A DNA stretch of 64,000 nt from Ulota crispa (lineage: Eukaryota > Streptophyta > Bryopsida > Orthotrichales > Orthotrichaceae). Made by a program: the position numbers and the translations under genes. This document shows, piece by piece, positions 1-64,000 of this stretch. How positions within the stretch are numbered: position 1 is the first letter of the stretch; every line of letters begins with the position of its first letter. The stretch is taken from positions 18,686,002 through 18,750,001 of the forward strand of contig OY987242.1 of NCBI GenBank assembly GCA_963920765.1, in the 5' to 3' direction. The notes under the pieces are model-generated. The model was not told the origin of the DNA. It did not search any database and worked only from the letters and a program-made list of their open reading frames with translations.

Positions 1-581
1 GGTAGGCAGAGGTTAGAAAAAAAGGATGTCCGTAGAAAACCTAAAAAAAAAAGACGAGAATTGATGAATGTATATTTGACGAGAATTTTAAGGCTGAGAG
101 TAACACGGAGCTCAAAAGAGAGAACCTCGCAGTTGAAATTGTGCACTTCTGAAACCCCTACTCCATGCATTCATCAAGCTCAGGATCCGGTCTACCGACT
201 ACGCAACCAACTTTTTGAACGCAGAAACAAAGCAGACTATCAGTCCTGCGCTCGCAGCATCGTTACGAATTTATAGCGTTCGAGACGCTCCTGCTTCGGC
301 AATGACTCGAACAGCTTTCTACGATTTTCGAAGCAGAGCGCAACTATTGCAAGCAAAAAAGCAGTCCAAAATTTAGGATTCTGGAATTGTCGACGGTTCT
401 TCGCTAATTCCTGGAGTAAACCATTCCATCCCGTCTTCTACATAAAGATGGATCCAGAACTATTATCGATCGTATTCCCTCGTGAATCCCAAACCTACCG
501 ACAGCATCCAATACGGATAAATGGGAAAAGACAGACGCAGGGTTTACGACAACATCGTACTAGTGGGAAACAGGAACTCAC

Positions 582-854
582 TTCGACCCGATTCTCACAC
601 TTGAGCTTGAGCTCCTGCCGCTTATTAGACAACCCAATCCGGTACACCAAGATTCCGACTACAATCACCATAGAAGTCGCACACACGACGCACAAGAGCC
701 GCATCCACCAGGATCGCATTAGCGGACTCAGTCGACTCCAGCGACCCGGGATGCGCATCCGCGACGGCCGCGTAACGCCCGTCGTCGTCGTTCTCTCCTC
801 CTCCTCCGACTCCCGCACGGTCTCCATCGCCTCGGCGTGCCGAATCTGCACCAT
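582..854 (-). CDS. Possible coding exon with one membrane segment (partial gene)
   Basis: I do not recognise this protein. Read on the minus strand from the ATG at 854 it gives about 91 residues: an acidic stretch with EEEER, a basic run, then a hydrophobic segment (LLCVVCATSMVIVVGILVY), then a Lys/Glu-rich tail. The reading frame ends in a good donor (GTGAGT, 581-576), so the rest of the gene would lie left of the window. More positive charge before the hydrophobic segment than after it would fit a signal-anchor protein, but that is inference. The frame stays open for about 25 codons upstream of the ATG, so this could also be an internal exon with an acceptor near 880-910. The surrounding sequence is clearly GC-richer than the transposon zone to the right, which supports host gene sequence. 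Confidence is low because no family is recognised and only one exon is visible. Confidence 0.3.
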
Positions 855-1483
855 GCTCACAACCTGCGGCGCTTGTGCGGCGCATATCTCATCAAGGCCG
901 CTGGCAGCGGTGGACCAGACATAAACGCCCTACCATGAGCTCAGTACTCCCCATCTTGCATGCACCGCAAGAATCTAACTGCCCTCACCACACCTCGCAA
1001 TTCCATCACCAAATCTAGTCAGACAGACGTCTAGCCTCCCACCAGATTCAACCTCCGTGCAGGTGCAGAGCTTGGGAGAAACGTGCTAGAGCCATGTCTG
1101 TCTGTGTGTGTGTCTAGGTTAGAATCGACGCTGCTGCCGCGGAAGCATGTCGTCCAATTGCTTGGGGTTGAAAGCCCCGTAGAAAAGGTAGTAAGTTAGC
1201 AGTAGCAATAGCAGGGGCGAGCGATGTCGAGGTCGACGTCAAACACGTGGGATAAATTATATCGGATGGTTAAGCAGGGTGCGTAAATGCCGACAAAAGG
1301 CAATCGCAAGGCACGGCGGAGTCTTCGCTTCTGTGCTGGAGTTTCCAGAAACGTGGTGACTGTATCGAGGACAGTAACTTGCGAAGTGGGACTGGAGAGG
1401 TTATGACCATGCTCATCATTGGTCTGCCAAATAGACTGCCGACGTGGAGGTCTACTGTTATTGCTTCGCCATATTTCAGTTTC
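855..1483. other. GC-richer host sequence, no gene recognised
   Basis: This is the likely upstream flank of the possible exon at 582-854. It contains a 117-codon minus-strand frame (1196-1549) that runs into the transposon starting at 1484, so part of that frame is transposon sequence and I do not call it a gene. The matching host flank resumes at 4227 after the insertion. Confidence 0.4.
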
Positions 1484-2835
1484 GGCTCGGTTTACTGCAC
1501 AAACGTCGATCTGGGCCCCGCCCTCAGACCTTAAAAAAACAATGTTCATGGTTGCCCCTGCCCAGGCCTCAGATCACTCCAGAATGAAACTATCGTCCAC
1601 TTTCATGGGCTCAGCTAATGTCATCCAAGCAAGGGATTATCAGCACAAGAAAATTCAAGATATTTGATATCGGTGTTGTGTTATATTGTATTGCAAACTT
1701 ACAGTGATTATAGGTGCTAAAAAATGCAATGAAAACATTACTTTGCACCAATGAAAAAGTTTTGTGCTAATTATTGCTTTTTTGCTATCCCAAAATTGGT
1801 GTGACTAATTGTTCTATAGTATTTTTTGAAAAAATGTAAAATATTTAGCCAACTTTTTGTACACGAGTTTGGGAGTAGGAGCCCAGATTTCAAGGTTCCA
1901 CTTGATGTTGCCTCATCCTACTAGTGCAATATTCTAACTTCTCACAAAAGCATCATGAGATTTAACTTTGATGAAAGTTTGAAAGCATCCAAATTTACAT
2001 CTGTAAAAAAAGAGTAGCTATCCTCACTACTCAACCGTCTTTTGGCTAGAAAAAAAGCTAAGGCCACTTCATCCAAAATATTTTCACTACTTTGCACCTA
2101 CAATCAAATGCAATAAGAATCTACACAAAAAACATACTTTGTATAGTGATGTTAAAGAAAGTGTTAGTTCCAAATTACTAGGGATTTTATTTGCAAAAAA
2201 TATAAAGGTCTTGACACTACATGAAAACCATGGTCAAATTTACAAAAAGTTGATAAAGATTGTGACCTAATCTACAATTTGCAAATAAAATCCCTAGTAA
2301 TTTGGAACCAACACTTTCTTTAACATCACTATACAAAGTATGTTTTTTGTGTAGATTCTTATTGCATTTGATTGTAGGTGCAAAGTAGTGAAAATATTTT
2401 GGATGAAGTGGCCTTAGCTTTTTTTCTAGCCAAAAGACGGTTGAGTAGTGAGGATAGCTACTCTTTTTTTACAGATGTAAATTTGGATGCTTTCAAACTT
2501 TCATCAAAGTTAAATCTCATGATGCTTTTGTGAGAAGTTAGAATATTGCACTAGTAGGATGAGGCAACATCAAGTGGAACCTTGAAATCTGGGCTCCTAC
2601 TCCCAAACTCGTGTACAAAAAGTTGGCTAAATATTTTACATTTTTTCAAAAAATACTATAGAACAATTAGTCACACCAATTTTGGGATAGCAAAAAAGCA
2701 ATAATTAGCACAAAACTTTTTCATTGGTGCAAAGTAATGTTTTCATTGCTTTTTTTAGCACCTATAATCATTGTAAGTTTGCAATACAATATAACACAAT
2801 ACCAGTATCAAGTATCTTGAATGTTTTTGTCTAAA

Positions 2836-3751
2836 CCCCTAAAGGACCAGACCCCCTTTATTAGAAACATAGCAATTTTGGGTAGGTATCTGTGATTGGA
2901 GTTTTTCATATTTTAGGTTGAAAATTTAACAAAATGTGGGGACAAGGTTTATCTTTCATATGCACTAAATTTCATGGCAATTGGAGTTATGAGTAAAAAG
3001 TTATGGCCTAATATCTTGTTTTTTACATTCGGCAGGCAACCTAGGCAGATTTTTAATAATCACGTTTTTCAAAAACAAAGTTTTTAAATGGGTTTAGGAG
3101 ATTTATGTGAATGTAGGAAGCTTTGAACCATTTTGTTTGGATCAACAAGATGAAAGTTATGAGGATTTTTTGTTTGCAGGCAATTATGGTTTCTCTACTC
3201 TAAAATAAACTTTGAAGTCCTTTATTTTACTCAATTTTCAATATTTTGGAAAAAAGAACAAAACCAAAGGATGAATATTGTTTATGACAACATTATGACC
3301 ATTGGGATTGGCATTTTTCATTTCCATAATTAAATTCTTAACAATTTAGTGTTTTGAATCATTCTCTACTCCTTTTTACTTACTAATTTTTTTTCATGTG
3401 TTATACAACTCCAAATGATTTGAAACTTTTTTAACATGTACTTTACTTAGGTGGAGTAAGGAATTTAGAGAAGCACCACCCACATGGCCTTTTTTCCTTA
3501 GGAATTTCACCTTTTGAAGGGTAGCTGCCCGGTTTTTTCACAAGACGTTTTTGAGTATTCAAACCATTCTAACTTCCAATCCACATCGTGGAAAGCTCTG
3601 AAATTTTTTCCACATCTTCTATAACCATTCTTTTGCAAGATCCTATGGTCGCATATGCATAAAAATGTTTTTGTTTTCAAATTTGGTTGATGCTCTAAAA
3701 ATGGCAATTTTGAAGAGTTTTTGGTGAAAACCTTGCTTGGTCCTTTAGGGG
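2836..3751. mobile_element. TTAA-type element, subfamily B, nested in the foldback MULE
   Basis: The ends are CCCCTAAAGGACC and its inverted copy; the flanks read TAAA on the left and TTAA on the right. It interrupts the right arm of the MULE: the intact left arm shows the pre-insertion sequence, so both boundaries can be read directly. A near-identical copy of similar length lies at 56040-56951. No coding capacity is seen. Confidence 0.75.
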
Positions 3752-3895
3752 TTAATAATCCCTTGCTTGGATGACATTAGCTGAGCCCATGAAGGTGGAC
3801 AATAGTTTCATTTTCAGGTGATTTGAGGCCTAGGCAGGGGCAACCATGAACATTGTTTTTTTAAGGTCTGACAAGGCAGGGCCCAAATCAACGTA

Positions 3896-4206
3896 AGGTA
3901 GGAGCACCCATAAGCATCAATGTCCCCTAACCGTCACTTCTGAAATCTTGAAAAACATGTGGAAGTGAATAAATATAATGACAAGGATGTACAACATGTG
4001 AACATAAAATCTTAAAAATGGTTATGGGTGCAATGGCAATTTGCTCTTTAAAAATTCATAACTTATTTTCAAAATATCCAAATAATACATTTAAAAATAC
4101 AAACTTTTTTTTTCTGTTCTTAATAGGATCTTATAATTTGCTAGCTATTTATTAATAGTCATCATGTTCACAACCCTTGGTTTGACGTTTATGGGTGCTC
4201 CTACCT
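3896..4206. mobile_element. Mariner-like (TA) MITE, AGGTAGGAGCACCC family, copy 1
   Basis: This 311-bp element has terminal inverted repeats AGGTAGGAGCACCCATAA and lies between TA dinucleotides (3894-3895 and 4207-4208). It sits in the right arm of the foldback MULE, and the uninterrupted left arm confirms the insertion boundaries. Related copies lie at 7131-7444 and 55047-55359. A TA duplication points to the Tc1/mariner (Stowaway) type; this is inferred from the boundaries, as no transposase is present. Confidence 0.7.
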
Positions 4207-4485
4207 TATGTGCAGTAAACCGAGCCTTCAGTTTCGCTACTACGCCCTAGGCTCCGGGTTTCGCCCAAACCCGGCGTTTGTTGACTTTCGGCTTCCTAAA
4301 TCCGAACTCTCTAAGTTAGTCTGTACGTCTCCTCGATTGGCTGGTCCCTTTGTCGCATTGTACGCTTTAATGATGTTCCTGTTTTCAATCCAGTCAAAAG
4401 TGTCAACCACTCTCGGTTAACCTCTGCGCGCCCAGGCTATTTTCACCAACTTCAAGATTTTGGGAGACCTACAAGTGCGTTTAAC

Positions 4486-5231
4486 CCCTAAAGGACTGAG
4501 TGTCTGTTCGGGGACAAATGGGATTTTGGGCATGTACATATGTCTAAACTATTTTGTGTGATTTTTTGAAATTTTTATGGAAGATGGGGAATTCAAAGAC
4601 CCGTGTGCACTTTTTTTTTTTCTTTTTTTTTCATTTTGACATTTTTTGAAAAAGTAAAAAATGAATTTCTGATTTTTTTTAGAGATGGGGCAATCCAGGT
4701 AGCCCAAAAAAAATTTTAACATTTACATTTTTTAAAAATAAAAGTCTGATACTGGTTCTTTGAGTTTACATATACATGAGAAGCTTTGAATCACTCATTT
4801 CCAATAAATGAGATGAAAGTTATGAGGACTTTTGGTTAATTGGTAGATATGGAGCCATATCTACCAATTAACCAAAAGTCCTCATAACTTTCATCTCATT
4901 TATTGGAAATGAGTGGTTCAAAGCTTCTCATGTATATGTAAACTCAAAGAACCAATATCAGACTTTTATTTTTTTTAAATGTAAATGTTGAAAAAGTTTT
5001 TGGGCTTCTTGGACTGCCCCATCTCCAAAAAAAATCAGAAATTCATCTTTTACTTTTTCAAAAAATGTCAAAATGAAAAAAAAAAAGAAAAGAAAAAAAA
5101 AGATGTGGTCACGGATCTTCAAATTCCCCATCTTCCATAAAAGTTTCAGAAAATCACACAAAGTAGTTTAGCCATAGGTACATGCCCGAAATCCCATTTG
5201 TCCTCCAAACAGACACTCAGTCCTTTAGGGG
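4486..5231. mobile_element. TTAA-type element, subfamily A, near-perfect palindrome
   Basis: It begins CCCCTAAAGGACTGAG and ends in the inverted copy, flanked by TTAA on the left and TTTA on the right. The two halves, about 370 bp each, mirror each other and meet near 4858. Relatives with the same internal sequence lie at 28869-29588 and 54119-54834, with part-matching copies at 32831-33769 and 49525-50601. Confidence 0.75.
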
Positions 5232-6231
5232 TTTATTGGCAAATTTTTGCCAAAATCTTATCCCAAAAGGCCAGTGGCTACACATTACTAAGAATTTTGG
5301 ATGAAAAACTGGATGAAATCGCCATATCCCTCCCAGAGCAAGAATCCAACTCGTCAGATTTTGGATGAAAGTAGCTTATATTAGTAGTTGTTTGGATGAG
5401 CTTTTGCTTATCATTCATTATTTCCATTTTAGCCAAGTTTTCCTTACCTGCATGCATTATGGGGTGCATGTCGCTCTACCTTGGCAAAAACAAAAATTAA
5501 ACCCTGCTGGGCTACAACTTTTATGCATCGTATCCCAGTCAATTGGATGATCTACAAACAGTGACCTTTGAAAATAGGTGAACATCTACTTAGAATACAA
5601 CTTGCAAATTCTGGGAACAACTGATCATGAAAGATGGGAGATTATAACATTTGATCAAATAACATGGGATGGCAAAATCACCTTTTTTGACAAGTAGTTG
5701 TTATTAACCCCTTAGGGCCGGAGGAGGCAAAAATTGCCTTAACAGATTTGAAATGAAATTTAGGGTGTGTTACCAATTTTGGATCATGGGTTGACCAATT
5801 ACAAACATGTAGGGAATGAAATCTGTTTTCAAGCGCACTTGTCTGATCAAAGTGTGGAATTACAAGCTATTGTAGAGAGAGTGATTCATTGGAAGGGGTA
5901 TCGGGAAACCTGAGTGCTCTAGATAAATCACTGAACAAAACACCAGCAAGAGGATGACGTCACTTGACATCTTTAGGGACCAGGTAAATAGTGCCATGAC
6001 AGCAGCCAACCCAATTATTCTTTGACTTTGTACCCCCTATCCAAGCTGTCTTCAGTTCTTTTAGCATTGCACAATCAAAATCACGAATGTGATGTCACAA
6101 TTCTTTTGAGAAAATACATATTTGTAAATCAATACTATTCAAATGACTTATTCGGTTGGATTTTCTAACCATACAAATCTCCTTTTTCTAAAAATGATCA
6201 AAATTTCATGATTTTTTCCACAATTTATGCA
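5232..6231. other. Intergenic sequence with one orphan TTAA-type end
   Basis: No gene is seen. At 5704-5707 a TTAA is followed by CCCCTTAGGGCCGGAGG, which looks like the left end of another TTAA-type element. I found no convincing right end, so the element is either truncated or its right end has diverged. Confidence 0.35.
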
Positions 6232-6437
6232 CACTAGAAGAAAAACATGCAATAAACAACTACACAACTAAGTCACAACAATTGCATAAACAACTAGAGA
6301 ACATCTACACAATTACAAAATGAGCTCATTTTGTAATCTTCCAGTTGTTGTGCAGTTGGTCACAATTATTGGGCAGTTGTTTGTGCAATTGTTGTGACTT
6401 GGTTGGGCAATTGTTTATTGCTGTTTTTCTTCTAGTG
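6232..6437. mobile_element. CACTA-type MITE
   Basis: This 206-bp hairpin starts CACTAGAAGAAAAACA and ends in the inverted copy, with a 3-bp direct repeat GCA on each side (6229-6231 and 6438-6440). A CACTA terminus plus a 3-bp duplication is diagnostic of the CACTA (En/Spm) superfamily. The inverted repeats continue inward with the CAATAAACAA and GTTGTGCAGTTG-like motifs. There is no coding capacity. Confidence 0.7.
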
Positions 6438-6729
6438 GCATCCTAACCACCCATGCCTTTCCTTCATCAAGTAATATTGTACTACTTTTTCCCAAAATCT
6501 CAAATTCAAAGCCCTTCAACATATATTATGTAAGAAAAGTGCACAATTTCAAAACATGATCCAACAGCAATTAAATGGGTACATCGCTTATCATGCAATA
6601 TTAGGTGAATGGTTTGGCCATAGGGAACAAGGAGTAGGGGCTGCAACAACATTGGAACAAGGAATAAATTTCACATTGTAGAGTAAGCAACCAAGCAAAT
6701 GTTCACAAAAAAGGTTGAGCACACAGAAC

Positions 6730-6885
6730 TTGCCCCACACACATGCGCCCTAACCCAGGAATATGGGGCTCCATTTTTGGGACTGAGGGTCCCGTATGTG
6801 AGAGAGGGCTCTTGCACATATGGAACCCTTAGTTCCAAAAAGGGGGCCCCATATTCCCGGGTTAGGGCGCATGTGCTTGGGGCAA
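6730..6885. repeat. GC-rich foldback hairpin
   Basis: The arms read TTGCCCCA...CACATGCGCCCTAACCC on the left and their inverted copy on the right; the whole 156 bp can fold into one hairpin. It is much GC-richer than its surroundings. The overlapping frames of 60-80 codons on both strands here are by-products of the symmetry. I could not settle a target duplication, so the superfamily is unknown. Confidence 0.6.
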
Positions 6886-6987
6886 CTGCAGTCCCCAAAG
6901 GAAGGATTTTTGCGGCTCTGATGCTGCCTAACCCTTCCTGATTTAGGTAAAGAAGTCACTATTTCAGTGCGGCTGGGCTTCTATTAA

Positions 6988-7542
6988 CCCTTAAGCTCCC
7001 AAGGGGCCAGAATATGGCCTCTCGGTTTTGAAAAATTTCAAGGTTTGACCATTATAATCTTTCAATGGTACCGTGTAAGAACATGTCCCTTTCCGTGGAG
7101 CTCCAAGCATATGTTCCCTACCAATCAATAAAGTAGGAGCACCCATAAGCGTTAGTTTAAGGGTTTTGATCATGATGAGTATTAATAAATAGCTAGCAAA
7201 TTATAGGATCCTATTAGGAATAGAAAAATATTGATTTTGCACTTTTGAATGTATTATTTGGATACTATGAGAATAAGTTGTGAATTTTTAAAGAGCAAAC
7301 TACCATTGCACCCATAACCAACACTAAGATTTCATTTTCACATGTTGTACATCCTTGTAATTACATCTATTCATATTCATAAATTTTTCAAGATTTTAGA
7401 GGTGACGGTTATGAGGACACTAACGCTTATGGATGTTCCTACCTTATAGTTAATTTATGTAAATCTCTTTTAGGTGAAAATTTGATTAGAATGAATTCCA
7501 AAGGGTTTGGGTTTGAACAAACTTATGCTGGGCACTCAGGGG
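6988..7542. mobile_element. TTAA-type element carrying a nested TA MITE
   Basis: TTAA flanks both ends (6984-6987 and 7543-7546). The ends CCCTTAAGCTCCCA and the inverse of CCCCTGAGTGCCCA are imperfect inverted repeats. A 314-bp TA MITE (7131-7444) is inserted inside it, so the remaining element is only about 240 bp. Confidence 0.55.
7131..7444. mobile_element. Mariner-like (TA) MITE, AGGTAGGAGCACCC family, copy 2
   Basis: This 314-bp copy matches the elements at 3896-4206 and 55047-55359 along its length and is flanked by TA (7129-7130 and 7445-7446). It is inserted within the TTAA-type element 6988-7542. Confidence 0.65.
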
Positions 7543-7546
7543 TTAA

Positions 7547-8210
7547 TGTTCATCATGCTTTCCAACACCAGGGATCCATGCCTGAGTCATCAATGCTCAC
7601 TATAATTAACAGACTAGGACACTAGGTTCTTTTCTAGCGTAAATGTTGGATGGTTGGACAGATTATCTCTTGCAAGTTGTCGATTTGAACGTCTCTAACT
7701 GAATCGCGGCAGTTCCTTATTTTAATACGAGCATCATTCAGTTGGTGCCGAAAGCGTATAGTGCATGTCACTGCATGACGCTTACGACCAACAACTCCCG
7801 AATTTGAGCGGCTAGTCTACTGCTCCCTTAAAAAAATTGTATAAAAAACTCGAGACCACCTGGTGAAATTGCTTTTGAGATGATGGATGTACGTGTTGTG
7901 CTTTACTGAGTATTTCTTGTTGGTTTTTAGTGCCATGCACTGCACTATACAGACTGCAAAACGTGGAAAATGCCAAACCTGGCCGAGGCAGCCTGGTTGG
8001 CTACATTTGAGAATGAATTCATCAGTGAATGTACAGTCATACACATGCAGTCTCGGCAACAATTCCTCAAACAAAGTGTCGGTGTTTATCATTCCAGTCA
8101 CTCAGGGACTTTTCCAGACTTGTCGTTGAACGTCACTGCAGCTCGAGCTACATTCATGCCCGTGCATGTTGAAGTAGCTTCTGAAGTGTAATCATTATTC
8201 GTAATTCAAC
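7547..8210. other. Intergenic sequence, nothing recognised
   Basis: This stretch has somewhat more balanced base composition than its surroundings and short open frames on both strands at 7817-8191. None has a recognisable product or clear splice context. I see no gene that I can support. Confidence 0.3.
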
Positions 8211-8458
8211 GCGTTATTCATTAAATTGGGAAAAACAGAGGTACCATTTTGTACTCCACCTTAAACTCAAAAAGTTACCTTAAACTATGTTTGAAGGTAT
8301 TAAATTTAGTGGCTCAAGATTTTTTCCTTTGCAAATTTCTCTTCTCAAGTGAGGGCACATGTACCAAAAAAAACGTTGGAGCATGGATTAAGGTGATCTC
8401 CTTAATCCTTCAGAAGTCCTAAAATATACTGTTTTTCCCAATTTAACAAATAATGCAA
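8211..8458. mobile_element. MITE, ATTCATTAAATTGGGAA family, copy 1
   Basis: The ends TTATTCATTAAATTGGGAAA and a near-inverse copy at 8432-8458 bound about 248 bp. The interior (caccttaaactcaaaaag and later) matches the copy at 9493-9749. Shorter members lie at 51887-52026 and 53469-53614. The target duplication is not clear, so no superfamily is assigned. Confidence 0.55.
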
Positions 8459-9492
8459 ATTATTTGCATTTTTAGTTTTGGTAGCCTCACATTGAGCAAC
8501 GGCTAACCTTCTCTTCATGTCAAAGTAGTAGAGATGTGGACAAAAAGATCTATTCCTCGCTCAAACCCTTCCCATATAGTCAATTCTTCACCAAATCTAA
8601 AACCAATGACATCTTTAAAAAAATTTAGTAAGGAAACGGTATGCATCAAAATTTGAAGAGAAGCTTATTCCAACTTCATGCCTTTAACCCATGTCAAGCG
8701 TAATTTTGCATTATCAAATATGTTTTATTCATCAACTTCTAGTCTTTCACCAACAATTTTTTAGCTTTTAGCAACCTTTTAAAGCTTGAAATTGCCTTGA
8801 CTCAAGCAAGCAACTTGTTGAGAGAAAAAGGGACACAATACACTAAAATTTGACATGAATAAAATTAGGAGAAGTGTTGGTAAATTTTTTGTGAAAAAAG
8901 CATCAATGAAATGACTTTTAAAATCACTACAAATCCACCATCAATTTATCACCAATACATTCTCAATCTATTCTCCAAGCTTTCAATATACATAATTATT
9001 AGTTTCAAATTTAGTGAAATATTAATTGTTTGGGAGGCAATTGAGTGAGGAGTTAATCTTGCTGTCCCCATCTCTACTTTGATATGGTGTTTTCTTTTGG
9101 GTCTAACTTCAAATCCTGCTGCAAAACCTCTTGTTTTGACAAAAACATGCATTCTGATGTAAGGTCATTTCTTTCTCATAATTTTTCTTAGTCCAAGGGT
9201 TTTTGGAACATGTGGGACAAAACCAGAAGCCATAACAATACGCTTATCACCCTTTTCCATTAGCAGTGCATGCCACGCTTTCAAAGCGTTTGGCATGCTA
9301 ATTATTTGTAAAAGAATCGGCAATTGCCAATGCTCTTGTAGAAATTTATGGCCTTTTACTTCATTGATGGATTGATAAGCACCCAAGGCACTTGTGTATT
9401 TTTGTGATGTCACTTTGGTGTAAACAAGATCAGTGGATTATACATCTAGAAAATTGTTCTGTCGTACATTATTTCATTTAAAAGGTGTGAAC
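8459..9492. other. AT-rich intergenic sequence, nothing recognised
   Basis: Short open frames on the minus strand (8949-9152 and 9165-9413) have no recognisable motif, and no splice structure joins them. I see no repeat with clear ends. Confidence 0.3.
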
Positions 9493-9749
9493 GCCATATT
9501 CGTTAAATTGGGAAAATGCGGTTCCCAAATTGAACTTCACCTTAACTCAAAAAGTTATCTTAGATCAGATTCAAAGGTATCATATTTAGTCTGAGCTACT
9601 AAGATTTTTCCCTTGCAAATCCCTCTTTTCAAGTGAGGGCACGTGTACCAAAAAAAACATTGCTTAAACCTAAAATTAGGTTTAAGGTGATCACCTTAAA
9701 TCTTCAAAAGTCCCAAATTTGAACATAGTTCTCAAATTAACAAATATGA
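9493..9749. mobile_element. MITE, ATTCATTAAATTGGGAA family, copy 2
   Basis: It starts GCCATATTCGTTAAATTGGG and ends in a diverged inverted copy. The interior matches 8211-8458, including the segment reading CAAGTGAGGGCAC. Confidence 0.55.
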
Positions 9750-10695
9750 CATTTGTCGTTGCAAATAAGTTGCTATTGTGAATACATTGCATGCATTAAA
9801 AAGCTTGCAAAGATAGTTTATTAAATGCAGTGCTTTTGTAAGTTTTATGAATTTATTTTTAGAAAGGGGTTTGTGATTTGCAATACTCTTGTTTTTTTAC
9901 CTCTAAATGTCCAAGGTACCAAATTTTGATGTTTACAAAACCTCTAAACCTTCCTAAATGCAAAGATGTGGATGTTTAGTTTTTTTTTGTGAAGACGCTC
10001 TAGTTTGAAGTTAGCTTCAATTTTCAATTTGATTGTCCTTCATCTACATTCTAGTTATTTTTGGTGGAAGTTGAATTGCAAGCATGTTTGTTACACATTA
10101 TAAAGTGTGCTAAAAAGTGTCAATGAAGAGCCTATTACAAGTTGCCGCTTTGGAAAAATGGATAGCAGGTTGAAAATAAAATCAAGATCTCCCCCTAAGC
10201 AACAAGGGGCCTTATATAAAAAACTCATTATCTAAAAATATCCAAATGTGTTTTATTGCTAATTTTAATTGGAATATTTTGGTTATACAAGTTTGAATTC
10301 ATCTAAATTTGAATTTTTTTGTTAATAATGATTTTTTGGTCAATAATTGGAGATAAAGTTTCCCTTTGTCTTAGGTGGTAGCTCTTTGATTATTGCATTG
10401 CAAGCTCATTTGCAAAATTGTTGTCATGGATTTGGAAGAGGTCATTAGTTTTTAAATAACAATAATAAATTTTAAATCATCATAAGTGGTAGTTTTCCAA
10501 TTTTGTACTCAAAAGTTACCATTTTGGCATAACATGTTTTGGACAAATGCAAGAAAAAACACTAAATTCCATACTCATCCACATTTAGTTACAAATATCT
10601 TGACATCCACGTGGCTTTTGTGGAATTTATTTGGTAGCACCCATCTAGAAGCCTCAAAGTTCCAGATCTTACAATTACAATTTTCTTTCAATGAA

Positions 10696-12039
10696 CCTTC
10701 AAACGCCGGGCTGGTCACCATGACTAGCCTTGCTATAGTAGTCTAAAAGGCTCTACAATATTTTGGCAAGTGCTTAGTAGTTATACTATTATTTTCTAAA
10801 ATTGTAGAAGTCAAAAATGTATGGTGCCCTCATGAAAATTACAAGAAGGGCAGTTTGGAACCTAACACCGTGTCTCTATATCTTCTCACAATATTTGGGT
10901 TACCCAAAAATACAAGTGCATCTAATGAGGTAATTATTTGCTTTTCATGATGAACCATGTGTTTACAATCACTTTTGAAAAAAATCAAATGAAAATGGAT
11001 TTTTAACCCCTAAAGGACCAAGTGGTTGTTCAACAACCACTTGAGAACTCGGGTAGGGTCATATGGAGTTAATTTTTATTGAATGTTCTCAAAATTGTTA
11101 CACAAGGTGCAAATATGTATCTTCCAAGTGGAAATCTAATTTTTCCCCAATCGAATGCTTGGTTCAGAAGTTATGTTGCCCAAAAGAAATTGGGCAGTTT
11201 GGGCAATTTGAGCATCTTTGGAGAATCTTATGCTAAAACTCTCATCAACTTTTGGAATTTGGCAAGTATGTAACTAAAAAAACATGGTGTACAATTGTCA
11301 AAAAAATAAACAAATTGAGGACTCACATCACATTCTAAAGGGAGCCAAACTTTGTTAACTATGATTGGGAAGCTTCAAGAAAAAAAAAAATCCTCTAACT
11401 TCAAACCCTATTATCTTTCAATCTATAAATCCAAAGCTCTTGAAACTTTTTTCACATATTCCAAATGTTTGTCTCCAACTTTTCACCTTTCAAATTTCAA
11501 ATAAAAGACTTCCTCATTGCACAAGAAATCATGAAAGAATGACTAATGTATTGCCAATTCACTAAACCTCCTTGCATTGGAGGGTGATTTAGAATAAGCT
11601 AGACTCTATATTTGCATCTGAAAAATTTCATGAGTGAACCTAACATCATATACTTGTGAATGGTCAAAAAGCTCAAATTTGTGTAGAGCAAAAATTTTAC
11701 TCTAGGAAGGGTCAAGTCTGCTGACCTTGTTTTGCAAGAATGAAAAAAAGCTATTTTTCTCACTTCAAATGTTATAATCTTACAATCCGCATGGTTAAAT
11801 GGGCTGAAATTCTTTGCACACATTAACTTATCTATTTGACAGACTTTTGTACGGTTGGAATTGAGAGAAAAAGTTTTTATTTTAAATTTTGGGCAATGCA
11901 CTAAAAGTTGACAGTTTCTGATCTTTTTTCTCAAAAAACACCCCTGGTCCTTTAGGAGTTAATTTTGTCATACATGATGTTTTTTTTTGTAGCTGGAGGA
12001 CAAAAAACGTCCTTCTCGGCGTTGAGGGGTTAACAATGA
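10696..12039. mobile_element. TTAA-type element inserted in subfamily H, itself interrupted
   Basis: The left end CCTTCAAACGCCGGG (after TGAA, 10692-10695) pairs with the right end CCTTCTCGGCGTTGAGGGG, followed by TTAA at 12040-12043. Most of its span is the inserted 11007-11958 element; about 390 bp belong to this element itself. Confidence 0.45.
11007..11958. mobile_element. TTAA-type element, innermost of a triple nest
   Basis: TTAA flanks both ends (11003-11006 and 11959-11962). The ends are CCCCTAAAGGACCA and the inverted copy TGGTCCTTTAGGAG. The interior does not match subfamilies A or B closely. No transposase frame is visible. Confidence 0.65.
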
Positions 12040-12105
12040 TCTTTACAAAATGCCTTCTTGATAAAAGAAAAGTAAGAAAAGTAGCCTTGGGCATTTAGGG
12101 GCTAA

Positions 12106-12780
12106 AGCATAAAAAACAAGGTGGAAAATAGATTAAATACACTAAATTGCTAAATTCCTTTCAAGAAACATAAGATGCACCAAAACCAGGATGAAAGATT
12201 CTTAAGTTAGCTGATTTCACAGATGGACGTGCAGACACGGATGGTGTCATACATTATCTTATTGCCTGCATGCACTCTAGGGAAGCGACACGCACCCTGG
12301 AAAGCTGTAGGACGACTCTTTCCTGCCAGAACTGATGGATCCACAAAAACGGTGCCCAGACGAACTCCAATATGAAAAGCACCGGTTCAAGCGGTGCAAG
12401 GCCATCTCTATCCATGAATGTTCCAGCCATTCATCATATTGCGGAATTTCAACTACCAGGAGTCCAGGATACCGTTTCACCAAACCCTCCACCTGGTTTT
12501 ACGCTTCGTGTAGCACATGGAACTGGAGTACCTTAGCTACACAGTAGAATACACCAAAACCCCTCTTTCCAGAAGCCATAAGTTTCATATCCGGGTCCAA
12601 GGATTTTTGATAAAATCTCGGAAGAACGAACAACGCTACCAGTCTTATGGTTCAGCAATTTGACCAGTACGGTAGATAACAATGTGAATCCGGAACTACG
12701 TAATTTCCATGAGCACTAAACGTTCTCATTACTACGTAGGGGTTAACAATCTCGAACTCTTCCAAAACTCAAACTCAATC
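12106..12780. other. Unique-looking sequence downstream of the OAS-TL gene
   Basis: This has more balanced composition than the transposons around it. Overlapping frames of about 70 codons occur on both strands at 12277-12547, without recognisable motifs. It may be host flank separated from the OAS-TL gene by the insertion at 12785-13534. Confidence 0.3.
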
Positions 12781-12784
12781 TTAA

Positions 12785-13534
12785 CCCTGTAACGTCGGGG
12801 AAGCCATTTCCTGGTGTTTGAACAAATGTCCAGGGATGTGCGTGAACAGAAAAATTGATTTTTGATTTTTCATCCATAGTTTTGTTTTTTTTATCTATCA
12901 TGTTAGGTTATGATGAGTTTCTAATTGGATTTGTAGTCTTACTAGTGTTTCTTTTTATGTAGATGAGAAGTTAGTAAAAAAAAGAATCACAAAATATGTT
13001 GTTTTAGTGTATTTTGGGAAGTTGTTGCTCTTTGTTCTAAATCTGAAATTTCTCCACAAAAATTACATTTTATGAACTTGAGCCCAACTTACAAAATGAA
13101 GGCCATCTACTCTAGTTTCTTCTCCACTTTGAATTTTGGAAAATTTCCTAATATTGAATATGTTATTGCTATTTGAACTTTGAATGTATTTTCAATGTCT
13201 ATTAATTTCTTATTATAGAATGACATGGAAATGGAGTTTACACCATGATGTTTGTTATTGTGATATACACAAACCATGAAATTTTCATATTTTTTAGATG
13301 ATTTTTTATTTGATGTGATTTTTCTTCACTTTTTCTTCAAATATTCTCATAAAAATCAAATTTTCTCAAAAAAATCTGAAATTTTTGTGAAGTAAAGAAG
13401 ACATGTAATTCCATCTCTAAAAATCAAATACAAAATTTTTCATACATATGTAATTGCAAAATGGCAGCAAACTGTATGATGGACAGTCACACTTGGATCA
13501 GCGGTCCAGCGGTCATGGGTCCGTCATTTAGGGG
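12785..13534. mobile_element. TTAA-type element just downstream of the OAS-TL gene
   Basis: TTAA flanks both ends (12781-12784 and 13535-13538). The ends CCCTGTAACGTCGG and the inverse of CCCCTAAATGACGGACC are diverged inverted repeats. The right edge lies about 370 bp beyond the OAS-TL stop codon, so the element may lie in or just past its 3' untranslated region. Confidence 0.55.
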
Positions 13535-13907
13535 TTAAGTGGATAGTGGTAGTGTAACACAACCAAAAAGACCAGTCAATGACATTGCTGGTAAGCAACT
13601 ACCAGTAACCATTCCTGAAAGTAAAACGCTTCTTGGTGTCCAAGATCATTTATTAGCAAGTACTGGTATTCATGATGTGAGTGACACTCAGAGCGAACAT
13701 TGGCATGCAATCTACTGCTTCGGAAGAGAACTTGGTAGTAAAGCCCTCCTAGATATTATGTTAAGCCCCCAAGCCACTCGTACACTCAAGGATTGTGATA
13801 CCACAAAATTTCGCAGGACTTCACTGATTAACATTCAGGATTTGTCCCAAGCAGTCTTCAGACGGCATCTCAAATAGGAAGCAACTTCTAAGAGCTATAA
13901 AACCTAT

Positions 13908-16900
13908 CTAAGCCTCTGGCGTCATCGCCTCTGCTTCTTCCCGAATGGACTGGAATAGCACTGATGACAGGTAGCGTTCTCCAAAGCTGGGAAGAATGAC
14001 CTGCAAAAGAAATCAACAATTAACAGAAGAGCTCAGTAACCAAATAACCATAAAAATCAGAAAGTGCAAGTCAGTAGATGAGAACAATCGTCACGTAATT
14101 GAAAGCCATTGATCATAAAACTCCACCGTCTTTAGAGAGATTGGAGGGGTGTCTTACGCAAATCAATTTTCCCTTGTTTTCTGGCCTCTTGGCAACCTCG
14201 ATAGCAGCAGCTGTCGCCGCTCCTGAGGAAATTCCAACCTGTCATACACCAGAGCCACAGTCATGCAACATGCATGGGCGCATTCATTTACAACCAGTCT
14301 TCACTGAAATCAGTTCTTCAAAAGCCGGACATACAACGTATGTTAATATCTACCAATTTCCATGCCCGAATTAGTTTCCAGAGTATTCCATAGAAAAAGC
14401 ACTCACCAGCAAACCTTCTTTCAAGGCAAGTTGCTTGGCCATCTCCACGGAATCATTGCTGGATATCTGAAAACCCAGAAAACACAGTACAAGCTTAGAA
14501 ATGCCCAGAACTGCTAATGCAGATGGGAGACAAACTGCATGGCATCCAAATCACCTGTTGGTTCTTGACATACTCCAAAAAGTCAAGACATTTGAGGCTT
14601 CAGTAAAGCAGAAAGAAACCTGGATAATTTCGTCGAGAATCTCCACGTCCAGAATGCCGGGAATGAACCCCGCTCCGATCCCCTGGATCTTGTGAGGTCC
14701 TGTCCAAAGAAACAGGTAAAGTAATCATGAATGACAAGGCCTCGTTTGGCTCCACCAAGCCTCATGTCCATCACACCAGTAATAAGCAGAGCTAATGGAC
14801 TGGTCTCACCAGCAAGCAAATATCCTGCTCTAGTACCATACTTTCGACAAGGCTTACATGTATGGTACTACCGACATCGTAAGAAAATTAACCAACATAT
14901 TTCCTGCTTTAGTAGAAAAAATCGCTATGGATAAAAGTACCCTTAAAGGAGGTAACTTGCTAGAAGTGCTATACCTGGCTTTCCTCCTGAAAGGACGCTG
15001 CTTTCGGTTGGCTCCACGCCAATGATCTGTTAAACAATGCAGTAAGTAACGTCCGCAAAACAGGTATACGACTAATTTCCAGATGTCAGAGGTAAGCACA
15101 GAATTTGAAGTTACAACCAGAGATCGAAAAATACACCGCTCACTTTAATATCAGGATTTTTGCTCTTCAAGTAGCGACCAGCTCCAGTTACAGTTCCACC
15201 AGTTCCAATGCCGGAAACAAAAATGTCGATCTTTCCAGCCGTGTCTTCCCAGATCTCAGGCCCGGTAGTCTCAAAATGCACCTATACAACAGAGAACTGA
15301 ATTAGGTACCTCCAGAATTCTCTGCAAAGCATGAGCTCTTCCTTAATTGAATGATAGAAATGTCTAAGAACCATATACAACACTCGCCATAAATTGAATG
15401 CGATACCTTCGGGTTTGCCGGATTCTCAAATTGTTGAAGCATGTAGGAACTGGGAGTCTTCTTCACAATTTCTTCGGCCTTTTGGACAGCACCTTTCATT
15501 CCCTTCGCTGGGTCAGTAAGAATAAGCTGAGCACCGAAGGCCCTCAACAAGATACGTCGCTCCAAACTCATGGACGCGGGCATTGTGAGGATGAGCTTGT
15601 AACCCTTGGCAGCGGCAATGAAAGCCAAACCGATACCAGTATTTCCGCTGGTTGGCTCCACGAGGATACTCTGTGTTTGGAAAGCAAAAAAAGGAAAGGA
15701 TCTATCAACAGAATCACCCTGGAAACTAAGCGGCAGAAGGAGGAGGAATGCAACGGTAACAAACCTGCTCTGAATAGTGGCTGCCCCATGAGTAGCTACG
15801 TTCAAATATGAAAGAGAGAAAAACATGGAGGTAAATCATATTAAAATTACAAAAATCACACGACGTTCTTAAGAAGGAATTTTAATAGTATCGCTCCCAA
15901 TAAAATACTGGAGACTGCAATGAATACACATGTAAAATAAGCCATGCAGTAATCAATAACCAAATTCCCATTGCACAAAGTCACGTACCTTTCCAGGGGT
16001 AATAGCACCCTTAGCTTCCGCATCGGTAATCATGCTAAACCCAATCCTGCACATTAAGAAACACGAAATGCCTCAGCAACAAAACTCGCTTTTCAGGGCT
16101 ACAATACATCTTGAAAGATCACTTATTGAAGGAAATAAACAGAACACGCTGCAAATCCCACCGAAGGGTTGCCTCAGATGTCAAACTGAAGGCCAATCCA
16201 TTGCAAATAATTGTTCATGCCAACTTCTCACTGTTGCCTTCTCACCAATTTAATCACTAATTTGGCACTGAGGATAACAATTACGAACAGGTAGATAAAG
16301 TGCTACAACAGGAGGTATGCCCATGTCGAGAGGTTAGCAATCGGCCCAAGTTCCAGCATCGTCCCACAAGTTTCACAAAGCTAAAGAATGAAGGCAAACG
16401 TCTTCAAATCTTCGACAACCGAAGGGCAGAGTGACTTCAAATTTCAACACAACATACAAATGTGTACTTCCAAAGACTCCTAAGGCTTGCAAATCAAACC
16501 TGTCCTTGACGCTGCAGCAAGGCTCCATAATCTCCAGTTTGGCTGCAATATTAGCGACGCAACCCTCCACCACGGTATTGAGGTACACCATAGGTGTCTT
16601 TCCAATCAGCTGGAATCAGACAAAATCTTATTATAATAAGCAAAAAAGTCAGTCTAATAAAAACCAATTCGAATTGTATCCATCAAGACATGCAAGAAGG
16701 CCGTTTTTCCAAACCATTTTCTTCCTGCTCGAGGTATCATTCACAAAAAACCAACGCAAGGCAAGACAAGGTTGCATCCGAATGAGTTAACCCCCAAAAT
16801 TAAGGAGAAGTTACAACTCTAGCCTTCAAAATGTAGAAAGATAAGGCCCTGCATGACACTGTAGTGCACTGTTTACACTGGTACGATTTTCAATGTACCC

Positions 16901-17518
16901 CGAGGTTCAAAACCCTAGCGCTTGCTAAAAATCCAGCCTCACAAAATGCCAGAAAGAATTTGGGTTTTAGCAAATCCAAGACTTATAACAGAAATTAACC
17001 TAAACTCCAGCAGTACTGTACGACAACCGAAGCTTCAACGGAAGAATAAGGAGAAGAAAACAGCAACGAAGCTTAGTTGACCTGCGCGAATATTTGGGGC
17101 GAAATGAAACACCCAAACCCTTCAGAGCCATCACCGCACCAAAATCAAAGCAATTCAACGAAGGAACAGACCGCCGCATGGAAAGCTCAAAGAAAACGCC
17201 CCCGAAGACAAACACCCACAATTGAAACAATTGGGACGGGGAGTATCCAACCTGAGTGACGTCGTCGGCGATGTTCATCTCCAGCTCCTTCTCGGTCTCG
17301 AGGACAGCAGCCTGGCTCACCACGCTCACTCTCCTCGACGTGTTCTCCACCGAGCGCATTGCGCGGTTCGTCTTCAGAGGCGCGCCCACCATAGCCGAGG
17401 ATTCCAGGCTGGCGGCCATCTTGACACGGCGAGCAGACGAGTCGGCGGCCTTCACGAGGTGGGGAGAGGCGACGCAACCCAGTGCCGCCCCATTGGTGGC
17501 TTGCCGCAAAGCCGCCAT
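13908..17518 (-). CDS. OASTL: O-acetylserine (thiol)lyase / cysteine synthase, plastid type
   Basis: The enzyme uses pyridoxal phosphate to make cysteine from O-acetylserine and sulfide. Ten exons read on the minus strand: 17518-17252, 16609-16500, 16046-15989, 15670-15407, 15281-15144, 15026-14975, 14699-14620, 14466-14407, 14238-14158, 14000-13908. All junctions are GT-AG, phases agree, and the product is 400 residues. Residues 1 to about 75 are Ala/Ser/Arg-rich and look like a transit peptide. The cofactor lysine is in SVKDR (K124). The phosphate and substrate loops are PTSGNTG (151-157) and GIGTGGT (257-263), with SSGAATAAA near 348. The loop [16 protein letters not shown] (from about 295) is the segment known to contact serine acetyltransferase in this family. 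The residue pair before SVKDR is CC, where I recall CS in most plant enzymes. The ATG at 17518 is the first one before the transit peptide. I see no break. Plastid rather than mitochondrial location is inferred. Confidence 0.96.
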
Positions 17519-17860
17519 AGCCAACTTCTCGAAGGAATTCAGGAGGGAGTGAAAGAGAGAGAGAGAGAGGAATTGAAGAGGGACGGGAGTTGCAAAGGGA
17601 TGCGCAAGCAGTGAAAAGGAGAGAGAAGTGCCGCGCAGAATGGCTCACGGCTGCTGCAGAACATATGCTGTCATGCTCTCATGCTCCTCCCGGAAGCAGG
17701 ACGCGAAAACCCCTCCTCCTATCGCCACCTCTCGTACCAGTCTTTGCCGGTTTCAGTTAGGTGCTACCGGTTATTCCCGGTTGCTATACCCGCGTACGAA
17801 GGTCGAGATTCCTACCTCCATGCATGCTCACCTTGGTCACTGTTGAGCAATTTGTACTCG
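17519..17860. promoter_or_regulatory. 5' leader and promoter region of the OAS-TL gene
   Basis: Directly upstream of the start codon the minus strand is pyrimidine-rich, with a CTCTCTCTCTCTC run (about 17552-17568), a common feature of plant 5' leaders. I cannot place the transcription start. A transposon-like hairpin begins at 17862, so the unique upstream region is short. Confidence 0.4.
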
Positions 17861-17861
17861 A

Positions 17862-18124
17862 GAGCGGGCAGGGTTGGGCAGATTCTGTCAAATAGCAAGC
17901 TCGAGGCGGGCCCGCATTATAAGAAATTGTGTCCTAATTGACATGTCCGAATTGACTAAATGTGTCCAAAATGACAAAAAAAACTGTCAAATTGGATAAT
18001 TTTTGTAAATTTAGCCATGTTGATTTGAACATGTTTTTATCATTTTGGACAATTTCCCTTGTAGTGCCGTAGGGCAAGCCGGAGGGCGAGCTGTTTGGTA
18101 GAATCTGCCCAACCCTGCCCACTC
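17862..18124. mobile_element. MITE with GGGCAGGGTTGGGCAGATTCT termini
   Basis: Inverted repeats of about 35 bp read GAG(C/T)GGGCAGGGTTGGG at each end of about 263 bp. The AT-rich interior is also partly self-complementary (around 17960-18060). It lies about 340 bp upstream of the OAS-TL start codon, so it may affect that promoter. A target duplication is not clear. Confidence 0.6.
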
Positions 18125-18131
18125 ACTTGCG

Positions 18132-18285
18132 TTAAGGTCGGGGGGGGGGCAATTTGGCTACCCGTATCATACAATTTTTGTACATATTGAGGAGTTTATA
18201 ACATGGCAAGCAATAATCCGTAGGGGTGCCGATTCTGCATAGCAATCAAGTTGAAAATAGGCCAAATTGGCCCCCCAAACCTTAA
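18132..18285. repeat. Short foldback element with G-run
   Basis: Ends TTAAGGT...GGGGGGCAATTTGGC and the inverted copy GCCAAATTGGCCCCCC...ACCTTAA bound 154 bp. A run of ten G residues near the left end breaks the symmetry. No target duplication could be settled. Confidence 0.5.
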
Positions 18286-18318
18286 TAGTAAGTTGTTTGC
18301 AAAGTGAATCTAGGCCAA

Positions 18319-18588
18319 TCTACATTAGAAAAATTTAAAAGGTTGTGTGTATGTGTGTATGTGTGTCTGTTTGATGAATTCATTTTTTCGTTTGGTGTCC
18401 ACTTAAATAGAGCAAAATACAAGTTTAACTAAAGTAAAAAAAAAATAGTTCAATGTCCATTTAAAAATAGAGTAGAATAAAAATAAAAGTGTAAAAGTTA
18501 TAAAGAAGTTTTTTAATACAAATCTTAAACTATGCTAAATGGAATCAGCATTATTCATTTAGCTATGCTAAATGGGGCGACAAACTAG
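18319..18588 (+). mobile_element. Short Helitron-like element
   Basis: It begins TCTACATTAG directly after an A and ends CTAG directly before a T, as Helitrons do when they insert between A and T. A hairpin CATTTAGC-TAT-GCTAAATG ends 10 bases before the CTAG, the expected position. There is no inverted repeat or target duplication. An internal segment ACAAGTTTAACTAAA is shared with the candidate at 31062-31293 and, in inverse orientation, near 35535. It carries no coding sequence. Confidence 0.5.
18343..18372. repeat. GTGTGTAT microsatellite
   Basis: A short run of GTGTGTAT units lies inside the Helitron-like element, close to its 5' end. Confidence 0.7.
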
Positions 18589-18655
18589 TTTATAATCTTA
18601 AAAAACCTATGTTCTTACTTGTCTATTTGGTTGTCAAGTGACCAACAGTACTTGA

Positions 18656-18692
18656 TGCGGATGGGGTGCATGGGTGCATGGGTGCATGGAGC
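18656..18692. repeat. GGTGCATG tandem repeat
   Basis: About three and a half copies of the unit GGTGCATG lie head to tail. Confidence 0.6.
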
Positions 18693-20860
18693 ATATAGCT
18701 TGCTAAATGGGTTTACTAACTAGTAGTGTAATCAAACTCATTCATAAGGCTTCATTGGGTTGCCTTCACACTTTTTGCTCAACATTTTATACCAAATTCA
18801 ACGTTTTTTTAATTACAAGCTAAAAATTAACTTTTGTAAACACAAAAACTCTCTGGTGACTTGCAAAATCTTCATGCATCACCCTTGTATTGAGGAAGTC
18901 ATTTTTTTTCCACCCAAATAATCTCAATGGAAGCAAGGCAAATGAAAGGCAATATAATGAGAGTATTTGCTCGAGAATTTGGTGTAGCTTGCACCATTTT
19001 TAACATCAAATACCAATCATACATAAAATATTTTTATAAATTTAAGTTGAATGAAAGAAAACATCGAATGTAGTGAATCAATATTATAAGGAAGTCACAT
19101 TCAACTAATAGACTTTCTAGTTAGTGGCTTAATTTTATTGCCGTGTTTGAGAAGATTTTTTTAGCTTTGTTGGCTAATATTGAGCATTTTCCACTTTCAA
19201 CCAGCTTTTTCACTTGCTTGACGCGGATGTAGCCTAAGTTTATATTTAGATATGCTTTTTAATAATATTTTCAAATTTTAAATATGTCCTTTTAAAGTTC
19301 AACCAATTATTTTTGCATTTTTGCCGGCAAACAAGAATTAACTACCAATTCCTCCCTAGCATTGTTTTGATGTTCAAGAATCAAATGTTTTGCAATGTAC
19401 GTTCAAAAATCACTCACTTGATTTTCGTACCTTCATTTGTTTTTAAATGACAAATAAACAAATTTACTTTGGTTTAATTTCAATTCAAATAAAGAGGTTA
19501 ATATTGGCAAAAACTCATTGTAAGTACGTGGCAGACATTGTTTCATAATTCAATTGCAATAGCCAAGTACAGCCATCCACAACCATGATGGGACAATAGT
19601 TTTAACTTGTTTTCTATGCATTACAAGAAAGATAATAATGGTTATTGCAACCATGAATCAAGAACCCTTCATTTTTCTTATAGTTAAAGTATGTGAAGAT
19701 GGATGGCTTTATATTGCAATTCTAATGAAGAAACATGTACGATTTTTTGGTTATGTTTGAAACACATTTACATTGGAAAAAACATCAACAATGATTTAGT
19801 TCTTTACAAGTTACACTTTTTGCTTCCTATTTTTCTTATAAAAATTAGTCGTGCAATTAGTGGATAAGGCAATGCATCAAAAATGTAATGACTTGTCATT
19901 GCAATGAATAAAAAAAAAAATGCTAAATGGCCAAGGTAGACTTGGTAAAAAATACCCAATAACTGAAAGAGAGTCACTCACTTGAAGGTACAAACAAATT
20001 GAGAAAAATGGTTTTGCTATTGTGAGGAACAAAAAAAACAACAATCAGAAATGTTGTGTTTTGGATGAGCATTTTGCATAGAGTAATCACTATGAATATG
20101 GGTTTGCATTAGTTATTGCCTACTAATTTCTTCTAGCAGGGAAACATTAACATTAACATCAAGAATAGATAATAGGAATGATCTCCAAAATTCTCCTACT
20201 TCGTGCAAAAGCTTGCCAAAACTCCAATTTTAACTTCCAACTTTAATATTTTTCACACATTCCCAAGCAACCTCAATAACTCCTTTATGATTTTTGCATT
20301 TCTTGGTCCTAGGGGTAATATGACTTTCTTTTCTTGAAAAATCTCATTTTTTTCAAACTGCGTGGTAACTTAAAGTCTCTCACTTTAGTCAGGTCAAGCA
20401 GTTGTTTGAGAATGGCTTCGATTGTTACTGGTCGTCTCTATTAATGCCTGTTGTTGGTCTAAATTACAAAATTTGATTCTCTCTTTCTGTGTTTTTGTTT
20501 TTCAATTTCAAATCAAGACGAAGAGAAGAGAATACAGCTTTTTGTGATACGGTGTAAGACAACATAAAGAAACAAAGAACAAACATATGAACTTTTTATA
20601 ACACCTTTAGAGAAGTTGAAATTGTTTGTAATAATGAGTAATGTCTTTGGATAGAAGTTTCAAAAATAAATTGAAGCTATTGTTTGCCAAATTTTTTTTG
20701 TTAATATTCAAAGTTGACAATTATTTGACACTTTTGGTTAAAAAATTGTTAGTTTATGGTAACTTGCACTATAGTAGCACTACACACACCACTAATTTAT
20801 CATAAGTAGTGCAAACATAACAGCTATTTTAACAACTTCATAGCAATTAGAAAACACCTA
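18693..20860. other. AT-rich intergenic sequence, nothing recognised
   Basis: No open frame of note, no RNA gene and no repeat with clear ends. Simple A and T runs are common. Confidence 0.4.
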
Positions 20861-21162
20861 CATTCAATATTGCATTTGGGTTGCCTTGACAATTAGGTTG
20901 CCTTACCGTGGTAAGTTACCTCATGACTCATCACTTGGCCACTTAGAGGCCCACGCAACTCTTTTAATACTTGAATTTCACATGATTTATGATTTGGAAG
21001 CTGCTAGTTTGTTTTTTAGCAACTTCAAAGTTCATAGTTGTTGACAGACCCTTTTAAAACTGTTTGTTGCAGTAATTTTTGATGGAAATTACTGTAACAG
21101 CAGTGAATACATGTATAGTGTGAATGTCAAGAAGTTATTGTTGGACAACCTAAACGCAATTT
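20861..21162. mobile_element. MITE, TATTGCATTTAGGTTGCC family, copy 1
   Basis: The ends TATTGCATTTGGGTTGCC and the inverse CAACCTAAACGCAAT bound about 300 bp. The whole interior matches 45732-46012, including a second internal copy of AATTAGGTTGCCTT. Superfamily not assigned. Confidence 0.6.
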
Positions 21163-21561
21163 AGTGTAGAGTATACTTGAACTTTTCTTTGTTGTAAGCT
21201 TACTACCACCAAAGAAAGAGCAATTTCGTGGTAACTGTAATTTGGCGACCTCACAGGATAAATCACTGTTGTGGTAGATTCTTCCGAATCCTGCAAAATC
21301 TGACCTACGACGGGGCTATCCATTGTCCAGCTCAAGCTGGGCAGATACGTTGGATGTAGTCAGGTTTTGGAATCATGGAATACTCCAGAGACTGCTATAT
21401 ATATACAGTATGAGTGTTAACAAAGCATCCAAAAATTCCAAACAATGAGTGATTTTGTAAATTTAGAAAAATGAGGTATCCTACTTCATTGTGGCAATTG
21501 AGTTGAGGATGCGGAAGTACAAAGTCAGTGCGTGCGTTCAGTCGTTCACTAAGTGGTAGGA

Positions 21562-21784
21562 GGCTCTAATTCGGAACAGGGCTTTAATTAGGTTCAGATG
21601 TAGGAAGCGCTCACATTTTATATCAAATATCTATTACTGCCATTGATGAGTTAGGTGGGCTTAGCAAGTTAACTTAATGTGCTAAATCCACCTAACTCAT
21701 TAATGGCAATAATAAATATTTAATGTAAAATGTCAGCCCTTCCTAAAGCTGAACCGAATTAGAGCCCTAGTCCAAATTAGAACT
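21562..21784. mobile_element. Foldback MITE of about 220 bp
   Basis: The left arm CTAATTCGG...TAGGAAG...CACATTTTA is mirrored by the right arm ending TCCAAATTAGAACT. The arms meet around CCACCTAACTCATTAATGGC (21689-21708) and its inverse (21635-21657). No clear target duplication. Confidence 0.55.
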
Positions 21785-22950
21785 TTTTATCTTATCCATT
21801 TCCTTACTACACTAATAATGATGTGTTGTGGTACTTATAGCATTATTTACCTTATCACGTAGCTCATCCTAATTTTTAATCAGCTAATAATTAGTATATG
21901 TATTGACAATTGGGTAAGAATTTGGTTGGGGTATTACTTTCTAGACACACTAATTAGGTTATTTTTGTTTAAAACCTCCAAAGTTTGTCTAATTTGTTCA
22001 TTTTGATCAAGTAAAAAGACCCTAAAATGAGAAAAAATAAATCGTGCACCTCAATGGAATCAAGATTTATATGTCTAAAGAATTTTTCTTAAATTTATTA
22101 AAAATTTTGGATCCATTCATAGGTGTCAAAAAAATCTTGAATTTTGGGATTTGCAGGCATTATAGTGCACAATTTATTAAATTTTCATTAATAAAATAAA
22201 TTATTTTGTACTCTACACAAGTAATTGTGGGTCATATTCAAAAATGGTATTAAAATAAAATTGTTTGATATTTTAAATGCTTGATTTTGGGGATTCTAGG
22301 TTAGTGTGACAAAACTTATTTTTTCAACTAAAAAATCAAATAAATTACTTAAAAATCTTTCGTTGTAATCAAACTTTTTTTCCAAATTACGTTATAAGTG
22401 TAGAAAACTAAAACCACATTTGGTGAAGTCTTACTTTATTCTAATTAAAAACTGGATGTGTTTGACACACCAACACATAGTAACATTATAAGTTGAACAA
22501 CTTTTTTGGGTACCTCAACTAGAAACTTGCCCAATCAGTGTTGATTTTGAATACTACTTTAGTGCAAGCTAAGCTCTTACAATACTGGTTTACAAAATTT
22601 TGAAAGAAATATAGTTGACAAACAGTGTTTGTGTTGACATTTGATGTTGATAACACTAATGTTGCTGACATCTAATGTTACATTAGTGTTCCTAACACTA
22701 AGCATCATTATCAGTATAGTGTATATTTGTAAATATTATCCAAGCTTTACTACCTAATGATATTGATTACCTTTTCAAAAACAAGTTTATCTAACCTTCT
22801 TCAAATCTTATGCAGCCATAGATTTTGCCCTGCAGAACCTTCTTTCCTTTTTGCGTAAAGCGAAGAAATTGATACAATTGACAACATAATAGTTAATATA
22901 TATATATATATATATAGTACGATTTACCAATCTGGCAATCCTTTCGTCGT
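21785..22950. other. AT-rich intergenic sequence
   Basis: No gene is seen. A small inverted repeat AACACTAATGT / ACATTAGTGTT lies near 22650-22700 and a short TA run at 22897-22917. Confidence 0.35.
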
Positions 22951-22954
22951 GATT

Positions 22955-23275
22955 TTTTATGAGGTGAGTAAATAAACTTGCGTGGGTAAAATCTTGCTTA
23001 GATTAAAAACCTACATGGGTAAAAATTTGTTTAGGCAAAAACTTGCGTTGAGAAAAAAGTCTGTGGGTAAAAAATTGTATGTGAAAAAGAAAGTGTGGGT
23101 AAATAATAAACATGTAACAAAATTGCGTGGGTAAAAAATAAAAATACTTGAAAAAATTATGTGAATAATTACTACATGGGTAAAATATTTGTGTAGGTAA
23201 AAATAAACAATAATTTTCTACATGAGGAAATATTAATGTTCCTTTTCTTGCGTAGGTAAAAACCCTTTATTGGTA
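22955..23275. repeat. Degenerate tandem array of GGGTAAAAA units
   Basis: The motif GCGTGGGTAAAAA and variants (ATGGGTAAAAT, GTAGGTAAAAA) recur roughly ten times at irregular spacing, mostly 25-35 bp. About 190 bp to the right, TATACTAG followed by T (23456-23463) resembles the Helitron-like 3' ends elsewhere in the window, but no convincing 5' end or strong hairpin was found. Confidence 0.45.
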
Positions 23276-23547
23276 TAGAACAAAGAATGCTTTACTCAAG
23301 GGAATGTTTTGTAAACAAAAACAAGTATTTTGTTGCATGGATGAAATTTGAAATTGGAGTACACGGATATAAAGTAAGAATTTTTTCTTGCAGTGAGAAT
23401 GTTTCTTTACTTGTGCCTAAATTTTTTTTGCGTCATGTCGGACCAATGGGTGCCTATACTAGTTGTTAATAAGCAAATAGGAGCAACATCTCACAATTGT
23501 TGTGGTAAGATACTTCAATCCAGTGTGCCAAGTTCCTTTTTGTTTAA

Positions 23548-24176
23548 CCCCTAAATGCTTGAGGCACCAAATGTTGGTGTTAAATATACTTTGAAGTTCA
23601 ATAAACCTAACTGAATTACTTTTTTTAGTGGTTTATACTTTTGAGCTATTCTTTTTAAAGTTTAGTTTTAGCATCAAAAATCCAATTTTGAAAATGATTG
23701 ATTTTGATTTTTCTAATCAAGATTTTGTGCAAGGGTCTTGATTTTTGTAATGTTGAGAGCTCTTGGAAATGAACCTTAAATACACTAGATCTTGGAAAAA
23801 ATTACACTATAAATTCATTTTAAAAATTTGTAAAAGAGATTTTGAAAAGTTGTAAATTGATTGGAGTTATGTATGTTATGTTCTTTGACTTTATATTTTT
23901 CTGGTGACCAATATTCTAGATTTAATATGTAAAAAGAGAATTGAAAGACTTTTGGTCATTTTTGCAATTTTAACACCCTCATGATCAAACACTATAATTT
24001 TACAATCCATAAGTGCTATTGTTGTGTTTTCTTTTCCTATGTGATCTCTAACATATCTAGTTTGAATTTTATACTTACAATTTTAATTTTTTTTATAAAT
24101 CTTATTAAAATGTTGGCTTTTTATTCAATTTAGAGCAAATTTGTAGAAGCTCAAAAAAGCCTCACGCATTTAAGGG
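23548..24176. mobile_element. TTAA-type element related to subfamily H
   Basis: TTAA flanks both ends (23544-23547 and 24177-24180). The ends are CCCCTAAATGCTTGAGGC and the inverse of CCCTTAAATGCGTGAGGC. The start reading GGCACCAAAT resembles the subfamily H copy at 46040. Confidence 0.7.
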
Positions 24177-24180
24177 TTAA

Positions 24181-25077
24181 AGAAGAAGAAAAAGTTATTG
24201 TTGAATTTTCAGTCAAAAAAGAACAACAAAATCAATATTTTCAATTACATTAAATTCAAATATCACGCTCACCTTTCAAAATATTGACTTTGTAAAAAAC
24301 AATTTTAGCATAGCACTTTTCAACATTATATGGAAAACCCAAGTTTTTCCGTTGTTGTGATATAGTCATCCAATACAAAGCCATAAACCTAATATACCCC
24401 CATGATTAGATTCATGAAGTTGTGTATTAATTGGAAGTTGCAAAGTTTTTCAGTGTTTTGGTAATCAATTGAAGTTTTGTACAATTTTTTTTTAAGATTA
24501 TGAATTCTTATCAAATACATATCATACATGAATATTATAATTTTCTTTTTTAATCGAGCATATTCCAAAATATCACAAATTACATATACATCTTGTAAAT
24601 AAATGATCTAAATTTAACATTTGTTAACAACATGTGTTAACAATATTTGATAGACCATGATTGCAACATTTACACTTTTATTTGTAATGAAGTGTGTAAA
24701 TGTAGGAATTTTTAAATTTTACTTCAAATATTGTTAGGTCCATTTTCAACTATGTTGTTCAAATGTCAAAGACACCAATTCTAAAGAAAAGTTCAAACCT
24801 TAGCAATAAACACTTAAATATCAAAATACTTTAGAAACACATAATTTCTTTGAATGCAACTTTTAATTATGAATATTATAACCATCCAAAGAGTTTGGTT
24901 TAGATGACGCGCACACAATGAATGTGTGATTCAATATTCTTGCGCTTTGGGTCCTAATCAATTGCTCAATAACTCTTTAAACAAACCTTAGCTTTTTTTA
25001 TAAAAGTTATTATAAGTATGGGGTCTACTTTTTTTTTGTCCACTACGCTACAAGACTATTCATCATGCAAGGTAGAT
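24181..25077. other. AT-rich intergenic sequence, nothing recognised
   Basis: No open frame or clear repeat is seen. Confidence 0.4.
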
Positions 25078-25167
25078 GTACCCAATTCCGACCACTGAAC
25101 CTAATGTCGTTCAACTGTCCCAATGTACATTTGAACGGCATTAGGTTTAGTGGTTGGAATTGGGTAC
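25078..25167. repeat. Compact 90-bp hairpin
   Basis: Two arms of about 37 bp (GTACCCAATTCCGACCACTG on the left, CAGT/AGTGGTTGGAATTGGGTAC on the right) are nearly perfect inverses around a loop of about 16 bp. It may be a tiny MITE. A microRNA-like precursor shape is possible but unsupported. Confidence 0.55.
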
Positions 25168-25218
25168 TGCTTTTACTTTAGTGTTCATAAGAACTCAAGC
25201 AGAATCGTACAAGTTTAA

Positions 25219-25321
25219 CCCCTCAAGGACCACGTGAACAAAAATCATCCCCGCTCCTACACGGCGCCCTTGTATACATGGCGCCCGTGTATACACGGTG
25301 ACCGCCCCCAACGCTTAAGGG
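25219..25321. mobile_element. Very short TTAA-type element
   Basis: TTAA flanks both ends (25215-25218 and 25322-25325) of a 103-bp unit starting CCCCTCAAGGACC and ending CGCTTAAGGG. The interior is GC-rich and contains two repeats of GTATACA(T/C)GG with GGCGCCC, themselves palindromic. Confidence 0.6.
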
Positions 25322-25460
25322 TTAATAAATATTTGTACACTTATAAAAAAAAAGAGAAAAAAACAACGTTTTGGCTAAACCGGCACGCCCTTTCTGGTAC
25401 TTGTAGATGAATCCCAACTTCGCTCTTAGAAAATCAGAAGCATGCAATAAACTTACTTAA

Positions 25461-26227
25461 CCCCTAAGCGTCCTGCTAAGAAATTTCAACATATCTCCAA
25501 CGTGAAACCTTCAACACATTCCCCAAGTTTTTGAAAAGTTGAACAAGTAATCACATAATCCAAACCAGTCATTCTATACCCATCTATAAATCAAACGTTT
25601 TAAACCAATTTGATTTCAAATCCAAGTAAATTTGCAAAATCCCCACCATTGAGAATCTCATGTTCTCCAATTTGGGCAACAGTTCAAAATATGGATTTTG
25701 GACTTTCATGTAATATTTTCTCAAAAAAGAGATTTACCTAGTGGTTGATCCCATGAGATTGTGTCTTGCTATACTTGATGGAAAAAAGAAACTCCACAAA
25801 TGGATAAAAACTCCAAAAGATATGGTCACTCAAAGTAGCTAGATTCCACTAACTCCTTACTTTAGAGCTATAAAAACCTTGCCCAAATCAAGAAAAAAAA
25901 AAGCAACATATCACCAAACTTCTCCCTTGTACAATACAAGACATGAGAGCACCCATCCCATTTGCTCTCTAAGCCGCTCCTTTTGTTTGCCCAAAGGCAT
26001 TCTTCTCCTAATTGTTGAAAAAATAAAACATTTTCCATATTCTATGTAGAATTTAGAGCAAAGGAGGCACTTCTAGGAACAAGCTGATCAAAAAAATTTC
26101 TTGAACTAGCAAATCCATTTGGACTTGAATGGCAGACCAAAATTAGAACTAACAATACCTCTTTTTTATACTTTCACACCTCCAAGCACCCCCTTTGGCC
26201 ATAATGGGCTCTTTGGTGCTATAGGGG
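25461..26227. mobile_element. TTAA-type element
   Basis: TTAA flanks both ends (25457-25460 and 26228-26231). The left end CCCCTAAGCGTCC and the right end GGTGCTATAGGGG are diverged inverses. The interior has no match that I see elsewhere in the window. Confidence 0.55.
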
Positions 26228-26231
26228 TTAA

Positions 26232-26983
26232 AAGAGTGGCCCACCTATCAGTAAGGATACAGTGTTTGTTACAGAGTCAAAACAACTTCTATTAAGATAC
26301 CATTAGCTTACGCTTTGGGATGCACAATATTGCACATGTTAACAGATCTCCAAATCTGAAGCACCCCACTAGCAATACTTGGTCAATGCTGTGGGTTTGT
26401 ATTCACACAAGAAAAAAAACAGGAGAGCATTTAAGCACGATTCCACAAGAACCACATTTTGAGACTGCTAGGGTTTCCGTGAAACCATTTATGCTAATAT
26501 CCAAACTGTTCAGCGTTAAGTTTAATTTTAAGTTTGTAGTTCTATCTCTACCAACTAACTCATAGGTGCACAGAAACACAGAAAAGCAACTTTTGCAACC
26601 AGGAGTATTCTGGAACGACACTATGCTCATTCAACGAGCCCCAATTCCGCTTAGCCAAGGGTAAAAAGAAGCCTAAATTAGCTCAAAGCACTTGACTCAG
26701 ATCACCCCTAGTATTTCACTAAACCGCTAAACCTGTTCTAAATGGCCGCATATCCTGTCACGCCCTTCCCATTTCTTCAATGTCTTCTAGAACAGTGTAC
26801 ACAACGGAATTTCGCAAATGGAGCTCATCAACATTCTGAATGAGAAACCCGTGTGTTGTTTTAATCAGGTGACAAGTGCTTGCTTCCAGAGAAAGGAGGA
26901 TACTCCTTCAACAAACCCAATCCTCCTACATCTCATGTGAATGGGCCACTGTTTGGCCAGAAATTTTAAAAAACACAATTTGT
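26232..26983. other. Probable 3' untranslated and downstream region of the PABN gene
   Basis: This is unique-looking sequence of moderate composition directly after the PABN stop codon. Frames at 26320-26630 overlap on both strands and have no recognisable motif. I cannot place the polyadenylation site. Confidence 0.35.
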
Positions 26984-29900
26984 CTAATAATAAGGTCTGT
27001 AGCGCATTGGCCTCCTAAACCTAGGTACTTTCCTGCACAATACAGCACCTCCAATGCGTTAGGAGCAAACAAGGCAAGTCAGGTCAAACCACATGAGACT
27101 AGGCTTCCTTATTGACAGTCACCCTAACAACTGCAAAACCATATACTGCTGCATGAACTAACGCTTCACATATGCATGACACTCAAATGGCATACAATTA
27201 CAAGTATTAACCAGCATTTTACTAGCAGGATGCGAACTTCCAAGTCAACAATGCAGGAAACAAGCAAACTTTGAACTCAATATGAAATATGCACACCACA
27301 ATTCAGAATGGAATCCGCTAAGGATACCCACCCAAAACCATAGGGAGCATACCCATAGGGAGCTGAAAAAGGCCTCCGCGAGCGGTACCCATAAAACGGG
27401 GCGTATGGTCGACCCCGAAAGCCCTTCATTCCTGGAACATTTGTCCTCTTCGCTGTAACCTGCCAAAATTCCAATAACTCCACTTCAGATGTATACATGG
27501 AAGTCAATCAAGAGATAACCATTACAGGAAAATGAAGCGGTTCACTTCTGTGATCGAACCTTTTAAAAATCATGAAGTACTTAAGCAGGACATTTCAAAT
27601 ACATAATTGACAGCGATGAACATGTTTATAAACAACATCCTCCACACGAGTGTAGGATAACAACCTTGAGTGGGCGATTATGCAGCTCGGACTCACTTAA
27701 GAGAATGGCATTTTGAACTGCTTCGACCTCCAAAAACTCCACATATGCATACCTGGTCACAAAAGAAGCAGGACGTCAAGATAAGCTACAACTAGCGACT
27801 GGGAATTAGTAAAAAAATAGATGAGGCAAGCACTAAGCAGCTCCTTACGCAAGGCCAGTTGCTGCAACATCAAGACATCTCCATTCAACTGCGGCGTTCC
27901 AAATCCGCTGTCTACAATCTCAGTACCAGTCATCCCTCTTAAAATCCCTGAAACAAAAACTTCGTGTCATCGTTGCACGCAATTCAATAAATGTAATAGT
28001 GGAAAAAAGGTATTACCCCTTGGGCTGTCCAAACTTGTCCGTCAAAATCGTAACACGATTCACTGTGCCACATGACTGAAAGTGCTGTTGTACTTCTTCC
28101 GGAGTGCAGGAATAATCGACCTATAATAAACAAAAATCAATTTAAAAACTCACTCAAGCGTTGACCTCAGCTATGATTCTGCTCACAAGACATGAAGAAG
28201 CTATCGAAACGGTCACTCTGCCAGGTGGTACATCAATTGGGAGCAAAAACACAACCGAACTTACTACACAAACATACATCTAAAAGAATTCTCACAAAAC
28301 CAAACCGTACAAAAGCAAATATTCATAAGTCAACAGAAAAGGAAGGAGTGTTTACATTGCCAACAAAAACTGAACGAGCGTCTGCTTCCACTTTGTTTGC
28401 CTGGGCTCCATTTGCAAGACCTGAGTCTGAAAAAAAGAAATTACGATCAAACTACTAACTATTAAACTAAGCTGTAGCATTGTAGGTGAAAAGTGAATAG
28501 CTTCTTTTATACTCCATTTAACCGCTTACATCACTAAACTCCATTTTTCATAAATTCCGACAACATGGCAGACAGTACATGGAAAATGCAACAAAAGTGA
28601 AAGCTCAGAATTTAACCACAACTTCGTAAAAGTCACTTAACAAAAACTGTAACGAGCGAAAGCACTTTGTACTCCCCAAAAAAATCAGGAGGCGAGAAAA
28701 GTCGAACCTTGACTACCACCCATTTCCTTTTCAACCTTCGCTTGCATGTCACGTAACGCAGCAGCCTCTTCTTCCATCTCCTTCAGTCGTTTTTTCATGT
28801 CCTCAAGCTCCTACGGAGCGCAGAAAAAAATTTAGCTTGTGATCATTCTCCAATTTCAGATTGACTAACCCCTAAAGGACCATTGTCCCTTCGGGGGACA
28901 AATGGGATTTTGGGCATGTACCTATGGTTAAACTACTTTGCGTGATTTTCTGAAACTTTTATTGAAGGTGAGGAATTCAAAGATCTACGTGGGAATGTAA
29001 TTTGTTCTTCATTCTGACATTTATTGAAGAAGCTAAAAATGAATTTATGGAAAACAGGGGACTCTGGGCAGCCCAAAAATTTCTTTTAAAAATTGCTTTT
29101 TTTTCAAATAAAAATGTGAAATAGGTTCTTTAGACTTATATAGACGTGGGGAGCTTTGAGTCATTCAATTTTGATAGATGAGATGAAAGTTATGAGAAGT
29201 TTTAGTTTGCAAGTAGGTGTGGTTTCTCTCAAAATCACACCTACCCACGAACTAAAACTTCTCATAACTTTCATCTCACCTATCAAAATTGAATGATTCG
29301 AAGCTCCCCACATCTATATAAATCTAAAGAACCTATTTCAGATTTTTATTTGAAAAAAAAGCAATTCTTAAAAGAAGTTTTTGGGCTGCCCGGAGTCCCC
29401 TGTTTTCCATAAATTCATTTTTAGCTTCTTCAATAAATGTCAGAATGAAAAACAAATTACATTCCCACGTAGATCTTTGAATTCCTCACCTTCAATAAAA
29501 GCTTCAGAAAGTCACGAAAGTAGTTTAGCCATAGGTACATGCCCGAAATCCCATTTGTCCCCCAAAAGGGCCCTTGGTCCTTTAGGGGCTAACAAATTTC
29601 CAATGGCCATGGAAAATTTACGAATATCTCACCTAACCAAAGACTTTTGATAGCGCTCTCTTAAAATCCGTAAATAAGCTCAATATATCAGGATTCCAAC
29701 TAAGAAGCCTGGACACCAAGAATTCCAGGCTAACCCTATTGAGCAGAGCTTCATAACAATCACGACAAGGGAGGTACACCGTACTCACATGCCATGAAAA
29801 CAGACTAAAATTTCGCATTAAGCTCTAACCATATTGAAAAAACTAGACTGCCACAAGCGCGACTTGTAGCTTGACCTAATAATTAGGGATAGAGAGCTGC

Positions 29901-30269
29901 TCAGGGAACACGCAGGGTATTTGAACGTGCCAAACGTGTACATTGCAGAGAGTGGAGGCCCCTGAACAGAACTCCCTCCTTACTTCGATATCCAGAAACA
30001 TTAAAAACCCTAACTTGAAGCCCGTCCACCGGGCTACGACTTTGCCATAGACTAAAAAACGTCCAATCCAATCCAGGAAGCTCCGATGAATAATGCGATT
30101 GAGAGAGAAAGTGGAAGAGAGGTAAGCTTACCTTGGAAGCCACTTCATCGGTTGCAATGTCGTCGCCCTTGAGCAGGAGGTCATCGGGCTCCCCATCGGA
30201 GTCGACTTCCAGGTCGCCCTCCACTTCGTCGGGAATGTCACCTCCGTACACCTCATGCTCTTCCTCCAT
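26984..30269 (-). CDS. PABN: Nuclear poly(A)-binding protein (PABN/PABPN1 type)
   Basis: The protein binds growing poly(A) tails in the nucleus and sets tail length. Seven exons read on the minus strand: 30269-30132, 28810-28708, 28426-28356, 28120-28017, 27752-27665, 27459-27332, 27032-26984. All junctions are GT-AG and phases agree; the product is 226 residues, the usual plant length. Order: acidic N-terminus (1-46, with [20 protein letters not shown]), a Lys/Glu-rich coiled coil ([20 protein letters not shown], 47-66), one RRM at about 97-172 with RNP2 SVFVGN (99-104) and RNP1 KGYAYVEF (138-145), then an Arg/Gly/Tyr-rich tail ending [14 protein letters not shown]. The last exon is short and easily missed; the frame also runs on through the donor at 27331, but the conserved tail shows that splicing is right. 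Intron 1 holds a 720-bp palindromic transposon (28869-29588). The gene is intact. Confidence 0.95.
28869..29588. mobile_element. TTAA-type element, subfamily A, palindrome inside PABN intron 1
   Basis: It starts CCCCTAAAGGACCATTG and ends in the inverted copy. The flanking 4-bp direct repeat is CTAA (28865-28868 and 29589-29592). The two halves of about 345 bp mirror each other around 29222-29240. Because CTAA is not palindromic, its presence on both sides is direct evidence for a 4-bp target duplication. It is transcribed as part of the PABN precursor and could form a long hairpin. Confidence 0.8.
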
Positions 30270-30650
30270 GGTGCCCGGGACTCGCGACGCACGCTCCACC
30301 AAAAAGCAAGAGAGGAGGGTGCGGCAGGGGGCACCAAAACCCTAACACACGAGTTTATACTATACAGGCCACGAGCAAAACTGAAAAAACGCAGAAAGAC
30401 AGAAAGGAAGAGAAGGTTGCGGTCGAAGCCGAGCGCGTGAACGAGCAGGAGCTTAATGGAGAGGGAGTCGAGCTCGCGCGTGGTGAAGCTCTGGCGAGTA
30501 TTCCTTCCTTCCTTTGTTTTGTTGTGTTTGTATGTTTGGGTGTTTGTGTGTTTGAATACGAATGTCTCGCACCACCCCGCTTTGCCCGCGAAGCTGGGTT
30601 TCTAGGGTTCCCACGGACGGACGATCCGTGACAGGCCTTTCACTTTCCCA
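30270..30650. promoter_or_regulatory. PABN 5' leader and promoter with a telo-box
   Basis: This GC-richer stretch precedes the PABN start codon. AAACCCTAA (30337-30345), a telo-box, lies 68 bp upstream of the ATG, and TAGGGTT occurs again near 30602-30608. Telo-boxes are known in promoters of plant genes for translation and RNA metabolism; function here is inferred. The start of transcription is not visible. Confidence 0.45.
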
Positions 30651-30899
30651 TTGGTTTCGTCCAACTTGGTCATTCACGAGGATGGATGGGTCTACGGTTT
30701 TTTTAATCCCCAAAATATGATGGTAGGGGGTTTGTGTTGTTTCTATATGAATAATCGTTATATAGAATAGAATTCAACCTTTCCTATATAGGCAATCCTT
30801 TCTATATACGTATATAGTTTTTTGAGCAGCTCACTCTCTGTGATTGGCTAAGAGAGTATTGTGGTGGAATTTTGAGTTATTGCCTTTATTGGTTAAAAG

Positions 30900-31410
30900 T
30901 GAATTGTTATAAATTGTTGTAAATAAAAAAATACAACCTTTTTTATATATAGATAAATGCAATCAAGAAAGAATAGATGCCAATTGTTATAAATAATAGA
31001 ATACAACCTTCTCTATACGTTGAAAAATACAATCAAGAATAGAATACAACCTTTTTTTATATCTCATCAACATATATATAAAAGAATCCCATATTACAAG
31101 TTTAACTAAATTTATAAATGGAATAAAGTAAAATTTGGGGGCTTAAGGATAGGAGGCATAGGGATAGGGGAGTACAAGGATAGGGGAGTATAGGGATAGG
31201 GGGCATGGGGATATGGGGCACGGGGTAGTAATTGGACACATTTTGTGATAAGGTTGCTATTGCATTCATTGGTACAACGGGTGCGTATACTAGTAATAAA
31301 ATACAACTTTTTCAAATATAGAAAAATACCAAGTATAGAATACACAACCAAGAATGTATGCCAGTTGTTATAAATAATAGCTCAACCAAGAATAAATGCC
31401 AATTGTTTTT
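30900..31410. repeat. Degenerate direct repeats split by a Helitron-like insertion
   Basis: A unit containing AATAGAATACAACCTTTT and AAGAATAGATGCCAATTGT recurs at about 30925-31010 and 31010-31060, then resumes at 31294-31410. The interruption coincides with the candidate Helitron 31062-31293, which supports its boundaries. Confidence 0.5.
31062..31293 (+). mobile_element. Short Helitron-like element with internal minisatellite
   Basis: It begins TCTCATCAACATATATATAA after an A and ends TATACTAG before a T. A hairpin GCATTCATTG-GTA-CAACGGGTGC precedes the CTAG by about five bases. It splits a local direct repeat, and the flanking sequence resumes immediately after the CTAG. The interior contains a tandem array of GGATAGGGG(A/G) units (31146-31220). 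Confidence 0.55.
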
Positions 31411-31789
31411 GTTATAAGATAGGGGGGCATAAAAATAGAAGGCATAGGGATAGGGGGCACGGGGATAGGGGGCACATGAATAGGGGGCACGGGGATAGGG
31501 GGCACATGAATAGGGGGCATCTGGATAGGGGGCACCTGGATAGGGGGCATAGGGATAGAGGGTGATGTGGTATAGAGTTGATGCATCACCTTATCAACTC
31601 GTTCATACAACAAGTAGAGTATAAGTTTAATTGTAGTATAAAATTTAGACAAAAGTAAAAGTACAAAAGTTATAAATGAATCAAGTTGTTAGCATTTGTG
31701 AATTAACTAGATTGCATTTTTTCTTAATTAGCCACGTTTTTTGATAAGTTTGCAATTGCACTCGTTGGTACAACGGATGCACATACTAA
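31400..31789 (+). mobile_element. Second Helitron-like element, 5' end uncertain
   Basis: The 3' end GGTACAACGGATGCACATACTAA, followed by T, matches that of 31062-31293 and has the stem GCACTCGTTG-GTA-CAACGGATGC. The internal minisatellite (31424-31562) is the same type. The 5' TC end could not be fixed, so the start is approximate. Confidence 0.4.
31424..31562. repeat. ATAGGGGGCAC minisatellite
   Basis: About seven units of roughly 18 bp, with consensus GGATAGGGGGCAC and variants (CATGAATAGGGGGCAC, CATCTGGATAGGGGGC), lie head to tail. The Pro/Pro/Ile frame on the opposite strand is simply the translation of this repeat. Confidence 0.75.
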
Positions 31790-32826
31790 TGGATTAGAAT
31801 ACATATTACATTTGTTACATGAAACACAAGTAAACGTGCAATGCTTTACATATTTTATAGAAGGAGATCATGTATGGTTGTTGAAGGTACGTTTTTTTAT
31901 AACATTTTGACATATTTTGATATCAAAACTACAATTTTTATAGCATTTTTTAATATGAAAAACAGAGCTACTTTTTTCTATGTAAATTTTAACGAATATT
32001 TTGTTTGTTACTAAGCGCAAGATGGTCCTTTAATCCCACGTGCTCAAGCTTAAAACACAAAAAAAAATCTTTTAAAAAATTGCAAACAATCTTAGGTACA
32101 TGTTGATCAAAGCTTTTTTGTACTAAACAATGCAAGGTGTGGTTTCATCTTTTATTTGGATGTTTTTAATCTTCTTTGAGGATTTTTTTTAGGATTAATT
32201 CTAGCAATCATAGTTGATTAATTTGGTAGTTAAGATCAATCTTTGAATGTTTACATTTTTTGGATGATGCTTAAATGTGCTATTGTATAATTCTAACCTT
32301 TACAAATTTTTGAAGTGAATCGCAAAAGAGGGTGTTTTGCTACATAATAAAAAAGGATTGTTGGTTTTCCATAGGAATTCAAGTAACCATTTATTAAATT
32401 TACCTACAAAATTCGAGTTAATTAAAATTTGACCAACTTCACGTTTTTGTTGTCTATGGTGATTATTTGCAAGTCAGTTTTTCATTCAAAGAATTGTTCT
32501 TAAATGCATTGCTTACTAGTGTCTATTCATCTATTTAAATGGACCTTTGACATATACATCGAAACCCCTAATTTAATTGTCAAATGACTCCTCATGGATT
32601 TAATCGTTCTAAGATCGTTTCTATGTTGGAATTTTATTATAGCCCTAAAATTATTCATATTGTATTTAATTATAACCAACATTAAAAATTGTTTCAATAC
32701 TACTTTTGAATTCACTTTGTAATTTTGAAAACCTCTTCAAATTGTGAAAATTATTGCAACTCCAAGTTGAACATGTGTATTTACTAGTATAGCATGTTCA
32801 TAAGAAATGGTTAAAATTTTCACATA
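31790..32826. other. AT-rich intergenic sequence, nothing recognised
   Basis: No gene, RNA gene or clear repeat is seen. Confidence 0.4.
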
Positions 32827-32830
32827 TTAA

Positions 32831-33769
32831 CCCCTAAAGGACCAACTGTCCCCTAATGGATTTCAGGCATGTACCTATAGTTAATTTATTTTTTGTGACT
32901 TTTTGAAACTTTTATTGAAGGTGGGGAATTTGAAAATCTATGTGGGCATCTAACTTTTTCTTCATTTCAACATTTATGAAGAAGTTATGCATGAATTTCT
33001 GAAAAAGGGAGAGGGAGGGCAGCCCAAAAAAAAAACAAAAGTGCAATTTTTGAAAATAAAAATCTGAAAATGGTACTTTAGATTTATACAAATGTGGGAA
33101 TCTTTAAATCATTCAGTTTTGATTGATGAGATGAAAGATATGAGAAGTTTTAGTTTGCTAGTAGGTATGGGACTCCCAAACCTCCATTCTTTTTGCCTCT
33201 TGTAAAATTTGTTGTTTTTGTTTTTTGAGCTCTTTGTGTATTTTTTTTTTACTTGCTTTTTTTGAAGTTGTTATAAACTAAGACTCCTTGGCTTTCACCA
33301 TTTGGATCAAAGTAATTCAGATTTTTGAATTTTACATAAATTCTCCAATTTTGCCTAGTGTATATACAAATTTCATGGCCTTACGGCATTGCAAGATTTT
33401 ACAAAGTATGATCCACATTTCCAACTCATTTGAAAATTCTCCCACATTTTCCTAATTTGGTCTTCTTCATGCCAAAAATAAACCTCAACCTTTGCGTAGA
33501 GAATTTTTTTTGATATAGGAGCTGTCAAAGGCTTTTGAAATTTTTGGGCACTAGGGAAAAAAACTTTTTTTTCACTTCAAATGTCAATATCTCACTCCTC
33601 TACTTCTAGAATGAGCTGAATTTTTTTCCACAAGTACCTCCCATAGTCTAGGGCAAGATCTTATGGTTGAATTTCCAAAAAAAAAAATTTCCTACCTTTC
33701 TACTCATTCCCCCAAAAATGACAGTTTTCAATGATTTTCAAAGAAAAAAAAGACTCGGTCCTTTAGGGG
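32831..33769. mobile_element. TTAA-type element, subfamily A variant with unique right half
   Basis: TTAA flanks both ends (32827-32830 and 33770-33773). The left 340 bp match the palindromic subfamily A arms, but the right half is different sequence. It is shared, in inverse orientation, with 49525-50601 (for example the segment around CCAAATGGTGAAA and the AGGGCAAGATCTTATGG region). Confidence 0.7.
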
Positions 33770-33773
33770 TTAA

Positions 33774-35417
33774 CAAGATTGTTTCAATTTTTTTTTTCCT
33801 TGATTATCATAATTTGTAGCACAACTAGAGAAAAACATACTTCAAATTGTTCTAATAAAAAAAACACCATCCAAGTATTTTAGTAATTAATAGCGTATAT
33901 TTACGTATGGCTTCATTTTAAAAAGATACAAAATCAGAGTGAGGGCTAAAGGATGATAATAAACAAATAGTTGAAAGAAGGAATCAAACCAAGTAATTCT
34001 GATTTTTTGGAATAATTGTTTTTTATAATACTAATTAATATCTATTTTCAAATTAAGCTTTTCAAATTTGAGACTTAGCACTAAATTGCCATATTCAGTT
34101 AATTAAAAAAAATCCAAAGTCCATAAAGAACAATCCAAAATGAAGCTTGATTGCAAACTATTCTTGGAAAATGAACAACCATCTTGGCATCATTAGAGGG
34201 CCCAATTGCTTCAACTGAGATTTTTTTTCAAATAATTTAAAAGAAAATGAATAAGACATTGAACTTCATGCATGTCTATATAAAACCCAAAGATTACCAC
34301 AAGCATGGACAACAACATACACAAAGCCCAAACATATACAATACATAAAGCTTGGAGGTTCCTAGTTTTTTTGAAATCAATTCTTTTTTTGTAAAGATCC
34401 TTACATGTATAGGAAACAATGCTATGTTGATTCCTATGGAGTTTGTAAAGTTATCTCTAAATTTACATTCTTATGTCATGCATTTAAAATTTTGAATGAT
34501 TTATTGCAAAAGTAGTGGATCTAAGGACCATTGCAAGCAATTCATGTTAACGGTTTTGGTCACTATAATTACAATTTTACAATTTCACAATTTTGCAAAC
34601 TTGGATGTTGGCAGGACTTTAGAATAAATGTGTAGTCAAAAGTTCTTAAAATCTAATAGGTACTTTTTTGGTTTCTAAAATGCATGAAAACTCTTAGAAT
34701 TCTTTTTGTGCATAGTATTTATTCCAAAATTAAAGTTTTACAAAATGAATCCAAGCATTCTCCAACATTTGGTTTCATCAAAATGTATTGATTCCACAAA
34801 GGTATCATAGATTTTCAAGAACGTGATGAGTGTTACAAAGTGCAAGCTTGAAAATGCGTTGACTAATATTCATCAAATAAGATCTAAAACATATATTTTA
34901 AGAATGTACTAGATCGAATATGAAACATACATATATGTCACACTTCATGAAATATTAAGCTACATATGAATAATTATTCATGTATTTGTAGATTTTCTAT
35001 GTTCTTAAACATCCAAAAATCTTCAAATCTCTTGTATATATTTTCTAATTTGAATACATCTCTATGTGTTTCACAATGTTTTCCAATCGTTTGCAAAGCA
35101 AAGATAATTTTGGATTTTCCCTGATGGACTTCGGATAGTCCACAAACAATTAAAATCACTAAATAAAAGTTGTTTTTTAAAAGATCTACGATGTGAAATG
35201 TTAAAATTTTACTGCAGGAAATTCAATGACAATGAAGAAGATTAATCAAGCTCCCACAGATATGGAACCGATTTATTTTCATTTATCATACAAAATTTGA
35301 ACGCTTAAATCTTAAGAAGATAAAAATTAAGCCTTCAGTTAAATTCCTCAAACTTCAGAAGTTCCTAACAATTACGAGTTTCTAACATGTATAAAAAATC
35401 ATAGTTTTCACTATGTA
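33774..35417. other. AT-rich intergenic sequence, nothing recognised
   Basis: No open frame longer than about 60 codons, and no repeat with clear ends. Confidence 0.4.
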
Positions 35418-35575
35418 TTAGTGTGGCTGTGTCGTTGGCCCAATTTTCACCCCCTCATGCCCCCATGCCATTGTCTCATGTCACATGTGGCACTTGTATT
35501 CTACTTTATTTTGAAGTACATCCAAATCATACTTTAGTTAAACTTGTACTTTATCCTATTTCTACATAAAACTTG
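35418..35575 (-). mobile_element. Possible Helitron-like 3' end, minus strand
   Basis: On the minus strand the sequence GGGCCAACGACACAGCCACACTAA, followed by T, resembles the 3' ends at 31293 and 31789. The adjoining sequence contains GGGGGCATGAGGGGG and ACAAGTTTAACTAAAGTA, both shared with those elements. The 5' end is not resolved, so the right coordinate is approximate. Confidence 0.35.
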
Positions 35576-36213
35576 CCTTTGGCCAATCAGTAATTTTCTA
35601 AAATTTTAATGCATAAAAACTTTGAAACTCAATAACTTTCCCATTGTAAGTTCAAATGTCACCAAACCAAGCCCGTGCACCCCTCCTTGCCAAAAGCTTT
35701 CCAACATTACTAAGCACACAAGGGGGGACACATGGTCCAAGAGATCTCAATGTGACAAACATTCAAACATTCAAACAGACATCCAAATATCCAAACAAAC
35801 AACCTAATTTAAGGTATAGATTAACCAAATTATAAATCCAAGAAGTTATTAATCCAAAGGTTATCTTGAACAGGTTTCACGTCTTGTTTTTGACCTATAC
35901 AACTTTAAAATGCTTGTAATCGGAAATTTTTCAAAACAATTACATTCTTGTAGAATAATCAAGTTCTTTGAAACAAACTTTTTCAGTCAAATTAATCACA
36001 GAAATTATACATCAAGATATACAGAGGTTAAGAACCAAAGATCAATTGCATGACATTTATAACCAACAACTATTGCCACAACAAGAAATACTAAGTCACA
36101 ACATGTATATTCATTAGCTCAAAAGCAATTCCACTAGCAAGAAGGACAAAACCTAATCTTCATTTTGGTGGTCTAAGATAGCTTTTTTTTCAATATTTTA
36201 TGCTGTAGTTTAA

Positions 36214-36440
36214 CCCCTAAACGTCTGAGCGTGCCGCTCTGAATAGTACAACATAGGATATTTTTCTTATATTTGGAATGGATCCACACCTCTATTACAT
36301 CTGAGACTAACAAAGAAGTTGGAGAATAGATCAATGCGATTCTAGCAAGCTACTTGAGATCCCAAATTAAAATTTCTTATTGGTAGCAAATGACAATTAT
36401 ATGTCAGCGTATATACTATGCCCTATTGGACGTTTAAGGG
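36214..36440. mobile_element. TTAA-type MITE, short subfamily C, copy 1
   Basis: TTAA flanks both ends (36210-36213 and 36441-36444) of 227 bp starting CCCCTAAACGTCTGAGCG. The interior (GGCATAGTATATA-type segment near the right end, AGCTACTTGAGATCCCAAAT in the middle) matches 42022-42257, 48660-48886 and 57449-57674. Confidence 0.75.
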
Positions 36441-36444
36441 TTAA

Positions 36445-37438
36445 GAGTTTTTCCATAAAAGTGTCATGCATCGTATGTGTTTCTTTCATTTTTGGAGAAT
36501 TCGTTTCGTTGATAATTTAACAACGGGTAAATCTTAAACCTCCTAAACCAACTGCACCCGTACAAACTTAAATCTCCAGTCGTTTGATTTCAAGCTTGAA
36601 GATAGAGAATAACAGGTACAAACGCCTAAAAGATGAAAATGCATGCAAAACTCATGCCTAGATATTCATTGGTGCAAACAAGCTTCATGCAAATGTTCTC
36701 ATATTGTACTTTGCCCTCTACTACAGTACAGGATTTTAGATCACCAAACAAACACGCACAATTGCTTACACCGAGAAAAACAATATTATTTAAGAGAGAT
36801 TTTCAACTCCATTATTATAAGATTCTTCTTACCTCCAATCCAATCAAGCTCGTTGCTTCAAAACGTTATAAGTCAACCTAATTACAACATCCTGAACTAG
36901 CTCACGAATCGCCACAAAGTTAAAGATACTACCTATTTTTTAAATTGTGTTTCCCGAAGCACCTAGAAGCCCTATTTACAAACATCAAACATCCCTCTCT
37001 CATCCTTTCTCTTCAAGTTGGGACTCATGTTTTTCCGGGTGGTTCAAGCTTGTCACATGGAGTTGTTGAGTGAAAGCCAAAATCTTGATCATATGTAAAC
37101 CAAATAAATGCACATATCCGGTAATTCCCTACAAACCGCTGTACATAATAACACAATTCTAGATTTGAGTGTCTGAAATTCTTACTTGCTAACATACAAG
37201 AATAATGAACAGGAGCTGGGAATTAGTATACAAATAATGGGGGTCTACCCAATTGGGTGGGGGTGTTTGAGATCATCATTAACTTAATGGAGGGGGAAAA
37301 GCTAAGTATGTACCTTAAAGGTGGATGTACAATTTCAGAATCACCAAGATCTCTTGTGAGCTATAATACTTCATGGTGAGCTAGAGTTTGTCGACAAATC
37401 AATTTAAAAGGTTTGAAATAATCCGGGGACTGAGGCCT
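36445..37438. other. Flank and probable 3' untranslated region of the ABCF gene
   Basis: Frames at 36633-36900 are short and have no recognisable motif. I see no repeat with clear ends and no second gene. Confidence 0.35.
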
Positions 37439-40400
37439 TTAATTCCATCGTTTGGCGTTCTTGCTGACCTTCCCTTTGGCTTTGCTCTGCGTGAAGGCTT
37501 GGGCTTTCTGCTTCTTCTGCAACTCCTTCTCCGCCTGCAACCCAAACCAAACCAGCGGACACTCATGTTAGGGCCCAAGCTGCACAAGTTATAAGTTATC
37601 AACAAGCTTGAAACACCAAGAGATTTTACACATAATACATGGAAGCCTATACTCCATTCGTAATATCCCGTCATGAATTCAGTGTACTTTCCTTGTATTC
37701 ACTCATTAGTTAAATGATACTCAACAAAATGTACAATAAAATAAGAGTGCGACAATTGTAAAAAAACTTTACGAGACTGTTAGAAGCAAGTGCCATAATA
37801 ATATTTTACTAATAATGATATTAGAAGTTTGGATCCCAAGATGTATATAGGTAGTTTTTACCTTATTGTCACTTCTCTATCTCCAAAATTAATCTCTTTT
37901 AAGTATTTAGCTTCAAAATTAGGTTTACAAGTATTGCAAAAAAGATCTCAAAGTTCTCTACTTAATAATGCAATTCTTGTCCTATTTGACCAAAATTTGT
38001 TAAAGATAAAGCATATTAGCTATGAAGACCTCAATTGGACATACAATATATTGCCCCAACGTCTTAGTTATAGCAATGTCAATTGTAAAATATCAAAAAC
38101 AACTAAAATTTAGCAACTTAGCTAGCACTTATGAATGACCACAAAGGCAAAGGAAAGGAAGAAGGTCAAAGATGAAAATGACAAAATACAATCATGTATG
38201 ACAACCAAAATCTCTAAAGAAGTGATAATAGGGCACTTTCAAATTTGAATTTAACCTTGCCCTTACCTCATTGAAACCCTAATAACTAACACATACTTCA
38301 TTCATTTAAGAATTTGGAACTTCATACAAAACCTTGACTTGATTATCTTTTAATGATACCATAACCATGACATTTGATGTATTGTAGCTTTTGCAATTAA
38401 GATTTGAATTAGGCTTAGTGATAAAAGGGTAAATTGCATGTGAAGGTTTTGTAAAGGTTGGAGCCAGTGGCATACCTTGGACATTTTGGACTTGGCCTTC
38501 ACAGTTGGACCCTTCATCTCAAGTTCCTCCTCACGATCCAACTCTCGCTGTCGAGCTTCCACATTTTGTTGCAAGTAGTACTGCAGAGCTCGAATCAAAG
38601 AGTACCACTTGTCAGAAGCACAATATTTGAATTGAATTGAATGATGTTCCCATCATCACTTCAATCACTTCGGGACATGAACATCCAAAAGAAGTAAATA
38701 GGCCTTTCAACTAGAACAACACGAACTACGTACCATGAAAATAAACCTTGTGATGTAACCCTACATGCAGAGCTAGAAATGCTATTTTCGTATTACTGCC
38801 AAAGCTATCCATTTGCATTCCTTGACAATATTGTCCAAGTTATCATTGCAGCTTACCTAGCAAAGTGGTTGCTATTTGTACAGAAATGAGCTCCATTGAG
38901 GGTGGGTTCATGAGATTAAAACCACAAATGGTACTCTCAAAAACCAAAAGCTGACATTTGAGCAAGAATTGAGAGATGAAGCCACTTACATTATAATCAC
39001 CACTATAATCTCTGAGTTTGTGATCAGCCACTTCCACAACACGATTCACAATTTGCTTCAAAAAGTATCGATCATGGGAAACAGCAATCACCGTACCCTT
39101 GTACTCCCTCAATGCCTCCTGCAGCACACAAGCTCTGTTACTAAAGCTCACCCATGTGTCACACCATGTAAGCTTAGTAAGTTACTTCCCTCAACAAACT
39201 ACTTGCTCACAATGGTCTTTGGGCTACCATTACTCTGCCCAAAACTCTTAACTTTGATAGAGCCATTTATGTGGCAACCCAGCATTGGAAATGAGGAGTA
39301 TGGTTCGTATCTCATGCTATTGGACTTCTTTTGCAATAAAATAAATGTTTCCTTCTAGAACCCCTTGATCTCATGCATAATCAAAGAATTAATATACAAT
39401 CATTGAGGTTGTCCATGAACCAATTGTGGACGTAGAACATTGTTTATGAAAACAACACTCTCTAATACTCTTGTAACTTTGTAAGTCATTTCTCATAACA
39501 CGACTTTAATCAATATTAACCATCATGTCACACATAATAAGATTTGCACACAATGCACAAAAAATGAAGTGCTTGGTTCATTGGAATTGATTGATTCCAT
39601 TCCTACAAGAATTGGGAGCGTTATAAAAGATAAAAATAAACATATCAATAGAACGGAAAGGATGAATTCATGCCCTAGATCTTGAACATTGAATTGTGTT
39701 TAGAAATTTGCTATGAGCTCATGTGTAAGCTTCAAAAATAGGCTTTTCAGATTTAATTCAAGCAGTTAAAAGGCCAATGTAAGACAATCATTTCTGAAAT
39801 CTTCAACATATTTGGAAATATTTACCTCCAGCATCTCCTTGGAGGGAATGTCAAGATGGTTGGTGGGCTCGTCCAACACTAAGATAGTTGAAGGTGTCAC
39901 CATGAACTTACAAAGAGAAAGACGGGCCTGCCATGATATGAACAATTGATGTTAACCTACTAGGAAACTTTAACTCATACACAATGAAGGCAACTTATTT
40001 ATGTTTAGCAAGTGAGAAATTCTACAAATCATATGTTTTATCAATACCTTCTCTCCGCCACTTAAGTAGGCAACTTTCCGATCAAGCATTTCAGCTTTGA
40101 AGTTGCAGCGCCCAAGGAGGGCTTTGATGTCATTCATTCTCCAGTCCTCAGCTGCTTCTTCCACAGTTCGAAGAACTGTTTTGTCCAAATCCAAGGCCTC
40201 TGCCTACAATTACATTCACCCCACATGCTTCAAAACCTTTTATTGCAAAAGTCCAAAAGAAACAATTTGATGAGATTGATATAAATGACACGTTTGTGCA
40301 GTCATGTACAAAACTCTAGAAAAATGGTAAAATTTGAAGGAAAATAGAGTTGAACACCATTTTGTAAAAGTTTAGAGAAAACATTTCTAGACTGCAAGAT

Positions 40401-43400
40401 CATCTATTTTGAAGAGGGTGATCACCTGATTTTGCTCAAAGTAGTTGGGAACTACTCGAAATTCTCCAAGAGCTATTACACCGGAAGTTGGCCTTTGTGT
40501 CCCCATCAACATCCGTAGCAGTGTACTCTTGCCACACCCATTTGGACCAATAACTGCTAACTTCTCCCCTCGCTCCACTAGCAACTGTGCATTCTCGAAC
40601 AAAACCTGTCAAAAAAACAAAACTAAATCATATCAAAAAAATTGCCATCTTCAAATATTGCACCAAAATGAAAGATTTGACATCTAGTTTTGAACACAGA
40701 TGACCTCCCGAGTCCCAACTCCAAGGAAGAACGATAAAATTTCCTCCTACAATGAATACCTTGTCATCATAACGACAACCCAGTTTCTTAATCTGAACAA
40801 CCGTCCTTCCACTCCTCTCCAGCTCCGGGAATCGAAACTTCAGAAGCTTCCGTTCAAACGGCTTCTCCACAACATTTCCTTCGTCTTGCATCTTCTCCAG
40901 TTGCTGCAATCCGTGACAATCAATCTCATTAGCACAACAATAAAAAAGAGATTCCATAGTTCATAAAAACTCCCATGAATCTCCATTCTATATATTCATT
41001 ACTGCAAACGCCTTAGAAATAAAATCGTTTTTATTGTTTGACGGCACAGGCGTTGAATGAAATAAAAAAAAAAAAAGCTCTTGCTAGCTGGCACACGCTC
41101 CAACTCTAGATAACTGTACGCAGTATTTACATATAGGTGTTCATACTCAGAGACTAAACCTACTTAGTACTGTTCTTCTGGAAATTATCCAGAACCGCAA
41201 TTCTCAGTTCCTTCAATCTACACAGAGGGATGATTTCAAGTACTGTCTAATTGCACTGCCGTGGGGAAGAATGGGATTCTGTCTGCACCCCGGTCTGCAC
41301 TGACTCTCACATCCGTGTCATTATAACTTGACAGAATCAGAATGGTCATGGTCCTGAACACGATGTAATTTAACGGCTAAAAAGCGTAGCATTGAAATAC
41401 ACAGACCCCTTGATATCAAGACTTGTGAAGACCTGAGCTTCTACAGGAGTAGCAAAAGAAGGTGCCAAAGCTTAGAAACTTTGCTACTTCAACAAATGTA
41501 AAGATGCAAGGATACTCACTGAATGGGCATGTACAGGGTGTGTCATTAAAGAGGGTGGAACAGAGGAGATGGAGTAGCATGCACCTTGGCAGCAGACGTG
41601 GCACGGCCAGAATTAGCGCCACTGCTGAGGCGCTGAATCATGTCCTCGGCGCGAGCAATCTCCTTCTGCTGCTTCTCCCAGGCCATGCGTTGCGCCTCCA
41701 CCCAGGCAGCCTTGGCCAGCACATACTCACTGTAATTCCCCGGAAATGTCTGAGCCACCCCCATGTCCGTCTCCACGATCTTGGTGCACAATTGGTCCAG
41801 GAAGGCACGGTCGTGGGACACGATCACCATGGGCACCTCTTGCTCCTTCAAGTACCGTTCCAGCCATTCTATGCTGTTCAAGTCCAGATGATTCGTCGGC
41901 TCATCCAGCAACAGTAAATCCGGTTTCTGATACATCGCAAGATACGCTCCCCATCGGTAAATTTATACAATCTAAAGCGCCAAAAGAGAAGCAAGCCTTC
42001 GTGTGTCCAAAAGCTCTCTAACCTAAACGTCTGAGCGTGCCCCTGTGACCAGTACAATACGAGGTGGTTTCTTTTGTATTTGGAATACATTCACATCTTT
42101 ACTACATTTGAGATCAACAAAAAAGTTGAAGAACAGATCATAGCGGTTCTATAGCAGTTCTAGTGAGTTACTTGAGATCCCAAATGAAAATTTCTTATTG
42201 ATAGCTAATGCCAATTATACGGCAGCATATATACCGTGCCCTATGGGCATTTAAGGGCTAACCTAAGAATGGAAGAGATCTGAGGTGACTCTGAAAAAGT
42301 GCAAAATTCTCGAAGTTTTGCCGTTGTTACGAACACGAAGATACAGTGAGTACAAGCTTTGATTTCCAAGGAATCAAAAGCAGAAACTAAGAGAAAAAAA
42401 GGAGGTGAGTTCCAAGCCAAACCTGAAGTAAGATCTTGCCCAGCGCTATACGCATTTGCCAGCCTCCACTAAAGGAAGCCACCAATCGGTCCCCATCATC
42501 AGCGGTGAAACCTAATTCGGGCATCATCTTGTTGATGCTTACGTCCACACTGTAGAGATCGGATGCGTCCGCCTTATGTTGCAAAGTGTCCAATTCGTCC
42601 AGCAACTTCGCCATCAGATCCATGTCATCCGTTGCATTCTCAAGGGCCACCTGTGGACACAATCAATCCCGGACGTCGTTATTTCCCAACACCTGGAAAA
42701 GCCTTCACCACATATGATACTGAACCAAGTACTACTGCAGGCAAAGCCCGCTGCCATTCTGAAGATAGTGGGTTCTCCATAATATTAGATCGAGTCAAAA
42801 ACTTTTAATCACAAATTTGAAGAAATTTTCCCACAATTCATGCTGAAGTTTGCCGACATTTACAGGGACCCATATGGTGGCACTGATCCCACAACTTCGC
42901 CGCAAGATTTTCTTAATAATGATGCTTTGTTGAAGATGCTTAAAACGATCTAATTTGGCTGCTGGAAACCCTATTCTACTTGTTGATATCAAATTCAATG
43001 TCAGGGACACACAAGCCATTCGAGATGGATTATATGAAGTGAAGTCGGTCGGAAAGTACAGTCACTGAGAAAAATCGACAAACCTGCGCTTTTTCAATCC
43101 TTGCAGCGATGTCCATCTCGCTAGCAAAAGTGCTCATAAATTCCTCTCGAAGTGTGCGAGATCCAACAACTTCAAACTCCTGGCTCAAGAATGCAATCTT
43201 CATGTTCTCCCGAGCTTTCACCACATTTCCAGAATCGGGCTCTTCCTTGCCGGCAATGATATTCAGCTGAGTGGTCTTCCCGGCGCCATTGATCCCCACC
43301 AGCCCCACTCGCTCGCCCCGCTTCACCTCCCACGACACGCCCTTCAGCACAGACGCATCTTTGTACGTCTTGCTGACATTCTCCAGCTTCACCCCCGACA

Positions 43401-43755
43401 GAACAGTCGACGCTCCCGATTGATCACCCCTCCGCTTACTCTCCCTCTTGCTCTCCTTCGCCTTCTCGCTCGAATCCTGCCCTCCTCCGGAACCACGATC
43501 TCCAGGCTCAAACGCCTCTTGCAGCATGGACAGCGGTACTTCTGCCTCCACCGCGGTTCTTAAAGCGGGCACACGTGTACTGGGACGCCCACTACTCAAC
43601 AACCCCGCCGGATTCCGCTGGGACCTGTTGCAGGCCGGAATCCTCACGGCTCCGCGCACCACTGCCTGAGCACTAGTGCTCGTCACCTCGTCGCAGAGGC
43701 TCCGGGACAAGGTACGCACCAGCCTCGACGACTCCGCCACAAACGTCGACGCCAT
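37439..43755 (-). CDS. ABCF5: ABCF-family ATPase, plastid ABCF5 type
   Basis: ABCF proteins are soluble twin-ATPase proteins without membrane domains that act on ribosomes. Ten exons on the minus strand: 43755-43084, 42650-42423, 41926-41585, 40903-40760, 40605-40426, 40203-40048, 39927-39826, 39118-38990, 38580-38476, 37534-37439. All junctions are GT-AG and phase 0; the product is 717 residues. Residues 1 to about 70 are Ser/Arg/Ala-rich and look like a plastid transit peptide. First ABC domain: Walker A GINGAGKT (154-161), Q192, signature SGGWQ (285-289), Walker B LLLLDEP (304-310), H338. Linker with an Arg/Glu-rich helix at about 365-400. Second ABC domain: Walker [10 protein letters not shown] (482-490), signature LSGGEK (569-574), Walker B LVLDEP (590-595), H623. 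The C-terminus is Lys-rich and ends SKNAKRWN, like Arabidopsis ABCF5 as I remember it; ABCF2 is a close alternative. Introns 2 and 9 carry transposons. All catalytic motifs are intact. Plastid location is inferred. Confidence 0.94.
37848..38440. mobile_element. CAGGTAGTTTACCC element inside ABCF intron 9
   Basis: It starts TAGGTAGTTTTTACCTTATT and ends in AGTGATAAAAGGGTAAATTGCATG, a diverged inverse. Along its length (593 bp) it matches, in inverse orientation, the better-preserved copy at 44677-45282. It lies wholly within ABCF intron 9 (38475-37535) and does not disturb the exons. Confidence 0.65.
42022..42257. mobile_element. TTAA-type MITE, short subfamily C, inside ABCF intron 2
   Basis: This 236-bp copy starts CCTAAACGTCTGAGCG and ends GGCATTTAAGGG. 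The flanking direct repeat is CTAA on both sides (42018-42021 and 42258-42261), a second non-palindromic 4-bp duplication. It lies within ABCF intron 2 (42422-41927). Confidence 0.75.
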
Positions 43756-44335
43756 GATGCACACTCCGAACTCAGATAATTTTATCAAAAAACACACAAA
43801 CTTTGCCCACCACGTAACACAATTCACTAGCAGACCCAATTGATACACACACTAGCTAGTTCCCAAGTATAAAAAGTGATCAACTCCTACAGTAGAGATT
43901 CACGCCCAGGAGGTAGTTGTAAGTGCGGTGGCTTTTTTTCTTGCGAGCACTGGTCACAACGGAATTTTGATTAGCTGCAGCCTCACTCTCACTCAGGAGT
44001 TAAGTGATCTCGACAAAAGTGGAAATGGGGATCAAAAATCGGAGGCATTGGACGGGGAAATTATGTTCCCATTGGGGGAGTGTCAGTGGCTGGGTGGTGT
44101 GTTGATTGGAAGTCAGTCAAAGCTTGTAATTGCAGACTTGTCAAATGAATTGTGGTCGGGGCGAGAGCAGGCGTCGAATGAGAGGGTGTCCAGACGTGCA
44201 CCACTGGTAGCAGCACCCTATCCAGTTGCTCAGCTATGCCTGGTGCAACCAACTGGCGACGAGCAGGCTGGACGGAGGTGCGAATCAGAAGGGGCTGGCA
44301 GAGACGCAAACTGACTTATCTGCAACAGAAGCAGA
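43756..44335. promoter_or_regulatory. Intergenic region between ABCF and a possible divergent gene
   Basis: This region upstream of the ABCF start codon becomes GC-rich from about 44130. It may be a shared promoter if the ORF at 44336 is real. No core promoter element is placed with confidence. Confidence 0.3.
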
Positions 44336-44566
44336 ATGGCTTCCACGCGCCGTGCTTGCGTGTTGCGACCTTCTGCACCGATCGCCGCTGCTGCTCGGCC
44401 GCTAGTTCAGCTGGCCGTGCAGGCGGCGTGCTTCGGGGCCCTTGTGGCTTTCTGTGGGCGTCTCGTTATTTTTGCACCGCCTGGTGTGTTTTGCTTCCGT
44501 GGGAATTCCAACCCCCAGTCCTACTTTCCCAGGCAAGCGGTTCAGTTCGATGCAGCAGTTTCATAG
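44336..44566 (+). CDS. Uncertain small ORF or first exon, divergent from ABCF
   Basis: I do not recognise the product. The frame of 76 codons starts in a good plant context (AGAATGGCTTCC) and its first 40 residues are rich in Ala, Arg and Ser with few acids, as in organelle targeting peptides. A hydrophobic stretch (LVQLAVQAACFGALVAF) follows. It lies in a GC-rich island about 580 bp from the ABCF start codon, in the opposite direction. No downstream exon could be joined; a transposon begins at 44677. GC-rich DNA readily gives chance open frames, and overlapping frames of similar length exist here, so this is weak. Confidence 0.2.
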   Translation: MASTRRACVLRPSAPIAAAARPLVQLAVQAACFGALVAFCGRLVIFAPPGVFCFRGNSNPQSYFPRQAVQFDAAVS

Positions 44567-44676
44567 TGGTACAGTAGCTCCAAATTCCCCCTTCCCTTCC
44601 CTTTGGAGTAGACTTCCATGTACCGGCAAAGTTGGCACAAGCAGAGTTGGCAACGAATATTCCCACATTAGGGGTA

Positions 44677-45282
44677 CAGGTGGTTTACCCTATTATCATT
44701 GGGCCTTAGACAAAAAATCAATAAAAAAATAATTATAATATATCAAATGACATGATTATGGTCTCATCTAAAAGGTAATCAAGTTAAGGTTTTGTATCAA
44801 GTTCCAGATTTTTAAATGAGTGGAGTATGAAATAGTTATCAAGGTTACTGTGAGGTAAGGTCAAGGTTCAACTCAAATTTGAAATTGCCCTATTATCACT
44901 TCCTTACCACTTCTTACATGATAAAATTTTGTCATTTTCATCTTTGAACTTCTTCTTCCTTTTCTTAACCTCTATGGTCATCCATAAGTGCTCACTTAGT
45001 TGACAATTTTCATTTATTTTTGATATTTTGCAACTGACATTGCTTTAGCTTAGGCGCGGGGGCAATAAATTGTATATCTAATTAAGGTCTTCATAGCTAA
45101 TACGTTATGTATTTTGCAGATTTTGTTCAAATGGAACAAAAATTTCACAATTTGTAAAGGACTCTAAGGCCTTTCTTGCAATACTTGTAAATTTGGATTT
45201 GAAACTAAACTCTAAAAGATATGAATTTTTGAAGATAGAAAAGTGATAATAGGAGCGGAGTGATAATAGGGTAAACTACCTG
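44677..45282. mobile_element. CAGGTAGTTTACCC element with TA duplication
   Basis: The terminal inverted repeats CAGGTGGTTTACCCTATTAT and ATAATAGGGTAAACTACCTG bound 606 bp between TA dinucleotides (44675-44676 and 45283-45284). The motif CCCTATTATCACT also recurs inside. A second copy, inverted, lies in ABCF intron 9 (37848-38440). A TA duplication suggests a mariner-like origin; no transposase is present. Confidence 0.65.
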
Positions 45283-45669
45283 TAGTCACTCCTTATCTGA
45301 GATTGAAACTTCCTTGGAGATTGAGAATCGATTGAGTGAAAATAGGAGCCATTGGGAAAAAATCTCCATAACAAAGGTGTGATACCCCTTTTTGGGCAAT
45401 GGAGAATGATGAGTGGAGAATAATTTACCACGTCCACAAGACAATTGCAAGGAGCAACAAGAGAGTAAAATAGTACCAAGGAGCGGTAAAAAGAGGAGGG
45501 AATTAGGTGAAAAATTCTCCAATGAACCTTCTCCAACCCATTCTTTGTCCTAAAGCATGGAGATAATAACTTCTCCAACTTCAATGAATCCAACTCAAGT
45601 AAACCGTGTTCTTGCTGCCACATATGCATTCACTGACCTTGGAGAATGGCTCGGAGAAGGAGTGACTAC
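45283..45669. mobile_element. MITE with TAGTCACTCCTT termini
   Basis: The left end TAGTCACTCCTTATCTGAG pairs with CTCGGAGAAGGAGTGACTA at the right. It abuts the previous element directly, sharing its right TA. The interior repeats the motif TTGGAGAA several times in both directions. Confidence 0.55.
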
Positions 45670-45731
45670 CCATATTGGCTAAAACAATAGTTTCACTCAT
45701 CAGTCATCACCTCCCTGAATTATACATTGAA

Positions 45732-46012
45732 TATTGCATTTAGGTTGCCTTGACAATTAGGTTGCCTTGCCCTAGTAAGTAACTTCATGACTCATTGTTT
45801 GGCTACTTGGAGGCGCATGCAACTCTCTAAAAATTTGGATTTCACATGGTTTACAACTTGGACATAGCAAGTTTTTTCTGCAACTTTTTTGTTGTTGTCA
45901 AGTCCTTTAAAAATAATTTATTGCAATTGTTGATGAAATTTATTCTTGCAGCAATAAACGTCTATGTAGTGTAAAATTTTGAAAAATTAGTGTGGGGCAA
46001 CCTAAACGCAAT
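45732..46012. mobile_element. MITE, TATTGCATTTAGGTTGCC family, copy 2
   Basis: This 281-bp copy has good inverted ends (TATTGCATTTAGGTTGCC and GGCAACCTAAACGCAATA). It matches 20861-21162 throughout. Confidence 0.65.
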
Positions 46013-46039
46013 ACACAATGTAGTGAAGCGGTTCACTAA

Positions 46040-46917
46040 TCCCTAAATGCCCAAGGCACCAAATTTGGGTGTTCAATAAACTTTGAGACCTTGAAGGAAG
46101 AGATATGATTGTTTTAATATTTGATTTTTTTTTTAAGAAGTTGCAATCTGAAGTTAGCTTCAATGCTCAATTTTATTGCCTTCCACACTATATTCCAATT
46201 GTTTTTGACGGAATTGTAAGCATGTCCTTTGCATGCCAAAAGGTGTGATGAATAGTGTCACTAAAGAGCCTAGGACAATTGTTACATTGGAAAAACAAGT
46301 TGCAAGTTGAGGATAAAGTGAAGATATTGTTTGGCACTTTTCCTTGGGCAGAGAGGGCCTTTCCATTGAAAACTCATCATCTAATGACATCCATATTTAT
46401 GCTTTTGGGATAGGTTTACTTGGAATGTCTTTGTTATACAGGTTAGAGTTCAATTACCATTGAGTTCTCTTTCAATCATAATGAATTCTTATCAAGGATT
46501 GGAGGTAAAAACTTTCTTTGTCTTAGGTGGTAACTTTTTGACAATTGTATTTTAGGCTCATTTGTGAAGTTAAGTTTAGGAATTTGAAAGGGGGTTGTCA
46601 GTTTTGAAGTAACAACAATAAACCCTAAATCATCATAAGTGTTGTTTCCCATTTTTGCACACAAAATTTATCATTTTTGTATTAAAAGTTTTAAACGGTT
46701 CCAAAAAAACCAAAAAAATCCATGCTCAACCATATTCAATCACAAGTATCTTGAGATTTGCGTGATTATTTTGGATTTTTTTTGGCAACACCATCTAGAA
46801 GCCTTGAAGGTCACAATTTTGTTTAAATGTTTAGTAACGGTCTTACGACAACAGTTCAAAAACTTCAAAATTGCATACAAATATAAGAAAAACGTAACAC
46901 CCTTGAACATTTAGGGG
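46040..46917. mobile_element. TTAA/CTAA-type element, subfamily H, uninterrupted copy
   Basis: It starts TCCCTAAATGCCCAAGGC after CTAA (46036-46039) and ends TTGAACATTTAGGGG. At 878 bp it is the reference length for the interrupted copies at 9900-12101 and 48891-50850. The base after its right end does not restore CTAA, so that side has diverged. Confidence 0.6.
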
Positions 46918-47249
46918 AAAGTGTAGCAAGTTGAGATTCTATCCAAACTAAATGTATAATAAAGTATTCAAAAACTTTCGACAATACAAGTCCAATGCTG
47001 TATTATACGTCCCAAATCCCAAGTGGAACTAAAAAAGCCATTTCGAATGTTAGCTGTAGCCCACCCCACAACCCTAAATATTGCTTCCCTAAAAAAAGGA
47101 CTTTCTATTGCATGTGAACTTCTGTTACCAAGTTGTACCAAGTTCTTAGCAAGCTCAGCTCAACTCTTTAGAGCATAAGTTTGTATTTTACCTCCATACA
47201 TATTAGGTGGTCAGATTTTGATCAATTAATGAATCTAAACAAGTCCCAT

Positions 47250-48642
47250 ACGTACAGTACACGGACAAATATTTTTGTCGACCCCCTTTCACCACTTCTG
47301 TTATTAACGGAAATTAGCATATTAGAAAATATAAACGGTATTTTTTTAATTTGCATTATTGATATTTGATTGTTGCTAGCAATCCCAATCAAGCATACCA
47401 ATCAAGCATACCAAAAGTCAACTTTTAAAAAAACCAAAACTCAATTTTTGGTAAATTGTTTTGTATAATATTCATGGTTAAGAAAATTGATTGACAAAAT
47501 GGGTGATGAATTTTTGAGATTTGATTGCATGGGTATGTAGAAAACACCCATACACACACTTTTCATACTAAAATAGAACCCCTTAAGCAACAAAATTTTG
47601 ATCTACAAAAGATTCAATGCCACCTTTTATATGCCCAAATTTTGTTAAATTTATATTTTTATATTTTAACTAGCTTTTCACTAAGTAAAAATAACATCAT
47701 GTTGGAAAGTACAAACTTATTCACAACTGGTATAAAAACACACTTTGCGTGAGTAGGACATGTATGACTAATGCAACATTCAACTTCAAAAAAAACTAGT
47801 GTCTCATAAATCAATTGGTCTAAAATCTACTCTTGATGTACTATACAAAAAATCAATATCTCACTACTAGTCTAGAATCTAATCCATATGACCATCATTT
47901 TGGTCCTTTTTTGAGACCAATAATACCAATTGCTTTCATCACAATACTACTCATTTATATTTGCTAGGAGGCACTGGGCATTTTATTAATTTCTAGCACA
48001 TGGTTGGAGGGCATTTGGTGTTCTATATTTGGGGCATCCTTTACTATTTCAACTTCCACCAAAAAGTTCTACAAAATTTTGAACATGAACATGGTTACAA
48101 GGGGCACTTGGTGTTCTATATATAAGGCGTCCTTTGTTGCTTCAACTTATACCAAAAGTTCTGGAAAATGGCGCACTTAGGGTAATCCTCCCTCTTAGTA
48201 GTATAGATGTATGAGTCAAATATAAAAATTTGATTATTATAAAACAATGTCTAGTTTACAAAAGTTGGGCATATCAAAGGTTGCATTGAATCTTTTGTAG
48301 ATCAGATTTTGTTACTTAAGGAGTTCTTTTTTAGTATGGAAAGTGTGTGTATGGGTGTTTTCTACATACCCATGCAATCAAATCTCAAAAATTCATCACC
48401 CATTTTTTTCAATCAATTTTCTTCTAAAACCATGGTTATTATACAAAACAATTCACCAAAATTTGAGTTTTGATTTTTTGAAGTTGATTTTTGGTATGCT
48501 TGATTGGGATTGCTAGTAACAATCAAATATCAATAATGCAAAGTAAAAAAGTACCATATATATTTTCTAATATGCTAATCTCTGTCAATGACGGAAGTGA
48601 TGAAAGGGGGCTGGCAAAAATATTTGTCCAGGTATTGTACAT
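47250..48642. mobile_element. Large foldback element of about 1.4 kb
   Basis: Arms of about 380 bp (47250-47640 and 48268-48642) are inverses of each other, including GGACAAATATTTTTG near the ends and ATGGGTATGTAGAAAACACCC inside. The centre (47650-48265) contains a direct tandem duplication of about 105 bp that starts near 48008 (motif CATTTGGTGTTCTATAT). The edges are imperfect, so I could not define a target duplication or a superfamily. Confidence 0.6.
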
Positions 48643-48659
48643 ACAAGAAGTGATTCTAA

Positions 48660-48886
48660 CCCTTTAAAGGACCATAGGGCATAGTATATATGCTGCCATA
48701 TAATTGGCATTTGCTACCAAAAAGAAGTTTTAATTTGGGATGTCTAGTAGCTCACTAGAATGGCTTTGATCTATTTTCCAACTTCTTTGTTGATCTCAAA
48801 TGTAGTAAAGGTATGAATCTAGTTCAAATACAAGAAAAACACCTTGTATTCTACTCGTCGCAGCGGCACGCTGTGTCCTTTAGGGG
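48660..48886. mobile_element. TTAA-type MITE, short subfamily C, copy 3
   Basis: It starts CCCTTTAAAGGACCATAGGG after CTAA (48656-48659) and ends CTTTAGGGG before TTAA (48887-48890). The interior matches the other subfamily C copies in inverse orientation. The same TTAA is also the left flank of the next element. Confidence 0.7.
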
Positions 48887-48890
48887 TTAA

Positions 48891-50850
48891 CCCCAAAATG
48901 CCCAAGGGTGTTTTCTCATTTTTGGAAGGAAGTTTCAATATTTTTGAATTGTTCTTGCAAGACCATTATCAAACATCAAAACAAAAACAAAATTGTAACT
49001 ATAGGATCTTGAACTTCGAGGCTTCTCTTTGGTGTTGCCAAAAAATGCTCCAAAAAGGCCATGTAGATTTTAAGATATTTGTGATTGAATGTGGATGAGT
49101 ATGGAATTTTTTGGTTTTTTTTAACTGTCCAAAATTTCTAATGCAAAAATGGCAGATTTTGTGTACAAAAATGGGAAACAACATTATGATGATTTAGTGT
49201 TTATTGTTGTTACTCCAAAACTGACAACCCCTCTTTCACATCCATGGCCTTAATTTCACAAATGAGTCTGCAATGCAATTGTCAAAGAGCTACCACCTAA
49301 TACAAAGAATTTTTAAATCCAATTGTTGAACAAATATCATTATGAATGAAGGAGAACCAATGGTGAATGAATTTTTATTTGTATCACATAAACACTCCAA
49401 TTGAAATTAGCACAAAAACACATTTAAATTTTGTTAGATGACAATATTTCAATAAAAGGGCCCTCATTATCCAAGGGAGTGCCCATGGGAATTTTCACTT
49501 TATTCTCAACTTGATGCCCATTAACCCCTAATAGATCGCGGCCTTTTTTCTGTGAATTTCAGTGAAAACTGCCACTTTTGGGGGAGCAAGTAGAATAGAA
49601 AAAAAAAAAAAAAAAGAAGGAAAATCCAACCATAGGATCTTGGCCTAGATTATGGGAGGTACTTCTTGGGAAAAAATTAGCTCAATGTAAATGTTGAGGA
49701 GTGAGATATTTACATCCAAAAAGTAGAAAAAAGTTTTTTTTTCACTGCCCAAAATTTTCATAAGCCTTTGACCATTGATATGTCAAAAAAATTACTCTAT
49801 GCAAAGTTGCGGATCTTTTTTTTCATGTCTGAAACCAAGTTAGGTATGAGTGGGAGAATTTTCAAATGAATTGGACATGTGGATCCGTAAAATTCTACAA
49901 TGCCGGAAAGTCTAGAATTTTACAAATACACTAGGCAAAATTGGAGGATTTATGTAAAGTTTAGAGATCTGAATTACTTTGATCCAAATGGTGAAAACCA
50001 AGGAATCTTAGTCTACTGCAACTTGGAAAAATAAAAAGTAAAAAAACAAATACATAAAGATCTCAAAAAAGTAAAGCAACAAGTTCTACAAGGGGGAAAA
50101 GGAATGGAGGTTTGGGAGTCCCATACCAATGTTTTTTTTTGGGCCTCATAAGGCCACCCTGTCAAAAATTAGACCAATGCTCCTCTCTCCCTCTTGAAAT
50201 TCTCCATTCCTAGGAGGACATGTGGCGTCTGGTAGATGAAAAAAAAAACACTGCCTTATACCTACCCAAAAACTAAACATTTCATAACTTTCATCTCAAC
50301 TATCAAAATTGAATGATTCAAAGCTTCACACATATACACAAATCTAAAGAACTAGTTTCAAATTTTTGTTCTAAAAAAACGCAGGTTTTTTTTTTGGCTG
50401 CCCAATTCTCCCCTATTTTTCAATTATTCATGCATAACTTCTTCAATAAATGTCAAAATGAAGAAAAAAATAGATGTTCACATAGATCTTTGAATTCCCC
50501 ATCTTCCATAAAAGTTTCAAAAAATCACAAAAAGTAGTTTAACTAGAGGTACATGCCCAAAATCCCATTTGTCTCCCAAAGGGACAATGATCCTTTAGGG
50601 ATTAATTTATCATAGGCTTTTTAATGACACTATTCATCACACTTTTTGGTGTGCAAGAGATATGCTTGCAGTTTTGCTTTCACCAAAAACTATTGAAATA
50701 AGGTATGGAGAACATTAAAATCAAATGTTGAAGCTAACTTCAACTGACAACTTCTCCAAAAAAAAACCTTAAAATAATCAAATCTTTCCTTCAACTAGGT
50801 TTCAAAGTTTCCCAAACACCTAACTATTGGGTGCCTTGGGCATGAAGAGG
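48891..50850. mobile_element. TTAA-type element, subfamily H, interrupted by a subfamily A element
   Basis: It begins CCCCAAAATGCCCAAGGG directly after the TTAA shared with the previous MITE. It resembles the 46040-46917 copy in inverse orientation. It is interrupted by 49525-50601 and resumes at 50606 with AGGCTTTTTAATGACACTAT. Its right end near 50850 (GGTGCCTTGGGCAT) has lost the terminal bases, so that coordinate is approximate. Without the insert it is about 880 bp. Confidence 0.6.
49525..50601. mobile_element. TTAA-type element, subfamily A variant, nested in subfamily H
   Basis: TTAA flanks both ends (49521-49524 and 50602-50605). It starts CCCCTAATAGATCGCGGCC and ends ATGATCCTTTAGGGA. 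It is the inverse-orientation relative of 32831-33769: the right 330 bp are the subfamily A arm and the rest is the variant half. Confidence 0.7.
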
Positions 50851-50854
50851 ATCC

Positions 50855-51886
50855 ATTCATATGTTACTAAGTTCCTTTGTTGATTTTTTTGATTTTGCGG
50901 CTTGATATAGGTCTTCAATAAGACTTTTCTTAGCATCTATGATTCAAGGAACTCAAGTATTTTTCATCCCAAAAATTTATATTTTCCAATTCAATAGATG
51001 AACCTTCAAAATCGACTATATTATGTAGTGTTTTTACTTCATTTACATATAAAACAACCTAGCCATTTCAATATGTGAATTTTGAAAATTATATAGCAAA
51101 AGTATAGTAATTTTACTGATATATCTTTCCAAACATGTTTGTTTAGATAAAACACCACAATGTCTAATTAAAATCTGAACAAAACATAATAATTGTTTGA
51201 GCATACAAATTCACGTTTTTACAAGGCCGGGTTTAATTTCATACGATGCCTCTTAGCACAACAAAATTTGTTATTTTGTTTCAACGACGTCTTTTGGCCC
51301 TTACATAATGAAATGAAAAAATTGACTTTCAAAATAAAGTTAACTGAGTTAAATTCAACGGTAAATAGAAAAGTATCAAACTATAAATATAGTAGTGCCT
51401 CTTTTAGATGAACCTTTATAAGAAAAAACACTTTGCTAAGATGAAGGAGATGACTATCCTTAGCGATTGGGGAGTTACAAAAGATGTGTTTGGTTACAAT
51501 GAATGCTTTTCTTACACGAAATGAATATGCTATCCAAATACCTTCATTTTATCAAGGCCCCATTGTACAATGTTTTTAAAAATAAAATTTACAATCATAC
51601 AACCTCTAAGGAATGATATTTATATAATTTTGAAATTATCCAAAAGAAATACTAAAAATACATATCAGATTTAATATAGACTCAAAGGCAACCTAAGGTC
51701 ATTTCAAGTTTGTTTTTTCAAAAGTGTTGGTCCCAAACAGAAATGGCCTAATAACATTTATGATATGATAAAATTAAATCTCAAGGGGATATGCTAATCA
51801 TTAGTTTGAATAAAATGGAAATATTGTGTCAAAACCCGTGTATAATTGAAGGATCTATGTACATAAACAAATAAAATTATCAAATA
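50855..51886. other. AT-rich intergenic sequence, nothing recognised
   Basis: A 72-codon plus-strand frame (51193-51411) has no recognisable motif. No repeat with clear ends is seen. Confidence 0.35.
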
Positions 51887-52026
51887 ACGCCATATTCATT
51901 AAATTGGGAATTTGTGAACATTTTAGGCATTAACTAAGTTTAAGGTGATCACCTTAAAGCGAGTTTTAGGTTTAAGGTGAAGTACAACTTGGGAATCTAG
52001 TTTTCCCAATTTAATGAATATGACGT
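51887..52026. mobile_element. MITE, ATTCATTAAATTGGGAA family, short copy with best ends
   Basis: The ends AACGCCATATTCATTAAATT and the inverse of AACGTCATATTCATTAAATT are 25-bp inverted repeats with one mismatch. At 140 bp it is shorter than the copies at 8211 and 9493, with an internal deletion relative to them. Confidence 0.7.
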
Positions 52027-52845
52027 TAAATGTTTCTTTTTATAATGTTCAAATACTATTGAGTGAAATACAAAAATATTAATGGAGTAGTTCTAGAACC
52101 TTTGTCAAGATACTATACAAGTCAAAATATTAGTCAATAGTGGGCTATCAATAGGATTGGTCAATTACTCAATTTTTAGAATACCTATAGAATTTTCTAG
52201 AAGAGGTAAACATATTACAACTTAGCAAATATGACCTTTCTTTTAAGTAATTTAAATAGTTTTCACAAATTTTTAATGATTCACTTAATGACCACGAAAT
52301 TGATTGAGGACCAAAAATAAACTGAAGACTATTATCAGCAACTTAGCAATAATCAAGTTAAATGTAACAATCAACCATTTGTTAAGTTTGGGTTACATTC
52401 TAGTGCTGATGAAAGTCCTTTGATAATATTATTGAGTTGCTTTACAAAAATAATCCCAATTTGTTTTTCAATATTTATTTTGAAGCAGGTTTGCGTATCC
52501 ACAGTTCCACACATGCAATTTATTGGAATCACATTAGTAACAAAAGTGCTAGGAATGTTTTTAATGCAAAAGTATACGTCTTTACAAATTTTTAAATATT
52601 ATTCACATGAAGTTTAAATGAACTAGTTTATTCAAGTTTTATAATTTTCAGTAAGCCAACTTTTCCAAACACAATTTGAAGAGGCTTTTTAAATATTTTA
52701 ACATAATCTTATTTTTGTAGGGTTCAAAAATGAAGAGCAGTTCTAAGAACAATGTCTCTTTATTTTTATTTAGACTTGGATATAAGATTGTAAGCCTTAC
52801 AAAAATCGAAGGAACTGTTGTACAAAGTACGTTTTGTGAATAGTA
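52027..52845. other. AT-rich intergenic sequence, nothing recognised
   Basis: Short frames on both strands lack motifs. No clear repeat is seen until the Stowaway element. Confidence 0.35.
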
Positions 52846-53426
52846 CTCCCTCTGTCCCAATATAAACCTTCAAATCAGGCATAGTTCTTGTCCCACTAAA
52901 AAGTTCCCTTTTGCTAATTTCAATTCCTCAGAAAGCGTTTGTCATGTCCAATAATCTAATGGGGCAAGTTAAGCAATTAGAGAGCATTCCTCTCCTGACA
53001 AGCTTGGCCTTGCCCATATGAGGTATCATTGTTGCTACTAATCTTTAAATCATCAATAATGAGGAGCTAGCAACATGTACAAATATGATACTTTTTGCAT
53101 GGAATTTGGGTGACCAAACGGCAACATCAGAGCTGGAGATTTTGCACGCATTTGGTAGATGGTACATTGATTCTAGAATGCATGTGTCATCATTACAAAA
53201 ACTAAAATAATGAGGAGCCGGCATTTTTCACAAACAATGCACAAAAATGATACTTTTTGCATGGAATTTGGGTGTCTAAATGGCATCATAAAAACTTGAG
53301 ATTTTGTAGATATTTGGTAGGTAGTAGATTGATTCTAGAGTGCATTTGTCACTAACATAACGACTAAAAATATAGTTAATCCCTCATGAAGAAGTTTTTT
53401 GGAGCTTTATAATGGGACAGAGGGAG
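52846..53426. mobile_element. Stowaway MITE (Tc1/mariner type)
   Basis: The ends CTCCCTCTGTCCCAATATAA and the inverse TTATAATGGGACAGAGGGAG lie between TA dinucleotides (52844-52845 and 53427-53428). These are the classic plant Stowaway termini. At 581 bp it is long for this group because a segment of roughly 145 bp is present twice in tandem (about 53054-53200 and 53206-53345, each with GATACTTTTTGCATGGAATT). Confidence 0.85.
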
Positions 53427-53468
53427 TATGTATTGTTGTGTTATTGTGAAAACTGAATAGTGAATAGT

Positions 53469-53614
53469 ATACCATGTTCATTAATTTGAGAAAAAAAAAT
53501 TGGGATTTTTGATTTATTACATCCTCAAAAGAGCACTCATTGAATGCTCTTTTAAGAACATAAAATACGGAAGTCCTAAAACTGATTTTCTCCCCAAATT
53601 AAAGAATATCAAGT
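53469..53614. mobile_element. MITE, ATTCATTAAATTGGGAA family, diverged copy
   Basis: The left end ACCATGTTCATTAATTTGAG pairs imperfectly with CCCCAAATTAAAGAATATCA at the right. It is more diverged than the other three members. Confidence 0.45.
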
Positions 53615-54118
53615 TAAAATTGTTTTGTTCATTGCGCAAACAATAATAATACAAATGAATTTTTGAAGATGCAATGGTTCTATCCCTTTATCACGTTCAG
53701 TGTATGTTCACAATTGAGTTACTCAATCACAAACCGTTTTATCTAAACACCATTTGATTAAATGGCCTTGCCATTTTAGGTATTTGTAAGCATCCAAGTA
53801 ATTCCACTAGACGTGATTTTTACAATGTATTTAAAATTGCTCTAAACTAGGAGTTGAAGTCATGAAAATTTGAGATCAATGATACTAAAATTATAGCACA
53901 AGCAACTTCAAGAACAATCTAGAGCACTTGTTACGATTATGTCTCATAGGCATATCCATTTTTGTGTCTCAAAGGCCTTAATGCCAAAAGGTGAGGAACT
54001 GAGGACATCACTACATGCCTTGAAATTTTCGCAAGATTAAGAAGAAAAGAAGACCAAAGAGATTCATTGAAAATTTTGATTCCATTCTAAGATGTTCACT
54101 TTTTCAAAATTTTTTTAA

Positions 54119-54834
54119 CCCCTAAAGGACCAAGCCCCCATTTTGGGGACAAATGAGATTTCGGGCATGTACCTATGGCTAAACTACTTTGCGTGATTTT
54201 TTGAAATTTTTATGGAAGATGGGGAACTCAAAGATTTATGTGGGCATTTAAGTTTTTTTTCATTTTGACATTTATTGAAGAAGTTAAAAATGAATTTTTG
54301 GGAAAAGGTCTAGATCGGGTAGTCCAAAAATTTCTTAAAAATAGCATTAAAAATGAATAAAAATATGAAATAGGTTCTTTAGACTTATATATAGATGGGG
54401 AGTTTTAAATTAGTTAATTTTCATTAATAAGAAGAAAGTTATGAGAAGTTTTTGTTTGCGAGTAGGTGTGATTTTGAGAGAAACCATACCTACATATGAA
54501 CAAAAACTTCTCATAACTTTCATCTCATCAATGAAAATTGAATGATTCAAAACTCCCCACCTATAAATAAGTCTCAAGAATCTATTTCATATGTTTATTT
54601 ATTTTGATGCCATTTATAAGAATTTTTTGGGCTGTCTGATCTAGATCCTTTCCCAAAAATTCATTTTTAACTTCTTCAATAAATGTCAAAATGAAGAAAA
54701 AATTAGATGGCCACGTAGATCTTTGAATTCCCCATCTTCCATAAAAATTTCAAAAAATCACACAAAGTAGTTTAGCCATAGGTACATGCCCGAAATTTTA
54801 TTTGTCCCACGAAGGACAGTTGGTCCATTAGGAG
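54119..54834. mobile_element. TTAA-type element, subfamily A, palindrome
   Basis: TTAA flanks both ends (54115-54118 and 54835-54838). It starts CCCCTAAAGGACCAAG and ends TTGGTCCATTAGGAG. Both halves mirror each other around 54470-54490. It is closest to the copy in PABN intron 1 (28869-29588). Confidence 0.75.
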
Positions 54835-55046
54835 TTAATATTAAAATAGCTGGCCTCGAAGAAAGTTTGACAACGTCAATAAATATTTCGTGAAACCCAT
54901 TTCTGACATTGAGACTGTGTCAAATGCCGTCTTTTAGCATAGATTTTGGGACTCTTCTAAAATATGAAAACCTTGGAGTTGATTCCAGAAATCAAATCAA
55001 TGAAATCCATAAGAACCAGGATTATGACTTGCTGGACAGTATTGTA

Positions 55047-55359
55047 AGGTAGGAGCACCCATAAACGTCAAATTAAGGGTTTTGGACATGATGACTATTA
55101 ATAAACAACTAGTAAATTATAGGATTCTATTAGGAACAGAAAAAAATGAGTTTGCACTTTTAAATGTATTATTTGGATATTGTGAGAATAAATTATGAAT
55201 TTTTAAAGAGCAAACTGTCATTGCACCCATAACCATTTTTAAGAATTCATGTCCACATATTGTACATTCTTGTCATTACATCTATTTATTTCCACAGATT
55301 TTTCAAGATTTCAAAGGTGACGGTTATGGAGACACTGACGTTTATGGATGCTCCTATCT
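55047..55359. mobile_element. Mariner-like (TA) MITE, AGGTAGGAGCACCC family, copy 3
   Basis: TA flanks both ends (55045-55046 and 55360-55361) of a 313-bp unit starting AGGTAGGAGCACCCATAAAC. It matches 3896-4206 and 7131-7444 throughout. A more diverged relative may lie at 57017-57444, starting AGATAGTAGCACCTATAAAC. Confidence 0.7.
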
Positions 55360-55361
55360 TA

Positions 55362-56035
55362 CTTCTCGAAGCGTTGTTGTGATGTAAATCACAGCATATG
55401 GTAAAAATAAATAAAACTATTAGTTTATAGTATGTGTGAGGTATTGTACTCTTTTTCCTTCATCCGCAGTTTTATCCTTGATTAATAAGGTTTTCCCGGA
55501 TAAAATTTTGATGAGGCAACAACCTTTTAGAAGTGTTAGTTACTTGGAGTTCCTTACAGTATATTCTAAAAGGGATTTGTAAACCAATAGTCTAGAAGGA
55601 CTTTTACTTTGGAGTTCTTTTTTGGTAAAGTATTTTGAAGACCAATGGTAGAAGATGACCTTTTATTTTTATATCCTTTCTCTATAGTATATAGATGAAA
55701 TCCTACTTGGGAGAGGTAATTCCTTGAAACCAAATTTTATTTTCTATACCTTGAAATATAGTTCATTTGTTTTGTTCTCTTATGTTTTGATCATTTTGGA
55801 GTGTTATTTTGAGAGGGATTGTATGCATACTATCTTTCATTTGATTCTTTGAGATAGTCGCAGCCAGACACCCTACGTGTTCTCAAAGCACGCTCCTCTC
55901 TACCCGACAGCGTTTACTTAGCTGCCCGCGTTATTGTTGTTTCTTTCATAAGAACTTCTCCACTGCACCATGGAAACAGCTGCACAATACCAAGTTCAAT
56001 TTATTAAGAGCCGTCAAATCATGATCAGATGGCCC
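55362..56035. other. AT-rich intergenic sequence, nothing recognised
   Basis: No gene or clear repeat. A slightly GC-richer patch at 55855-55930 has no recognisable content. Confidence 0.35.
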
Positions 56036-56039
56036 TTAA

Positions 56040-56951
56040 TCCCTAAAGGACCAAACTTTTCTTTTTAGAAACATAGCGATTTTGGGCAGGTACATGTGAT
56101 TGGAGTTTTTCATATTTTAGATTGAAATTTTAACAGAATGTGGAGACGAGGTTTATCTTTCATATGCACTAAATTTTATGACATTTGGAATTATGAGTAA
56201 AATGTTATGGCCTAATATGTTGTTTTTTACATTCGTCAGGCAGCTTGGGCAGATTTTTAATAATCAAAATTTTCAAAAACAAAATTTTTAAATGGGTTTA
56301 GGAGATTTATGTAAATGTAGAAAGCTTCAAATTATTTTGTCTGGATTAGCAAGATGAAAGTTATGAGGATTTTTAGTTTGTAGGCAATTATGGATTCTCT
56401 ACTCTAAAATAAACTTTGAAGTCCTTTATTTTACTTGATTTTCAATATTTTGGAAAAAAGAACAAAACCAAAGGATGAATATTGTTTATGACAACATTAT
56501 GACCATTGGATTGGCATTTTCCATTTCCATAATTAAATTCTAAACAATTTAGTGTTTTGAATCATTCTCTACCTCTTCTTACTTACTAATTTTTTTCTTA
56601 TGTTATACAACTCCAAATGGTTTGAAACTTTTTTGACATGTACTTTACTTAGGTGGAGTAAGGAATTTAGAGAAGCACCACCCACATGGCCAGTTTTCCT
56701 TAGGAATTTCACCTTCTAAAGGGTAGCTGCCCAATTTTTCACAAGATGTTTTTAATAATTAAAACATTCTAACTTCCAATCCACGTGGTGGAATACTCTA
56801 AAAATTTTCCCACATCTTCTAAAACCATATTTCTACAAGACCCTACGGTTAAATATGCATAAAATTGTTTTTGTTTTCAAATTTGGTTGATGCTCTAAAA
56901 ATGGCAGCTTTGAAGAGTTTTTGGTGAAAACTTTGCTTGGTCCTTTAGGGG
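56040..56951. mobile_element. TTAA-type element, subfamily B, copy 2
   Basis: It starts TCCCTAAAGGACCAAACTTT after TTAA (56036-56039) and ends TGGTCCTTTAGGGG, followed by ATAA. It aligns end to end with 2836-3751, including the segment reading CACCACCCACATGGCC. Confidence 0.7.
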
Positions 56952-57448
56952 ATAATAAATCAAGCTTGGTATTGGTATTGTAAGTCTGTTTCAGTGCTAT
57001 AGTGGAGAAGCTCTTAAGATAGTAGCACCTATAAACGTGAGGTCTCCATGGGCGGGACCTACATTTGCACCCATATATGTGTTTTTTGGTCTCATGACTA
57101 ATGAGTATAAAATAAATTGGTTATGGGTGACACGATAATGGTTTTTGGTGACAAGTTCATTCCATTTGAGTGCAAATGTGTTTGAAAATAGGTTAGTGGA
57201 TAACGTTAAATGGTTTTGCAATACCATGAGTAAGAGTCGTTCTTAGCATCTCCTACACACAATTATATATTTTTTGTGATTTTGGACTTTGAAAAATCTT
57301 TGTGAACAAATGCTTGCAATTGAGACTTTTAAATTGATGTTAATATTTTTGGTTTCTTCTTGCTTACTTAAAAATATTTTTTTTAAAGATCATGAATTCA
57401 TTCTCCTACTCCAAAGTCCTAGGTTTCACGCTCATGGGTGTTGCTTAA

Positions 57449-57674
57449 CCCTTAAACATCTATAGGGCATAGTATATATGTGGATGTATAATTGTCATTT
57501 GCTATGAATAAGAAATTTAAATTTGGGATCTCAAGTAGCTCACTAGAACCGCATTGGTCTATTCTCCAACTTCTTTGTTGGTCTCAAATGTAGTAGAGGT
57601 GTGGATCCATTCCAATTACAAGAAAAATACCCCATATTGTATTTGTCGGAGTAGCATGCTCAGACGTTTAAGGA
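57449..57674. mobile_element. TTAA-type MITE, short subfamily C, copy 4
   Basis: TTAA flanks both ends (57445-57448 and 57675-57678) of 226 bp starting CCCTTAAACATCTATAGGGC and ending GCTCAGACGTTTAAGGA. It matches the other subfamily C copies. Confidence 0.75.
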
Positions 57675-57678
57675 TTAA

Positions 57679-58848
57679 CGCACTATGTGTGCACAATATA
57701 TAACATTCAGATACAATGTTATTTTAAATATTAATTAATATTTGAAACATTGAGTCACATCGCCTTCTTTGTAAATTCCACGACATCAACATTCTACTAC
57801 AAAAATAGATTACTTAGAATAATTTGGGTTCAAAAATTCCAATTTAATTAACCAAAGTTTCAAAATAGTTATGTAATTGATTAAAAAATCGTCTATTTAC
57901 ATAAAATTAAAATAACACATTAGAGTGGATTTGTGGAAATAATAGAAAAATAATAATAATCAACATTTAAAATAGATCTATCAAAATTCAATTTAATTAA
58001 AACACATTTATTTAAATAGAAAAGAAATAAGCGTTTGATTGTTTTGTCCTTGAGCTGTACCACATGAAATTGAAATAACATTTGTACAAAATATAAAGTG
58101 TATTCACAAATTAATAGAAATTGTGAAAAATGTTTATATATAGCATTGGTATAACAATATTAAATCAATCCTTGGTTTAAATAACTAACACAAGATAGCA
58201 AAACATTGGCATTAGAAGTATTATTTACCTCATTGATTTTATACACTAATAAGTGTAAACTTACTAATGAGAAAAATTGAAACCTATGTTGTTACAAATT
58301 TCATCTTCTGCAACCACAAAAATTATCATTGTTGAACTATTACAAATCCAATTTAGGCAAAAAATTATGTAGCAATTTTTTAATTGAATTGTTGTTGTTT
58401 AAAGTAGCCAATTGTTGTTTAATCACACAAATTAAACACATTCTTTTCCTAGTGACAATCATTGCTTACTTCTATTTTTCTTTACCATATAAAAAGAGTT
58501 GCATAAACCTTTTTTTACCTATATTGTTTCAAACTTTGTCTTTGCATTTTCAACAAGTAAAGCATCTTGTTTTGCTTTCATTTGCAACAAAATAGTTTCT
58601 ATTGCTTTGATGTTTAAGATTAAAAATACAACAATCTATTTTGTTTACAAATTTATGCTATGTAGAATTTAATTGACAATTCCTCTTTTATAGGCAATGA
58701 AATTTGGTATTGCGCATTTGCAGGTTTCACTAATTGGCATGGAAAACAAGACAGGTGAAAATATAATTGATGAAACTATTGTATGAATGTGTTAAAAGTT
58801 TGTTCTTCAATTGTATATTTTATGTTATTATTTAATTAGTTGATCTAA

Positions 58849-58855
<7 letters not shown>
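57679..58855. other. Very AT-rich intergenic sequence, nothing recognised
   Basis: An 88-codon plus-strand frame (58329-58595) is rich in Leu, Phe and Lys, as expected of chance frames in AT-rich DNA. No gene is supported. Confidence 0.35.

Positions 58856-58934
<79 letters not shown>
58851..58934. repeat. TA microsatellite
   Basis: An almost unbroken run of about 35-40 TA units, with one GTATATA interruption near the right end. Confidence 0.95.
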
Positions 58935-60696
58935 ATAATTGATTTTAGATTCAACATGTTAATTGAAATTGATCACTATATATATGTAACAAAGAGTTTA
59001 ATGCAAAAGTAAACATTTGATTCACAATACGTACATTAATTGAAAATTTTAAAAACTACAATCTTCTAATTGTTTTGGAAAAGAAATATGTTTGTTTGTA
59101 TTATTATATTTTTAAATTTGACAATAATGATTGCTCTAATGACTTACTTATGGTGTCTTCAAAAAAGAAAAAAACTCTACTACCTAAAACTAATTCTTCT
59201 AATTATGCGTTGATTTTTTTTGTGCTTGCCTAGAATATTGTCTAATAAATGCACAACACATTGTCTTGTGAATGCACAATTTTTTAATGCATACACAAAA
59301 CATTATTATATGCACGTACAAAGTGTTTTCTGTATTTACAGCAGTCTGCAACATACAAAAATTAGTTTTTTGAGAAATTTACCTGATTTTTATATGTTTG
59401 TTTTCAATTATGAACAATTTCTTTCTTAAATCAATAGATAAATTTATTGACATAACAGAAAATTTATAGTTATTGATTTATGATAACTAGTATTGAATTG
59501 CTAAGAAAGATTGAAATCATTGATAAATAGCTCAATTTTATAACACAATGTTTTACATAACAAGGTGCTCTAACTTATTTTTCATTCTTGATGTTTCACG
59601 TAACACAATTTTTTTACAAAACAATAATGTAACATACCAAAAAAATAGAAATAAAGAGTTATTATAGCACAAAGTAAATAAAGATCAAGGCAAATTAAAT
59701 AAGTAAACAATCAACAAAAGAAAAAATCCTACTAATTTTTTTTAATATATAACCTTCTTTTATCAAAATTTTGTATTCTTTTGATGATTTTTTAATGGAA
59801 TTTTTCCCATTTTTTGGATTGTGTTGATCAAATGATCCATCCAAAAGGGATTTCATGTAACTATTTCAATTGTTGAAATACTAAAAAAAATTGAAAAAAA
59901 TTAATGACAATAAGTTTCTTAAAAAAATACTTGTTTAATGTTACAAATCAATCGTTCAAAAGCAAAAAACCTCTCCTTGTCTTGGTGTGAAGGCAATTTT
60001 TAGTTTTGACAATTCAAATAGAGATACTTCATTTTAATCATCTACATCATTTTGTTACAAAAATAATTTTGTTAATCACCGGTAAAATAAAAATACATTA
60101 TATCACATGTAAAGAAAAAATCAAAAACATATTTTATTTTTATTACAAAATAAATTCAAGATCATAATTATGTTCATAAAGATGAAACTAAAAATTACAA
60201 TCTCTTATAGTGAAAATGTTGTGAAAAATGGTTTGTCAATTCTATATTTTGCATTATCAAAACTTCAATTTAGATTCATTGATTTTGGCTTTAGATTTGT
60301 TGGTTGTGTTTTAATCATTAGCTAAAATTAAAGACTTGAAAAAAGATGTGAGAAATATCTTGAATGTACAAAAAAATCTGCTAGAATATGTAGACCTACT
60401 CAAGGAAAATTGAATATTTGTTCTAGATTTAGAATCACCCGGTCTTTTGAACAATATTAGAGAACTCAACCTAATGGATTACACCCTAAACCGTGCAAAA
60501 ATACAAGTTGAGGAGTGCTTCAAGATGAGCTTCTATCATACCAAGAAGAATGATAATAATTGATATACTTCATTTCTTTACCTTTCTTATTGCCATTGCG
60601 AAATTCCAAAGAGCAGTTTTAGAGTGCTTTTTAGAGCACCCTATAATGGAGCCAATTTTGCCACAATATGTTGTTTAGCTGAGAGAGCTACAGTAG
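58935..60696. other. Very AT-rich intergenic sequence, nothing recognised
   Basis: Long A and T runs. The last few hundred bases (from about 60590) become less AT-rich on approach to the decayed frame at 60697. Confidence 0.35.
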
Positions 60697-61185
60697 TGTT
60701 GGATTGTTTGCAATGAGGTCTTTAAGGCATGGTCTTTCCTCAAGTATGCAGTAGGAAGGGATCACCATCTTGCTAGGAAAGTGATTGAAGAATCTATCAT
60801 TTTTATTAGAGATGACCAATGCATAAATGCAGCATCTCAATGTGTTGGGCTAAACAAGTGGACTGTGCATAGGCAGAGGTGCTTGTTGGATGAGGGTGTA
60901 GAAGGAAAAGTATGGGCAAAAGCAGACCAAAAGAATAGGAATGCGCATTTTCAATCTTTAATTGATGTTGTGGTGGCATGGTGGACAAATGTGACCAGGG
61001 TCATCTCTTCAAAGAAGGATGTCCAAAAATGCATGTTGGAGTGCGGAGATTCATTTACCAAGCTGGTCATTGGCTTGAAGATAGCCAAATATGTTTTTCT
61101 TGAAAAACCCTATCAAAACCTGCCTTCTTTTTTTGTTTTTGTTTATACAATGTGTAGTCATGGATTCTATAGCTTGAAAATCTAA
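60697..61185 (+). pseudogene. Decayed coding fragment of unknown family
   Basis: An open stretch of 162 codons reads on the plus strand (FKAWSFLKYAVGRDHHLARK, then a run with WTVHRQRCLLDEG and VVVAWWTNVTRV, ending near YSLKI). It begins right after an in-frame stop (60694-60696), and its most natural reading starts before the first ATG-like codon, so it appears to be the remnant of a longer gene. The Trp-Trp-Thr and charged Ser-Lys-Lys-Asp motif gives the impression of a transposon-derived or lineage-specific protein, but I cannot name the family. Its composition is clearly less AT-rich than the neighbourhood. A low-expression exon of a real gene cannot be excluded. Confidence 0.35.
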
Positions 61186-61533
61186 AATGCTAAACTTTTG
61201 TTAATTTTTTGTTATCCTATAGTAGTACCAAGATGTATGGGTTTAGTATTAGGTTTAGTGATACAAAGAGCTGATTGATAAATCTATAGGAACTAGTGCC
61301 TATAGCCGGCTAATAATTTGGTTGTTTTAATTGCTATAGGCAAGGATACATCAAGGAATCTTTTGCAGAAGAAAGGTTGAGCAGGAGAGGCTCCAGAGGC
61401 CAAGAGAGTTAGCAGAGAGAGAGAACAATTGGATCCTTTGTGTTCATATAAAGCGATTGAATGCAATATAATACTTTTGTAATAGTTGAATGTGTATTAA
61501 GTTTTTTATGGTTTTGTTGTGAATGTGTATGAG

Positions 61534-62588
61534 CACAGGGAGTGCACTCTCTTTCTTTTTATTGTACACTTGCAATCAAATGAAGGTTTATTATAATTGC
61601 TTTGGTCCTACATTTTTGACATGGCTTCATATAAAGTAAGCATCGTTGAAATGGGTGTGGGCTCTTTATAAATAATGAAGGGTAGGGCATAATAATGTGA
61701 ATTACAAAAAAATTAGTTATACAATTGCCTTGCCAATATTCAAAAAACAATATTCAAAAAACAAAATCTACACTTTTATTGAATATATTTTAATTATATA
61801 ATGGTAAGCTAAAATATCCCATGTTTTGAGTATGACAAAGTATCCCATGTTTGATTCATGTCCAAGTATCCAATGTCAATTGTATTTGTCAGTAGCTTAG
61901 GGTCATAGGGTTCATAAATGATGTACATGTAATGATACATGATTGGACACGTGGATGAAGCTTCTGTTGCTATTCATTTACAAGCTTGTAGCCAGGGCTT
62001 AGGGTTAGAGTGGGGTTTGAGATTTGGGTCGTGCTTTAGCGACTCCCGCTTGCACGCTTGCCTGTTTTGTGGTTTTGATTGCACGGTTTATCTCAGATTT
62101 TGTAACAACGCTATCTTTGCGCGTGGGTTCATTTCCCATGTTTTTTTTGATTTCTTTGCATGCTCAACTTAAAAAGGGTTTGTGGTTGAAATGGAATGGG
62201 TTTCACTACCTTTTCCTTCCTCCTAAATTGAAATTACAAATTTCCTTTAGGTGTACTGTATGCTTTTCCATGCTTTTTGTTTTTTCTCAAGCTATTGTTT
62301 GAAGTGTATTATGTGATTGGTTTAAATTTATGTTTTAAAGTGTTTGGTTTTTGATTTCATGTGTGTAATTTTGTTTGTGTCATTGTGTATTTATAATGAA
62401 CATAGGGTATACAAAAACATCACAGTAACTTAGTTCAAATGAAGCCTAGGGTACATGAAATTGTCAAAATTTAGAAATCTAGGTAAATATAGCCCTATAA
62501 AAATCAAATTTTTACCTACGTAGCCCCCATCTTATAGGGGCTAGAACGCACGTTACCCACAAATATCATGTATAGTGCACTCCCCGTG
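61534..62588. mobile_element. hAT-type non-autonomous element
   Basis: The ends CACAGGGAGTGCACT and the inverse of CACGGGGAGTGCACT are 15-bp inverted repeats with one mismatch. They are flanked by the 8-bp direct repeat TGTATGAG (61526-61533 and 62589-62596). An 8-bp duplication with C-A-rich G-run termini fits the hAT superfamily. The 1055-bp interior has no transposase; a GC-richer patch at 61960-62130 may be captured sequence. Confidence 0.7.
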
Positions 62589-62596
62589 TGTATGAG

Positions 62597-64000
62597 TCAA
62601 TGAATTAATTGAATATGTGTATAGATCAATTGGAGATTTGATTGTGGATGTTTATCAATGGTTGTATGATTCTGAGATTAATTTGGATATGAGATGGAAT
62701 TGACATTGTCTGGATCAGAGTGAAGGAAAGAATTATTAAGGATCAAAATTGAATTAATAGAGTCTGGTTATAAGAATGGAGAGAATCAATGGTTGAGATA
62801 GAGAGAATGAATATTCAGATTTCCTATTGTTGATTGAATGTGTGTTGTTTTGTTTGAATTGAATTTGATTGCGATTTGTAAATGTGTGAGTCAATTGGAA
62901 TTAAGGTTTGAGAATTCAATCTATGGTTATTTGGAATTAAGAAATTGGCTATGGATTGCGTTTTCTTGGTCTATAGCTACTGGATTATTGAAAGTTATTT
63001 GTGAGGTTTGGAATGAAATCTAGTAGCCCTGGTTCAGAGAATGAGAAAATAATCAATGGTTGAATTAGGGAGATTTAATTAAGAAATCAATAGGGATTTG
63101 AATGAACGCTATAAAGATAAGTTAAGTGTTGGAGTCAATAGAATGAGAATGTTTAAATCAAATATGAATAGAATCTATTGGTAGTGAGAGATGAGAAAGT
63201 ATTGAGTTAAGATATTACCCTATAGAGAATGCTGTGAGAGCTTAAGTCTAAATCTATAGTATCCAGAGAGAATTTGTGAAAATGTCAATAGTCATCTGTG
63301 ATATGTTATGATTGGATTGATACTGAGTGACAATATCTAAGACCACAGGGGCTGATTTGAATCAATAGATGTTTGAGTGAATCTCCAAGACGATAGAATA
63401 TTATTGGAATCTATTGAAGTAAAACTCAGAGTAAATTAAAAGAAATTGAATAGCTATAGAATTCCTAAGTGAATTCAAGAATGGTTATTTGAGAATCAAT
63501 AGAGGAGGAAGGACTAATTAAATAGAAGAAAGACTGCATTAGTGCTAGTGGTTCAAATGAAGACTATGGAGCAAAGTTGCGGATTGGTGATTGATTGGAA
63601 AAGCTCAAGTAAAAGAAGATCAAGACAATGGCTATAAGTTCTGACTTAGCTCTTAATCATAACAAAATTTGGATTATGAGTTGATGAGGGTTAGGACTTA
63701 AATTCCTTTAAAGTTTTCTATTGGATTGTTTTATACTAGACTACAAATTTACTTGATAGAATTTGGGAAAATGGGATTATAGTTGTACAAACATGGATGA
63801 TCCATATGTTTCAAGTGTATCAGCCCATATAGTACTAAAGCTAATTGTTATGGATTATTTAAACAACAATTTAGAGTGAGTTTTTTTGTGCCCAATATAA
63901 AACATTAAAGAACTGCATTCTTAGTATTCAAGTAACAAAAACATAGACACTTACTAGTTTCTAGGTGCACGTAAAATTAAAATTATTAAAGTGTTAATAA
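62597..64000. other. Intergenic sequence with quasi-repetitive GAATCAATAG texture
   Basis: Motifs such as GAATCAATAG, TCAATAGAATG and AGAGAGAATG recur without a fixed period on the plus strand, giving a purine-rich texture. A 61-codon frame at 62838-63023 has no motif. I see no gene or element ends. Confidence 0.3.

Follow-up and report, generated by a model that had tools for sequence, protein, structure and literature searches.

Elements of the piggyBac superfamily and IS1380 have in common 4-bp target-site duplications (TSDs) and 5′-CC..GG-3′ termini (PMC10045372). In small animal genomes, CCCTT is reported as the most conserved start of piggyBac elements, and CTAA, TTAG, and TAAA as examples of rare TSDs (PMC10813416); TFP3, a member of the superfamily, is described with TSDs of TTAA and ATAA (PMC8634313), and the targets of piggyBac in human HEK 293 cells are given as exclusively TTAA (PMC3078864). 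Non-autonomous members of the TFP3/tagalong type (831 bp; Trichoplusia ni), as these sources describe them, share with the elements reported here TTAA with CTAA/ATAA-type variants, CC..GG termini, a CCC(C/T)T start, and bodies without genes that measure at most about 1 kb (PMC10813416, PMC8634313, PMC10045372). The present elements differ in that their host is plant-like, the terminus CCCCTAAAGGACCAAG is that of these families, no transposase gene was seen, and the A elements are long palindromes, so that both of their ends have the same layout.

Few reports of piggyBac in plants were found in the literature. A 2015 survey lists PiggyBac among the superfamilies present in all studied groups, land plants included (PMC4438587), and a 2019 fern paper gives 1,230 PiggyBac annotations with a total of 122,417 bp (PMC6890710). 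Neither piggyBac nor TTAA appears in the main text of a 2025 survey of miniature inverted-repeat elements (MITEs) in 207 plant genomes, which caps MITEs at 800 bp and distributes them over five superfamilies and Micron; a TTAA class with roughly half of its members above that length may therefore have been dropped or misfiled there (PMC12550479), and plant piggyBac derivatives could be undercounted. The remark in an earlier note on this DNA that land plants do not usually carry piggyBac was thus half right, agreeing with the 2025 main text and disagreeing with the 2015 and 2019 papers. The plant MITE superfamilies Mutator, hAT, PIF/Harbinger, Tc1/mariner, and CACTA are likewise short, gene-less, and bounded by inverted repeats; they differ from the present elements in the length and sequence of the duplication.

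We accepted 13 elements with both ends (B1, B2, A1–A3, AB1, AB2, C1–C4, X1, and D1) in the window, i.e., the whole 64,000-nucleotide stretch that was analyzed, along with three decayed copies of an H family and two weaker candidates (Y1 and E1). Five of the 13 are longer than 800 bp, a length that MITEs usually stay below. The non-autonomous B1 (2836–3751; 916 bp; flanks TAAA left, TTAA right) is 90% identical to B2 (56040–56951; 912 bp; flanks TTAA/ATAA); a palindrome at 1645–2830 adjoins the left TAAA flank of B1. Three elements are palindromic: A1 (4485–5231; 747 bp; TTAA/TTTA), A2 (28869–29588; 720 bp; a direct CTAA/CTAA duplication), and A3 (54119–54834; 716 bp; TTAA/TTAA). Related to these and asymmetric are AB1 (32831–33769, plus strand; 939 bp) and AB2 (49525–50601, minus strand; 1077 bp), both flanked by TTAA on each side, with AB2 nested inside an H copy. 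The short C family consists of C1 (48660–48886, minus; 227 bp; CTAA/TTAA, the TTAA being common to the edge of H3), C2 (36214–36440, plus; 227 bp; TTAA/TTAA), C3 (42022–42257, plus; 236 bp; CTAA/CTAA, its left terminus reading only CC), and C4 (57449–57674, minus; 226 bp; TTAA/TTAA). C3 has an exon-like ORF of an ABC-F gene on either side and is probably intronic.

The remaining accepted elements, each with TTAA on both sides, are X1 (11007–11958; 952 bp), whose internal matches are weak (65% to B1 and 69% to AB1), and D1 (23548–24176; 629 bp), whose first 46 bp are 85% identical to H1. H1 (46040–46917, plus; 878 bp) has both ends, with CTAA on the left and a decayed right flank; H2 (9900–10700, plus) has TTTA beside its left end and has lost its right end; and H3 (48891–50850, minus), with TTAA at one edge and the other edge decayed, is interrupted by AB2, an insertion that its paralogues H1 and H2 lack. 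Y1 (25219–26227; 1009 bp; TTAA/TTAA) was rejected as a firm element, its pairing being doubtful and two outward-facing ends lying inside it, and E1 (6988–7542; 555 bp; TTAA/TTAA) is a weak candidate. The repeats of the earlier note are real, and its limits of 2836 and 57674 are the start of B1 and the end of C4; its count of at least 17 two-ended copies was slightly high, because H1 has only its left CTAA, H2 has no right end, H3 is split, and Y1 and E1 are doubtful and weak, respectively. The sizes proposed for B (about 915 bp) and C (about 230 bp) agree with the measured 912–916 bp and 226–236 bp. The length of about 880 bp proposed for H holds for H1; a palindromic subfamily A of about 720–1080 bp contracts to palindromes of 716–747 bp, the members of 939 and 1077 bp being non-palindromic.

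The ends of these elements recur far beyond what shuffled sequence yields. Under a rule that pairs inverted TTAACCCYTAA ends with at most one mismatch lying 150–1200 bp apart, 13 pairs were observed, whereas 100 shuffles gave 0.08 on average and never more than 1; these automatic pairs are 11 of the accepted elements plus E1 and Y1, while C1 and C3, with one decayed end each, are absent. The sequence CCCCTAAAGGACC with at most two mismatches occurs 22 times against 0.81 expected, and TTAACCC[CT]TAA 17 times against 0.18. A reading of the ends as chance motifs or degenerate low-complexity sequence can draw on the roughly 5–6 TTAACCC[CT] sites expected by chance, so that some unpaired ends are chance occurrences; the 26 such sites observed, the inverted pairs, and the hundreds of bases common within families already refute it, and we give it practically no credence. 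The termini are 5′-CC..GG-3′: among 30 ends, taken from 15 elements with Y1 and E1 among them, C occupies the first position in 27, the second in 28, and the third in 29.

Flanks were counted in the 11 elements of the A, AB, B, and C families, which are defined by similarity, independently of TTAA. TTAA stands at 14 of these 22 ends, CTAA at 5, and another single substitution at 3. An exact 4-bp duplication is found in 10 of 14 elements (8 TTAA and 2 CTAA, Y1 included; 9 of 13 without this doubtful pairing) and is lacking in 4, whereas no element of the 14 has an exact duplication of 2, 3, or 5–12 bp when symmetric edges are used. Identity between copies is 0.23–0.40 across 20 flank bases, 0.75–0.90 in the TSD, and 0.51–1.00 over the first 15 element bases; over the 10 bases beyond TTAA there was no clear excess, in a comparison set in which the start of C3 is one base off. 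The possibility that the inverted repeat includes TTAA was also considered and rejected: A2 and C3 carry CTAA in direct orientation on both sides, which argues against it. The duplicated target is thus 4 bp, TTAA and sometimes CTAA. A single nested insertion allowed a comparison: set beside H1 and H2, the H3 copy interrupted by AB2 fits a TTAA target without proving it, because some 12 bases are absent there and the similarity of the paralogues is only 70–75%.

These flanks bear directly on the superfamilies familiar from plant MITEs. PIF/Harbinger (Tourist) elements duplicate 3 bp (TWA), and a one-base shift of the edge puts a 3-bp duplication within any 4-bp TTAA duplication; the flanks alone are therefore formally compatible with Tourist-type MITEs having a TTA/TAA duplication plus one extra conserved base. 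We judge this very improbable, given 3-bp duplications in 0 of 14 elements against 4-bp duplications in 10 at symmetric edges, and palindromic A elements that give no ground for a one-sided extra base. Tc1/mariner (Stowaway) elements duplicate TA, which is contained in TTAA, and a repeat of the same window, K, looks like a TA-duplicating MITE; against Stowaway-type elements with a terminus starting A-CCCC, the outer target bases are conserved as well (read outwards, T occupies −4 and A occupies −1, each in 25 of 28 ends), TA duplications number 0 of 14 at symmetric edges, and under a TA model the CTAA on both sides of A2 and C3 would give unequal element ends, so that this origin seems more improbable still. 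The duplications of 8–11 bp made by hAT and Mutator elements have no counterpart here, exact 5–12 bp duplications occurring in 0 of 14.

The elements are probably non-autonomous, MITE-type members of the piggyBac superfamily, an assignment drawn from their ends and target. The piggyBac-like reading of the earlier note gains from the 4-bp TTAA/CTAA duplication, the 5′-CC..GG-3′ termini, and the similarity that ends just past TTAA. Against it stand the exclusive TTAA targets in HEK 293 cells (PMC3078864), as CTAA makes up 5 of the 22 ends of the similarity-defined families, and the lack of any transposase or recognizable fragment in what was scanned. PiggyBac elements enter a single TTAA and leave it precisely, with no footprint. 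An autonomous piggyBac partner encodes a DDD transposase (Pfam DDE_Tnp_1_7). In line with the earlier statement that the window holds no transposase, none was seen in the 150 longest of its 252 ORFs of at least 58 aa (among the best 25 of 31 matching families, the remainder having E values of 0.028 or weaker), nor in 83 ORFs of at least 40 aa from 12 of the 19 element segments. Pfam searches of eight single ORFs gave no match above the cut-off, tRNA and Rfam scans gave no matches, and the exact 17-base terminus TTAACCCCTAAAGGACC had 0 matches in viral contigs.

That no transposase was seen in the scanned ORFs would also suit a different origin, in which the elements target TTAA and have piggyBac-like ends but belong to some other superfamily, such as Sola3, which also duplicates TTAA, or to an undescribed one with a transposase unnamed in plants. 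TTAA-specific 4-bp duplications are shared by Kolobok too, which we rejected for its 5′-RR..YY-3′ termini, opposite to the ends found (PMC9587614). The symmetric ends, unlike those of native T. ni piggyBac (PMC7351741), also speak for another superfamily; both the CC..GG rule and the variant targets CTAA and ATAA agree with piggyBac, and we regard a different superfamily as unlikely. For piggyBac-type elements we infer the enzyme and its chemistry as follows: the transposase would come from a gene at another genomic site, recognize the 13–16 bp terminus CCCCTAAAGGACCAAG, excise the element beside TTAA, and reinsert it at another TTAA, sometimes CTAA. The families are new and their kind is already known; what makes them of interest is their host and the symmetry of the ends. 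An autonomous partner, if there is one, would be a piggyBac native to plants; it could help to date the superfamily's entry into or retention in plants and show whether its transposase can make do with symmetric ends, which are not enough for the native T. ni enzyme.

With that enzyme, only the unequal pair of T. ni piggyBac ends both excises and integrates, and a hyperactive enzyme uses a symmetric RE63/RE63 pair (PMC7351741). A1–A3 conflict with this need for unequal ends, which is described for one element and does not define the superfamily. Between the two ends of each, 22 (A1), 19 (A2), and 15 (A3) of the 22 outermost bases are identical, the value for A3 being no higher than in the asymmetric B1 or AB1 (16); A1–A3 carry 4-bp duplications like the other families. 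By similarity, A, AB, and B seem to form a single lineage, to which X1 is weakly linked. An A-type element would derive from an AB-like one whose first ~340 bp were duplicated in inverted orientation, so that both ends came to share one layout; the arms would later have been homogenized, or the palindrome would have arisen more than once. Tentatively, and with some doubt, we entertain a plant lineage in which piggyBac-superfamily MITEs (~13–17% of the window) radiated extensively over a long time, with a transposase accepting fully symmetric ends and palindrome arms kept alike by conversion or formed repeatedly; if so, the palindromic members would be standing hairpin (small-RNA) sources.

The arms of A1–A3 are ~350 bp long and 84–93% alike. 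In a tree of the arms, the two arms of each A element are closest to each other (supports 100/100, 100/98, and 96/99), a pairing that is weak for A3 (arms 84% alike), and the forks uniting A1–A3 to the exclusion of AB1 and AB2 are open; AB2 and A3 are equally close to A2 (81–83% and 79–82%, respectively). This topology opposes A1–A3 as simple copies of one palindrome, and the pairing within elements implies that the arms were homogenized or that palindromes formed repeatedly. At their centers, A2 and A3 have an identical 14-base spacer in opposite orientation, which favors one founder with homogenization, without proving it, because B1 runs on into a similar sequence at that point.

Element ends occur in the window far more often than expected by chance. 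The end motif CCCCTAAAGGACC occurs 22 times at ≤2 mismatches (0.81 expected) and TTAACCC[CT]TAA 17 times (0.18 expected), while TTAA directly precedes 17 of 36 CCC[CT]TAA sites versus about 1% in shuffles. When one mismatch was allowed, 37 ends and 13 inverted pairs spaced 150-1200 bp were identified, compared with means of 4.85 ends (maximum 11) and 0.08 pairs (maximum 1) in 100 shuffles; the ends are real. These pairs comprise 11 of the 13 accepted elements, a weak candidate (E1), and Y1, a doubtful pairing whose exclusion reduced the 14 listed candidates to 13. Repeats with shared ends, as claimed in the earlier note, are thus borne out, but its count of at least 17 was slightly high. The H family adds three copies, each with one or both ends decayed. 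Accepted elements occupy 8,524 bp, equal to 13% of the window, and counting H raises this share to about 17%; because 5 of the 13 exceed 800 bp, "MITE" applies only loosely to those five. CCCTAAA, the plant telomere repeat unit, is present inside element termini throughout the window, where telomere-repeat scans would match it; the likeness is probably coincidental.

Among the 14 candidates (Y1 included), exact direct duplications were of 4 bp in 10 and of 1 bp in one, with none of 2, 3, or 5-12 bp; the 4-bp duplications were TTAA/TTAA in eight (Y1 among them) and CTAA/CTAA in two. Because some candidates had been chosen via TTAA, families A, AB, B, and C, which are detectable by similarity search alone, were tallied separately. 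Exact duplications flank 7 of these 11 elements, and their 22 ends carry TTAA (14), CTAA (5), or another single substitution (3), all in keeping with the proposed boundary of TTAA or a one-base variant. The non-exact flanks are TAAA/TTAA (B1), TTAA/TTTA (A1), CTAA/TTAA (C1), and TTAA/ATAA (B2). Between copies (1 B pair, 6 C pairs, and 10 A/AB pairs), identity was 0.23-0.40 in the 20 bases outside the target-site duplication (TSD), 0.75-0.90 within it, and 0.51-1.00 in the first 15 element bases. Direct identity between an element's flanks over 1-10 bases outside TTAA was 0.21-0.36, versus 0.24-0.35 for flanks of different elements; since the biggest excess, at 4 bases (0.357 versus 0.262), came with zero exact matches, no second duplication is evident over this range.

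Two superfamilies bear on this pattern: Kolobok uses TTAA but has 5'-RR..YY-3' termini (PMC9587614), and piggyBac/IS1380 has a 4-bp TSD and 5'-CC..GG-3' termini (PMC10045372). In small animal genomes, piggyBac starts include CACTA, CCCTC, CCCTT, and CCCAT, and rare TSDs include CTAA, TTAG, TAAA, and others (PMC10813416); in HEK 293 cells, piggyBac is described as targeting TTAA only (PMC3078864). With good though incomplete confidence, we regard as the best explanation that a piggyBac-type transposase, supplied in trans, would cut and paste the elements at TTAA. The observation behind the earlier piggyBac reading is sound and the interpretation likely, although proof would take a transposase. 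As for the host, published work records PiggyBac in every group surveyed, land plants among them (PMC4438587), lists it in a fern table (1,230; 122,417 bp; PMC6890710), and counts it among plant superfamilies (PMC10794571). A MITE survey of 207 plant genomes gives five superfamilies plus Micron, and its main text has no piggyBac or TTAA terms (PMC12550479); among the matches listed from open-licence literature, we found no report of TTAA MITEs in any land plant. The elements are new families of an already known kind in a somewhat unusual host.

Pairwise likeness is 90% for B1/B2, 77-86% among C copies, 71-82% among A copies, and 69-75% among H copies. A core of about 110-145 bases common to A, AB, and B (68-73%), together with weak matches of the element X1 to B1 (65%) and AB1 (69%), suggests that A, AB, and B are one lineage to which X1 perhaps belongs. 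The first 46 bases of element D1 are common to H1. The H copy H3 is interrupted by AB2, which is absent from H1 and H2. Without AB2 and one TTAA, H3 reads ATTAATGG, where H1 has GTTACATTGG; about 12 bases are missing near the site and the paralogues are 70-75% alike, and the comparison supports insertion of AB2 as one unit while leaving the duplication length unsettled. The K family of MITEs (3885-4209, 7129-7456, and 55045-55362; terminus AGGTAGGAGCACCCATAA) offers a comparison within the window. Its copy at 3885-4209 occupies one inverted-repeat arm, and the other arm, at about 1441-1502, lacks it and so provides a site without the insertion; flanks ACG-TA-AGGTAGG and CTACCT-TA-TGTGCAG versus ACG-TT-TGTGCAG in the K-less arm fit a TA duplication plus a single later change, unlike the TTAA elements.

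A 1186-bp palindrome (1645-2830) adjoins the left end of B1, where the odd TAAA flank lies. Because the right flank of B1, read inward, is GGGATTATTAA and corresponds to a left arm that reads GGGATTAT and then diverges, B1 may have inserted at a TTAA central to an older inverted repeat, with the palindrome disturbing the left side afterwards. The palindrome's arms are 98% complementary across 553 bases, the longest near-perfect inverted repeat among those listed for the window, and it shows no clear target duplication of its own. Another inverted-arm element, of 1395 bp (47249-48643; inverted arms about 400 bp, 85%), lies close to C1.

Each of the palindromic elements A1-A3 is made up of the initial ~340 bases of AB-type sequence, and A2 is predicted to fold into one hairpin at -360 kcal/mol (DNA parameters) versus a mean of -71 in 20 shuffles. 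Simple copying of one palindrome predicts arms at least as close between elements as inside them, but arm identity is higher within A1 (91.6%), A2 (93.2%), and A3 (84.3%) than between A elements (72.8-81.5%), a contrast strong in A1 and A2 and small in A3; in a tree of 10 arms, each element's own two arms group together (A1, 100/100; A2, 100/98; A3, 96/99). This pattern points to homogenisation of the arms or to palindromes having arisen more than once, and the 14-base spacer, identical in A2 and A3 in opposite orientation, favours a single founder. Symmetric elements whose arms are nearer each other than those of sister copies are a real puzzle. For the native T. ni piggyBac enzyme, one study reports that unequal LE35/RE63 alone excises and integrates, LE35/LE35 being inactive and RE63/RE63 giving excision only; a hyperactive enzyme integrates RE63/RE63 too (PMC7351741). 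In contrast to this need for unequal ends, the two ends of each A element share one layout, and duplications are nonetheless clean in A2 (CTAA/CTAA) and A3 (TTAA/TTAA), which suggests that the mobilising activity accepted symmetric ends, unless symmetry arose after insertion. In one study, piggyBat was reportedly restricted by its own ends (PMC11707139), and end requirements would thus vary within the superfamily.

Self-comparison also identified three two-copy repeat families whose match edges lack TTAACCC ends (37864-38433 and 44684-45251; 20859-21160 and 45723-46012; 8208-8452 and 9490-9746). G+C in 4-kb steps across the 64,000 bases is 27-46%. The minus-strand ORF at 15305-15835, searched by itself against solved structures, matched cysteine synthases, the best of the 60 listed among 105 matches being 4aec (1.9e-46), which we take to be an Arabidopsis protein. 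Because of this match, the PALP and ABC transporter pieces detected by Pfam, and an ABC-F ORF at 41549-41962, the source can be called plant-like and is likely a land plant. The plant-type cysteine synthase gene lies in pieces at 14586-17644 (minus strand), and an ABC-F-type gene in exon-like pieces at 37402-43851 (minus strand); since C3 lies between the pieces at 41549-41962 and 42390-42662, it is probably intronic. The minus-strand ORF at 29904-30341 gave no match in a Pfam search; a 15-residue stretch of it presumably resembles plant nuclear poly(A)-binding proteins. Short, diverged tandem-like repeats cluster at 30912-31803, with proline/tyrosine-rich (APYPYAPYP-like) ORFs on one strand.
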